A stretch of 64,000 nucleotides of DNA from the NCBI GenBank assembly GCA_963921825.1, contig OY997590.1, positions 53,992,012 to 54,056,011 on the forward strand, given 5' to 3'. Both the position numbers and the translations under genes were made by a program. Under the pieces are notes generated by a model. That model was not told the origin of the DNA. It did not search any database and saw only the letters and a program-made list of their open reading frames with translations. Below, one piece after another: positions 1 to 64,000 of this stretch. This DNA is from Erodium maritimum. Its lineage: Eukaryota; Streptophyta; Magnoliopsida; Geraniales; Geraniaceae. Position 1 is the stretch's first letter; each line of letters starts with the position of its first letter.

Positions 1-479
1 ACCTCTCATTTTCCCCCCAAAACCTAACACCACCACTTGGCTGACAAGTGGCAAGGTGGGTCCCACACCTTTTTGGAACAATATCTACAAGATATTTTCC
101 AATCACATTCGCGAAAATCGGACGTTTCGGGCCCCGAACGGGCACTTTTCCCAAGAAATTACGGAACTTGGCGGGCTACAAGGAAACGACTCAACTAAGT
201 CCGCTGCGACGACGGCTAAGCTTTTTGGATCCAAAACGGTCCTCGAATGGACCAAAACGTCGCTCGGTTGACTTTTCCAGCGAAAAGTCAACATTTCCCA
301 AATTGATCAGAAAGTTGCCCTGGGTCCCCCGGAACTCACTTTGGTCGATATCGGGGTCATCTTAAGTCCGGTATGACCCTCGGGGTCAATTTAGGTTAAA
401 TTAAGTGTCTGTCTTAAAATTTTTAAATTTTCTTGTTTTTCGCAAGTTTGACTGGCGTTGACCGGAAGTGGTTATTACA
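1..479 (-). mobile_element. Long LTR fragment, Ty3/gypsy-like, cut by window edge
   Basis: This stretch is the inverted counterpart of the first ~465 bases of the LTR that starts at 7726. On the minus strand it begins TGTAATAACC, so the element's 5' end lies at 479 and the rest runs off the left edge. ATTGT (480-484) would be the target duplication, but its partner is outside the window. It is non-coding; the small open frames inside it are chance. Assignment to a Del/Tekay-like Ty3/gypsy group is inferred from the TGTAATAACC start alone. Confidence 0.75.
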
Positions 480-571
480 ATTGTTTTTGTTTATAGTATG
501 TGGGAGCACTGAATTATCAGGCTCTTGTTTCTTTCTTTGTACTCTAAAGATTAGACTGATTAAAAACAAAA

Positions 572-959
572 GGGATAACTCTGTTTCCTAACCTTTACAA
601 ACATTTCATTATCAGATCCTAACCCAGGCCAACGTTTGGTCTCAATTCCTAACATGATAGGTTTGGAATTTCTCAGAAACTATAAAAAGCCGTCCAAACT
701 CACGATTCTGTCAACTCGTCGAGCATTGGGTTCAGTTTCTTGAGAACGAGGATAAGTTCAACGTCGAGGCAGGCACCATGGGTAATGTACGCCAACAACG
801 ACAACGCTTGGATGAGTTGACGGAATCGTGAGTTTAGACGGCTTTTTATAGTTTCTGAGAAATTCCAAACCTATTATGTTAGGAATTGAGACCAAACATT
901 GGCCTGGGTTAGGATCTGATAATGAAACGTTTGTAAAGATTAGGAAACAAAGTTATCCC
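572..959. mobile_element. Mutator-like foldback MITE
   Basis: Two inverted arms of 149 bp (572-720 and 811-959) flank a 90-bp spacer. The termini read GGGATAAC and GTTATCCC. The element is bracketed by a perfect 9-bp direct repeat, AAAACAAAA, at 563-571 and 960-968. Nine-base target duplications with long terminal inverted repeats are the hallmark of Mutator-like elements. At 388 bp with no coding frame this is a non-autonomous copy that needs a transposase from elsewhere. The arms differ at only a few positions, so a transcript could fold into one long hairpin. Confidence 0.88.
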
Positions 960-968
960 AAAACAAAA

Positions 969-1643
969 TAACTTATATCAGATTAATTTGTGTAATGTAC
1001 TGTGTAATGTACTGCATACGCTAAAATTTATTTTGTGAGAGATACACTTGGACCAATTTACCAGATTGCATACTAAATTGGTAAAATAGAATTGTTTGTT
1101 AGGTTAGAATTGGTAAGATCAAGCCAAAATCAATGAACTTGGACATTAAGGCATATATGAATATAATTTGGTCAAGAAGGAAACATAATGTTGTAAGTGG
1201 ATGGTGCTTCGCTTTGGCACAACAATTGCTTATAATTTTTCCCATTTGCTAGGTCAAGTGGACAACTATGGCAGCTAGCTGGTTGTGGCAGTGCCACTGA
1301 AGTTCTTGTCCCCTTATCATGGCCACTTTGGTCTATACTTGACTTGTTGTCATGTTCTGTATGAAGTTGTAACTCCATTTTTATTACAAATTATATATCA
1401 TGTTTTTATTTACTTATGTATTGATGTAGTGTCAACACTACAAGTAAGAACACCAGGTACCAAAAAGACATGTCCCCAAAAGTTGAGAATTGCATAATGC
1501 CTACTTTGGCTACACTAAAGTTTGGGAAAAAGTTACGAAGGCATTAGGTAGCAATATGGATCATGCATGAAGATAGAAGACGTGAAGAAATAATTGGTTG
1601 AATGGATGTATACGAGCTCTATTATTGTTGAGCTTAAGGATTG
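969..1643. other. Unassigned AT-rich intergenic stretch
   Basis: About 675 bases with no convincing coding frame, no terminal repeats and no similarity to anything else in the window that I can see. Short open frames on both strands have no recognisable motif. Confidence 0.5.
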
Positions 1644-2219
1644 TTTTTTTTTTGATTGGCGAAAGCAAATATAGATTAGCCTCTTCTGAGGTAGAAAAGG
1701 TTACAAAAGGAGGAAATCATCCTAAAGATTGCAACAAACAAACAACAGAACGGCTCCAAAGACCTCAAAGTTGAGGGGGGAGCACCAAAAAACCAACACA
1801 AAAGCTCAAAAAGTATACAAAAGTTGTTACTTGAAGTGCAAGTAAGAGACTTGTACGAGTGTAGGAGACCAAAACGGGGCAGCACACAGCAAGGGAAGAG
1901 CAAGGACTGATCTTCAAGGGGATTGCGAGTTCAGAAGGCCACCAATCTGAGTTGGGAAGGAGTAAACCTAAACCCTGGCCAACAATACAATATCCAAGCC
2001 AAATGTTACCAAGAGAAGGTGAATTAACCGGTGGAGATGAAATCATGTCAGGCAAATAAGTCCAAAGCAGCAATGTCTATAGTTGTTGACATAAGGTGGA
2101 GCAGTGGAAATTTCAGAAACAAGGTGCAGAGTTAGCTGCAGCAAACAGGAGCAGAGATATTATGTACAATATTTTACTTTGTTATAGATTCGTTTTTCTT
2201 GTTGATCATTTAGGGTTGG
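1644..2219 (-). mobile_element. 5'-truncated LINE 3' end, minus strand
   Basis: A run of ten T (1644-1653) followed by a T/A-rich GATTGGCGAAAGC segment is, on the minus strand, the poly(A)-tailed 3' end typical of plant L1-type LINEs. The body reads as 3' untranslated sequence; its open frames are rich in Leu, Ser and Cys without domain motifs. AAGGATT occurs just left of the T run (1636-1642) and again at 2220-2226, a possible but weak target duplication that would place the truncated 5' end at about 2219. Confidence 0.6.
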
Positions 2220-2264
2220 AAGGATTTAAAAGCCACTATTATACAATCTAATGTAAATGTTTAG

Positions 2265-2508
2265 CAAACTGCTGCAAGGAATAGAAAAGGTATATTGTCT
2301 CTAGCTACAGTAATTTGCTACAGTAGTTCTTCTTTCTCTTTGCTTTGCAGTTCATCTTTTCTTCACTTCTCTTCTTGGTTTTCTGGGTGTTGTGTCCAGG
2401 GTGATCTCACACAAATCATCGGACCACCCGTGTTTTGTCTCTTTTCTCCGCTCGCCCTTGTTGAGAAAAGATTTTGACGGTGTATACATCTGGGTCTTTG
2501 TTAAGATT
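2265..2508 (+). promoter_or_regulatory. LINE-A 5' leader / presumed internal promoter region
   Basis: This 244-bp stretch lies between the left target duplication and the ORF1 start. It is pyrimidine-rich (many TCTT and CTTC runs between 2325 and 2385). L1-type LINEs carry their promoter in the 5' UTR, so this is where one would be; no TATA box or specific factor site is evident. Confidence 0.4.
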
Positions 2509-4374
2509 ATGGCTTCTTCGTCAGCCACGGGACCTCCGCCGGGTTTTGAACCACCCTCTGGGGGTGTGTTGGGTGTACAAAGAAGATTGGACTCGGTGAT
2601 TGTTTCAACACACAATCGTTTTGAGGGTTTACAAGATCATGCTCTGGAACAGGACATTTTCAAACTGTTCGTTCATAATTTGCCACCCAGAACTTCTTCT
2701 CAATGGCTACAAAATCTCTTTCTGGAGTGTGGAGAGGTCCTAAGGACTGAAACACCTATCAATCCTAATAGTAGGGGAAGGTGGTTTGGTTTTGTCTCCT
2801 TCAAAACCTTGGAAGCTCGATCCAATGGGATTAGGATTTTCAATGGCTGTATTCTCAAAGGCTATAAGTTGTTCGTTGTCATTGCGTAAAAGACCTGATC
2901 ACCACAGAGATGATCATCTGAGTTGGAAGAAGAAAACCTTTGTGTCTCAAAATGGCGTTAAAGGAAAGAGACATACTGAACCTATGGTCTCTTTTCCTAA
3001 AGGCAAGGTGGTTGATAAGTATAAACCTTGGTTGGAGAAAGGCCATCTAGCAGTACTACACGAAGATTACCCGGTGGAGATGATTATGGAAGATTTTCAA
3101 GCTGAGAGAGATGGGGAAATTTGTATCAAAGCGTTGGGAAACAGAGTGGTCATTTTGTTTTTTCCTGAAGAACAAGTAGAAAATGAGGCTCTAAAGGAAG
3201 ATGCAGATTGGTTGAGATGTTGGATGACAGTCTTGGTTGACAAGGTTCACCTATGCAGACAAGGGGGAAAGTTTACCTGGGTAGCACTTCATGGCATCCC
3301 CATTGTAGGCTGGTGTGCTGAAACTTTTGAAGCAGCTTGTGATGATCTTGGCTCGGTGGTTTGGATTCACCCACAATCCTTAAATGGTTCTTCTTTGGAG
3401 GTGGCTTTTATCTTAATGCATTCTCAAGATTATCTACGGGTGTACAAGGAATCTGGGTTATTACTTGAAGACATGGAGTACAATTTCATGGCCAGCTCTG
3501 TCAATATTTGGGTGGTACCAACAGTGGAGTATTTGGTTACCAACATCACATCTTCAGACACTTGAACTGGCTCATGGATTGATTTGGGAAATCCCGAGTT
3601 GCTTGGTGTCTTAGTGGTTAATTCTAAGAACATTGAAGGCTTATCATTGACCTCACCAACTATCAAAGAAGCATTGATAGCTCCAGATTCATTGGGGGAA
3701 GAAAACTCAGCCTCTCTGATTACTGTTCCGATGAACACCTCTAGTCTTCTGAGTATTGTTCCAATTTTGGACTCTGAAGTAAATCTATTAGATACTATCC
3801 CTGAGCAGGAGGGGGCATCTTTGGAAGTACAAGGACAAAAGGGTGCTTTGGTTTTGGGGGATATTAATGAGATTGAAAGTCTTAATACATCTACAACAGT
3901 TTTGGGGCCCATTAACCAGCTCACCTTGGTTAATTTTTCTGTTTTGGGGGAAATGATGTTTCAAATCCAAGTTTAACTCCTATTAGGATTTAAAATCCTA
4001 CACCTGGCACAAGGAGTCTTGGGAAGAAAAGAAATGTGCAGGAGGGTTATAGTGTTGCCTATAATACAAGATCAAAAGCCAAGACAATATTGGCTAAACT
4101 CAAACCAGTCACACACAAGAAAAGTGAGACAGGAAGGCAAGTATTCAGACCAGATGGGGCTGGAACTATGGATTACTGCAAGGCTCTAGGCTTAAAAGCT
4201 TATCTATCAGATGATTTAGTAGCTGAACAATTCGACAACCTTGAGCAAGAAGTGAATCAGACACTAGATTTTGAAACTAATACTGAGGATGAGTATTGTG
4301 ATCTAGAGGATTTGGAGGAGGGTGAAATTGAGGTGGGGAGATCCATCACTCCTCACTGTTTGTCCTCACCATGA
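2509..4374 (+). pseudogene. LINE-A ORF1: RRM-containing RNA-binding protein, broken
   Basis: ORF1 of plant L1 LINEs encodes the RNA-binding chaperone that coats the LINE transcript. The start at 2509 (MASSSATGPPPGFE) is chosen because LINE-B begins the same way (MSSSASIGPPSGFE). An RRM follows, with RNP2-like KLFVHNLPP (near 2667) and RNP1-like GRWFGFVSF (near 2777). A stop at 2887 ends the first frame. The next domain (2890-3565, containing WLEKGHLAVLHEDY) is in another frame, and further pieces lie at 3584-3976 and 4036-4374, so several frame breaks separate the protein into four parts. The acidic C-terminus keeps the motif ETNTEDEYCDLEDLEEGE. The last codon overlaps the ORF2 start by four bases (ATGA, 4371-4374). 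Confidence 0.85.
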
Positions 4375-6824
4375 GGCTGTTGTCATGGAACATTCGGGGG
4401 GCTACTTCAAGAAAAAAGAGGAGAGCCATCCGAAACGTGTATTCCAAGCAATTGGTGGAGATGGTGTTAATTCAGGAAACAAAGCTGTCTGATCTACCTA
4501 TTTATTTTATATCTTCTTGTGGTCTCAATTCAAACTGGGAGGGCATTTGCAGTCCTTCTAATGGGGCATCTGGGGGCCTATTCACCTCGTGGGATAAAGG
4601 GGTTTTTGAAATGCAGCAACACTTCTGTGATGTAAATGCTATTTATTGGACTAGGGTTTATTTGCCTCTGCAGATTTCTATATCAGTGATTAACATTTAT
4701 GCCCCATGTTCTGTCAGAGCTAGGACTGTTCTTTGGGATGAAGTTAGGGAAGTAGCTTCTTCATTACATAATAATCTTGTGGTAGCTGGTGATTTTAATG
4801 CCATACTTGACCCTGGAGAAAAAACAGGTTCTAATTACTCCTCCTCAAGTTTGAGAGATTTCAGAAGCTTTGTGGATGATCAGGGTCTATTGGATTTTCA
4901 ACTGGAAGGAGGGAAATACACTTGGTTTAATTCTAGGAACATGGCCTCTAGAATTGACAGGTTTTTAGTATCAACTTCAGTCATGTCCACTTTTAGTAAT
5001 CTACAACAAACTTGCCTACCCAGAGTATTATCAGATCATAAACCTGTTGTTTTATCCAATCCAGTGGTTGATTGGGGCCCCAGAACTTTCAAATTTATTA
5101 ATGCCTGGGTCAGCCATCCTCTATTCCTACAGCATACTAAAGAGTTTTGGAACAATATACAGGTTGCAGGGTCACCTACTTATAAACTCCATGCCAAACT
5201 CAAGGCTCTTAAAAGTTTTTATAGAACTTGGAATACCAATGTTTTTGGTTGGTTAGATAAACAAATTGAAGGACTGAAAGGGGAGATTGGGGAACTGGAT
5301 GATTTGTTTGAAGATAGGGGGCTCAGTCCCATGGAAATCTCTCAGAGGGCTCTATTGAATGCTAGGCTGATACAGAAGCTAAAAACTCAGGCTAAAGTGT
5401 GGTGCCAGAAGGCTAGACACAAGTGGACTACTGATGGAGATAGGTGTACTAAGTATTATCACATTGTGGCAAAAATTAATCAGGCAAGATTGAAAATCAC
5501 CAGCATTATTGAAAGGGGTATAATTTATAAGACTCCTCTATTGATCAAAGAGGCTGCTTCTGTGCATTTTGCTAAGAGATTCTTAGGGTCCAATTCTGTT
5601 TGTTTAGACTTATCCTCTCTACCATTTAAAGTCATCTCTCAGATGCAGGCTCAAAGTTTAGAAGTACCATTCACTGAAGAGGAAATTCTTGGGGCAATTA
5701 AAGCTTGTAATGGGGATAAATCACCTGGCCCTGATGGATTTACAATGTTATTTTATCAATCTTGCTGGGAGATTGTTAAAGGGGAGATCCTGGATGTCTT
5801 TGATCATTTCCATCATGGTGGGCAGCTGGGGAAGGGTCTAAAGTCCTCCTTCATCACTTTAATTCCAAAAAATGGGGCTCCTGTGACTTTTGATGATTTC
5901 AGACCCATCAGTCTCATACATAGCATTTACAAGATAATTTCTAAAGTCCTTGCCACAAGACTGAAGCCCTTGATGAGGTTATTGGTTCATGATACACAGA
6001 CTGGTTTTATAGCTGGAAGACAAATTATGGATGGGGTTTTGATTGCAACTGAGATCATTCATCACATTAAAAAGGTGGGGCAGGAGGTTATTGTACTAAA
6101 ACTTGACTTTGAAAAGGCATATGATCACATTGATTGGCTTGCCTTGAAGAATGTTTTATCCGTGATGGGCTTTGGGGACAAATGGAAAGACTGGATATCA
6201 ACATGTTTACAGGCTTGGTCTTCAGTTTTAATTAATGGTTCACCTTCTGGTGACTTCCCACTCAAGAGAGGTCTTAGACAAGGGTGCTCTATCTCCCCAC
6301 TCCTATTTGCTCTGGTAGCTGAGAGCCTGCATCAATTAATGGTTCAAGGGACCCTTTCTAAAATGTTCTCAGGGGTAATGTGTTGTGAGAATGGCCCAGA
6401 GATCACACACCTTCAGTTTGCTGATGATACATTAATATTTATTCAAGCTGGTAGACAACAAGCCATCAACCTGAAGGATACTCTTAAATGCCTACAAAAA
6501 GCTACTGGTTTGAGGATAAATTTCAATAAATCACAAGTCTTGCTGCTAAATCCTATGGTCATGGATATTCAAGAGGTAACTGACATTTTAGGTTGCAGAT
6601 CAATGCAACTACCTTTTGATTACTTGGGGTTCAAGTTGGGTGCTAGTCCCAGAAGAACAAAAACTTGGGAACCAGTACTTAATAAGTTCAAGAACAATCT
6701 ATCCTTATGGCTAGCAAAGAACAAAACTTTGGGTGGAAGGATAACTCTTATCAAATCCTCACTGACTTCTCTCCCCTTGTACTATATGTCTTTGTATAAA
6801 GCTCCCTGTGGAGTGGAAAATTGA
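4371..6824 (+). CDS. LINE-A ORF2: endonuclease-reverse transcriptase, C-terminally cut
   Basis: This uninterrupted 817-codon frame encodes the L1 enzyme that nicks target DNA and copies the LINE RNA there. The N-terminus is an APE-like endonuclease: WNIRG (residues 6-10), QETK (~35), GDFNAI (~140), SRIDRF (~196) and SDHKPV (~220). The reverse transcriptase follows with GPDGF (~452), LKLDFEKAYDHIDW (~577), RGLRQGCSISPLLF (~630) and the catalytic FADD (~683). The start is fixed by the ATGA overlap with ORF1 and by WNIRG lying six residues in, as in other plant L1 proteins. A TGA at 6822 stops the frame just before the LTR insertion at 6834. The zinc-binding C-terminus survives at 14403-15513, so the protein lacks about 370 residues of the family's usual ~1,200-1,300. 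Confidence 0.93.
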   Translation: MRLLSWNIRGATSRKKRRAIRNVYSKQLVEMVLIQETKLSDLPIYFISSCGLNSNWEGICSPSNGASGGLFTSWDKGVFEMQQHFCDVNAIYWTRVYLPLQISISVINIYAPCSVRARTVLWDEVREVASSLHNNLVVAGDFNAILDPGEKTGSNYSSSSLRDFRSFVDDQGLLDFQLEGGKYTWFNSRNMASRIDRFLVSTSVMSTFSNLQQTCLPRVLSDHKPVVLSNPVVDWGPRTFKFINAWVSHPLFLQHTKEFWNNIQVAGSPTYKLHAKLKALKSFYRTWNTNVFGWLDKQIEGLKGEIGELDDLFEDRGLSPMEISQRALLNARLIQKLKTQAKVWCQKARHKWTTDGDRCTKYYHIVAKINQARLKITSIIERGIIYKTPLLIKEAASVHFAKRFLGSNSVCLDLSSLPFKVISQMQAQSLEVPFTEEEILGAIKACNGDKSPGPDGFTMLFYQSCWEIVKGEILDVFDHFHHGGQLGKGLKSSFITLIPKNGAPVTFDDFRPISLIHSIYKIISKVLATRLKPLMRLLVHDTQTGFIAGRQIMDGVLIATEIIHHIKKVGQEVIVLKLDFEKAYDHIDWLALKNVLSVMGFGDKWKDWISTCLQAWSSVLINGSPSGDFPLKRGLRQGCSISPLLFALVAESLHQLMVQGTLSKMFSGVMCCENGPEITHLQFADDTLIFIQAGRQQAINLKDTLKCLQKATGLRINFNKSQVLLLNPMVMDIQEVTDILGCRSMQLPFDYLGFKLGASPRRTKTWEPVLNKFKNNLSLWLAKNKTLGGRITLIKSSLTSLPLYYMSLYKAPCGVEN

Positions 6825-9473
6825 ACAAAAAGGTGTTGGGTCTCGAGGTATGGTTGGAGACGAACCAACTCACAGCGGAAAATCAATGAAAACCAAGAGA
6901 CGATTAAACCATGATACAACTAACAAAGAATGGATTCACAAGAGAAAAATTCAGCACTATTTCTTACCAAAACAAGAACACCGGTTAACGAATGATTGGC
7001 TTGAGTATCCAAGACGCCTACGTATCCACATGGGAATCAAAGCCACGTAGTTCTTCTCTTTGAGGACTCAAGAACACAAAAATGGAGGTGGGAAGTTGTG
7101 TTTCCTATTCTTGTCTTGTGTTTGTTATGTTGAAAAAAGATGACTTAAACATAACAAAACTCATACTTGTCCAACTAAAGGCATGGGAAGAGTATGGTTT
7201 CAAGTAAGGTGTAAATAGGACAAAGTATGGCTAGACAAAATTGGGTTAGGTGGTGAATCACCAACACCTTAATCCTTGTCTTCCTTACTTAATACTAATT
7301 AATCAAGACTTGATTAATTAGTTCCATGGGCCTTAGTTGCATGGGCCTTTCATGGGCCTCTTGGAATATGGCCGGTGGCCATTTCCAACGAGGTCTCGTG
7401 ATTCGCTCATCGCCTCCAAGCCTTCCATATCGGAAATGTCCAACATTATCTGACGCGATCAATCCCAAGACTCCAAGCCTTTTCTTGATCCGTAAAGTCC
7501 TATTCACTTACGGGCACATGACTCAAAACCCAGTTTTGATCATGTCCCGAGACAACTCCCTTTTGGCCATTCTCCATAAATGTGTCAATGAGTTTCATCC
7601 TCCGGTGTGACCCTTAGGTTTATGCATGTCAATAGATCAACGTAAAATACCATTTTACTTGATCCTATTTAAGTGGCAACTAACGAGACTTTAGTATTGC
7701 CTGACACTACATAACAAATCGACCTTGTAATAACCACTCCCGGTCAACGCCAGTCAAACCTGCGAAAAACAGGAAAATTTAAAAATTTTGAGCAGACTCT
7801 GAATTGAACCGGAATTGGACCCCGAGGGTCATACCGGACTTAAGTTGACCCCGTTATCGACCAAAGTGAGTTCCGGGGGACTCAGGGTGACTTTCTGATC
7901 AATTTGGGAAATGTTGACTTTTCGTTGGAAAAGTCAACCGAGCGACGTTTTGGTCCATTCGAGGACCGTTTTGGATCCAAAAAGCTTAGCCGTCGTCGCG
8001 GCGGTCTTAGTTGAGCCGTTTCCTTGTAGCCCACCAAGTTTCGTAATTTCTTGGAAAAAGTGCCCGTTCGGGGCTCGAAACGTCCGAATTTCGCGACTCT
8101 GATTGGAAAACATCTAGTGGATATTTTCCAAAAGGTGTGGGACCCACCTTGCCACTTGTCAACCAAGTGGTGGTGTTAGTTTTGGGGGGGAAACTAAAGA
8201 TGAAGCCATATGTGGCCGGCCACACATTTTAAAAGAAAAAAAAAGAGAAATGTGTTAGTTGTTTTAGAAAGAGAAAGAAGAGAGAAGAAAGGGAGAGAAG
8301 GAGAAGAAGAGAAGAGAGAAAGCTAGGGTTTGGAGCACTATTCACGCTCATCCAACCATGGGATCGTCTCAAGGCTAGGAGAAAGTGCACTCCCCTCGTT
8401 GTCCTCTACGGTATACACCGAACCGATTCTCGTTTTGATTAATTTTGGAAGTTAGGTTTGTGTAAAACTATTATTTTAAGGTGGTTTTGATGTTGGGGTA
8501 ATTTTTGGAGACGTTTTGGAGGTGTTTGGAGGGGAAGGATTACGTTTTTCGGTGACCGGAGGCTCGGGAGGAGCTCCGGCCACCGTGGGTGGTGGCCGGC
8601 CGGCCATGGGGTGGCTGGCCGGAGCTGGGACCAGCCACCACCATGGTGGCCGAGCCCCCCTTGAACCCTAGGGCTCACGGCCAAGTGGGTCGGGTGGGGC
8701 CCACGTGCTCAGGTGATCGGGTTTAGTGTTCGGGAGGTTTAAAACGTTCCCCGGACCATTTATCCTTAACCGAATCGAAAATTGGAATTAAATTGGAAAA
8801 GTTGTAACTAACGGGTTTTAGAAACTTTAAACGTTAATTAATCGACTCGGAAGTCGGAATTCGATCCCGTCAAGTGCATTGGGATCCTTGAATTATTCTA
8901 AGACCGTAGAAACGAAAAGGGGAATTTTTAGAGCCCCGGGAGGGCATTTACAAAACCCGGGCAGATTCGCCATGTCGGGCGAATCGGGCCTTTACGAGTC
9001 CTTTATCGACAATTTCGAGTAATTGGGAAGTTTGGGAGTGATCGACATTGTCGGGGTTATGTTTGGGCATTAAGTTTATTAAATTTAAGCTTATTTCCTG
9101 CGAGTTAAAGTGCATTAAAAATTGTGTTCTTTTAGATCGTGCCACGGACCGAGGCAAGGGAAAGCTGGGTGAGTGACTGAGATCATCACCGGAGCTCGTG
9201 GGTTGGCTTTTGGGAGAACACGCACGAGGTAGGGAAAAGTAGCCAGATCTCGACCCTGACTAGGGAAAGTTAACAGTAGAAATGCATGTGACATTGGGGT
9301 GTCGTGGGTTAAGTGAGTTATCGAATATTAGAAAAGCATGATACGGGAACGTAGCGTTTATGAGAAAAGCATGTGACACTTAGCAGTGTCGTAGGAGCAG
9401 AGAACTTAGTGATATTAGAATTACTGGAGGCATATGACCATGCCCGGAGGTTGACTGTTTAATTCGTGTCTTG

Positions 9474-10140
9474 GGTGGCCATGAGAGCCCGTGTATTATT
9501 GTTGAGTTTGGGTGGCCATGAGAGCCCGTGCTATTATTATGGAGTTTGGGTGGCCATGAGAGCCCGTGTTATTATTATTGAGTTTGGGTGGCCATGAGAG
9601 CCCGTGTTATTATTATTGAGTTTGGGTGGCCATGAGAGCCGTGTTATTATTGTCGAGTCTTGGGAGGCCATGAGTGCCCGTTGGGTGGTTGAACCCGTGT
9701 TACTTTATTAGTGGTGTTTTGGGTGGCCGTGAGTGCCCGTGGGGTTGTGAACCCGTACTTTACCGTTGGTTCTTGGGTGGCCATGAGGGCCCGTTGGGTT
9801 GTTGAACCCTTGTTACTTTATTATTGGTGTCTTGGGTGGCCGTGAGTGCCGTTGGGTTGTTGAACCCGTGTTGCTTTGTTATTGGCGTCTTGGGTGGCCG
9901 TGAGTGCCGTTGAGTTGTTGAACCCGTGTTGCTTTGTTGTTGGTGTCTTGAGTGGCTGGGAGTGCCGTGGGGTTGTTGAGCCCGTGAGTTACTGTTGGTG
10001 TGTCTTGGGTGGCCGTGAGTGTCGTGGGGTTGTTGAGCCCGTGAGTTACTGTTGGTGTGTCTTGGGAGGCCGTGAGTGCCCGTGAATGGTTTGGGTTGTT
10101 GAGTCCGTGTTTTACTGTTGGTGTCTTGTGTGGCCATGAG
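9474..10140 (+). repeat. Tandem array with GGGTGGCCATGAG core inside LTR 1
   Basis: About 14 units share a GGTGGCC(A/G)TGAG core followed by GCCCGTG. The first five are spaced about 37-40 bp; later ones are 55-60 bp because they add a TTGTTGAACCCG segment. The same array, with a different unit count, recurs in the LTR at 17322-19630. Open frames across it on both strands are repeats of the unit, not genes. Confidence 0.85.
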
Positions 10141-10199
10141 TGCCTGTGGAGTGTTGAACTGATCTTGTTACTGTTGGTTGAACCTTGCTTGTGATTGTG

Positions 10200-10440
10200 A
10201 TTGCGGAACCCGGTAGGTTGCAAGTATTCGTTGGCTGGCCTGACCAAGTTTGAATCCCGGTAGGTTGCAAGCATTCTTGGGCTGGCCTGACCAAGTTTGA
10301 GTATCAACAGGTTGCAAGCATTCTTTGGCTGGCCTGATCCGAGTTTGAGTATCAACAGGTTGTAAGTATTCTTGGGCTAGCCTGATCCGAGCTTGAGTAT
10401 CAACAGGTTGTAAGCATTCTTTGGCTAGCCTAATCCGTGT
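10200..10440 (+). repeat. Second tandem array (AGGTTGCAAG core) inside LTR 1
   Basis: Five units of about 48-50 bp, each with GGTTG(C/T)AAG(C/T)ATTC followed by GGCT(G/A)GCCT. The LTR at 17322-19630 has an unrelated array in the same relative place, so this block evolves by replacement and local expansion. Confidence 0.8.
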
Positions 10441-11428
10441 TCGTGTGAGTGGGGGAGGTTACTGAGCAGCTGGTATGCGATCATTTGTGATCTTGTTTGG
10501 TGTGCGATCCTTTGTGATCTTGGGTGTTGCGTGGTGGTCTCTTGAGTCTTTGGAGGAGGTCGTCAATCGTTGTGTCGGGTCTACTTTACGTGTCAAGTGT
10601 CGAGTCATTCGAGGAAGGACACCGTGGGTGTGTGTCAGTCGGAGTACTTGAGTTGGGGACAGTGATCCCCGATGTCGAGTTTGTTGTTGCTGTTACCGGC
10701 ATTGTCTGCTAATTATGTCGTAGTCAGTCTGTTATCTGTGGTGGTGAGCGAACGCTCACCCCTAGCTGCTTTTCCTACAGGTACCGGTCGCAGGTTGGAC
10801 TAGGTGAGCTTCTGAAGCTTGAAGAGCTAGGAGCGGGATTCTGGGTTTTACTTTTGAGTCTAGTGACGGATACCTTGTTTTGTCCACTTGTTGGGACTGA
10901 TTTTGAGTTGTAAATATTATTTTGTTGAAAAATGGTGATTTTAAATTGTTTATTCAAAACAGGTTTCAAACGGTTTTATTATTTTAAATGTTCGCGTCCC
11001 TAGTTCGGTTTTACTGAAATTGGGGCGTGACAGACCCTGTCGATTCTAACCTTTCCGTCATCCCTGTCATTATCCTTTTATCTCCGATATCCTGATTGAG
11101 ATAATGCATAGAGCCGTCATCCTTATTATTCTCAATCATCGTTCCTTGATATGTGAGATGACTGAAGATATGATACCCAGTATCATGTGCATGGCCATGC
11201 TATTCTTTCAGTCACTCTCGATCAAGCGGCCGAGAACCGATATCTTTCCCATACCTCAGTATGAGGGATAAATCCCTTAGCCGCCTTTCGTGTCACTCAT
11301 GTAGCCCGTCCCCAAGCCAATCCTGGCCGTTATGGAAGCCCTATTACGGACAATGTTAGGCTCAGGTCAAACTCAGTTGTTGACTACATAGCGATCACAA
11401 AGACTCCTTGGTCTAAGGACACATGACA

Positions 11429-14026
11429 TGTCACGCCCCAAATCCGGTTATCGCCCGGACTCGAGGCATGACGGGTAAGAGAAGACAATAAAGCAAAGAA
11501 ACAATATTAAATCTCGAAAATCTCCAGTGAGTACCTCAATCCATAATTTCAAATACAGTATAAGTAACCCTTAGGGGTGTAGTAATAAGTTTTTACAAAA
11601 CTGTTTTTTTAAATAAAGGGAATAAAAAAGAAGTCTCTATGAACCCACACCGAGAAGCGCCCAAGCTTCTACTCCTCAATCAAGCCTGTAGACACAACAT
11701 CAAAACAAAGGGGTGAGCTCACGCTCAGTAGGGAAAACGCATAACAAGGTAGACCTTCACTCGAACAAGATCAACAATAAAGTTAACAGAATATAACTTA
11801 ACAAAACAAGGGTAATAATTAAACCAATCAATGCCGTGGCACATGAAGTCACCACCCTCCGATCCACATGATGTGTCCTCTCGGATTCTCCCTCAAATCC
11901 AGAGGAGACGCATAACATTGAGGCGACCGGAAACAACCCTTCGGGGCGCTTATCATCGGGATTCTCAGAAACGTCTCCAAAGGATTTTATGTCATTGGGA
12001 ACCCAGGGCCATACTCCCGTAGGAGCGCACACGTGGGCAATTTAATAAATAACCAATATAACAACCTACGTCGGACTCCTCAGCGGTGTAGGTACCATAC
12101 CGTAACAATCAGAATCAGATAACAACTCAGGAACACACTCAACCGAAACACGGTGCAATCCAATCCCAACTACCACCAATCCAATAACACACATAGCTCA
12201 CAAATCATCGATTCACCATAGCACACCGCACACAAATCACCAAATCAGATCACACCAATCACCCAATTACTACTTACCGTTCACTTACCAGTTTCGAACC
12301 ACCGGTGCATCGATCACCTGATTGTACCGCTCGGTACAACCAGTCATACTCGATACCCCCAAAAAAACCAATCAAGTAAATCAAGTAATCAATCGAACAC
12401 AATCAACGAGCAAATGCGAGTATGATCATAAAGCCTTCAAAATAGTATTCAAGCATGCAATTCCACTAGATTCATTAGGCTCTTTAGCCTATCTACTAGA
12501 CAATCAACAATCAAGCATGTGATCCTAACACACAACTAATCCGAGGGCTTTGCCAAGGCTCCTCTACCAGACAATCATATCCCAAGTATTGAAAGCGAAC
12601 TATACTAGTAATTGGCATCCTAATCGGTCACCACTACACTCCGGTTATTAGCAATTGAAAGATGATTAAGCTAGTTATTCGCATCCTATATGCATATCTA
12701 GGACCTTTTCCAATTTTATTAACCTAGCATGCATACTAAGCATCGTAAACGAGAGGTTAAGGCTTTCCCTACCTCAAGGTCCTCCTCTTCAATGCTTTGG
12801 TGAAGTCCGGTGATCACCTCTTCGCTCTTCCCTCGTGTCTCGGCGTGATCCTTGCTCCTCTAGCTCGATCCCCGAAGTCTTGGACACAAAGAAACACTAA
12901 TTAGGCTCCACTTAAACAGCAAGGAAGGCCCCCAAACCCTTCCAAGGTTCAGCTCAAAACCAAGATGTAAAACCTTCGAAGAACTCCCAAGAGAACCTCA
13001 CCCTGGTGGGTTACGGACCTGGTCACGGATCCGTGACGTTAACCCTCACGGTTATCGTCACGGAGCCATGACGAGTGCCGTCATGGTCTCCCTCACGGAG
13101 CCGTGACGTCGCCCGTCACGGGATCCGTCACGGATCTGTGACGCACCAGGACAGATTCGCCCTTCTTCAACCTCCAGCTCCAAAACTCCGAAAAACTACC
13201 ATCAACCCAGAAAAATATCCTTTCCAACCCCCAAAACAGTCCAAATCCTCCAATACTCTTCTACCCATGGTAGGAATCAACCCACAAACAAGTTTTCCAA
13301 GGATTCATCAAATCAAACCCACTTCAAAATCTCCAACAACTAGTGATTTCTCACCAAAATCCAACAAGGTTCATCATCAACACCATCTCCTATCATTTCT
13401 ACTCAACCCAACATCATCTAGCCAATTTTCACCCATAACCCAAGGAAATAGATGAAGAGGAAAGATGAGTAGAGAGTTCCATTACCTCTAGGATGTGGAG
13501 ATGAAGAGGATGCTAGTGTTTTTGAGGGTGGGAGGCTAGAAGATGACTCCACAAGGCTCCTTCTTCTTTGATTCTCCTTCAAGCTTCCATGGGAGCTCTT
13601 CTCCCTTTCTTCCTCTCCAAATTTCGGCTACAACAATGCAAAATAGGAAATGATTTTGCTTCTCTAACACATATAATACCTAAATGTTGCAATGACTTAA
13701 AGGCCCTTGAGCTAGAAACCCATGTAGGAGCTTTTGGGAGGGTAAAAGGGACAATGACTATCCCTTTTTCTCTCATTCAACCAAAATAGGACAAGTGTCC
13801 CTCTAGCTCATTTAATTTCCCAATTTAAATTCCAGCACTTTTAAAATTGAAGCTTTAGTCGATATAAAGTCTCGTTTTGACCAAAATTGACTTTATGCAA
13901 TATTATACTCAAACGAAAGGGTTTTCTTCCCTGAAGCCAACCGTGATAATGGCTACTTCGTTTGAGTTCCGGAGAAGTCCCGAGTGACTTCCGGAGTTAC
14001 CGGTTCGACCGGAAGCGGGTCTTACA
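11429..14026 (-). mobile_element. Long solo LTR 2, Ty3/gypsy-like (2.6 kb)
   Basis: It reads TGTCACGCCCCAAATCC at 11429 and ends GGGTCTTACA at 14026, so the element lies on the minus strand. A perfect 5-bp target duplication TGACA (11424-11428, 14027-14031) sits in the Copia-like LTR. No internal domain remains. A GGGGTGAGCTCACGCTCAG motif at about 11711 is the counterpart of the palindrome in LTR 1, again about 285 bp from the element's 3' end. A cluster of short CACGG/CCGTG inverted repeats lies at about 13005-13145. Confidence 0.85.
13005..13145. repeat. Cluster of short CCGTGACG/CGTCACGG inverted repeats
   Basis: Repeated and mutually inverted GTCACGGATCCGTGACG-like words fill about 140 bp of LTR 2. 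A comparable CGGCACGG/CCGTGCC cluster is present at about 35835-35945 in the LTR at the duplication junction. Strong local hairpins are expected; no function is evident. Confidence 0.7.
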
Positions 14027-14402
14027 TGACAAGCTACTACACTGAATATGTTCATGACTTAATCTATGGCACATATTCAGGGCGGGTCGTCCAATATCAT
14101 GTCCCACATGATATCTATGATCAGACTCCGGAATCCCATTCCAATGACTAATAGAACGTAAGCCATAAAGAGCCATCTTTCATACTAGTCGCTTCTAGTG
14201 AAGCTTTGTTGACTAGGGACCCATCTAGTGTGATCTATCTCGATCTATGGTTCTATTCGCATGGTGGGCATAGATCAGAGTACACGCCGATATATTACTC
14301 CAACACATAAGTAATATAAAGCCGCTTTAATTTTATTGCTAACGATGATACATGCATTTGGACATTTAGGATTAAACTACGGGCACTAAGTCTAACAAAA
14401 GG

Positions 14403-15513
14403 GCCTACACAAGGTTAGATGGGAAAATGTGTGTAAGCCAAAGAGTGCAGGTGGTATGGGAATTTTTAGGTTGGAAACCATGAACAAAACTTTATTGGCC
14501 AAGTGGTGGTGGAGGTTTGCTCTTGAAGAGGATTCTCTATGGAAAAAATTGCTTTGCTCTAAATATGGTTGGGATTCCTCAGCTTGGGACCTCTCTAAAT
14601 TCCTATTAGGGACAGATCAGAGCTTCTTGAGACATGTTGGTCACTACTAGACTGTCCTAGATTTGCTGCTGCTTTTGGGGCAGTGGGGCTTCAATGGTCT
14701 GTGAACTCTGGAAGATCAATCCTTTTCTGGGAAGATTCTTGGATCACACATGTTCCACTCAAGTTGCTGTTTCAAAGACTATTTCATCTTAGTCATCAAA
14801 AGAAGGCTTTGGTTGTACAGGTTTGTTTAGAGGGTGATTGGGTTTTAATCTTCAGAAGGGAGCTGAGGGGGTGGGAAGAAGACATCTTTGAAATTTTAAG
14901 TGTCAAACTCAATGCTCTTTCACCATTAAACAATGAAGCTGATAAGGTTGTGTGGATAATTGATCAAAAGGGTTTCTCGGTACAGAGAATGTACAAATAT
15001 CTTGAAAACATTTCTGAAGAAGATCTCATTTGGCCTGCCCTCCTTTAGGAGCCCAAATTACCCCCCAAAGTTGCTGCTTTTATATGGTTGTCATGTCTAC
15101 AAGTTGTACCTACTAAATGTTTCTTACTCACCAGAGGTATCTACTCCATAAACATTTGGTGCCCCTTCTGCAATGAAGAGCCAGAGGAGATGGATCACCT
15201 CTTCTTGGGATGCTCTTTCTCTTGGTTGGTCTGGTCATTGGTTTTGGATTGGTGGCAAATTAAAACAGCATGTCCTGAGGAAATTAAAAATTGGTTAATC
15301 TCTTGGAAGGCACTAGGATCTTTCTCATCTAAATCTCCTTGGAAATTTGTGGTATCATTTACAATTTGGAGGCTTTGGTTATGTAGAAACAATATGGTGT
15401 TTAATCTTGTTACACAAAGTCCTGAAGAGGTGTTACAACAGGTTCAAAATGATGTGTATCAACTGGTTTGGGCCAATTCACAGAGGAGAGCTTTTTTCTC
15501 ATTCTTGGACTGA
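14403..15513 (+). pseudogene. LINE-A ORF2 C-terminus with zinc-binding domain, broken
   Basis: This continues the LINE-A reverse transcriptase after the LTR insertion. The text LHKVRWENVCKPKSAGG (from 14404) is the conserved segment following the RT thumb in plant L1 proteins. FLRHVG and SGRSILFWEDSWI (14720) lead to the zinc-binding motif WCPFC, then EEMDHLFLGC at about 15160-15225, typical of the reverse-transcriptase zinc-binding domain. Stops or shifts divide it into pieces at 14429-14650, 14683-15048 and 15088-15513. It also does not share frame with the upstream 817-codon part. Confidence 0.85.
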
Positions 15514-16550
15514 ATCAACAATCCAAGATCTTGTATCACAAAGAAAATTTGTAGAAAGTAATTGTGCTGGGATAAGCCCACTGTTTTTAGCCTTGGAAGT
15601 AACTCAGTTATGTGAATTCTTATGGTTTTGGTGGAACTTGGCTTTGAACATGGGGATGGGGAAGGGTTTGGGTGGGGGCTGGTGGTGAGTTTAGAAATGG
15701 TAAGGATAGGTGAGTGTTCCTTGGGGTTTTGAGTGTTTTTTCTGGTGTGTGGGTTCTAGGACTTTTGTTTTGTCCTCTCCTCCTTTCTCCTTTTCATTTC
15801 TTGAGTGGGGATTTAGTTCTAGGAGAGTGTTTTTGTTTTTCTTATCTGGTGACTTTCTATCAGGTTTTAGTTTTAAACCTATAGACTATAGTGCCTTTGG
15901 TTTTTGGGTACACTTGTGCTACTGCTGTTTTGTTCCACAGATCAGAGACTTTCAAAAAGGCCACAGATTGTTCTCCATGCTATTGCTGTACCTCAAGTTA
16001 TGGGTGGAAAAGGTATGGCTGCAAAAGTAATGCAACAGATCATGTTCCAAACAAAGATCACCAGTTTGGTTGAATAAGAGGAACAAGAAGTTATACCAGC
16101 ATGCAACAATTTTGTTTTTGGGCCTGTTACTGCAGGGCCTGTTACTGCAGATTGTTGGTGGGTTGAAAGTGTTGAGGATCATTAGGTTTCACCACAAGGG
16201 GTCACAACTTTTCTGGGTAATTGATTTAGTCTCTTTGGGTTAGATGCTAAGGTTAATTACCTCCTGAGGTTTAGGAGGTTCTAAGACAATTTGGGGTTAG
16301 TTTTCGGGTGCAAAATCCTTTGTAATGTGGGGTTTTTTTGACTTGTTTCTGAAGGCTTGGTGAAACTTGAGGAACAAGAAAAGGGTAGTTAGGAAGTTTC
16401 AAAAGGTAGTTAGAAACTTGAAGAACAAGTAACCGGTTGTGCTTTGTCTTTAAGAATTGGGTTGTAATGACTTTGGAAGGTTCATCCCTTATCCTTGGTT
16501 TTCATTTCGAAAACGAGGTTTTAATAAACAAAGAATTGCTGATAAAAAAA
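15514..16550 (+). other. LINE-A 3' UTR and A tail
   Basis: About one kilobase of T/G-rich non-coding sequence ends with AATTGCTGATAAAAAAA. A 16-bp word, GGGCCTGTTACTGCAG, occurs twice in tandem near 16120-16150. The 3' end resembles that of the truncated LINE at 21723-22484 (GGTTC..CCCTT..ATC, TTTCGAA, TTGCTGATAAA), which suggests one LINE family shares this 3' terminus. Confidence 0.8.
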
Positions 16551-18456
16551 ATGTAAATGTTGAGAAATTATCAAGAATGGTAATATAACAACCGAATATT
16601 GGTTGTATCTGCGTTTCGAATTTTTAGGCTAATATGACGGTTTCCTATCATTATTATTTTATCATTTATACATGTTCTTGTACGTAAATATGATTATTAT
16701 GAACTCCAATAATGATGTCTTAAAAAGTTTATTCTCTAGTCTAATTACATATAAATACCATTAACAATGCTAATTAAGATATTTGAATCAACAAGAATGT
16801 ATACTACGTCCTTAACCCAAGCCCTAATAGAGCTCTTACGGTAGTCGCGAGGGTTTGACTATTGGGTGATTGATCATCTGCCTTTTTGGACACCAAGGTC
16901 CATATATATGTTTTATGGTGCATTTTCTGCTTTGTGGTTTTGGGCAAGAACGGCTTGGCGACGAGACCAGATCGTTTCTTGATCCATATACCTTGCAGGA
17001 ATGGGATGATCAAGGAACAGGTACAGAGAGTGGAGGAGATCAGATGTCCGATGAGTGGGTGAGATCTTGACCCTACACTCGAGAGAGTGGCCACCGACGG
17101 AACAATAAAATGGCATCCCCAAGGTGCTCGCCCTAACCTGTTAGGGCTTATAGCGAAAAACCTCAAGCAACGATGACGGTTGTAGGTGGCGTGATTGGTG
17201 GTTCATCCACTAGCGGGACAAGAGCTTCTACCCGCTCTATCCCAGGCATGCGTCCGATTGGACTTGTGAGGGTGACAAAGTTGGGGATGGATTATGCGAC
17301 ACGGGTTCTACCCGCTCTAGGGTTCTTGCCACTATCCACGATCATCTAACCTTTGGATCGTCTCAAAGCTAAAGGAATCGAGCTCACATCGACGTTCTTT
17401 ACGGTGAGCACCTAATCGATCTTCGTTTTGTTAAGTTCAAAAATTAGGTTTTGGTTTAAAACTAGTAGTTTAGGGTAGTATTGAGGATTGGGGGTCGTTG
17501 GAGACGTTTTGGAGCAAGATTGAACGTTTTCCGGTGACCGGGAGCTCGGGGGGAGCTCCGGCCACCGGATATGGCGACTGGCCGGAGCTAGGGCCGGCCA
17601 CCACCATGGTGAGCCGGGCCCAATTTAGCCCTAGCCACCCACGGACAAGGTTGGCCGGGTGGGGCCCATGTGCTCCGGTGCTCGGGTTTCGTGTTCGGGT
17701 GGTTTAGGACGTTCCCCGAGTCATTAATCTACACCGGATCGAAATTTGGAATTAAATTGTAAAAGTTGTAATTGACGGGTTTAGAAACTTGAAACGCTAA
17801 TTAAATTACTCGGAAGTCGGAATTGGATTTCGTCGAGTGCATAGGAACCCTTGAATTATTCTAAGACCGCAGAAACGAAAACGGGAATTTTCGGAGCCCC
17901 GGAAGGGCATTTCCAAAACCCGGGCAGATTCGCCATGTCGGGCGAATCGGGCTTTTCCGGGTCCATTATGGACAATGTCGAGTAATTGGGAAGTTTGGGA
18001 GTGATCGACATTGTCGGGGTTACTTTTGGGCGTCAAGTTTATTAAATTCCAATTTATGTCTGCGTACTTAAAAGTATTTAAATTGTGTTCTTATTAGATC
18101 GTGCCGCAGACAGAGGAAAGGGAAAGCTAGGCGAGTGATCGAGATCACGCCGGAGCTTGTTAGTGCGCTTTTGGAGAAAGCATACGAGGTAGGGAAAAGT
18201 AGCCGGATCTCGGCCCTAATTAGGGAAAGTTAACAGTAGAATTGCATGTGACACCGGGGTGTCGTGGGTTAAGTAAGTTTATCGAATATTAGAAAGGCGG
18301 GCGACACCGGGTAGTGTCGTATGATACGGGAACGTATCGAACATTAGAAATGCATGCGACACTTAGTAGTGTCGTAGGAGCAGTGAACTTATCGGTATTA
18401 GAATTACTGGAGGCATATGACCATGCCTGGAGGTTGATTGTTTAGTCTGTGTCTCG

Positions 18457-18790
18457 GGAGGCCATGAGGGCCCGTACTTTACTGTTGTGTCTTGGGTGGC
18501 CATGAGAGCCCGTACTTTACTGTTGTGTCTTGGGTGGCCATGAGAGCCCGTACTTTACTGTTTGCGTCTTGGGTGGCCATGAGAGCCCGTACTTTAATGT
18601 TTGTGTCTTGGGTGGCCATGAGAGCCCGTGTTTTACCGTTGGTGTCTTGGGTGGCCATGAGTGCCCGTGGGGTCGTTGAACCCGTGCTTTTACCGTTGGT
18701 GTCTTGGGTGGCCATGAGGGCCCGTAGGATTGTTGAACCCGTGTTTTACTGTTGGTGTCTTGGGTGGCCATGAGTGCTTGTGGAGTGTTG
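18457..18790 (+). repeat. GGTGGCCATGAG tandem array in the 17.3-19.6 kb LTR
   Basis: Eight units with the same core as the array at 9474-10140 but about half as many repeats. The units end in CCCGTACTTTACTGTT here rather than CCCGTGTTATTATTG, showing independent spread of local variants. Confidence 0.85.
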
Positions 18791-18879
18791 GACTTGTGTT
18801 GTTGCTAGTTGTTGACCTTTGTTTGTGATTGTGATTGCCTGAGGTTGGTGACCCGACTTTGTGTCGGGGAAGTTGCGTG

Positions 18880-19060
18880 GGTGTGGCTAGCCTCCCGACA
18901 GAGATCGGGGGAAGTGGCGGGGTTGTGGGCTAGCCTCCCGATAGAGATCGGGAGAAGGTGCGCGGGTGTGGCTAGCCTTCCGACAGAGATCAGGGGAAGT
19001 GGCGAAGTTGTGGGCTAGCCTCCCGATAGAGATCGGGAGAAGTTGCGCGACTGGTCGACC
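18880..19060 (+). repeat. GCTAGCCTCCCGA...TCGGGAG hairpin repeats
   Basis: Four units of about 45 bp, each with GCTAGCCT(C/T)CCGA and GAGATC(G/A)GGRGAAG. Within each unit CTCCCGA and TCGGGAG form a short hairpin. This block replaces the AGGTTGCAAG array found at the same relative position in LTR 1. Confidence 0.75.
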
Positions 19061-19965
19061 GTCTGGCCTGACAGGGATCGGTAAAGGGCGTGAGGGGGTT
19101 ACTGAGCAGCCCGAGTGCGATCTTTTGTGATCTTGTTTGGTGTGCGATCCTTTGTGATCATGGGTGTTGCGTGGTGGTCTGTCGTGTCTTTGGAGACAAT
19201 CGTCAATCGTTGTGTCGGGTCTACATTACGGGTCCGAGTGTTGAGTCGGTTGAGGAAAGTAATTGTTTGTGTGTGTTAGTCGGGTCGTTGTTGGTGTTAC
19301 CGGCATTGTCTGCTAAGTATGCCTTAGTCAGTCTGTTATCTGTGGTGGTGAGCGAACGCTCACCCCTAGCTGTTTTTCCTACAGATACTGGTCGCGGGAT
19401 GGACTAGGTGAGCTCTCAAAGATTGAAGAGCTAGGAGCAGAGTCCGGGTTTTCCTTTTGAGTCTAGCGACGTACACTTTGCTTTTGTCCGCTTGTTGGGA
19501 CGTACTTTTGAGTTGTAAATAATTATTTTGATTAACTACTTGACGGTTTTAAAGTGATTTATTTAAAAGGCTTGAATTGTTTTAAAAGTTCGCGTGCCGG
19601 GTTCAGTTCTACTGAATTTGGGGCGTGACACCTACCTTTATCATTCCAAGGACACACGTTGACAACCCATGGGAGTATCTAGTCCGCCACAATACTTTGT
19701 CGACAATGGCTCTGCTCTACCCTAGCTTCAGTTTGGATTCACTGTATCGGTGTCGACAAACGCTACCGTAATATCCCTTTCTGAATATCTCAATGAAGCG
19801 ATTCGGTGCCTTGAACTCTTTTACTTTTTGTCGAGGTCCCTTGTTGTTAGGACCATGCTGTCAGCTGTTTTAGTTTGGTGTTTCGTAGTTTATCTGCTTG
19901 TAAACACTATTTATTTATAATATTAACAATCGTTATCTCTTTAAAAAAAACATATAAATACCATT

Positions 19966-20675
19966 CTCATTAGTATGCGAAAGCTTAACGTATAAAAAAT
20001 AATTACAGAAACACGAAAGTTACTGCAAGTACATACAGATAAAGTGTGTACAATAAAAATGACAATGCATTGCACATTGCATCGATCAATCTCTATCCGG
20101 AACTTTTGGTGGAAATATATTCTTAATAATATTCCTTTTCTTGGGTGTCATAAATTTCCCCAAAAATGTTATCTTGATCTTCCATTGATGTTCGGGACAA
20201 GGTTCGTCCGTGCATGTACAACAAAACCCTTTTGGGAAGCTCCATCTCCACTTTCAAAAGGTGATCTTGTTCACGACTCCACCATTTCATCCTCCCTTTA
20301 GCTCGACTTGAAAAGCCACCAAGTCATGCTTCCCATGCACACCATGTTTATCCTATCCATAATTTGCAACGTTAAATTTCATGTTTGGCTTCTGAAAACA
20401 ATCTGCCATGACATTTATTACGCCCATCTTTTTGGTTTGTCCGAGCTTTTTGCAAGATTCGAGGAGATTCGTGAAAGATTTTGTGGTTATTTACTTTTAT
20501 GGGTGATTGGCTCATGAATTCTTTTCAACTTGAACAAATTAATGATATCACCTTAATTATTTGCTTTTAGGATGACAAGGTCTTATATTGATTTATTTTA
20601 AAATTAAAGCTAGAATTAACCAACATATACGCCGATGTTCATATAATAAATGGACCCATGCATATCACATAAATT
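19966..20675. other. Unassigned AT-rich stretch
   Basis: About 710 bases with scattered short open frames and no recognisable domain or terminal repeats. It contains the only length difference between the duplicated copies: nine extra bases in copy 2 near 52148-52158, following CAAAACCC. Confidence 0.5.
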
Positions 20676-20690
20676 AACTAACTACAAAAG

Positions 20691-21480
20691 TATTGTTAAC
20701 AGCAAATTGTGGGCGTGAGAAAAAGCTCTTTAGCCCTAGCGTCAAGGCTATTGAATCTAAGGATTTCTCTTGAAATTTAGGGTTTTATTTGTCTCTTTTA
20801 TTGGGATCCAATCATTGATCGTCGGTTCTCGTTTGTTCCGTTCCCCAATTAGGTACGCTTTGTGGTTACTGGTTTTGTTCCTGTGTTTCTGACTGTTCTC
20901 CTCCCATGCAATTGTGTTTTCTCGGCTTGCTTCTTCCGTTTGATCCATTCGGGATATGACAATGGTACTTGATTGGAATTGCCGTGATCTTGGAACGGAC
21001 CACAATCGTCATCAACTCAAGGACCTGGTCTCACGTCTTCAGCCGGAGTAACGATTTATCCACCGAACACGCACACGAGCCGATTGAAGAAGATACCAGA
21101 GCAACCCTATTGGTGGGTTTGGGATCCGGGGGTGGGACGATAAGACGAGACTGGGGATGACCGGTGCTGGGACGTCTCGGAAAAGCCATGTGCACAACAC
21201 ACGATCTTTTTATGCTTTTTATTACTGTATTAGTTTGGATGCTTTTCCTTAGTCTGTTTCTTTGGACTTTTAATGTTCTGCACTGTTTGTTTGAAAGGCT
21301 GATAAGGGGGTCTCCTGAGTTAGTGTACACGAACCAAAATAGACTATTTATACGGGTCCATGAAAGCTGGTCGGGCTATGGTGAGGCCGAAAATATCCTG
21401 AAACCCATAACTTTTACGCCTTACATAGTATTGTTTACGTTTCACAGTAATACAAATTCCATTTTACTCGTTCCAATAAA
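20691..21480 (+). mobile_element. Internally deleted LINE derivative (790 bp)
   Basis: A perfect 15-base target duplication AACTAACTACAAAAG flanks it (20676-20690, 21481-21495), and it ends in AATAAA directly before the right copy. After a ~265-bp leader, an ATG at 20957 opens a frame reading MTMVLDWNCRDLG, the WNCRGLG-type start of a LINE ORF2 endonuclease, then DHNRHQLKDLVSRLQPE before a stop. What follows is not endonuclease sequence but a 3'-UTR-like stretch. The element thus joins a LINE's 5' end to its 3' end and was mobilised in that form or shortened later; the former is favoured by the intact target duplication. Confidence 0.72.
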
Positions 21481-21722
21481 AACTAACTACAAAAGTTGAT
21501 CATGCATGTCTGTGAGCAACGATGGATTCGATCATGTTACAAAGATGAAAAGAAGGCATATTGAGCAAAAAATGCTTGTTTTATATAGATTTAGAAAGAT
21601 TCAATCAAGTGTTTTTTTAGAACGGATTAGAGAATTTTTTAGAAGAGAATTGAGAAATTGCTATTATTATGGTCAAACTTAGGGGTGAGACAGATGAAGA
21701 TTAGTAGACGGTCAAAACATTG

Positions 21723-22484
21723 CTAGTAGCATTATGGCAACACTCAAAAGTGAGAGGAAGCTTATTCCACAAGATAGAGCTTTGTGTGAGTGTTTTTAGG
21801 GGTGAGGTAGGTCTTCTTTGGGAGAATTGGTTTTGGATTGAGAACTTCTTGAGTGGGGGATTCTATTTTGGAGGTCTGTGCTATTTTGGTGTGTGGGTAG
21901 GATATTGTTTAGGTTGAGGGTGTTTTATGTCTTGTTCTGTGCTTGTACAGAACTCTGTCTATTTTGGTTGGAGAAGGAGAACATTTGTGGGTTTTGTTTA
22001 CACTTGCTGGTTTGGTAGCTTTTTGCCTTTACAGGGTCTACAGGTAACTGAAGTTGCAGCAGAGGTTTGGTACAGCAAAAATTCAGATTTGCTCTTTCCT
22101 TGGGCATGTGGGAGCTGTTCTAAACCTTCATCACAAGTCATAAGATCAAGAAGGTTATGTAGAAGTTGCTGTAGAATTGGGTTTTGAATTGCAACTTATA
22201 TGAGAAGGGTTGTATCTGGTTTATTCCTTGGTGCTTCTAGTTTGTGGGAAGATTTGTTGTAATTGGACAAAGAAGTTTCTGGTATTAGTGTTTTGATAAT
22301 GTGGGTAGCTTGTGGCTTAAGTTTTGCCGTTAAGTTTGAATTGATACTTGACTTGAAAGACAAGTCTGGTATAGTTAGGCCTGAAGTCGGTTTGTAACAA
22401 TTTGGAGGGTTCGCCCTTGATCGCTTTCTTCTTTTTCGAAGACTCGATTTATAAAATTTAAAAAAATTGCTGATAAAAAAAAAA
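21723..22484 (+). mobile_element. 5'-truncated LINE 3' end
   Basis: It ends in ATTGCTGATAAAAAAAAAA at 22466-22484, like LINE-A. Imperfect 10-base flanks CAAAACATTG (21713-21722) and CAAAACTTTG (22485-22494) are the likely target duplication. The body is T/G-rich 3' UTR; short open frames (for example 21927-22187) carry no domain. Only ~760 bp were copied, the usual outcome of abortive LINE reverse transcription. Confidence 0.75.
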
Positions 22485-22494
22485 CAAAACTTTG

Positions 22495-22870
22495 AAGTGG
22501 GCTTTGTAAGTTTCATTAGAGGGCAATTATAATCATGTAAATCAAGCCCTTAATCTTAGAAGAAGATGATTTTTACCAACATAATACATCATGAGAACTT
22601 ACTTTAATCTATGAGAACAGTGGCGCCGGTACTTGATTCATAAAATTGATTATTCTTTCTTAACCTCTTTATACGATTTAACTAAGTTTATGTTATGATT
22701 GAGAAATTTAACGTAATGGGTAGAGAGATGAATAACTCCTAAAGTTTCTGGTAACAATTGATTACCCCTAATCCTGATGGTGGCAAATAAAATAGAAAAT
22801 TACCTACTTAATTAATTAATCAAAATAATTTACCTTCTAAACCAATTATTTGATTTTTTTGATCAACAGT
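22495..22870. other. Unassigned AT-rich spacer
   Basis: About 375 bases between two retroelements with TTAATTAATTAATC-like words and no coding or repeat structure that I can support. Confidence 0.5.
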
Positions 22871-25000
22871 TTTTTTTTATAAATACCAAGCCTTTTAGGG
22901 TAAACCCTACGAGCTTACAAACAAAGGATACTCAATTAAGAGCACCTAGTGCACTAAACTTGTGCGGTAAGCAACAAACTACAACCATAAGAACACAGTC
23001 TCAAACAGTCCCAACCAGGGGAAACAACAACACTAGATCTTGTAATCAGATAAAACCAGTAAACGAACTAAGCCAACAAGGGCTAGAAAAAGAAAACAAC
23101 AAAACAGTAGAAACAGTAACTACCAAACTAACATGCCTAAAACCTAGGAATAACTAAACAAGAAGCTCCAATAGTAGCCCTCCAACAACCCACCGCTCCC
23201 AACAACAGCACCTCAAGAAACGTCATGTACCACAAGCACCCTCAAACAGGCCAAACTAGTGAGGATCACCCCATCTCATTAGGGCCATCAACTAAGAGAG
23301 TTAAATGACCTCCAACACGTCGCCAGCCAACACCGGACTCGGCAAAGATGGGTCACCAGTTAAAACTACTAAGAACTCAAATCCCTACTATCGATCCGAA
23401 AATCTTCAAACACAGATTCAAAGACCCATAAAACTCGCCGAAGGCCAACACCTACACACCGGCGAGCCCCTACTCTCAAAGTAGGGAAACCGAGAGGACT
23501 GAACAGATCGCTACTAAGGACGAGCACGTGACTCACCCATAAAGCAGTTAAGGGGAAAAAACTAAAGTACACCCAAACCAGTAAAGGCTAAAAGAAATTA
23601 CTGGCAAATTGTGACCCAAAAACAGCAACCAACGAAACCAACCAAACGAAATAGAGTTCCGGCGACAAGGGCACGAACAAGTCGGAGACGAGGTGGCGCA
23701 AAGGAGCTGAGACGGGTACAGGTCAACGATCTCTCCCACAACAAAAACAGGTCCCAGTAAAGACGAAGAGGGACTGAGAGCAGAGCACGGCTGCAACACC
23801 CATAGAGCCAAGAATCCGAGAACCACGCCAATCGGCAACCCAAAAGGTCCAGAAAAGCGACCCATGACTGGAACTTCGGAAACCAAATAAGGAGGTGAAG
23901 AAACCACCACTGCAACCCAATCAGAGATGCTGCAACCAAGAGAGTCACACCTACCAGCGAAGGCCAGAAGAAAATCCCCTAAACAACTAAACAACGACCA
24001 AGAAGACGAGTAATGCTCTGACGACACGGGTACAAACAGTCGGAGAGATGGTCGAAGGGAACTGAGCAGGTAGACCCGGAGCCGGAAAGTAACAAACCGA
24101 GTCCAAAAATTGCAGGCAACCCTGTCGGGGACGAATCGCGAACAAATAGCGAAACATCCACCACTCCCGTCCAGGGGAGGCCGAGTGTCCTGAAAACGAT
24201 CTGTGACCAGCAGGATCGGCAACGAATGAGGAGTTCAGCGCAAGCCAACACCAAATTACCGGTGAAAACTCACCAGACCCGCCACCCAGATCCGAAAAGG
24301 ACCCCAAATCCGGTGACCCCAGGTCGAAGCGACCCATGCACTCCGGCGAGTTACCAGTGGGAACAAGACTTCATACCCGCAACTCCCTGTGACATCCGAG
24401 CAAAACCACAAAATCAGCTTCAAACCTAGTAGATCTGGTTCACCGGTCCGAGATCGACGAGGTAGAACCGAGCTGTTTCAACAGCCCATGACCGACGAGG
24501 TAGCACCAGCACGAAATCGTCACAGCTCGAGTCTGACAGGAACGTCGAGATGACATTCCGGCCTCGCCAAAGGCCATCGAGACAGGGACGCTGGCGGCCG
24601 GGCAGAACCACGAGCTCTCCTTCCTCTGAACTCAGGCGAGAGTAGTCTTATCCGGTCACTGATAACGAAACCCAAGCCGGAGACTACCCGATCCGCACTG
24701 ATCTGCAGCCGAGAGGTCAAGAAACGCCGGAAAAGAAGGGACAAGTCGAGATGGAATAAAACGAACAGATATGGGCAAGGGAAACAACTAAAACGAGAAG
24801 GGAAAAAGCGGAAAAAAGGTGAAAAGGAAGGGGAAGTAAAAGGGGGTAGAGAGTTGTTAACACCGACGACGTCGATGACCAAAGGCCATGACGCCGCCGG
24901 TGCGGAGTAGAAGAAAAAATGGGGGGTTATACTGTAGAGGCGGCGGTTTCGTAGAGAGAAAGCTGGTATCTTTTTCTCCTCTTTTGTCTTGATATACACT
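22871..25000 (-). mobile_element. GC-rich retroelement-like insert, minus strand, non-coding
   Basis: On the minus strand this reads from a C/T-rich, GC-rich leader (24,990 downward) to a tail CCTTTTAGGGTAAACCC-type 3' end and a poly(A), seen as ten T at about 22869-22878 on the plus strand. That layout is like a LINE or other non-LTR retroelement without enzymes. Open frames of 160-224 codons (24520-24999; 23548-24222, minus) are low-complexity and rich in Ser, Leu, Phe and Arg without domain motifs. No target duplication was found, so the ends and class are tentative. Confidence 0.45.
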
Positions 25001-25089
25001 TAAACTACTTAATATCTCACATATCAACCCATATAATGAGTTTTGAAATAAGTGAGATCTAACATTCTTCTATTTGGTCAACATATCCT

Positions 25090-25915
25090 TATATATATAT
25101 ATATGGTTGGTATCAGGTACAAACCACCCCTTACTGTGCAAACTACGAACCAATCTGAGTCATAGGATCCGTCCAAAGTGATGTCAGCAGAGCGCACCAG
25201 ATGCTGACACGTGGGCAATAAATATATAAAACACCGCACCTTATTGTGCAAACTACGAACTCACCAGGTGCTGACACGTGGGCGCGCACAGTGCTGATAG
25301 TTTGTGCTCACAGTGCTGATAGTTTGGCACTGTGCTAAAGTATCAGCACCCGCGCGCGCAAACTATTAGCATTGTGCGCGCGCGTGGTCAACACGTTCAC
25401 GCGCGCGGGCAAAGGCGCGCGCGAAGCGGCCACGTGTCAGCATCGCGCGCGCTCTGCTGACGTCACTTTGACCGCATCCTGTGACTTGGATTGGTTCGTA
25501 GTTTGCACAATAAGGATGATTTTTACTGGATAGCTACCGTAGCTACCCTATATATGTGTGCATATATATATATATATATAGGGTAGCTATCCAGTAAAAA
25601 CTACCCTTATTGTGCAAACTACGAACTCACCAGGTGCTGATACGTGGCACGTTTAGTGCTGATAGTTTGCGCAGCATGGTGCTAATAGTTTGGGACTATT
25701 AGCACTGTGCACCCAAACTATTAGCACTCTGTGCGCCACGTGTCAGCGCCTGGTGAGTTCGTAGTTTGCACAATAAGGTGCGGTGTTTTATATATATATT
25801 GTCCACGTGTCAACATCTGGTGCGCTCTGCTGACATCACTTTGGGGGGATCATGTGGCTCTCATGGGTTCGTAGTTTGCACAATAAGAGGGGTTTGTACC
25901 TGATATATATATATA
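25090..25915. mobile_element. Nested palindromic MITE cluster in TA microsatellites
   Basis: The outer ends read ATCAGGTACAAACC (25112) and GGTTTGTACCTGAT (25891-25904), each abutting a (TA)n run. Inside are further inverted pairs: AACACCGCACCTTATTGTGC (25230) with its complement at about 25774-25793, and TTTTTACTGGATAGCTACC (25520) with its complement at about 25582-25600 around a central (TA)n. TGTGCAAACTACGAAC or its complement occurs six times. The pattern fits related MITEs that insert into TA repeats and into each other, as described for Micron elements of rice. The core 25350-25460 is alternating CG-rich, and five CACGTG G-boxes lie in the arms. No transposase is present. Confidence 0.75.
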
Positions 25916-26127
25916 AGGAACAACACAAAACATATTATGAACAACACATTATAATTAAGAACTCCAAAAACACTCTCTAGTTTCGCACTCACCGGAACAG
26001 TAACCTGCAATTGGATATTGAAGATCAAGCCCGATCTTTCTGGTTTGGAAGGCTGGGAGCTTCGATAACGCTACAGTCCTTCCATTATTCTCTTAGTCTT
26101 ACATTTTAAGCTCTATCTACTCATCTC

Positions 26128-26922
26128 ATGTCATCCTCAGCTTCTATAGGACCCCCATCGGGCTTTGAGAAGACAACTCACGGGATAACTGATCTCTCTG
26201 GGATTCTTCGACCAACAACGCAAGAGGGGAATAGATTAAAATCAATGGTAGTGAAATCACAGATTCAATCCTCGGAGCAAGGGAGGTTTCCTAATGAGGA
26301 TCTCGAAGGAAATGTGGTTCACAAACTCTTTGTGTACAATATTCCTCCCGGGACTTCTCATATTTGGCTGCAGAACCTCTTCCTTGAATGTGATGAGATC
26401 GTCAAAGCAAGACACCTCCCAATCCTAATGCAAAAGGAAGATGGTTCGGCTTTATCACCTTCAAAGCACTCGATGCACTTCTGAAAGGGATTGAGATTTT
26501 CTATGGATTTATTCTCAAAGGCTACAAACTATTTGTGGCAAAGGCCTAGGATAAGGACAGGAACAAGAGACCAATAGGATCCAAGGAACAATGGAAAAGG
26601 AATGATCTTCCACATCTTTCTCAAGGGGACTCTATTAAGGGCTCTGTGGTGGAACAGAATAGAAGCTGGTTAGAGAATGGTCATTTAGTTTTACTCCATT
26701 CCAATTACTCTGTGGAAGATGTAATGGAGGAATTTCAATCTAAGTGGGAGGAAGTGATTCAGATCAAAAGTTTGGGGAATAGAGTAGCTTTGATTTATTT
26801 CCCCGGTCAGAAGGTGGAAGATGAGGCTCTCAAAGATGAAGCTAGATTACTGAAGCAGTGGTTGACTATCATCAAGGGTAAAGGATTTCTTTTTAAGCAA
26901 GGTGGAAAGTTTTCTTGGTTAG
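26128..26922 (+). pseudogene. LINE-B ORF1 N-terminal part (RRM), broken
   Basis: It begins MSSSASIGPPSGFE, matching LINE-A ORF1. The RRM has HKLFVYNIPPGTSHIWLQN near 26325, and the frame then shifts within the RRM before GFILKGYKLFVAKA. A TAG follows at about 26549, in line with the stop in LINE-A. The next domain (26646-26922, WLENGHLVLLHSNYSVEDVM to GGKFSWLV) is the counterpart of LINE-A 3030-3285 and is interrupted after residue 'WL' by the LTR insertion at 26923. Confidence 0.83.
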
Positions 26923-29769
26923 TGTCACGCCCCAAATCCGGTTTTGGCCGGACTCAAGACGCGACTTGAGTTGACAATTAAATAATAACAAAAGAATAAT
27001 AAAAAATCGAATAAATACTCACGAGGTTCCGATAAAATACTCAAATACATGTGTTTCAAAAGTAATGAGGAGTCAAGCTCTATAAAAAGTATGTAAAAGC
27101 ATAGGGTTCGACATAAAGACCCACAACGTCTCTAAGACAGAACACCCAGACTATCCCGCAGCTCCCGAGCTTCGAATCCACTACTCATCAAGCACACATG
27201 TACAAACAACGAATAAAAAAATAGGGGTGAGCTTACGCTCAGTAGGGAAAATCATAAACAGTTTAACCTCCAATTTAATAATAACTTCTTTAGCCGATGC
27301 CATATTGTAATTAATGCGTTTAATCCAAAATAATGGGGTAAAGTAGACAAGATAATATCAATATCGCATTCTCAAAGATAACGGTAACTTCCAGGAGAAT
27401 AAATGAAACGCGTTGTAAAGATTCGATAACTACTAAAATGGGATCAAGTGAATATCACACCAACAGCTCGGGTCCTTAATACTCCGATCCACGAATAGAA
27501 TCTTGTATCATCTCGGATCCCATACTCCGATCCACAAGAATATTCGTATCATATCATATTTTCCCTCGGTCCAGAGGTGGCACATGCATCGGGTTACCGG
27601 TAACAATCCCTGAGGGGCGCTTATCGTCGGGATTCCCGGAAATGCCCTCAAAGGACCATATGTCATAGGGAACCAAGGTAATGCTCCCGCAGGACACATA
27701 CACTTGGGTGAATCAATAAGTAATCATTCTATCATCCTACTGCCCCGCAGGGTCCAATAACCAATGTCTCGCAGGATCAACCAACCAATGCCCCGCAGGA
27801 TCCTCTAATCAATATCCCGCAAGATGCAATAATCAATGTCCCGCAGGATCAACCAACCAATTCCCCGCAGGGTCCTCTAATCAATATCCCGCAAGATGCA
27901 ATAACCAATGTCCCGCAGGATCAACCAACCAATGCCCCGCAGGGTCCAATAACCAATGCCCTGTACGGTCCAATAATCAATGCCCTGTAGGATCAACATA
28001 TTGCACAATCAAACTTAGAAGTTCATGAATTCACCAATACACACCACAGGGGATTCATACCCACCATCACACTTACCATCATACTTACCAACCACGTTCC
28101 ATCGGTACATCGATCACCTGATCGTACCATTTGGCACAATCAGTCATACTCGATCATCCGTTCAATCACTCAAGCATCCAATCAATCATTCAAGCATTCA
28201 ATCAATCATTCAATCATTCAAGCATTAAATCAATAAATTTATCTAGTTTCGTTAGACCCTTACATCTTAAACTAAGCAAACAAAGCAAGTGAGGCAAACA
28301 CAACTAATCTGAGGGCTCATCACGGCCTCTCTACCAGTAAAGCAATTTCCCAAGTATAGAAAGCGAGTTAAACTAGTTATTCACATCCTACGCATGCATA
28401 CTAGACACGTCCGGTTATTAGTAATTGAAAGACGATTATTCTAGTTATTCGCATGCTATATGCAATTCTAGGACCTTTCCGATTTTATTAACCTAATAGG
28501 CATACTAAGTATTGAATTGCACGAGTAGTTTAGTATTTCCCCTACCTTGTGGTCTTCCTCTAATAAAACTCTGCTGTAACGTTCGTTTAGTCTTTCCACC
28601 GTTCTTCACACGGGTTTCGGAGTGGTCTTTTTCCTTCTAGCTCGGTTCCAAGTCCTTGTACTCGGGCGAAGTCCCGTCTAGGTTTGACAAATAAAGCGTC
28701 CAAATCAAACGTTCAGTTTCCAAACTCGATCCAGGTTCGACCCAAGTAAAAAAAACCATTTTTTTTATTATTATTCAAATTAAGTCTGTTCCATAATTCT
28801 AGTTTCCTTTTGATTCACACAGATCTGATCCGAAACCCATTTTTCTTTTGATTTCTTTACTTTCAGGTTCAAAACCGTCCAGATCCGAACGAAAAATCAT
28901 TTCATCAACAACCAAATCCAAAGAAAGTTTGGGAAAAAGAAACAAAAAGGGAGACGAAGGAGAAAGAGGCTCCGCCGACCAACGGCGAGACGCCGTCGGT
29001 CAGAGTCTCACCGTAAAAGAGGAAGTTCGTCTCAGATCTACAACCGATGTGACGTTGGGGCTCGGGAACGAGGGTCGGCGGCGGCTGGGCTGAACGGAGA
29101 GGACGAGGGGAAGAGCGGTCGGAAGTCTTGGCTACGGGGACACGATGAAAGGTGGCGAGGAGAGGCCGGAGACGAGCTCGCCGGCGACTGGGCGGGGAAA
29201 AGGAGGAGAGGGGCGTGAGGGGCGAGAGGGTGGAGAGAGGACTGGTCGGAGTTGGAGAGGTGGAGGTCGGATGCGAGGTCGGCGAGGGTCTGGCGGCGTG
29301 GTTCGAAGAAGGTGAGGGAGACGGGTTCGGGGTCGGAGAGGGAGACGATGATGACCTGTGCGGCGTCTGAACGGAGAAGGAGGGCATGGCCGGAGCTGGT
29401 GATGGGGCGGCGAGAGGTTGGTGGTGAAGAGGGAGAAGGAGAGTCGGGTACAGAGATGAGGGAGGAGGCTTGGCTGCGAAAATTAGGGTTTTTAACTCCT
29501 AATTTCGCCTTTATACCCGATGCTCCAAAGGGCTTGGACCCTTCACTTTTGGGCCTGCTTAGCGGGCATCAGCGGAACTGGGCCGGACGGCCCAAAACAA
29601 GCAGCAGGAGTGGATCGGGCGGGCCTGGCCGGGCCTTCGGGTCTTGTCGGGTCAGCCCTTTACCCTCTTTTTTTTAACTCGATCCGAAATTCAATTGAAT
29701 TTTCAAACCTTTCTCCAACCCTCCACGTTCCAACAATAAATTGAACTATCAAATTTCCCAGTCTTTACA
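26923..29769 (-). mobile_element. Long solo LTR 3, Ty3/gypsy-like (2.85 kb)
   Basis: It lies between TGTCACGCCCCAAATCCGG and CAGTCTTTACA with a perfect 5-bp target duplication GTTAG (26918-26922, 29770-29774) in LINE-B ORF1. On its own strand it starts TGTAAAGACTGGG, and a TATAAAG box (about 29511-29517) precedes AAACCCTAATTTTCGCAGCC and a GC-rich leader. The GGGGTGAGCTTACGCTCAG motif near 27229 is the family palindrome, about 305 bp from the 3' end. There is no internal domain. Open frames in 28905-29387 are Ser/Pro-rich. Confidence 0.85.
27740..27995. repeat. CCCCGCAGG(G/A)TC tandem array in LTR 3
   Basis: About ten units of 25-27 bp alternate CCCCGCAGGGTCC and TCCCGCAGGATCAACCAACC. The array holds the same relative position as the arrays of the other LTRs. 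The regular spacing could be mistaken for CRISPR, but the 'spacers' are themselves near-identical. Confidence 0.8.
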
Positions 29770-29774
29770 GTTAG

Positions 29775-31076
29775 CCATTTATGGAGTACCATTACTTGGC
29801 TGGTGTGCTTAAACTTTCGAAGCAATTACAGAAGATCTTGGTACTTTGGTTTGCAGTCACCCCTCTACTCTCACATGATCCTCAATTGATGCAGCTTACA
29901 TCCTCATTAACTCACAAGAATATTTGGAGGTGTATAAAGAAGCTGATCTTAGCTAGAAGATCAACATTTTACTGTGATGGTGTGTTCTGTAGACCTAGCA
30001 GTGGTTCTTACTTTCCAAAGCCCTCTTGAAAGTGATTCAGACTTCTCTTTTGAAACTCAACACTCAACAAACTCTATGTCCAGTGAATTTGATATTACTC
30101 CTTCAGTTGAGCCAGTCGTAGGACCCTTAGAGAATGTTTTGATTGTTGCTGTTCCTCTCACTTCTGAAACAGTCATTTTGTCTCCGAGGAACATAGTGGA
30201 AGATCATATGAGTTAAATGAGTTAATAGACAACCCTCTTCTGTCAGCTCAAATTAATGTCTCCCCTCCCATTAACTCTCATCCTTTAATACACTCAGTGC
30301 TGTATTTTACTCCATTGCAACAAACTAAAACTCCGGTTTGTGTTGCTGATTCAATTAATTCCTCCAAATCATTCAGGGAAGTTTTGACAGTACAAGACAC
30401 TTTTGGAGAGAAAAACAGTGTTAGTTTGGCCACTATTCCGGATGTGGTCACTGTTCGGACAACCTTGGATACAAATGCTACTAGGTTGGCCTTGGAAGAG
30501 GTGGATGGGACTTCTTACTCCAAGTAAAGACAAAAGGGGTTATTGGGAGTAGAAGCCATAAATGAGAAGCTCAGTAATTCACCTTTAGTTGCTGATTTGG
30601 GCCCCAATTATCTGACACCAAACCCTAATTTTTCAATTTTGGAGGGAATCACTCTTTCAAATCTGCAATCTTATCACTCTAATTTTGACAAGGCTAGGCA
30701 AGTATCTAAGGGGAAAAAGGGTAAGAGGACTAAAGCTGGTGCTACTGTAGCTTATAACACTAGATCAAAATCAAAAGTTCAAATTCCAAACTCTCAACAA
30801 CTTTCGCCTACTTTGGTGGACAATTTACTTCCTCAATCTTTTCAACCTAGGGGAGTTGGAACCTGGAATTTCTACAAAGCCTTGGGTCTGGAAGCTCCCA
30901 TTCTTGAGGAATTGGTACCTGGAGAGATGGATGATTTGGAGTTGGAAGGAAATAAGGATGTGGAACTTGAAACCAACACAGACGATGAGTTCTGTGACTT
31001 GGAAGACATAGAAGAGGGCCATATTATAGCATACTCTGTGGCTTCCATCCCCATTCAAGACTTGTCCTCTCCATGA
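29775..31076 (+). pseudogene. LINE-B ORF1 C-terminal part, broken
   Basis: It resumes after the LTR with CCATTTATGGAGTACC (AIYGVPLLGWCA-like, matching LINE-A ALHGIPIVGWCA) and continues in several frames. The last frame, 30543-31076, includes VAYNTRSKSK, RGVGTWNFYKALGLEAP and the acidic ETNTDDEFCDLEDIEEG, all conserved with LINE-A. It ends in TGA overlapping the ORF2 ATG (ATGA, 31073-31076), as in LINE-A. Confidence 0.82.
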
Positions 31077-31210
31077 GGATCTTCTCATGGAACATGAGAG
31101 GGGCTTCTACTAGACAGAAGAGAGGAGCTCTACGTAACATGTGTGCCAAGCAACGCCTGTCAATGGTGTTACTTCAGGAAATAAAGATTTCTTCTATCCC
31201 TTGTTATTTT
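31073..31210 (+). pseudogene. LINE-B ORF2 endonuclease N-terminus
   Basis: MRIFSWNMRGASTRQKRGAL parallels LINE-A MRLLSWNIRGATSRKKRRAI, and VLLQEIK occupies the QETK metal-binding position (K retained, T replaced by I). Only about 46 residues remain before the LTR. The sequence from residue ~47 to ~204 is missing on the far side, so a deletion accompanied or followed the insertion. Confidence 0.82.
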
Positions 31211-33199
31211 TGGCGAGAGTTGACTTTCGGCCGGAAAAGTCAACCGATGACTCTTGGAGTCATTCAGGACCTTTCCGGGGCCCAAAAAGCTTAGCCGTCG
31301 TTACGGTTAGCTTAGTTGGGTCATTTCCTTTCAAATGACAGCTTTTGTGAAAAAGTCAAACCCGGGTCAAACTACGTCGATTTCAGAGTTTTAACGAATA
31401 AAAATATTATGAGCTGAGATATTTTGGGGTAGGAGTGGTCCCCACATGGACACATGTCCATGCTAGCTTGGAGGGGAAGAAAAGTGGGAGAAAAGACCAA
31501 TTGGTCTCCACTTAAGGACAAAGGAGAGAGAGAGGGGCTAAAGGACGAAAGGGACATTTCCACCTTGAGGATAAGATCACATGGGGCAACAAATTCAGCA
31601 TGTTTTCCCCTTGTTGGCCGAACACCATAGCTAGAAGAGAGAGAAACAATTCCTCCATTGAAGCTCCATTGCTTGAAGAAGAAGAAATGGAGGAAAAGGG
31701 AGCTCCTTTGGGCCATTTCTTCACTAAATCTTCTCAAAAACATCACCATCCTCATCATCTCATCATTCCAAAGGTAAGTAAGCTCTCACAATCTCCTTTC
31801 AATCCATTTGAAGTTATGGGTTTCCATAGAAATTAAATGAAATTGTTAGGTTTTGAGTTATTGTTGTTAGATGTTTGTTTATGAGAAGAAAATGGATGAT
31901 TTATGTAGAAATCATTTGGGGTTTTGTGTTTTTGATTAAACCCACCATGGGTCTTGAAACTTTGGAGTGTTTGAGGTGGAATTTGAAGTTCTAAAGCTTA
32001 AAATTGGTGTTGTGGAGAACATAGAACTAGTTGGGAATTTTTTGGGAGAAACGAAGTATTTTTCGGTGACCGAAGGTTCGTCGGAGCTCTGGCCGGTCGT
32101 CGGAATCCGGCAATCGGAGGAAGGGAGGACCGGCCATATCCAGCCACTTTTGGACCGTGACCGGCCCGGTGCGGTCCGGCCACCCACGGCCATGTGTGGC
32201 CGTGGGGCCCACATGGACGGGAATTAGTGGTTTCGTACTTGGACGGTCTTGGGTGAACCCCGGGATGTTAATTTCACACCCGGAACGAATTATAGATGTG
32301 ATTCGTGAAATTTCGGGAAAAGCGATTAGAAACTTGAATTACGAATTTAGAGTGCTCGGACCTTGGAATTAAATTCTGTCAAGTGTGTTGGAACAAGTAA
32401 ATTTAATTATGAATGATAGAAACGAAAAGGGAAACTTTTGGAGTCCCGAGGGACGTTTTCCCGATTCCGTGCAAAATGGGCCTTCCGGGCCCATTTTGAC
32501 AAGTTGAGCAATTGGGATTAGTTTGGGTATTTCCCTCCCTAAAATCACTTTTGAATTAGCATTAATTCCTGGATTGCCTTTGATCTTAGACGTTGGACCC
32601 GAGCTCGGCGGAGGAGACTTTTGGGCATCTTGAAGTGACTAAGCGTTTGGAAAGCGATCGAGGTAGGGAAGAGTAGTAATTTCCGCTTTTAAATTAAAGA
32701 ATGTTAATAGTATGCATATAGGACGTTAATAACCGGAAGAGTCTTAGCTTGCATATAGGATGTGATTCACTAGAATAACCGCTTTCAATTATGGGAATTT
32801 TTGTGCTGTAGAATCACATGTGGCCATGTCGGGCCTTAGGATTGTGTGTTGGTTGTGTTTGATTATGGTTAACAGTCCTTAACGTCGATAAAGAGTATAT
32901 TCGTTGGTTAATTTAAGAATCATAGTATGCTATATGAATTATGATGAATGTGATATGAATGGTTGTCTCGTGATATGGTTGAATGAATGGATGTGATGAA
33001 TGTGATATGAATGGTTGTTTATGATATGATCGGGTGAATGATAGACCGATGTGGTGTGGTTGGTAAGTTATGGTGGTAAGTTTTAACGGTATGATAAGTT
33101 CAGTGTGACATGTTTGGCATGGTATGGTGTGGTGTGACTTGTACCCCATGCCATGGGAAGATACCCGATCGAGGTGTGTGCCGGTCCGGTATGTTGTTT

Positions 33200-33425
33200 A
33201 TGTGATTTACCCCGATGTTCGTTTCCGGGAAGACCGTGGTGCGTTTCCGGTATAGTGTTTACCCCGATGTGTGTTCCGGGAAGACCGATGTGCATTTCCG
33301 GTATATTGTATTGCTTGTTTACCCTGATGTGTGTTCTGGGAAGACCGACGGTGCATTCCGGTATAGTGTTTGCCCCGATGTGTGTGTCCGGGAAGACATC
33401 AAGACTGATGTGTATTCTGGTACGA
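33200..33425 (+). repeat. CCGGGAAGAC tandem array in LTR 4
   Basis: Four units of about 50-60 bp with CCC(C/T)GATGT, TTC(C/T)GGGAAGAC and ATTCCGGTATAGTG. It occupies the place of the arrays in the other LTRs, with no sequence shared with them. Confidence 0.75.
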
Positions 33426-34164
33426 TTTGGTTGAGCCGTGCCGCGTGATTTGGCGTATCATTGAACACTTGCTGTGTGTATGGTTATTAGTGATTGACTG
33501 TGTGTGTTTACTAGTTGGTACACTGTAGTTGAGTTGTGCGTTATGGGTGTTCGACAACGAACTGTACGTTGTAAATGGTTAGTTGTGCGTGGTGATCGGA
33601 TTGTCATGGGTACTTATTTTATGTTGTGAGATATCGGATCTGAGTAATGTTCGTAATGAACTTAGCAGTATAGTGTCCCAGGGTTGGGTGTTGAGAACTG
33701 TCCGGTGTCCTTTCTTATGTCCGTATGGTGTCGGGTTTGGGTGACGGTTGTAGTCGAGGTCGTAGAAGATTGTCCTACTGTTTATAAGGTTCTATATCTC
33801 GGATCTATTATCGATATTGTTGTGCTCCTGTTGGTTTATGTTGTTGTTTCCGTTTATTAATAAGTGTTAGGAATCGAGTAATTATGGCGACGAAACGGAA
33901 GACCTTTCCCGTTACTACTTTTTCCTACTGAGCGTAAGCTCACCCCCTTTGTTTTTACTGTTTTACATGTTTCGATTGGGAGTCAGTTTAGAGGACGTCT
34001 CAGAGCTCGGTAACTCGTCGAGGGTCCGTGGGTTATCATTTAGTAGAGACGCACTCTCTGTTTTTGTACTGAACACTGTTTTCTTATTTGAATTCGAGCG
34101 TTTGACTCGCGGGATTTTATTGAGATTTAGAACTAAAATGCGAAGTTATATTTCTTTAATTTCC

Positions 34165-34166
<2 letters not shown>

Positions 34167-34215
<49 letters not shown>
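34167..34215. repeat. (TTA)n microsatellite
   Basis: About 16 uninterrupted TAT/TTA triplets near the 3' end of LTR 4. It is likely to vary in length between individuals. Its copy-2 counterpart would fall beyond the window. Confidence 0.95.
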
Positions 34216-34217
<2 letters not shown>

Positions 34218-34270
34218 CGCTACTTAGTTCACATCTCGAGTCCGGCCAAAACCGGATTTGGGGTGTAACA

Positions 34271-34974
34271 GATAAATTCTTACCCTCCTCACAATTTGTT
34301 TCTGACTTCATCAATCTTACTCCGACTGCTCTTCCCAAGGTGTTATCAGATCATAAACAAGTTATACTGTGTACTCCTTCTATTGATGGGGGTCCTAGGC
34401 CATTCAAGTTTATCAATGCCTGAACCTCTCACCCTTCATTTCATAGGAACTCTAAGTTGTTCTGGTCCTCAATTGTGGTGGATGGCTCCCCCTCTTATAA
34501 ACTTTGGTTCAAACTGAAAGCTATGAATAATTTCTACAGACAATGGAATTTATCTACATTTGGTTGGCTTGATAGAGACATTGAATTGTTGAAGTTGGAG
34601 ATCAAAGCTTTGGATGATTGCATTGATGTGAGAGTTTTGACTCCTTTTGAGATTTCTCACAGAGCTCTTCACAACGCAAGACTGTTTCAAAAATTCAAAT
34701 TACAGGCTAAATTGTGGTGCCTAAACGCTAGGTTGAGATGGTCCAAAGATGGTGATAGATGCACCAAGTATTTTCATTTGGTGGCCAACTGTAACCTTTT
34801 CAGGAGAAACATTAGACAGATTTCTGGGGTGGAGTATTCTAATCCTCTAAGCATCAAAGCAGTGGCTAAGGATCATTTTGCTAAAAGATTTATCAATTCT
34901 TATGAGATCTGTATTAATCTCTCCTCTCTCCCTTTTAATAGACTTTCAGTAATTCAGGCCAGAGATCTTGAAGT
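34271..34974 (+). pseudogene. LINE-B ORF2 middle part (endonuclease end to pre-RT)
   Basis: It resumes at the DKFL segment (LINE-A IDRFL, residue ~205), with LPKVLSDHKQVIL keeping the catalytic SDH of the endonuclease. From 34457 an open frame of ~170 codons matches LINE-A residues ~270-430, including TFGWLDRDIELLKLEIKALD and DGDRCTKYFHLVAN. It stops where the next LTR enters after RDLEV (GAAGT, 34970-34974). The reverse transcriptase is missing. Confidence 0.82.
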
Positions 34975-35954
34975 TGTAAGAACCACCCCCGGTCGATAAC
35001 GGTCGAACCGTTGAATTCTGGCGAAAGTTGATTTTTTGCTGGAAAAGTCAACCGATAACTCCGGGAGTCATCCGGGCCTTTTCGGGGCCCAAAAAGCTTA
35101 GCCGTTGTTACAGTTAGCTAAATTGGGCCGTTTCCTTTCAAATGATTAGTTTTGTGAAAAAGTCAAACTCGGGTCAAACTCCGCTTAATCAAGGACTAAA
35201 ACTAATTAATTAGAAGTGCTGGTTTTTATTTGGGTTAGAGGTGGTCCCTACCTGGACACTTGTTCATATTGGCTTGGAAGGGAAGAAATAGGTGAGTTTT
35301 GACCAAACTACCCTCATGTGAGCCAAATGAGAGAGAGGGAGCTAGAGGGGCATTTTGAGGAGTTCACTATTAGGTTAAAGCCCCCAAAAGGAGAGCAATT
35401 CAGCACAATTGCTAGTGTTGGCCGAAAATCACCAAGGGAGAGAGAGTTTTGAAAGCCTTGAAGCTTGAAGAAGACGCAAGGAGAAAAGAAAGCTCATTTA
35501 GTGGATTTTCACCTCCAAACATCTCCATTTCTACTTCATCTCATCATTTCCTAGAAGTTGGTGTCCTTTAAATCCTTCATTGATGAAATTGGTGTTGTGG
35601 GTTTGGGTAGAAATGCATGAACTAAGTGGGTTTTGAAGTTGTGTGTTGTTAGATGTTGATTTGTGGAGAAGAAATGAGTTTTGATGATAGAAATCACTTG
35701 GATTGTATTGTTTTTGATGAAACCCATGGTGGGTATTGAAGTGCTGAAGCTTTGGGTCTGTTTTTGGGAGTTTATCAATGGAGATTTGAGGTAGAAATTC
35801 ATGGAAAACGAAGGGGAAGAAGGGTCTGTCCAGACCGGCACGGAACGCCGCACGGACCGTGCCAGGGTCCGGCACGGAGTGCCTCACGGACTGTTCCTGG
35901 TCCCAGGCCGACGTGCCGCATGGACTGTGCCTGGTTCCGGGCCGGTGTGCTGCA
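34975..35954 (+). mobile_element. Long LTR 5, cut by the tandem-duplication junction
   Basis: It starts TGTAAGAACCACCCCCGGTCG, homologous to the starts of LTR 1 and LTR 2, directly after LINE-B sequence GAAGT. It runs 980 bp and stops abruptly at 35954 where LINE-A ORF1 sequence begins. The true 3' part should be found at the end of copy 2, about 67.9 kb and outside the window. A CGGCACGG/CCGTGCC-rich cluster fills its last ~110 bp. Confidence 0.8.
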
Positions 35955-36290
35955 CAGGAGGGTTATAGTGTTGCCTATAATACAAGATCAAAAGCCAAGA
36001 CAATATTGGCTAAACTCAAACCAGTCACACACAAGAAAAGTGAGACAGGAAGGCAAGTATTCAGACCAGATGGGGCTGGAACTATGGATTACTGCAAGGC
36101 TCTAGGCTTAAAAGCTTATCTATCAGATGATTTAGTAGCTGAACAATTCGACAACCTTGAGCAAGAAGTGAATCAGACACTAGATTTTGAAACTAATACT
36201 GAGGATGAGTATTGTGATCTAGAGGATTTGGAGGAGGGTGAAATTGAGGTGGGGAGATCCATCACTCCTCACTGTTTGTCCTCACCATGA
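35859..36290 (+). CDS. Chimeric junction frame: LTR leader fused to LINE ORF1 C-terminus
   Basis: A 143-codon frame opens with ATG at 35859 inside LTR 5, crosses the duplication junction at 35954/35955 without a stop, and continues in the ORF1 frame to the TGA at 36290. Residues 1-32 (starting MPGSGTECLTDC) come from non-coding LTR sequence. From about residue 33 it carries the ORF1 tail: EGYSVAYNTRSKAK, CKALGLKAYLSDD and the acidic ETNTEDEYCDLEDLEEGE. The ATGA overlap with the ORF2 start (36287) is kept. An LTR promoter upstream could transcribe it, but nothing here shows that it is expressed; the frame may be open by chance. Confidence 0.5.
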   Translation: MPGSGTECLTDCSWSQADVPHGLCLVPGRCAAQEGYSVAYNTRSKAKTILAKLKPVTHKKSETGRQVFRPDGAGTMDYCKALGLKAYLSDDLVAEQFDNLEQEVNQTLDFETNTEDEYCDLEDLEEGEIEVGRSITPHCLSSP

Positions 36291-38740
36291 GGCTGTTGTC
36301 ATGGAACATTCGGGGGGCTACTTCAAGAAAAAAGAGGAGAGCCATCCGAAACGTGTATTCCAAGCAATTGGTGGAGATGGTGTTAATTCAGGAAACAAAG
36401 CTGTCTGATCTACCTATTTATTTTATATCTTCTTGTGGTCTCAATTCAAACTGGGAGGGCATTTGCAGTCCTTCTAATGGGGCATCTGGGGGCCTATTCA
36501 CCTCGTGGGATAAAGGGGTTTTTGAAATGCAGCAACACTTCTGTGATGTAAATGCTATTTATTGGACTAGGGTTTATTTGCCTCTGCAGATTTCTATATC
36601 AGTGATTAACATTTATGCCCCATGTTCTGTCAGAGCTAGGACTGTTCTTTGGGATGAAGTTAGGGAAGTAGCTTCTTCATTACATAATAATCTTGTGGTA
36701 GCTGGTGATTTTAATGCCATACTTGACCCTGGAGAAAAAACAGGTTCTAATTACTCCTCCTCAAGTTTGAGAGATTTCAGAAGCTTTGTGGATGATCAGG
36801 GTCTATTGGATTTTCAACTGGAAGGAGGGAAATACACTTGGTTTAATTCTAGGAACATGGCCTCTAGAATTGACAGGTTTTTAGTATCAACTTCAGTCAT
36901 GTCCACTTTTAGTAATCTACAACAAACTTGCCTACCCAGAGTATTATCAGATCATAAACCTGTTGTTTTATCCAATCCAGTGGTTGATTGGGGCCCCAGA
37001 ACTTTCAAATTTATTAATGCCTGGGTCAGCCATCCTCTATTCCTACAGCATACTAAAGAGTTTTGGAACAATATACAGGTTGCAGGGTCACCTACTTATA
37101 AACTCCATGCCAAACTCAAGGCTCTTAAAAGTTTTTATAGAACTTGGAATACCAATGTTTTTGGTTGGTTAGATAAACAAATTGAAGGACTGAAAGGGGA
37201 GATTGGGGAACTGGATGATTTGTTTGAAGATAGGGGGCTCAGTCCCATGGAAATCTCTCAGAGGGCTCTATTGAATGCTAGGCTGATACAGAAGCTAAAA
37301 ACTCAGGCTAAAGTGTGGTGCCAGAAGGCTAGACACAAGTGGACTACTGATGGAGATAGGTGTACTAAGTATTATCACATTGTGGCAAAAATTAATCAGG
37401 CAAGATTGAAAATCACCAGCATTATTGAAAGGGGTATAATTTATAAGACTCCTCTATTGATCAAAGAGGCTGCTTCTGTGCATTTTGCTAAGAGATTCTT
37501 AGGGTCCAATTCTGTTTGTTTAGACTTATCCTCTCTACCATTTAAAGTCATCTCTCAGATGCAGGCTCAAAGTTTAGAAGTACCATTCACTGAAGAGGAA
37601 ATTCTTGGGGCAATTAAAGCTTGTAATGGGGATAAATCACCTGGCCCTGATGGATTTACAATGTTATTTTATCAATCTTGCTGGGAGATTGTTAAAGGGG
37701 AGATCCTGGATGTCTTTGATCATTTCCATCATGGTGGGCAGCTGGGGAAGGGTCTAAAGTCCTCCTTCATCACTTTAATTCCAAAAAATGGGGCTCCTGT
37801 GACTTTTGATGATTTCAGACCCATCAGTCTCATACATAGCATTTACAAGATAATTTCTAAAGTCCTTGCCACAAGACTGAAGCCCTTGATGAGGTTATTG
37901 GTTCATGATACACAGACTGGTTTTATAGCTGGAAGACAAATTATGGATGGGGTTTTGATTGCAACTGAGATCATTCATCACATTAAAAAGGTGGGGCAGG
38001 AGGTTATTGTACTAAAACTTGACTTTGAAAAGGCATATGATCACATTGATTGGCTTGCCTTGAAGAATGTTTTATCCGTGATGGGCTTTGGGGACAAATG
38101 GAAAGACTGGATATCAACATGTTTACAGGCTTGGTCTTCAGTTTTAATTAATGGTTCACCTTCTGGTGACTTCCCACTCAAGAGAGGTCTTAGACAAGGG
38201 TGCTCTATCTCCCCACTCCTATTTGCTCTGGTAGCTGAGAGCCTGCATCAATTAATGGTTCAAGGGACCCTTTCTAAAATGTTCTCAGGGGTAATGTGTT
38301 GTGAGAATGGCCCAGAGATCACACACCTTCAGTTTGCTGATGATACATTAATATTTATTCAAGCTGGTAGACAACAAGCCATCAACCTGAAGGATACTCT
38401 TAAATGCCTACAAAAAGCTACTGGTTTGAGGATAAATTTCAATAAATCACAAGTCTTGCTGCTAAATCCTATGGTCATGGATATTCAAGAGGTAACTGAC
38501 ATTTTAGGTTGCAGATCAATGCAACTACCTTTTGATTACTTGGGGTTCAAGTTGGGTGCTAGTCCCAGAAGAACAAAAACTTGGGAACCAGTACTTAATA
38601 AGTTCAAGAACAATCTATCCTTATGGCTAGCAAAGAACAAAACTTTGGGTGGAAGGATAACTCTTATCAAATCCTCACTGACTTCTCTCCCCTTGTACTA
38701 TATGTCTTTGTATAAAGCTCCCTGTGGAGTGGAAAATTGA
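36287..38740 (+). CDS. LINE-A ORF2, second copy
   Basis: Identical in protein sequence to the 817-codon frame at 4371-6824: endonuclease (WNIRG, QETK, GDFNAI, SDHKPV) and reverse transcriptase (GPDGF, FEKAYDH, RQGCSISP, FADD). Here the LINE 5' end is missing, so any transcript would have to start in LTR 5 rather than in a LINE 5' UTR. As in copy 1 it ends just before the Copia-like LTR. Confidence 0.93.
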   Translation: MRLLSWNIRGATSRKKRRAIRNVYSKQLVEMVLIQETKLSDLPIYFISSCGLNSNWEGICSPSNGASGGLFTSWDKGVFEMQQHFCDVNAIYWTRVYLPLQISISVINIYAPCSVRARTVLWDEVREVASSLHNNLVVAGDFNAILDPGEKTGSNYSSSSLRDFRSFVDDQGLLDFQLEGGKYTWFNSRNMASRIDRFLVSTSVMSTFSNLQQTCLPRVLSDHKPVVLSNPVVDWGPRTFKFINAWVSHPLFLQHTKEFWNNIQVAGSPTYKLHAKLKALKSFYRTWNTNVFGWLDKQIEGLKGEIGELDDLFEDRGLSPMEISQRALLNARLIQKLKTQAKVWCQKARHKWTTDGDRCTKYYHIVAKINQARLKITSIIERGIIYKTPLLIKEAASVHFAKRFLGSNSVCLDLSSLPFKVISQMQAQSLEVPFTEEEILGAIKACNGDKSPGPDGFTMLFYQSCWEIVKGEILDVFDHFHHGGQLGKGLKSSFITLIPKNGAPVTFDDFRPISLIHSIYKIISKVLATRLKPLMRLLVHDTQTGFIAGRQIMDGVLIATEIIHHIKKVGQEVIVLKLDFEKAYDHIDWLALKNVLSVMGFGDKWKDWISTCLQAWSSVLINGSPSGDFPLKRGLRQGCSISPLLFALVAESLHQLMVQGTLSKMFSGVMCCENGPEITHLQFADDTLIFIQAGRQQAINLKDTLKCLQKATGLRINFNKSQVLLLNPMVMDIQEVTDILGCRSMQLPFDYLGFKLGASPRRTKTWEPVLNKFKNNLSLWLAKNKTLGGRITLIKSSLTSLPLYYMSLYKAPCGVEN

Positions 38741-39641
38741 ACAAAAAGGTGTTGGGTCTCGAGGTATGGTTGGAGACGAACCAACTCACAGCGGAAAATC
38801 AATGAAAACCAAGAGACGATTAAACCATGATACAACTAACAAAGAATGGATTCACAAGAGAAAAATTCAGCACTATTTCTTACCAAAACAAGAACACCGG
38901 TTAACGAATGATTGGCTTGAGTATCCAAGACGCCTACGTATCCACATGGGAATCAAAGCCACGTAGTTCTTCTCTTTGAGGACTCAAGAACACAAAAATG
39001 GAGGTGGGAAGTTGTGTTTCCTATTCTTGTCTTGTGTTTGTTATGTTGAAAAAAGATGACTTAAACATAACAAAACTCATACTTGTCCAACTAAAGGCAT
39101 GGGAAGAGTATGGTTTCAAGTAAGGTGTAAATAGGACAAAGTATGGCTAGACAAAATTGGGTTAGGTGGTGAATCACCAACACCTTAATCCTTGTCTTCC
39201 TTACTTAATACTAATTAATCAAGACTTGATTAATTAGTTCCATGGGCCTTAGTTGCATGGGCCTTTCATGGGCCTCTTGGAATATGGCCGGTGGCCATTT
39301 CCAACGAGGTCTCGTGATTCGCTCATCGCCTCCAAGCCTTCCATATCGGAAATGTCCAACATTATCTGACGCGATCAATCCCAAGACTCCAAGCCTTTTC
39401 TTGATCCGTAAAGTCCTATTCACTTACGGGCACATGACTCAAAACCCAGTTTTGATCATGTCCCGAGACAACTCCCTTTTGGCCATTCTCCATAAATGTG
39501 TCAATGAGTTTCATCCTCCGGTGTGACCCTTAGGTTTATGCATGTCAATAGATCAACGTAAAATACCATTTTACTTGATCCTATTTAAGTGGCAACTAAC
39601 GAGACTTTAGTATTGCCTGACACTACATAACAAATCGACCT

Positions 39642-42600
39642 TGTAATAACCACTCCCGGTCAACGCCAGTCAAACCTGCGAAAAACAGGAAAATTTAAAA
39701 TTTTTGAGCAGACTCTGAATTGAACCGGAATTGGACCCCGAGGGTCATACCGGACTTAAGTTGACCCCGTTATCGACCAAAGTGAGTTCCGGGGGACTCA
39801 GGGTGACTTTCTGATCAATTTGGGAAATGTTGACTTTTCGTTGGAAAAGTCAACCGAGCGACGTTTTGGTCCATTCGAGGACCGTTTTGGATCCAAAAAG
39901 CTTAGCCGTCGTCGCGGCGGTCTTAGTTGAGCCGTTTCCTTGTAGCCCACCAAGTTTCGTAATTTCTTGGAAAAAGTGCCCGTTCGGGGCTCGAAACGTC
40001 CGAATTTCGCGACTCTGATTGGAAAACATCTAGTGGATATTTTCCAAAAGGTGTGGGACCCACCTTGCCACTTGTCAACCAAGTGGTGGTGTTAGCTTTG
40101 GGGGGGAAACTAAAGATGAAGCCATATGTGGCCGGCCACACATTTTAAAAGAAAAAAAAAGAGAAATGTGTTAGTTGTTTTAGAAAGAGAAAGAAGAGAG
40201 AAGAAAGGGAGAGAAGGAGAAGAAGAGAAGAGAGAAAGCTAGGGTTTGGAGCACTATTCACGCTCATCCAACCATGGGATCGTCTCAAGGCTAGGAGAAA
40301 GTGCACTCCCCTCGTTGTCCTCTACGGTATACACCGAACCGATTCTCGTTTTGATTAATTTTGGAAGTTAGGTTTGTGTAAAACTATTATTTTAAGGTGG
40401 TTTTGATGTTGGGGTAATTTTTGGAGACGTTTTGGAGGTGTTTGGAGGGGAAGGATTACGTTTTTCGGTGACCGGAGGCTCGGGAGGAGCTCCGGCCACC
40501 GTGGGTGGTGGCCGGCCGGCCATGGGGTGGCTGGCCGGAGCTGGGACCAGCCACCACCATGGTGGCCGAGCCCCCCTTGAACCCTAGGGCTCACGGCCAA
40601 GTGGGTCGGGTGGGGCCCACGTGCTCAGGTGATCGGGTTTAGTGTTCGGGAGGTTTAAAACGTTCCCCGGACCATTTATCCTTAACCGAATCGAAAATTG
40701 GAATTAAATTGGAAAAGTTGTAACTAACGGGTTTTAGAAACTTTAAACGTTAATTAATCGACTCGGAAGTCGGAATTCGATCCCGTCAAGTGCATTGGGA
40801 TCCTTGAATTATTCTAAGACCGTAGAAACGAAAAGGGGAATTTTTAGAGCCCCGGGAGGGCATTTACAAAACCCGGGCAGATTCGCCATGTCGGGCGAAT
40901 CGGGCCTTTACGAGTCCTTTATCGACAATTTCGAGTAATTGGGAAGTTTGGGAGTGATCGACATTGTCGGGGTTATGTTTGGGCATTAAGTTTATTAAAT
41001 TTAAGCTTATTTCCTGCGAGTTAAAGTGCATTAAAAATTGTGTTCTTTTAGATCGTGCCACGGACCGAGGCAAGGGAAAGCTGGGTGAGTGACTGAGATC
41101 ATCACCGGAGCTCGTGGGTTGGCTTTTGGGAGAACACGCACGAGGTAGGGAAAAGTAGCCAGATCTCGACCCTGACTAGGGAAAGTTAACAGTAGAAATG
41201 CATGTGACATTGGGGTGTCGTGGGTTAAGTGAGTTATCGAATATTAGAAAAGCATGATACGGGAACGTAGCGTTTATGAGAAAAGCATGTGACACTTAGC
41301 AGTGTCGTAGGAGCAGAGAACTTAGTGATATTAGAATTACTGGAGGCATATGACCATGCCCGGAGGTTGACTGTTTAATTCGTGTCTTGGGTGGCCATGA
41401 GAGCCCGTGTATTATTGTTGAGTTTGGGTGGCCATGAGAGCCCGTGCTATTATTATGGAGTTTGGGTGGCCATGAGAGCCCGTGTTATTATTATTGAGTT
41501 TGGGTGGCCATGAGAGCCCGTGTTATTATTATTGAGTTTGGGTGGCCATGAGAGCCGTGTTATTATTGTCGAGTCTTGGGAGGCCATGAGTGCCCGTTGG
41601 GTGGTTGAACCCGTGTTACTTTATTAGTGGTGTTTTGGGTGGCCGTGAGTGCCCGTGGGGTTGTGAACCCGTACTTTACCGTTGGTTCTTGGGTGGCCAT
41701 GAGGGCCCGTTGGGTTGTTGAACCCTTGTTACTTTATTATTGGTGTCTTGGGTGGCCGTGAGTGCCGTTGGGTTGTTGAACCCGTGTTGCTTTGTTATTG
41801 GCGTCTTGGGTGGCCGTGAGTGCCGTTGAGTTGTTGAACCCGTGTTGCTTTGTTGTTGGTGTCTTGAGTGGCTGGGAGTGCCGTGGGGTTGTTGAGCCCG
41901 TGAGTTACTGTTGGTGTGTCTTGGGTGGCCGTGAGTGTCGTGGGGTTGTTGAGCCCGTGAGTTACTGTTGGTGTGTCTTGGGAGGCCGTGAGTACCCGTG
42001 AATGGTTTGGGTTGTTGAGTCCGTGTTTTACTGTTGGTGTCTTGTGTGGCCATGAGTGCCTGTGGAGTGTTGAACTGATCTTGTTACTGTTGGTTGAACC
42101 TTGCTTGTGATTGTGATTGCGGAACCCGGTAGGTTGCAAGTATTCGTTGGCTGGCCTGACCAAGTTTGAATCCCGGTAGGTTGCAAGCATTCTTGGGCTG
42201 GCCTGACCAAGTTTGAGTATCAACAGGTTGCAAGCATTCTTTGGCTGGCCTGATCCGAGTTTGAGTATCAACAGGTTGTAAGTATTCTTGGGCTAGCCTG
42301 ATCCGAGCTTGAGTATCAACAGGTTGTAAGCATTCTTTGGCTAGCCTAATCCGTGTTCGTGTGAGTGGGGGAGGTTACTGAGCAGCTGGTATGCGATCAT
42401 TTGTGATCTTGTTTGGTGTGCGATCCTTTGTGATCTTGGGTGTTGCGTGGTGGTCTCTTGAGTCTTTGGAGGAGGTCGTCAATCGTTGTGTCGGGTCTAC
42501 TTTACGTGTCAAGTGTCGAGTCATTCGAGGAAGGACACCGTGGGTGTGTGTCAGTCGGAGTACTTGAGTTGGGGACAGTGATCCCCGATGTCGAGTTTGT

Positions 42601-42948
42601 TGTTGCTGTTACCGGCATTGTCTGCTAATTATGTCGTAGTCAGTCTGTTATCTGTGGTGGTGAGCGAACGCTCACCCCTAGCTGCTTTTCCTACAGGTAC
42701 CGGTCGCAGGTTGGACTAGGTGAGCTTCTGAAGCTTGAAGAGCTAGGAGCGGGATTCTGGGTTTTACTTTTGAGTCTAGTGACGGATACCTTGTTTTGTC
42801 CACTTGTTGGGACTGATTTTGAGTTGTAAATATTATTTTGTTGAAAAATGGTGATTTTAAATTGTTTATTCAAAACAGGTTTCAAACGGTTTTATTATTT
42901 TAAATGTTCGCGTCCCTAGTTCGGTTTTACTGAAATTGGGGCGTGACA
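39642..42948 (+). mobile_element. Long solo LTR 1, second copy
   Basis: Counterpart of 7726-11032, with the tandem arrays at about 41390-42056 and 42116-42356 unchanged in unit number. Arrays of this kind usually change fast, so the equal counts support a recent copy. Confidence 0.82.
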
Positions 42949-43344
42949 GACCCTGTCGATTCTAACCTTTCCGTCATCCCTGTCATTATCCTTTTATCTC
43001 CGATATCCTGATTGAGATAATGCATAGAGCCGTCATCCTTATTATTCTCAATCATCGTTCCTTGATATGTGAGATGACTGAAGATATGATACCCAGTATC
43101 ATGTGCATGGCCATGCTATTCTTTCAGTCACTCTCGATCAAGCGGCCGAGAACCGATATCTTTCCCATACCTCAGTATGAGGGATAAATCCCTTAGCCGC
43201 CTTTCGTGTCACTCATGTAGCCCGTCCCCAAGCCAATCCTGGCCGTTATGGAAGCCCTATTACGGACAATGTTAGGCTCAGGTCAAACTCAGTTGTTGAC
43301 TACATAGCGATCACAAAGACTCCTTGGTCTAAGGACACATGACA

Positions 43345-45942
43345 TGTCACGCCCCAAATCCGGTTATCGCCCGGACTCGAGGCATGACGGGTAAGAGAAG
43401 ACAATAAAGCAAAGAAACAATATTAAATCTCGAAAATCTCCAGTGAGTACCTCAATCCATAATTTCAAATACAGTATAAGTAACCCTTAGGGGTGTAGTA
43501 ATAAGTTTTTACAAAACTGTTTTTTTAAATAAAGGGAATAAAAAAGAAGTCTCTATGAACCCACACCGAGAAGCGCCCAAGCTTCTACTCCTCAATCAAG
43601 CCTGTAGACACAACATCAAAACAAAGGGGTGAGCTCACGCTCAGTAGGGAAAACGCATAACAAGGTAGACCTTCACTCGAACAAGATCAACAATAAAGTT
43701 AACAGAATATAACTTAACAAAACAAGGGTAATAATTAAACCAATCAATGCCGTGGCACATGAAGTCACCACCCTCCGATCCACATGATGTGTCCTCTCGG
43801 ATTCTCCCTCAAATCCAGAGGAGACGCATAACATTGAGGCGACCGGAAACAACCCTTCGGGGCGCTTATCATCGGGATTCTCAGAAACGTCTCCAAAGGA
43901 TTTTATGTCATTGGGAACCCAGGGCCATACTCCCGTAGGAGCGCACACGTGGGCAATTTAATAAATAACCAATATAACAACCTACGTCGGACTCCTCAGC
44001 GGTGTAGGTACCATACCGTAACAATCAGAATCAGATAACAACTCAGGAACACACTCAACCGAAACACGGTGCAATCCAATCCCAACTACCACCAATCCAA
44101 TAACACACATAGCTCACAAATCATCGATTCACCATAGCACACCGCACACAAATCACCAAATCAGATCACACCAATCACCCAATTACTACTTACCGTTCAC
44201 TTACCAGTTTCGAACCACCGGTGCATCGATCACCTGATTGTACCGCTCGGTACAACCAGTCATACTCGATACCCCCAAAAAAACCAATCAAGTAAATCAA
44301 GTAATCAATCGAACACAATCAACGAGCAAATGCGAGTATGATCATAAAGCCTTCAAAATAGTATTCAAGCATGCAATTCCACTAGATTCATTAGGCTCTT
44401 TAGCCTATCTACTAGACAATCAACAATCAAGCATGTGATCCTAACACACAACTAATCCGAGGGCTTTGCCAAGGCTCCTCTACCAGACAATCATATCCCA
44501 AGTATTGAAAGCGAACTATACTAGTAATTGGCATCCTAATCGGTCACCACTACACTCCGGTTATTAGCAATTGAAAGATGATTAAGCTAGTTATTCGCAT
44601 CCTATATGCATATCTAGGACCTTTTCCAATTTTATTAACCTAGCATGCATACTAAGCATCGTAAACGAGAGGTTAAGGCTTTCCCTACCTCAAGGTCCTC
44701 CTCTTCAATGCTTTGGTGAAGTCCGGTGATCACCTCTTCGCTCTTCCCTCGTGTCTCGGCGTGATCCTTGCTCCTCTAGCTCGATCCCCGAAGTCTTGGA
44801 CACAAAGAAACACTAATTAGGCTCCACTTAAACAGCAAGGAAGGCCCCCAAACCCTTCCAAGGTTCAGCTCAAAACCAAGATGTAAAACCTTCGAAGAAC
44901 TCCCAAGAGAACCTCACCCTGGTGGGTTACGGACCTGGTCACGGATCCGTGACGTTAACCCTCACGGTTATCGTCACGGAGCCATGACGAGTGCCGTCAT
45001 GGTCTCCCTCACGGAGCCGTGACGTCGCCCGTCACGGGATCCGTCACGGATCTGTGACGCACCAGGACAGATTCGCCCTTCTTCAACCTCCAGCTCCAAA
45101 ACTCCGAAAAACTACCATCAACCCAGAAAAATATCCTTTCCAACCCCCAAAACAGTCCAAATCCTCCAATACTCTTCTACCCATGGTAGGAATCAACCCA
45201 CAAACAAGTTTTCCAAGGATTCATCAAATCAAACCCACTTCAAAATCTCCAACAACTAGTGATTTCTCACCAAAATCCAACAAGGTTCATCATCAACACC
45301 ATCTCCTATCATTTCTACTCAACCCAACATCATCTAGCCAATTTTCACCCATAACCCAAGGAAATAGATGAAGAGGAAAGATGAGTAGAGAGTTCCATTA
45401 CCTCTAGGATGTGGAGATGAAGAGGATGCTAGTGTTTTTGAGGGTGGGAGGCTAGAAGATGACTCCACAAGGCTCCTTCTTCTTTGATTCTCCTTCAAGC
45501 TTCCATGGGAGCTCTTCTCCCTTTCTTCCTCTCCAAATTTCGGCTACAACAATGCAAAATAGGAAATGATTTTGCTTCTCTAACACATATAATACCTAAA
45601 TGTTGCAATGACTTAAAGGCCCTTGAGCTAGAAACCCATGTAGGAGCTTTTGGGAGGGTAAAAGGGACAATGACTATCCCTTTTTCTCTCATTCAACCAA
45701 AATAGGACAAGTGTCCCTCTAGCTCATTTAATTTCCCAATTTAAATTCCAGCACTTTTAAAATTGAAGCTTTAGTCGATATAAAGTCTCGTTTTGACCAA
45801 AATTGACTTTATGCAATATTATACTCAAACGAAAGGGTTTTCTTCCCTGAAGCCAACCGTGATAATGGCTACTTCGTTTGAGTTCCGGAGAAGTCCCGAG
45901 TGACTTCCGGAGTTACCGGTTCGACCGGAAGCGGGTCTTACA
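43345..45942 (-). mobile_element. Long solo LTR 2, second copy
   Basis: Counterpart of 11429-14026, flanked by TGACA at 43340-43344 and 45943-45947. Confidence 0.85.
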
Positions 45943-46318
45943 TGACAAGCTACTACACTGAATATGTTCATGACTTAATCTATGGCACATATTCAGGGCG
46001 GGTCGTCCAATATCATGTCCCACATGATATCTATGATCAGACTCCGGAATCCCATTCCAATGACTAATAGAACGTAAGCCATAAAGAGCCATCTTTCATA
46101 CTAGTCGCTTCTAGTGAAGCTTTGTTGACTAGGGACCCATCTAGTGTGATCTATCTCGATCTATGGTTCTATTCGCATGGTGGGCATAGATCAGAGTACA
46201 CGCCGATATATTACTCCAACACATAAGTAATATAAAGCCGCTTTAATTTTATTGCTAACGATGATACATGCATTTGGACATTTAGGATTAAACTACGGGC
46301 ACTAAGTCTAACAAAAGG

Positions 46319-47429
46319 GCCTACACAAGGTTAGATGGGAAAATGTGTGTAAGCCAAAGAGTGCAGGTGGTATGGGAATTTTTAGGTTGGAAACCATGAA
46401 CAAAGCTTTATTGGCCAAGTGGTGGTGGAGGTTTGCTCTTGAAGAGGATTCTCTATGGAAAAAATTGCTTTGCTCTAAATATGGTTGGGATTCCTCAGCT
46501 TGGGACCTCTCTAAATTCCTATTAGGGACAGATCAGAGCTTCTTGAGACATGTTGGTCACTACTAGACTGTCCTAGATTTGCTGCTGCTTTTGGGGCAGT
46601 GGGGCTTCAATGGTCTGTGAACTCTGGAAGATCAATCCTTTTCTGGGAAGATTCTTGGATCACACATGTTCCACTCAAGTTGCTGTTTCAAAGACTATTT
46701 CATCTTAGTCATCAAAAGAAGGCTTTGGTTGTACAGGTTTGTTTAGAGGGTGATTGGGTTTTAATCTTCAGAAGGGAGCTGAGGGGGTGGGAAGAAGACA
46801 TCTTTGAAATTTTAAGTGTCAAACTCAATGCTCTTTCACCATTAAACAATGAAGCTGATAAGGTTGTGTGGATAATTGATCAAAAGGGTTTCTCGGTACA
46901 GAGAATGTACAAATATCTTGAAAACATTTCTGAAGAAGATCTCATTTGGCCTGCCCTCCTTTAGGAGCCCAAATTACCCCCCAAAGTTGCTGCTTTTATA
47001 TGGTTGTCATGTCTACAAGCTGTACCTACTAAATGTTTCTTACTCACCAGAGGTATCTACTCCATAAACATTTGGTGCCCCTTCTGCAATGAAGAGCCAG
47101 AGGAGATGGATCACCTCTTCTTGGGATGCTCTTTCTCTTGGTTGGTCTGGTCATTGGTTTTGGATTGGTGGCAAATTAAAACAGCATGTCCTGAGGAAAT
47201 TAAAAATTGGTTAATCTCTTGGAAGGCACTAGGATCTTTCTCATCTAAATCTCCTTGGAAATTTGTGGTATCATTTACAATTTGGAGGCTTTGGTTATGT
47301 AGAAACAATATGGTGTTTAATCTTGTTACACAAAGTCCTGAAGAGGTGTTACAACAGGTTCAAAATGATGTGTATCAACTGGTTTGGGCCAATTCACAGA
47401 GGAGAGCTTTTTTCTCATTCTTGGACTGA
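46319..47429 (+). pseudogene. LINE-A ORF2 C-terminus, second copy
   Basis: Counterpart of 14403-15513, broken in the same places. Two substitutions separate the copies here (14489/46405 changes Thr to Ala in NK(T/A)LLAKW; 15104/47020 changes Val to Ala). NKALLAKW is the common form in plant L1 proteins, so copy 2 keeps the likely ancestral state at the first site. Confidence 0.85.
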
Positions 47430-48678
47430 ATCAACAATCCAAGATCTTGTATCACAAAGAAAATTTGTAGAAAGTAATTGTGCTGGGATAAGCCCACTGT
47501 TTTTAGCCTTGGAAGTAACTCAGTTATGTGAATTCTTATGGTTTTGGTGGAACTTGGCTTTGAACATGGGGATGGGGAAGGGTTTGGGTGGGGGCTGGTG
47601 GTGAGTTTAGAAATGGTAAGGATAGGTGAGTGTTCCTTGGGGTTTTGAGTGTTTTTTCTGGTGTGTGGGTTCTAGGACTTTTGTTTTGTCCTCTCCTCCT
47701 TTCTCCTTTTCATTTCTTGAGTGGGGATTTAGTTCTAGGAGAGTGTTTTTGTTTTTCTTATCTGGTGACTTTCTATCAGGTTTTAGTTTTAAACCTATAG
47801 ACTATAGTGCCTTTGGTTTTTGGGTACACTTGTGCTACTGCTGTTTTGTTCCACAGATCAGAGACTTTCAAAAAGGCCACAGATTGTTCTCCATGCTATT
47901 GCTGTACCTCAAGTTATGGGTGGAAAAGGTATGGCTGCAAAAGTAATGCAACAGATCATGTTCCAAACAAAGATCACCAGTTTGGTTGAATAAGAGGAAC
48001 AAGAAGTTATACCAGCATGCAACAATTTTGTTTTTGGGCCTGTTACTGCAGGGCCTGTTACTGCAGATTGTTGGTGGGTTGAAAGTGTTGAGGATCATTA
48101 GGTTTCACCACAAGGGGTCACAACTTTTCTGGGTAATTGATTTAGTCTCTTTGGGTTAGATGCTAAGGTTAATTACCTCCTGAGGTTTAGGAGGTTCTAA
48201 GACAATTTGGGGTTAGTTTTCGGGTGCAAAATCCTTTGTAATGTGGGGTTTTTTTGACTTGTTTCTGAAGGCTTGGTGAAACTTGAGGAACAAGAAAAGG
48301 GTAGTTAGGAAGTTTCAAAAGGTAGTTAGAAACTTGAAGAACAAGTAACCGGTTGTGCTTTGTCTTTAAGAATTGGGTTGTAATGACTTTGGAAGGTTCA
48401 TCCCTTATCCTTGGTTTTCATTTCGAAAACGAGGTTTTAATAAACAAAGAATTGCTGATAAAAAAAATGTAAATGTTGAGAAATTATCAAGAATGGTAAT
48501 ATAACAACCGAATATTGGTTGTATCTGCGTTTCGAATTTTTAGGCTAATATGACGGTTTCCTATCATTATTATTTTATCATTTATACATGTTCTTGTACG
48601 TAAATATGATTATTATGAACTCCAATAATGATGTCTTAAAAAGTTTATTCTCTAGTCTAATTACATATAAATACCATT

Positions 48679-51600
48679 AACAATGCTAATTAAGATATTT
48701 GAATCAACAAGAATGTATACTACGTCCTTAACCCAAGCCCTAATAGAGCTCTTACGGTAGTCGCGAGGGTTTGACTATTGGGTGATTGATCATCTGCCTT
48801 TTTGGACACCAAGGTCCATATATATGTTTTATGGTGCATTTTCTGCTTTGTGGTTTTGGGCAAGAACGGCTTGGCGACGAGACCAGATCGTTTCTTGATC
48901 CATATACCTTGCAGGAATGGGATGATCAAGGAACAGGTACAGAGAGTGGAGGAGATCAGATGTCCGATGAGTGGGTGAGATCTTGACCCTACACTCGAGA
49001 GAGTGGCCACCGACGGAACAATAAAATGGCATCCCCAAGGTGCTCGCCCTAACCTGTTAGGGCTTATAGCGAAAAACCTCAAGCAACGATGACGGTTGTA
49101 GGTGGCGTGATTGGTGGTTCATCCACTAGCGGGACAAGAGCTTCTACCCGCTCTATCCCAGGCATGCGTCCGATTGGACTTGTGAGGGTGACAAAGTTGG
49201 GGATGGATTATGCGACACGGGTTCTACCCGCTCTAGGGTTCTTGCCACTATCCACGATCATCTAACCTTTGGATCGTCTCAAAGCTAAAGGAATCGAGCT
49301 CACATCGACGTTCTTTACGGTGAGCACCTAATCGATCTTCGTTTTGTTAAGTTCAAAAATTAGGTTTTGGTTTAAAACTAGTAGTTTAGGGTAGTATTGA
49401 GGATTGGGGGTCGTTGGAGACGTTTTGGAGCAAGATTGAACGTTTTCCGGTGACCGGGAGCTCGGGGGGAGCTCCGGCCACCGGATATGGCGACTGGCCG
49501 GAGCTAGGGCCGGCCACCACCATGGTGAGCCGGGCCCAATTTAGCCCTAGCCACCCACGGACAAGGTTGGCCGGGTGGGGCCCATGTGCTCCGGTGCTCG
49601 GGTTTCGTGTTCGGGTGGTTTAGGACGTTCCCCGAGTCATTAATCTACACCGGATCGAAATTTGGAATTAAATTGTAAAAGTTGTAATTGACGGGTTTAG
49701 AAACTTGAAACGCTAATTAAATTACTCGGAAGTCGGAATTGGATTTCGTCGAGTGCATAGGAACCCTTGAATTATTCTAAGACCGCAGAAACGAAAACGG
49801 GAATTTTCGGAGCCCCGGAAGGGCATTTCCAAAACCCGGGCAGATTCGCCATGTCGGGCGAATCGGGCTTTTCCGGGTCCATTATCGACAATGTCGAGTA
49901 ATTGGGAAGTTTGGGAGTGATCGACATTGTCGGGGTTACTTTTGGGCGTCAAGTTTATTAAATTCCAATTTATGTCTGCGTACTTAAAAGTATTTAAATT
50001 GTGTTCTTATTAGATCGTGCCGCAGACAGAGGAAAGGGAAAGCTAGGCGAGTGATCGAGATCACGCCGGAGCTTGTTAGTGCGCTTTTGGAGAAAGCATA
50101 CGAGGTAGGGAAAAGTAGCCGGATCTCGGCCCTAATTAGGGAAAGTTAACAGTAGAATTGCATGTGACACCGGGGTGTCGTGGGTTAAGTAAGTTTATCG
50201 AATATTAGAAAGGCGGGCGACACCGGGTAGTGTCGTATGATACGGGAACGTATCGAACATTAGAAATGCATGCGACACTTAGTAGTGTCGTAGGAGCAGT
50301 GAACTTATCGGTATTAGAATTACTGGAGGCATATGACCATGCCTGGAGGTTGATTGTTTAGTCTGTGTCTCGGGAGGCCATGAGGGCCCGTACTTTACTG
50401 TTGTGTCTTGGGTGGCCATGAGAGCCCGTACTTTACTGTTGTGTCTTGGGTGGCCATGAGAGCCCGTACTTTACTGTTTGCGTCTTGGGTGGCCATGAGA
50501 GCCCGTACTTTAATGTTTGTGTCTTGGGTGGCCATGAGAGCCCGTGTTTTACCGTTGGTGTCTTGGGTGGCCATGAGTGCCCGTGGGGTCGTTGAACCCG
50601 TGCTTTTACCGTTGGTGTCTTGGGTGGCCATGAGGGCCCGTAGGATTGTTGAACCCGTGTTTTACTGTTGGTGTCTTGGGTGGCCATGAGTGCTTGTGGA
50701 GTGTTGGACTTGTGTTGTTGCTAGTTGTTGACCTTTGTTTGTGATTGTGATTGCCTGAGGTTGGTGACCCGACTTTGTGTCGGGGAAGTTGCGTGGGTGT
50801 GGCTAGCCTCCCGACAGAGATCGGGGGAAGTGGCGGGGTTGTGGGCTAGCCTCCCGATAGAGATCGGGAGAAGGTGCGCGGGTGTGGCTAGCCTTCCGAC
50901 AGAGATCAGGGGAAGTGGCGAAGTTGTGGGCTAGCCTCCCGATAGAGATCGGGAGAAGTTGCGCGACTGGTCGACCGTCTGGCCTGACAGGGATCGGTAA
51001 AGGGCGTGAGGGGGTTACTGAGCAGCCCGAGTGCGATCTTTTGTGATCTTGTTTGGTGTGCGATCCTTTGTGATCATGGGTGTTGCGTGGTGGTCTGTCG
51101 TGTCTTTGGAGACAATCGTCAATCGTTGTGTCGGGTCTACATTACGGGTCCGAGTGTTGAGTCGGTTGAGGAAAGTAATTGTTTGTGTGTGTTAGTCGGG
51201 TCGTTGTTGGTGTTACCGGCATTGTCTGCTAAGTATGCCTTAGTCAGTCTGTTATCTGTGGTGGTGAGCGAACGCTCACCCCTAGCTGTTTTTCCTACAG
51301 ATACTGGTCGCGGGATGGACTAGGTGAGCTCTCAAAGATTGAAGAGCTAGGAGCAGAGTCCGGGTTTTCCTTTTGAGTCTAGCGACGTACACTTTGCTTT
51401 TGTCCGCTTGTTGGGACGTACTTTTGAGTTGTAAATAATTATTTTGATTAACTACTTGACGGTTTTAAAGTGATTTATTTAAAAGGCTTGAATTGTTTTA
51501 AAAGTTCGCGTGCCGGGTTCAGTTCTACTGAATTTGGGGCGTGACACCTACCTTTATCATTCCAAGGACACACGTTGACAACCCATGGGAGTATCTAGTC

Positions 51601-51865
51601 CGCCACAATACTTTGTCGACAATGGCTCTGCTCTACCCTAGCTTCAGTTTGGATTCACTGTATCGGTGTCGACAAACGCTACCGTAATATCCCTTTCTGA
51701 ATATCTCAATGAAGCGATTCGGTGCCTTGAACTCTTTTACTTTTTGTCGAGGTCCCTTGTTGTTAGGACCATGCTGTCAGCTGTTTTAGTTTGGTGTTTC
51801 GTAGTTTATCTGCTTGTAAACACTATTTATTTATAATATTAACAATCGTTATCTCTTTAAAAAAA
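48679..51865 (+). mobile_element. A-tailed retro-insert, second copy
   Basis: Counterpart of 16763-19949 with the 16-base flanks at 48663-48678 and 51866-51881. Confidence 0.65.
49238..51546 (+). mobile_element. Long LTR related to LTR 1, second copy
   Basis: Counterpart of 17322-19630, likewise without a recognisable 5' terminus. Tandem arrays fall at about 50373-50706 and 50796-50976. Confidence 0.75.
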
Positions 51866-51881
51866 ACATATAAATACCATT

Positions 51882-52600
51882 CTCATTAGTATGCGAAAGC
51901 TTAACGTATAAAAAATAATTACAGAAACACGAAAGTTACTGCAAGTACATACAGATAAAGTGTGTACAATAAAAATGACAATGCATTGCACATTGCATCG
52001 ATCAATCTCTATCCGGAACTTTTGGTGGAAATATATTCTTAATAATATTCCTTTTCTTGGGTGTCATAAATTTCCCCAAAAATGTTATCTTGATCTTCCA
52101 TTGATGTTCGGGACAAGGTTCGTCCGTGCATGTACAACAAAACCCTTTTTTGCCTATTGGGAAGCTCCATCTCCACTTTCAAAAGGTGATCTTGTTCACG
52201 ACTCCACCATTTCATCCTCCCTTTAGCTCGACTTGAAAAGCCACCAAGTCATGCTTCCCATGCACACCATGTTTATCCTATCCATAATTTGCAACGTTAA
52301 ATTTCATGTTTGGCTTCTGAAAACAATCTGCCATGACATTTATTACGCCCATCTTTTTGGTTTGTCCGAGCTTTTTGCAAGATTCGAGGAGATTCGTGAA
52401 AGATTTTGTGGTTATTTACTTTTATGGGTGATTGGCTCATGAATTCTTTTCAACTTGAACAAATTAATGATATCACCTTAATTATTTGCTTTTAGGATGA
52501 CAAGGTCTTATATTGATTTATTTTAAAATTAAAGCTAGAATTAACCAACATATACGCCGATGTTCATATAATAAATGGACCCATGCATATCACATAAATT
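51882..52600. other. Unassigned AT-rich stretch, second copy
   Basis: Counterpart of 19966-20675 with nine extra bases near 52148-52158 (TTGCCTATT or an equivalent alignment). The short frame across it stays open because nine is a multiple of three, but the frame has no recognised function. Confidence 0.5.
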
Positions 52601-52615
52601 AACTAACTACAAAAG

Positions 52616-53405
52616 TATTGTTAACAGCAAATTGTGGGCGTGAGAAAAAGCTCTTTAGCCCTAGCGTCAAGGCTATTGAATCTAAGGATTTCTCTTGAAA
52701 TTTAGGGTTTTATTTGTCTCTTTTATTGGGATCCAATCATTGATCGTCGGTTCTCGTTTGTTCCGTTCCCCAATTAGGTACGCTTTGTGGTTACTGGTTT
52801 TGTTCCTGTGTTTCTGACTGTTCTCCTCCCATGCAATTGTGTTTTCTCGGCTTGCTTCTTCCGTTTGATCCATTCGGGATATGACAATGGTACTTGATTG
52901 GAATTGCCGTGATCTTGGAACGGACCACAATCGTCATCAACTCAAGGACCTGGTCTCACGTCTTCAGCCGGAGTAACGATTTATCCACCGAACACGCACA
53001 CGAGCCGATTGAAGAAGATACCAGAGCAACCCTATTGGTGGGTTTGGGATCCGGGGGTGGGACGATAAGACGAGACTGGGGATGACCGGTGCTGGGACGT
53101 CTCGGAAAAGCCATGTGCACAACACACGATCTTTTTATGCTTTTTATTACTGTATTAGTTTGGATGCTTTTCCTTAGTCTGTTTCTTTGGACTTTTAATG
53201 TTCTGCACTGTTTGTTTGAAAGGCTGATAAGGGGGTCTCCTGAGTTAGTGTACACGAACCAAAATAGACTATTTATACGGGTCCATGAAAGCTGGTCGGG
53301 CTATGGTGAGGCCGAAAATATCCTGAAACCCATAACTTTTACGCCTTACATAGTATTGTTTACGTTTCACAGTAATACAAATTCCATTTTACTCGTTCCA
53401 ATAAA
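52616..53405 (+). mobile_element. Internally deleted LINE derivative, second copy
   Basis: Counterpart of 20691-21480 with flanks AACTAACTACAAAAG at 52601-52615 and 53406-53420. Confidence 0.72.
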
Positions 53406-53647
53406 AACTAACTACAAAAGTTGATCATGCATGTCTGTGAGCAACGATGGATTCGATCATGTTACAAAGATGAAAAGAAGGCATATTGAGCAAAAAATGC
53501 TTGTTTTATATAGATTTAGAAAGATTCAATCAAGTGTTTTTTTAGAACGGATTAGAGAATTTTTTAGAAGAGAATTGAGAAATTGCTATTATTATGGTCA
53601 AACTTAGGGGTGAGACAGATGAAGATTAGTAGACGGTCAAAACATTG

Positions 53648-54409
53648 CTAGTAGCATTATGGCAACACTCAAAAGTGAGAGGAAGCTTATTCCACAAGAT
53701 AGAGCTTTGTGTGAGTATTTTTAGGGGTGAGGTAGGTCTTCTTTGGGAGAATTGGTTTTGGATTGAGAACTTCTTGAGTGGGGGATTCTATTTTGGAGGT
53801 CTGTGCTATTTTGGTGTGTGGGTAGGATATTGTTTAGGTTGAGGGTGTTTTATGTCTTGTTCTGTGCTTGTACAGAACTCTGTCTATTTTGGTTGGAGAA
53901 GGAGAACATTTGTGGGTTTTGTTTACACTTGCTGGTTTGGTAGCTTTTTGCCTTTACAGGGTCTACAGGTAACTAAAGTTGCAGCAGAGGTTTGGTACAG
54001 CAAAAATTCAGATTTGCTCTTTCCTTGGGCATGTGGGAGCTGTTCTAAACCTTCATCACAAGTCATAAGATCAAGAAGGTTATGTAGAAGTTGCTGTAGA
54101 ATTGGGTTTTGAATTGCAACTTATATGAGAAGGGTTGTATCTGGTTTATTCCTTGGTGCTTCTAGTTTGTGGGAAGATTTGTTGTAATTGGACAAAGAAG
54201 TTTCTGGTATTAGTGTTTTGATAATGTGGGTAGCTTGTGGCTTAAGTTTTGCCGTTAAGTTTGAATTGATACTTGACTTGAAAGACAAGTCTGGTATAGT
54301 TAGGCCTGAAGTCGGTTTGTAACAATTTGGAGGGTTCGCCCTTGATCGCTTTCTTCTTTTTCGAAGACTCGATTTATAAAATTTAAAAAAATTGCTGATA
54401 AAAAAAAAA
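53648..54409 (+). mobile_element. 5'-truncated LINE 3' end, second copy
   Basis: Counterpart of 21723-22484; two G-to-A type differences from copy 1 (21792 and 22050). Confidence 0.75.
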
Positions 54410-54795
54410 CAAAACTTTGAAGTGGGCTTTGTAAGTTTCATTAGAGGGCAATTATAATCATGTAAATCAAGCCCTTAATCTTAGAAGAAGATGATTTTTA
54501 CCAACATAATACATCATGAGAACTTACTTTAATCTATGAGAACAGTGGCGCCGGTACTTGATTCATAAAATTGATTATTCTTTCTTAACCTCTTTATACG
54601 ATTTAACTAAGTTTATGTTATGATTGAGAAATTTAACGTAATGGGTAGAGAGATGAATAACTCCTAAAGTTTCTGGTAACAATTGATTACCCCTAATCCT
54701 GATGGTGGCAAATAAAATAGAAAATTACCTACTTAATTAATTAATCAAAATAATTTACCTTCTAAACCAATTATTTGATTTTTTTGATCAACAGT

Positions 54796-56925
54796 TTTTT
54801 TTTATAAATACCAAGCCTTTTAGGGTAAACCCTACGAGCTTACAAACAAAGGATACTCAATTAAGAGCACCTAGTGCACTAAACTTGTGCGGTAAGCAAC
54901 AAACTACAACCATAAGAACACAGTCTCAAACAGTCCCAACCAGGGGAAACAACAACACTAGATCTTGTAATCAGATAAAACCAGTAAACGAACTAAGCCA
55001 ACAAGGGCTAGAAAAAGAAAACAACAAAACAGTAGAAACAGTAACTACCAAACTAACATGCCTAAAACCTAGGAATAACTAAACAAGAAGCTCCAATAGT
55101 AGCCCTCCAACAACCCACCGCTCCCAACAACAGCACCTCAAGAAACGTCATGTACCACAAGCACCCTCAAACAGGCCAAACTAGTGAGGATCACCCCATC
55201 TCATTAGGGCCATCAACTAAGAGAGTTAAATGACCTCCAACACGTCGCCAGCCAACACCGGACTCGGCAAAGATGGGTCACCAGTTAAAACTACTAAGAA
55301 CTCAAATCCCTACTATCGATCCGAAAATCTTCAAACACAGATTCAAAGACCCATAAAACTCGCCGAAGGCCAACACCTACACACCGGCGAGCCCCTACTC
55401 TCAAAGTAGGGAAACCGAGAGGACTGAACAGATCGCTACTAAGGACGAGCACGTGACTCACCCATAAAGCAGTTAAGGGGAAAAAACTAAAGTACACCCA
55501 AACCAGTAAAGGCTAAAAGAAATTACTGGCAAATTGTGACCCAAAAACAGCAACCAACGAAACCAACCAAACGAAATAGAGTTCCGGCGACAAGGGCACG
55601 AACAAGTCGGAGACGAGGTGGCGCAAAGGAGCTGAGACGGGTACAGGTCAACGATCTCTCCCACAACAAAAACAGGTCCCAGTAAAGACGAAGAGGGACT
55701 GAGAGCAGAGCACGGCTGCAACACCCATAGAGCCAAGAATCCGAGAACCACGCCAATCGGCAACCCAAAAGGTCCAGAAAAGCGACCCATGACTGGAACT
55801 TCGGAAACCAAATAAGGAGGTGAAGAAACCACCACTGCAACCCAATCAGAGATGCTGCAACCAAGAGAGTCACACCTACCAGCGAAGGCCAGAAGAAAAT
55901 CCCCTAAACAACTAAACAACGACCAAGAAGACGAGTAATGCTCTGACGACACGGGTACAAACAGTCGGAGAGATGGTCGAAGGGAACTGAGCAGGTAGAC
56001 CCGGAGCCGGAAAGTAACAAACCGAGTCCAAAAATTGCAGGCAACCCTGTCGGGGACGAATCGCGAACAAATAGCGAAACATCCACCACTCCCGTCCAGG
56101 GGAGGCCGAGTGTCCTGAAAACGATCTGTGACCAGCAGGATCGGCAACGAATGAGGAGTTCAGCGCAAGCCAACACCAAATTACCGGTGAAAACTCACCA
56201 GACCCGCCACCCAGATCCGAAAAGGACCCCAAATCCGGTGACCCCAGGTCGAAGCGACCCATGCACTCCGGCGAGTTACCAGTGGGAACAAGACTTCATA
56301 CCCGCAACTCCCTGTGACATCCGAGCAAAACCACAAAATCAGCTTCAAACCTAGTAGATCTGGTTCACCGGTCCGAGATCGACGAGGTAGAACCGAGCTG
56401 TTTCAACAGCCCATGACCGACGAGGTAGCACCAGCACGAAATCGTCACAGCTCGAGTCTGACAGGAACGTCGAGATGACATTCCGGCCTCGCCAAAGGCC
56501 ATCGAGACAGGGACGCTGGCGGCCGGGCAGAACCACGAGCTCTCCTTCCTCTGAACTCAGGCGAGAGTAGTCTTATCCGGTCACTGATAACGAAACCCAA
56601 GCCGGAGACTACCCGATCCGCACTGATCTGCAGCCGAGAGGTCAAGAAACGCCGGAAAAGAAGGGACAAGTCGAGATGGAATAAAACGAACAGATATGGG
56701 CAAGGGAAACAACTAAAACGAGAAGGGAAAAAGCGGAAAAAAGGTGAAAAGGAAGGGGAAGTAAAAGGGGGTAGAGAGTTGTTAACACCGACGACGTCGA
56801 TGACCAAAGGCCATGACGCCGCCGGTGCGGAGTAGAAGAAAAAATGGGGGGTTATACTGTAGAGGCGGCGGTTTCGTAGAGAGAAAGCTGGTATCTTTTT
56901 CTCCTCTTTTGTCTTGATATACACT
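54796..56925 (-). mobile_element. GC-rich retroelement-like insert, second copy
   Basis: Counterpart of 22871-25000; I saw no difference between the copies despite its many CpG sites. Confidence 0.45.
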
Positions 56926-57014
56926 TAAACTACTTAATATCTCACATATCAACCCATATAATGAGTTTTGAAATAAGTGAGATCTAACATTCTTCTATTT
57001 GGTCAACATATCCT

Positions 57015-57840
57015 TATATATATATATATGGTTGGTATCAGGTACAAACCACCCCTTACTGTGCAAACTACGAACCAATCTGAGTCATAGGATCCGTCCA
57101 AAGTGATGTCAGCAGAGCGCACCAGATGCTGACACGTGGGCAATAAATATATAAAACACCGCACCTTATTGTGCAAACTACGAACTCACCAGGTGCTGAC
57201 ACGTGGGCGCGCACAGTGCTGATAGTTTGTGCTCACAGTGCTGATAGTTTGGCACTGTGCTAAAGTATCAGCACCCGCGCGCGCAAACTATTAGCATTGT
57301 GCGCGCGCGTGGTCAACACGTTCACGCGCGCGGGCAAAGGCGCGCGCGAAGCGGCCACGTGTCAGCATCGCGCGCGCTCTGCTGACGTCACTTTGACCGC
57401 ATCCTGTGACTTGGATTGGTTCGTAGTTTGCACAATAAGGATGATTTTTACTGGATAGCTACCGTAGCTACCCTATATATGTGTGCATATATATATATAT
57501 ATATAGGGTAGCTATCCAGTAAAAACTACCCTTATTGTGCAAACTACGAACTCACCAGGTGCTGATACGTGGCACGTTTAGTGCTGATAGTTTGCGCAGC
57601 ATGGTGCTAATAGTTTGGGACTATTAGCACTGTGCACCCAAACTATTAGCACTCTGTGCGCCACGTGTCAGCGCCTGGTGAGTTCGTAGTTTGCACAATA
57701 AGGTGCGGTGTTTTATATATATATTGTCCACGTGTCAACATCTGGTGCGCTCTGCTGACATCACTTTGGGGGGATCATGTGGCTCTCATGGGTTCGTAGT
57801 TTGCACAATAAGAGGGGTTTGTACCTGATATATATATATA
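57015..57840. mobile_element. Nested palindromic MITE cluster, second copy
   Basis: Counterpart of 25090-25915. The TA runs have the same lengths in both copies by eye, which is notable for microsatellites and argues for very recent duplication or a duplicated assembly. Confidence 0.75.
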
Positions 57841-58052
57841 AGGAACAACACAAAACATATTATGAACAACACATTATAATTAAGAACTCCAAAAACACTC
57901 TCTAGTTTCGCACTCACCGGAACAGTAACCTGCAATTGGATATTGAAGATCAAGCCCGATCTTTCTGGTTTGGAAGGCTGGGAGCTTCGATAACGCTACA
58001 GTCCTTCCATTATTCTCTTAGTCTTACATTTTAAGCTCTATCTACTCATCTC

Positions 58053-58847
58053 ATGTCATCCTCAGCTTCTATAGGACCCCCATCGGGCTTTGAGAAGACA
58101 ACTCACGGGATAACTGATCTCTCTGGGATTCTTCGACCAACAACGCAAGAGGGGAATAGATTAAAATCAATGGTAGTGAAATCACAGATTCAATCCTCGG
58201 AGCAAGGGAGGTTTCCTAATGAGGATCTCGAAGGAAATGTGGTTCACAAACTCTTTGTGTACAATATTCCTCCCGGGACTTCTCATATTTGGCTGCAGAA
58301 CCTCTTCCTTGAATGTGATGAGATAGTCAAAGCAAGACACCTCCCAATCCTAATGCAAAAGGAAGATGGTTCGGCTTTATCACCTTCAAAGCACTCGATG
58401 CACTTCTGAAAGGGATTGAGATTTTCTATGGATTTATTCTCAAAGGCTACAAACTATTTGTGGCAAAGGCCTAGGATAAGGACAGGAACAAGAGACCAAT
58501 AGGATCCAAGGAACAATGGAAAAGGAATGATCTTCCACATCTTTCTCAAGGGGACTCTATTAAGGGCTCTGTGGTGGAACAGAATAGAAGCTGGTTAGAG
58601 AATGGTCATTTAGTTTTACTCCATTCCAATTACTCTGTGGAAGATGTAATGGAGGAATTTCAATCTAAGTGGGAGGAAGTGATTCAGATCAAAAGTTTGG
58701 GGAATAGAGTAGCTTTGATTTATTTCCCCGGTCAGAAGGTGGAAGATGAGGCTCTCAAAGATGAAGCTAGATTACTGAAGCAGTGGTTGACTATCATCAA
58801 GGGTAAAGGATTTCTTTTTAAGCAAGGTGGAAAGTTTTCTTGGTTAG
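58053..58847 (+). pseudogene. LINE-B ORF1 N-terminal part, second copy
   Basis: Counterpart of 26128-26922 with the same breaks; one C/A difference (26400 versus 58325) is silent (ATC/ATA, Ile). Confidence 0.83.
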
Positions 58848-61694
58848 TGTCACGCCCCAAATCCGGTTTTGGCCGGACTCAAGACGCGACTTGAGTTGAC
58901 AATTAAATAATAACAAAAGAATAATAAAAAATCGAATAAATACTCACGAGGTTCCGATAAAATACTCAAATACATGTGTTTCAAAAGTAATGAGGAGTCA
59001 AGCTCTATAAAAAGTATGTAAAAGCATAGGGTTCGACATAAAGACCCACAACGTCTCTAAGACAGAACACCCAGACTATCCCGCAGCTCCCGAGCTTCGA
59101 ATCCACTACTCATCAAGCACACATGTACAAACAACGAATAAAAAAATAGGGGTGAGCTTACGCTCAGTAGGGAAAATCATAAACAGTTTAACCTCCAATT
59201 TAATAATAACTTCTTTAGCCGATGCCATATTGTAATTAATGCGTTTAATCCAAAATAATGGGGTAAAGTAGACAAGATAATATCAATATCGCATTCTCAA
59301 AGATAACGGTAACTTCCAGGAGAATAAATGAAACGCGTTGTAAAGATTCGATAACTACTAAAATGGGATCAAGTGAATATCACACCAACAGCTCGGGTCC
59401 TTAATACTCCGATCCACGAATAGAATCTTGTATCATCTCGGATCCCATACTCCGATCCACAAGAATATTCGTATCATATCATATTTTCCCTCGGTCCAGA
59501 GGTGGCACATGCATCGGGTTACCGGTAACAATCCCTGAGGGGCGCTTATCGTCGGGATTCCCGGAAATGCCCTCAAAGGACCATATGTCATAGGGAACCA
59601 AGGTAATGCTCCCGCAGGACACATACACTTGGGTGAATCAATAAGTAATCATTCTATCATCCTACTGCCCCGCAGGGTCCAATAACCAATGTCTCGCAGG
59701 ATCAACCAACCAATGCCCCGCAGGATCCTCTAATCAATATCCCGCAAGATGCAATAATCAATGTCCCGCAGGATCAACCAACCAATTCCCCGCAGGGTCC
59801 TCTAATCAATATCCCGCAAGATGCAATAACCAATGTCCCGCAGGATCAACCAACCAATGCCCCGCAGGGTCCAATAACCAATGCCCTGTACGGTCCAATA
59901 ATCAATGCCCTGTAGGATCAACATATTGCACAATCAAACTTAGAAGTTCATGAATTCACCAATACACACCACAGGGGATTCATACCCACCATCACACTTA
60001 CCATCATACTTACCAACCACGTTCCATCGGTACATCGATCACCTGATCGTACCATTTGGCACAATCAGTCATACTCGATCATCCGTTCAATCACTCAAGC
60101 ATCCAATCAATCATTCAAGCATTCAATCAATCATTCAATCATTCAAGCATTAAATCAATAAATTTATCTAGTTTCGTTAGACCCTTACATCTTAAACTAA
60201 GCAAACAAAGCAAGTGAGGCAAACACAACTAATCTGAGGGCTCATCACGGCCTCTCTACCAGTAAAGCAATTTCCCAAGTATAGAAAGCGAGTTAAACTA
60301 GTTATTCACATCCTACGCATGCATACTAGACACGTCCGGTTATTAGTAATTGAAAGACGATTATTCTAGTTATTCGCATGCTATATGCAATTCTAGGACC
60401 TTTCCGATTTTATTAACCTAATAGGCATACTAAGTATTGAATTGCACGAGTAGTTTAGTATTTCCCCTACCTTGTGGTCTTCCTCTAATAAAACTCTGCT
60501 GTAACGTTCGTTTAGTCTTTCCACCGTTCTTCACACGGGTTTCGGAGTGGTCTTTTTCCTTCTAGCTCGGTTCCAAGTCCTTGTACTCGGGCGAAGTCCC
60601 GTCTAGGTTTGACAAATAAAGCGTCCAAATCAAACGTTCAGTTTCCAAACTCGATCCAGGTTCGACCCAAGTAAAAAAAACCATTTTTTTTATTATTATT
60701 CAAATTAAGTCTGTTCCATAATTCTAGTTTCCTTTTGATTCACACAGATCTGATCCAAAACCCATTTTTCTTTTGATTTCTTTACTTTCAGGTTCAAAAC
60801 CGTCCAGATCCGAACGAAAAATCATTTCATCAACAACCAAATCCAAAGAAAGTTTGGGAAAAAGAAACAAAAAGGGAGACGAAGGAGAAAGAGGCTCCGC
60901 CGACCAACGGCGAGACGCCGTCGGTCAGAGTCTCACCGTAAAAGAGGAAGTTCGTCTCAGATCTACAACCGATGTGACGTTGGGGCTCGGGAACGAGGGT
61001 CGGCGGCGGCTGGGCTGAACGGAGAGGACGAGGGGAAGAGCGGTCGGAAGTCTTGGCTACGGGGACACGATGAAAGGTGGCGAGGAGAGGCCGGAGACGA
61101 GCTCGCCGGCGACTGGGCGGGGAAAAGGAGGAGAGGGGCGTGAGGGGCGAGAGGGTGGAGAGAGGACTGGTCGGAGTTGGAGAGGTGGAGGTCGGATGCG
61201 AGGTCGGCGAGGGTCTGGCGGCGTGGTTCGAAGAAGGTGAGGGAGACGGGTTCGGGGTCGGAGAGGGAGACGATGATGACCTGTGCGGCGTCTGAACGGA
61301 GAAGGAGGGCATGGCCGGAGCTGGTGATGGGGCGGCGAGAGGTTGGTGGTGAAGAGGGAGAAGGAGAGTCGGGTACAGAGATGAGGGAGGAGGCTTGGCT
61401 GCGAAAATTAGGGTTTTTAACTCCTAATTTCGCCTTTATACCCGATGCTCCAAAGGGCTTGGACCCTTCACTTTTGGGCCTGCTTAGCGGGCATCAGCGG
61501 AACTGGGCCGGACGGCCCAAAACAAGCAGCAGGAGTGGATCGGGCGGGCCTGGCCGGGCCTTCGGGTCTTGTCGGGTCAGCCCTTTACCCTCTTTTTTTT
61601 AACTCGATCCGAAATTCAATTGAATTTTCAAACCTTTCTCCAACCCTCCACGTTCCAACAATAAATTGAACTATCAAATTTCCCAGTCTTTACA
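58848..61694 (-). mobile_element. Long solo LTR 3, second copy
   Basis: Counterpart of 26923-29769, flanked by GTTAG at 58843-58847 and 61695-61699. Confidence 0.85.
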
Positions 61695-61699
61695 GTTAG

Positions 61700-63001
61700 C
61701 CATTTATGGAGTACCATTACTTGGCTGGTGTGCTTAAACTTTCGAAGCAATTACAGAAGATCTTGGTACTTTGGTTTGCAGTCACCCCTCTACTCTCACA
61801 TGATCCTCAATTGATGCAGCTTACATCCTCATTAACTCACAAGAATATTTGGAGGTGTATAAAGAAGCTGATCTTAGCTAGAAGATCAACATTTTACTGT
61901 GATGGTGTGTTCTGTAGACCTAGCAGTGGTTCTTACTTTCCAAAGCCCTCTTGAAAGTGATTCAGACTTCTCTTTTGAAACTCAACACTCAACAAACTCT
62001 ATGTCCAGTGAATTTGATATTACTCCTTCAGTTGAGCCAGTCGTAGGACCCTTAGAGAATGTTTTGATTGTTGCTGTTCCTCTCACTTCTGAAACAGTCA
62101 TTTTGTCTCCGAGGAACATAGTGGAAGATCATATGAGTTAAATGAGTTAATAGACAACCCTCTTCTGTCAGCTCAAATTAATGTCTCCCCTCCCATTAAC
62201 TCTCATCCTTTAATACACTCAGTGCTGTATTTTACTCCATTGCAACAAACTAAAACTCCGGTTTGTGTTGCTGATTCAATTAATTCCTCCAAATCATTCA
62301 GGGAAGTTTTGACAGTACAAGACACTTTTGGAGAGAAAAACAGTGTTAGTTTGGCCACTATTCCGGATGTGGTCACTGTTCGGACAACCTTGGATACAAA
62401 TGCTACTAGGTTGGCCTTGGAAGAGGTGGATGGGACTTCTTACTCCAAGTAAAGACAAAAGGGGTTATTGGGAGTAGAAGCCATAAATGAGAAGCTCAGT
62501 AATTCACCTTTAGTTGCTGATTTGGGCCCCAATTATCTGACACCAAACCCTAATTTTTCAATTTTGGAGGGAATCACTCTTTCAAATCTGCAATCTTATC
62601 ACTCTAATTTTGACAAGGCTAGGCAAGTATCTAAGGGGAAAAAGGGTAAGAGGACTAAAGCTGGTGCTACTGTAGCTTATAACACTAGATCAAAATCAAA
62701 AGTTCAAATTCCAAACTCTCAACAACTTTCGCCTACTTTGGTGGACAATTTACTTCCTCAATCTTTTCAACCTAGGGGAGTTGGAACCTGGAATTTCTAC
62801 AAAGCCTTGGGTCTGGAAGCTCCCATTCTTGAGGAATTGGTACCTGGAGAGATGGATGATTTGGAGTTGGAAGGAAATAAGGATGTGGAACTTGAAACCA
62901 ACACAGACGATGAGTTCTGTGACTTGGAAGACATAGAAGAGGGCCATATTATAGCATACTCTGTGGCTTCCATCCCCATTCAAGACTTGTCCTCTCCATG
63001 A
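61700..63001 (+). pseudogene. LINE-B ORF1 C-terminal part, second copy
   Basis: Counterpart of 29775-31076, including the acidic ORF1 tail and the ATGA overlap at 62998-63001. Confidence 0.82.
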
Positions 63002-63135
63002 GGATCTTCTCATGGAACATGAGAGGGGCTTCTACTAGACAGAAGAGAGGAGCTCTACGTAACATGTGTGCCAAGCAACGCCTGTCAATGGTGTTACTTC
63101 AGGAAATAAAGATTTCTTCTATCCCTTGTTATTTT
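62998..63135 (+). pseudogene. LINE-B ORF2 endonuclease N-terminus, second copy
   Basis: Counterpart of 31073-31210, ending at the same LTR boundary, so the deletion at that boundary predates the duplication. Confidence 0.8.
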
Positions 63136-64000
63136 TGGCGAGAGTTGACTTTCGGCCGGAAAAGTCAACCGATGACTCTTGGAGTCATTCAGGACCTTTC
63201 CGGGGCCCAAAAAGCTTAGCCGTCGTTACGGTTAGCTTAGTTGGGTCATTTCCTTTCAAATGACAGCTTTTGTGAAAAAGTCAAACCCGGGTCAAACTAC
63301 GTCGATTTCAGAGTTTTAACGAATAAAAATATTATGAGCTGAGATATTTTGGGGTAGGAGTGGTCCCCACATGGACACATGTCCATGCTAGCTTGGAGGG
63401 GAAGAAAAGTGGGAGAAAAGACCAATTGGTCTCCACTTAAGGACAAAGGAGAGAGAGAGGGGCTAAAGGACGAAAGGGACATTTCCACCTTGAGGATAAG
63501 ATCACATGGGGCAACAAATTCAGCATGTTTTCCCCTTGTTGGCCGAACACCATAGCTAGAAGAGAGAGAAACAATTCCTCCATTGAAGCTCCATTGCTTG
63601 AAGAAGAAGAAATGGAGGAAAAGGGAGCTCCTTTGGGCCATTTCTTCACTAAATCTTCTCAAAAACATCACCATCCTCATCATCTCATCATTCCAAAGGT
63701 AAGTAAGCTCTCACAATCTCCTTTCAATCCATTTGAAGTTATGGGTTTCCATAGAAATTAAATGAAATTGTTAGGTTTTGAGTTATTGTTGTTAGATGTT
63801 TGTTTATGAGAAGAAAATGGATGATTTATGTAGAAATCATTTGGGGTTTTGTGTTTTTGATTAAACCCACCATGGGTCTTGAAACTTTGGAGTGTTTGAG
63901 GTGGAATTTGAAGTTCTAAAGCTTAAAATTGGTGTTGTGGAGAACATAGAACTAGTTGGGAATTTTTTGGGAGAAACGAAGTATTTTTCGGTGACCGAAG
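63136..64000 (+). mobile_element. Long LTR 4, second copy, cut by window edge
   Basis: Counterpart of 31211-32075; the remainder lies to the right of the window. Confidence 0.78.

Follow-up and report, generated by a model that had tools for sequence, protein, structure and literature searches.

A putative recent head-to-tail duplication of 31.9 kb of fragmented transposon DNA in Erodium maritimum

We found that a stretch of 64,000 nucleotides from Erodium maritimum (the window) holds two head-to-tail, nearly identical copies of a 31,916-bp unit, the second of them visible in part. With a probability of roughly 0.6, this arrangement is a real and recent direct tandem duplication that arose by end joining or template switching about 25,000 generations ago (12,000-47,000) at an assumed rate of 7e-9 per site per generation. 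Such a reading would presuppose that the assembly is correct at this locus. The unit is broken transposon DNA, in which two LINEs of the L1 type and several long LTRs of one family were recognised.

Comparing the 64,000-base window with itself by blastn returned the direct repeats 4039-32075 and 35955-64000 as one plus/plus match (alignment length 28,046; 99.932 % identity; 10 mismatches; one 9-bp gap). The repeat period is 31,916 bp, and the first base of copy 2 directly follows the last base of copy 1.

4039..35954, plus strand: copy 1 of the duplicated unit, 31,916 bp (self-blastn and base-by-base walk)
35955..64000, plus strand: copy 2, 28,046 bp visible, the window end cutting off the remainder
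52150..52158, plus strand: nine extra bases in copy 2, missing between 20233 and 20234 of copy 1

Near-identity over 28 kb cannot be put down to chance, and two adjacent direct copies of very high identity are what characterizes a recent tandem segmental duplication. The comparison covers 28 kb; the copy 1 part at 32076-35954 (3,879 bp) has no visible partner, and the last ~3.9 kb of copy 2 together with its right edge (expected near 67.88 kb) fall outside the window. A preliminary description of this DNA had proposed a 31.9-kb tandem duplication, which stands as regards the period and the whole of copy 1; copy 2 is visible for 28,046 bp and would attain its full 31.9 kb beyond the window. The description had also counted about ten substitutions and one 9-bp indel in ~28 kb between head-to-tail copies, and both self-blastn and the base-by-base walk agreed with it.

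The coding remnants of the unit were examined through 91 stop-to-stop frames of at least 80 residues in positions 1-36300, 30 of which were sent to Pfam. Three of the 30 frames carried LINE-type domains above the cut-off and one carried DUF4283 just below it, while the remaining frames gave nothing or sub-threshold matches that were taken for chance. Two LINEs were delineated.

2314..6821, plus strand: LINE-A, 5' part, with RRM, DUF4283-like, endonuclease and reverse transcriptase sequences (Pfam, PDB); 2314 is the mapped start, not an established 5' end
14396..15510, plus strand: LINE-A, 3' part, with a zf-RVT domain in frame 15049-15510 (Pfam)
26110..34974, plus strand: LINE-B, a diverged relative of LINE-A, in pieces 26110-26966, 29772-31210 and 34331-34974

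In the 5' part of LINE-A, frame 2314-2886 encodes an RRM (Pfam), and frame 2744-3562 a DUF4283-like segment below the Pfam cut-off (24.6 against 27.2 bits). Frame 4332-6821 contains endonuclease and reverse transcriptase domains (Pfam; RVT_1, 8.8e-40) and matches chains of human LINE-1 ORF2p in PDB (best 2e-53). The 5' and 3' parts are separated by 6822-14395, which contains LTR-family sequence. Judged from its sequence, LINE-A is an L1-type element; the combination of RRM, DUF4283-like, endonuclease/reverse transcriptase and zf-RVT segments is typical of plants, and the locus most likely belongs to the nuclear genome. LINE-B was named by DNA similarity to LINE-A, with no Pfam match above the cut-off, and is split by insertions, one being the LTR at 31209-34270. 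Among the 30 frames examined (of 91) none was recognised as part of a host gene, a screen that short exons would escape. Scans of the window for tRNA genes and Rfam families both returned zero. A search of plasmid records with 4039-6821 gave no match, and a search of viral contigs with the LINE ORF2 frame gave one pattern match and no confirmed relative.

The long-LTR family is present inside both LINEs, and the following members and segments were mapped in addition to the LTR in LINE-B.

8323..11032, plus strand: LTR-family segment ending in GGGGCGTGACA, with minisatellites
11429..14026, minus strand: LTR inside LINE-A, 2,598 bp, TGTAAGACCCG...GGGGCGTGACA, with TGACA on both sides
17317..19630, plus strand: LTR-family segment ending in GGGGCGTGACA, its first 1.5 kb ~80 % identical to 8323-9787
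34975..35954, plus strand: first 980 bp of another LTR of the family, preceded by the 5 bp GAAGT and cut off by the joint between the copies
35847..35954, plus strand: GC-rich minisatellite of period 34, with the right breakpoint inside it

The element at 11429-14026 reads as a solo LTR, and the flanking TGACA as its 5-bp target-site duplication. The minisatellites of the LTR-family segments differ from one another, with periods of 31-113 (9471-10441, 13022-13143, 18448-19049 and 35847-35954). In the LTR at 31209-34270, the first ~40 bp are seemingly missing, along with up to ~500 bp of the adjoining LINE, as if this 5' edge had been trimmed by a deletion. We considered whether 31193-31958 and 35003-35740 could be the two LTRs of one element, and this was rejected, as LINE-B sequence lies between them. 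No LTR pair belonging to one element was found in the window, and divergence between different insertions of one family does not date them. The nested insertions are older than the duplication because they are common to both copies.

Several further repeats were observed. An inverted pair at 10-480 and 7725-8193 (470 bp, 92.6 % identical) has its arms on either side of the left breakpoint, one outside the unit and the other inside, and a 125-bp part of it resembles the LTR family. A fold-back element at 25086-25919, with inverted arms that are 81-89 % alike in the aligned pieces and with TATATATA ends, could be a DNA transposon of the non-autonomous kind. A perfect (TTA)16 microsatellite lies at 34167-34215, in the copy 1 part whose partner falls outside the window. 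CpG in the unit amounts to 0.70 of expectation.

We then asked how the unit is bounded. The alignment of LINE-A with LINE-B runs continuously across 4039, with 155 of 213 aligned bases identical to the left and 303 of 464 to the right (gaps left out). Because the similarity crosses this position, the LINE is unbroken here, which would make the left edge of copy 1 ancestral and 35954/35955 the derived joint.

35954..35955, no strand: novel joint from the GC-rich minisatellite of an LTR into the inside of LINE-A; the 40-mer over the joint occurs once in the window

On the left of the joint, the segment 34976-35954 can be aligned to two further LTRs in the window, with scores of 266 and 132 (shuffle maxima 21.5 and 23.0, 20 shuffles each). 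This LTR, begun at 34975, is cut 980 bp from its start, within the period-34 GC-rich minisatellite; in the LTR at 11429-14026, a comparable position (13022-13143) is likewise occupied by a GC-rich minisatellite. LINE sequence starts abruptly at the joint, after the LTR sequence. The preliminary description had placed the ends at no element boundary, and this was upheld, with the left end inside a LINE and the right end inside an LTR. Its further phrase, an entire transposon nest, does not apply, since both ends cut elements that are only partly inside the unit (the LINE at 4039 and the LTR at 35954). New relative to that description are the cutting of an element at both ends and, as far as the alignments indicate, the ancestral state of the left edge and the derived state of the LTR/LINE joint.

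The sequences left of 4039 and left of 35955 (200 bp scored) share no long homology and only a faint match, with a score of 16.0 where the best of 200 mononucleotide shuffles reached 13.5. The same 200 bp left of 4039 scored 32.5 between LINE-A and LINE-B (shuffle maximum 17.0), and the joint side scored 13.0 against LINE-B (shuffle maximum 13.5). We determined that the 12-mer on the left side of the joint is unique within the window and that the one on the right side is found there only at 4039 and 35955. With LTR sequence running in and LINE sequence running out, no DNA-transposon end was recognised at the joint, as judged from comparisons within the window. There is no N in the 64,000 bases, the joint included. 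Folding potential is modest at both breakpoints (right, z = -1.87, 9 of 200 shuffles as good; left, z = -2.56, 4 of 200) and does not single out the right one.

The differences between the copies were located by the base-by-base walk at positions 7785, 8180, 10078, 14489, 15104, 17970, 21792, 22050, 26400 and 28832 of copy 1, which for substitutions only amounts to 3.6e-4 per site (Poisson 95 % interval, 1.7e-4 to 6.6e-4). Transitions make up seven of the ten, in CG (n = 1), CHG (n = 2) and CHH (n = 4) context, and the spread of the differences along the copies is even (KS p = 0.83). For the 9-bp difference, a short deletion between TT repeats of copy 1 is an easier reading than an insertion. 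To find the direction of change, we compared five of the ten substituted positions with other repeats of the window: at 10078 the derived state seems to be that of copy 2 and at 17970 that of copy 1, 7785 points weakly to copy 2 as derived, and 8180 and 26400 gave no direction. Derived states in both copies fit two copies that mutated independently, although two alleles would look alike.

The walk revealed no indel besides the 9 bp in 28 kb, and tandem arrays are therefore equal in length between the copies. Homopolymers of at least 5 bases number 136 in copy 1 and 137 in copy 2; every difference among them traces back either to the 9-bp indel or to the substitution at 7785. The five short SSRs found are all equal in both copies. 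With no homopolymer change beyond these two, the differences are not typical long-read errors, and consensus sequencing errors were judged an unlikely source of them. Ten substitutions in 28,037 bp correspond to 25,477 generations at 7e-9 per site per generation (12,217-46,852, Poisson limits), which reproduces the ~25,000 generations proposed earlier at that rate, and to 13,718 generations at 1.3e-8; both rates are assumptions. Gene conversion between the copies would push the true age older.

The strongest competing explanation, which we regard as a substantial but clearly less probable one, is that the overlapping ends of two contigs, from two haplotypes or from one locus assembled twice, were placed end to end and left unmerged, the joint then being the end of one contig beside the start of the other. 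Two haplotypes of an outcrossing plant would be expected to diverge by more than 0.036 %, and the differences lack the homopolymer changes of the error-driven duplication type; still, only ordinary mutations distinguish the copies, which suits two alleles as well as two paralogues. Arbitrary end points within elements agree with this explanation, as would a contig that ended in the GC-rich minisatellite, where an assembler might stop. Against this, the joint offers no long homology for an overlap assembler to follow. False duplications are common: they account for between 0.3 and 15.9 % of the length of the six vertebrate assemblies tabulated in the available text of PMC9516828. There, gaps between the members of a pair are named as a hallmark, and the joint is without N; the same text counts a depth-gap, for example from wrong gap-filling, as equal to an N gap, and missing Ns accordingly do not clear the joint. 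We mildly favour a real duplication over an artefact, and this leaning comes from sequence features, namely the absence of N, the lack of long homology at the joint, the mutation-like differences and the equal homopolymers; an assembler that placed two alleles one after the other would nevertheless produce most of these features.

If the tandem duplication is real, its formation may have begun with a break at the GC-rich minisatellite of the LTR, which became the right end of the unit. The broken end would then have been joined, without long homology, to the sister or homologous chromatid at a point inside the LINE that lies 31.9 kb upstream. End joining or a replication template switch may have been the route, the repair pathway being suggested by the form of the joint, and about ten point changes would have been gathered by the two copies since then. 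Breakpoints of this class lack long homology and show 0-10 bp of microhomology; in the present case only the left sides lie within the window.

The literature on mechanism is divided between non-homologous joining (PMC4812662) and non-allelic homologous recombination, or NAHR (PMC12073271, PMC3744419), as far as the available portions of these reports show. The accessible part of PMC4812662, a study of rice, ascribes 4,872 of its 9,196 CNVs, which had been called as deletions, to non-homologous recombination and 44 of them to NAHR; 27 non-co-linear duplicated genes were attributed to NHEJ (n = 14), TEs (n = 12) and NAHR (n = 1). A plant review names NAHR as the cause of 'most CNVs' (PMC12073271, in part), and NAHR is presented as the prevailing model for tandem direct duplications in the portion of PMC3744419 at hand.

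NAHR would here mean unequal crossing-over between homologous repeats, the second of which, for instance a LINE copy truncated at its 5' end, would have to begin exactly at the right breakpoint. PMC12073271 and PMC3744419 weigh in its favour by naming it the usual cause of CNVs or tandem duplications, and so do the left edge inside a LINE, the abundance of LINE and LTR relatives in the unit and the faint left-flank match that exceeds its 200 shuffles. In addition, the right flank of copy 2 lies outside the window, where a homologous tract beginning exactly at 4039 could be located. However, LTR sequence precedes the joint, and copy 2 is identical to copy 1 for its first 3,746 bp, where a crossover between repeats as different as LINE-A and LINE-B (65-73 %) would leave a divergent stretch. 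As copy 2 has no such divergent start and long homology is lacking between the sequences left of 4039 and left of 35955, we consider homologous unequal crossing-over very unlikely.

Alternative transposition of a DNA transposon with reversed ends, as described for maize Ac, is less probable still and in our view close to negligible: reversed Ac ends do make direct tandem duplications, of 8,157 bp to ~5.3 Mb, but in the available text of PMC3744419 an Ac end with an 8-bp target-site duplication stands at the breakpoint, whereas the present joint leads from LTR sequence to LINE sequence, and its 12-mers recur in the window only for the right side, at 4039 and 35955. Retrotransposition of the whole unit was likewise found unlikely, as the unit combines fragments of several elements and has both of its ends in the interior of an element. 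With homologous crossing-over and Ac-type transposition both unlikely, a joint made without long homology remains, through end joining or template switching.

One extension of the preferred reading, a real tandem duplication, is improbable: the two copies would be the first members, within view, of an array that is longer and still young, a macrosatellite at an early stage. It would involve a 32-kb unit of retrotransposon remnants and one illegitimate joint at an LTR minisatellite, after which the copy number would change by homologous exchange between near-identical copies. If the duplication is real, it offers a roughly dated case of transposon-rich DNA growing by illegitimate joining, with no gene recognised in the unit and one of the breakpoints located within the minisatellite of an LTR. 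If it is an artefact, it is an assembly error of ~32 kb that would inflate counts of recent duplications.

Among known systems, the duplications and CNVs of plants ascribed to NHEJ/MMEJ or FoSTeS/MMBIR, for example in rice, likewise lack long breakpoint homology and occur in a transposon-rich setting, as the available parts of PMC4812662 and PMC12073271 describe them. The rice set (PMC4812662, in the same portion) was in the main called as deletions relative to a reference, and its duplications are of genes, whereas the present case is one noncoding locus with its right edge outside the window. The EPSPS tandem duplication of Kochia scoparia likewise consists of direct repeats of similar size, in 32.7- and 56.1-kb types, and microhomology-mediated repair was proposed for the shorter type (PMC6808082, available text). 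In that account the units bear genes, which are under selection, and a mobile element lies between them; here the joint showed no element end, and the 30 frames scanned (of 91) yielded no recognised host gene. Duplications made by reversed Ac ends are also direct tandem copies, with sizes from 8 kb up, and differ from the present one in that no transposon end was recognised at its joint (PMC3744419, as available). False heterotype and homotype duplications of assemblies are adjacent near-identical copies on one sequence as well, with gaps or depth-gaps and lowered depth as hallmarks in the accessible text of PMC9516828, in contrast to the joint without N observed here. The type of event is thus ordinary and well known, being either a recent tandem duplication of transposon-derived DNA or an unmerged assembly overlap.
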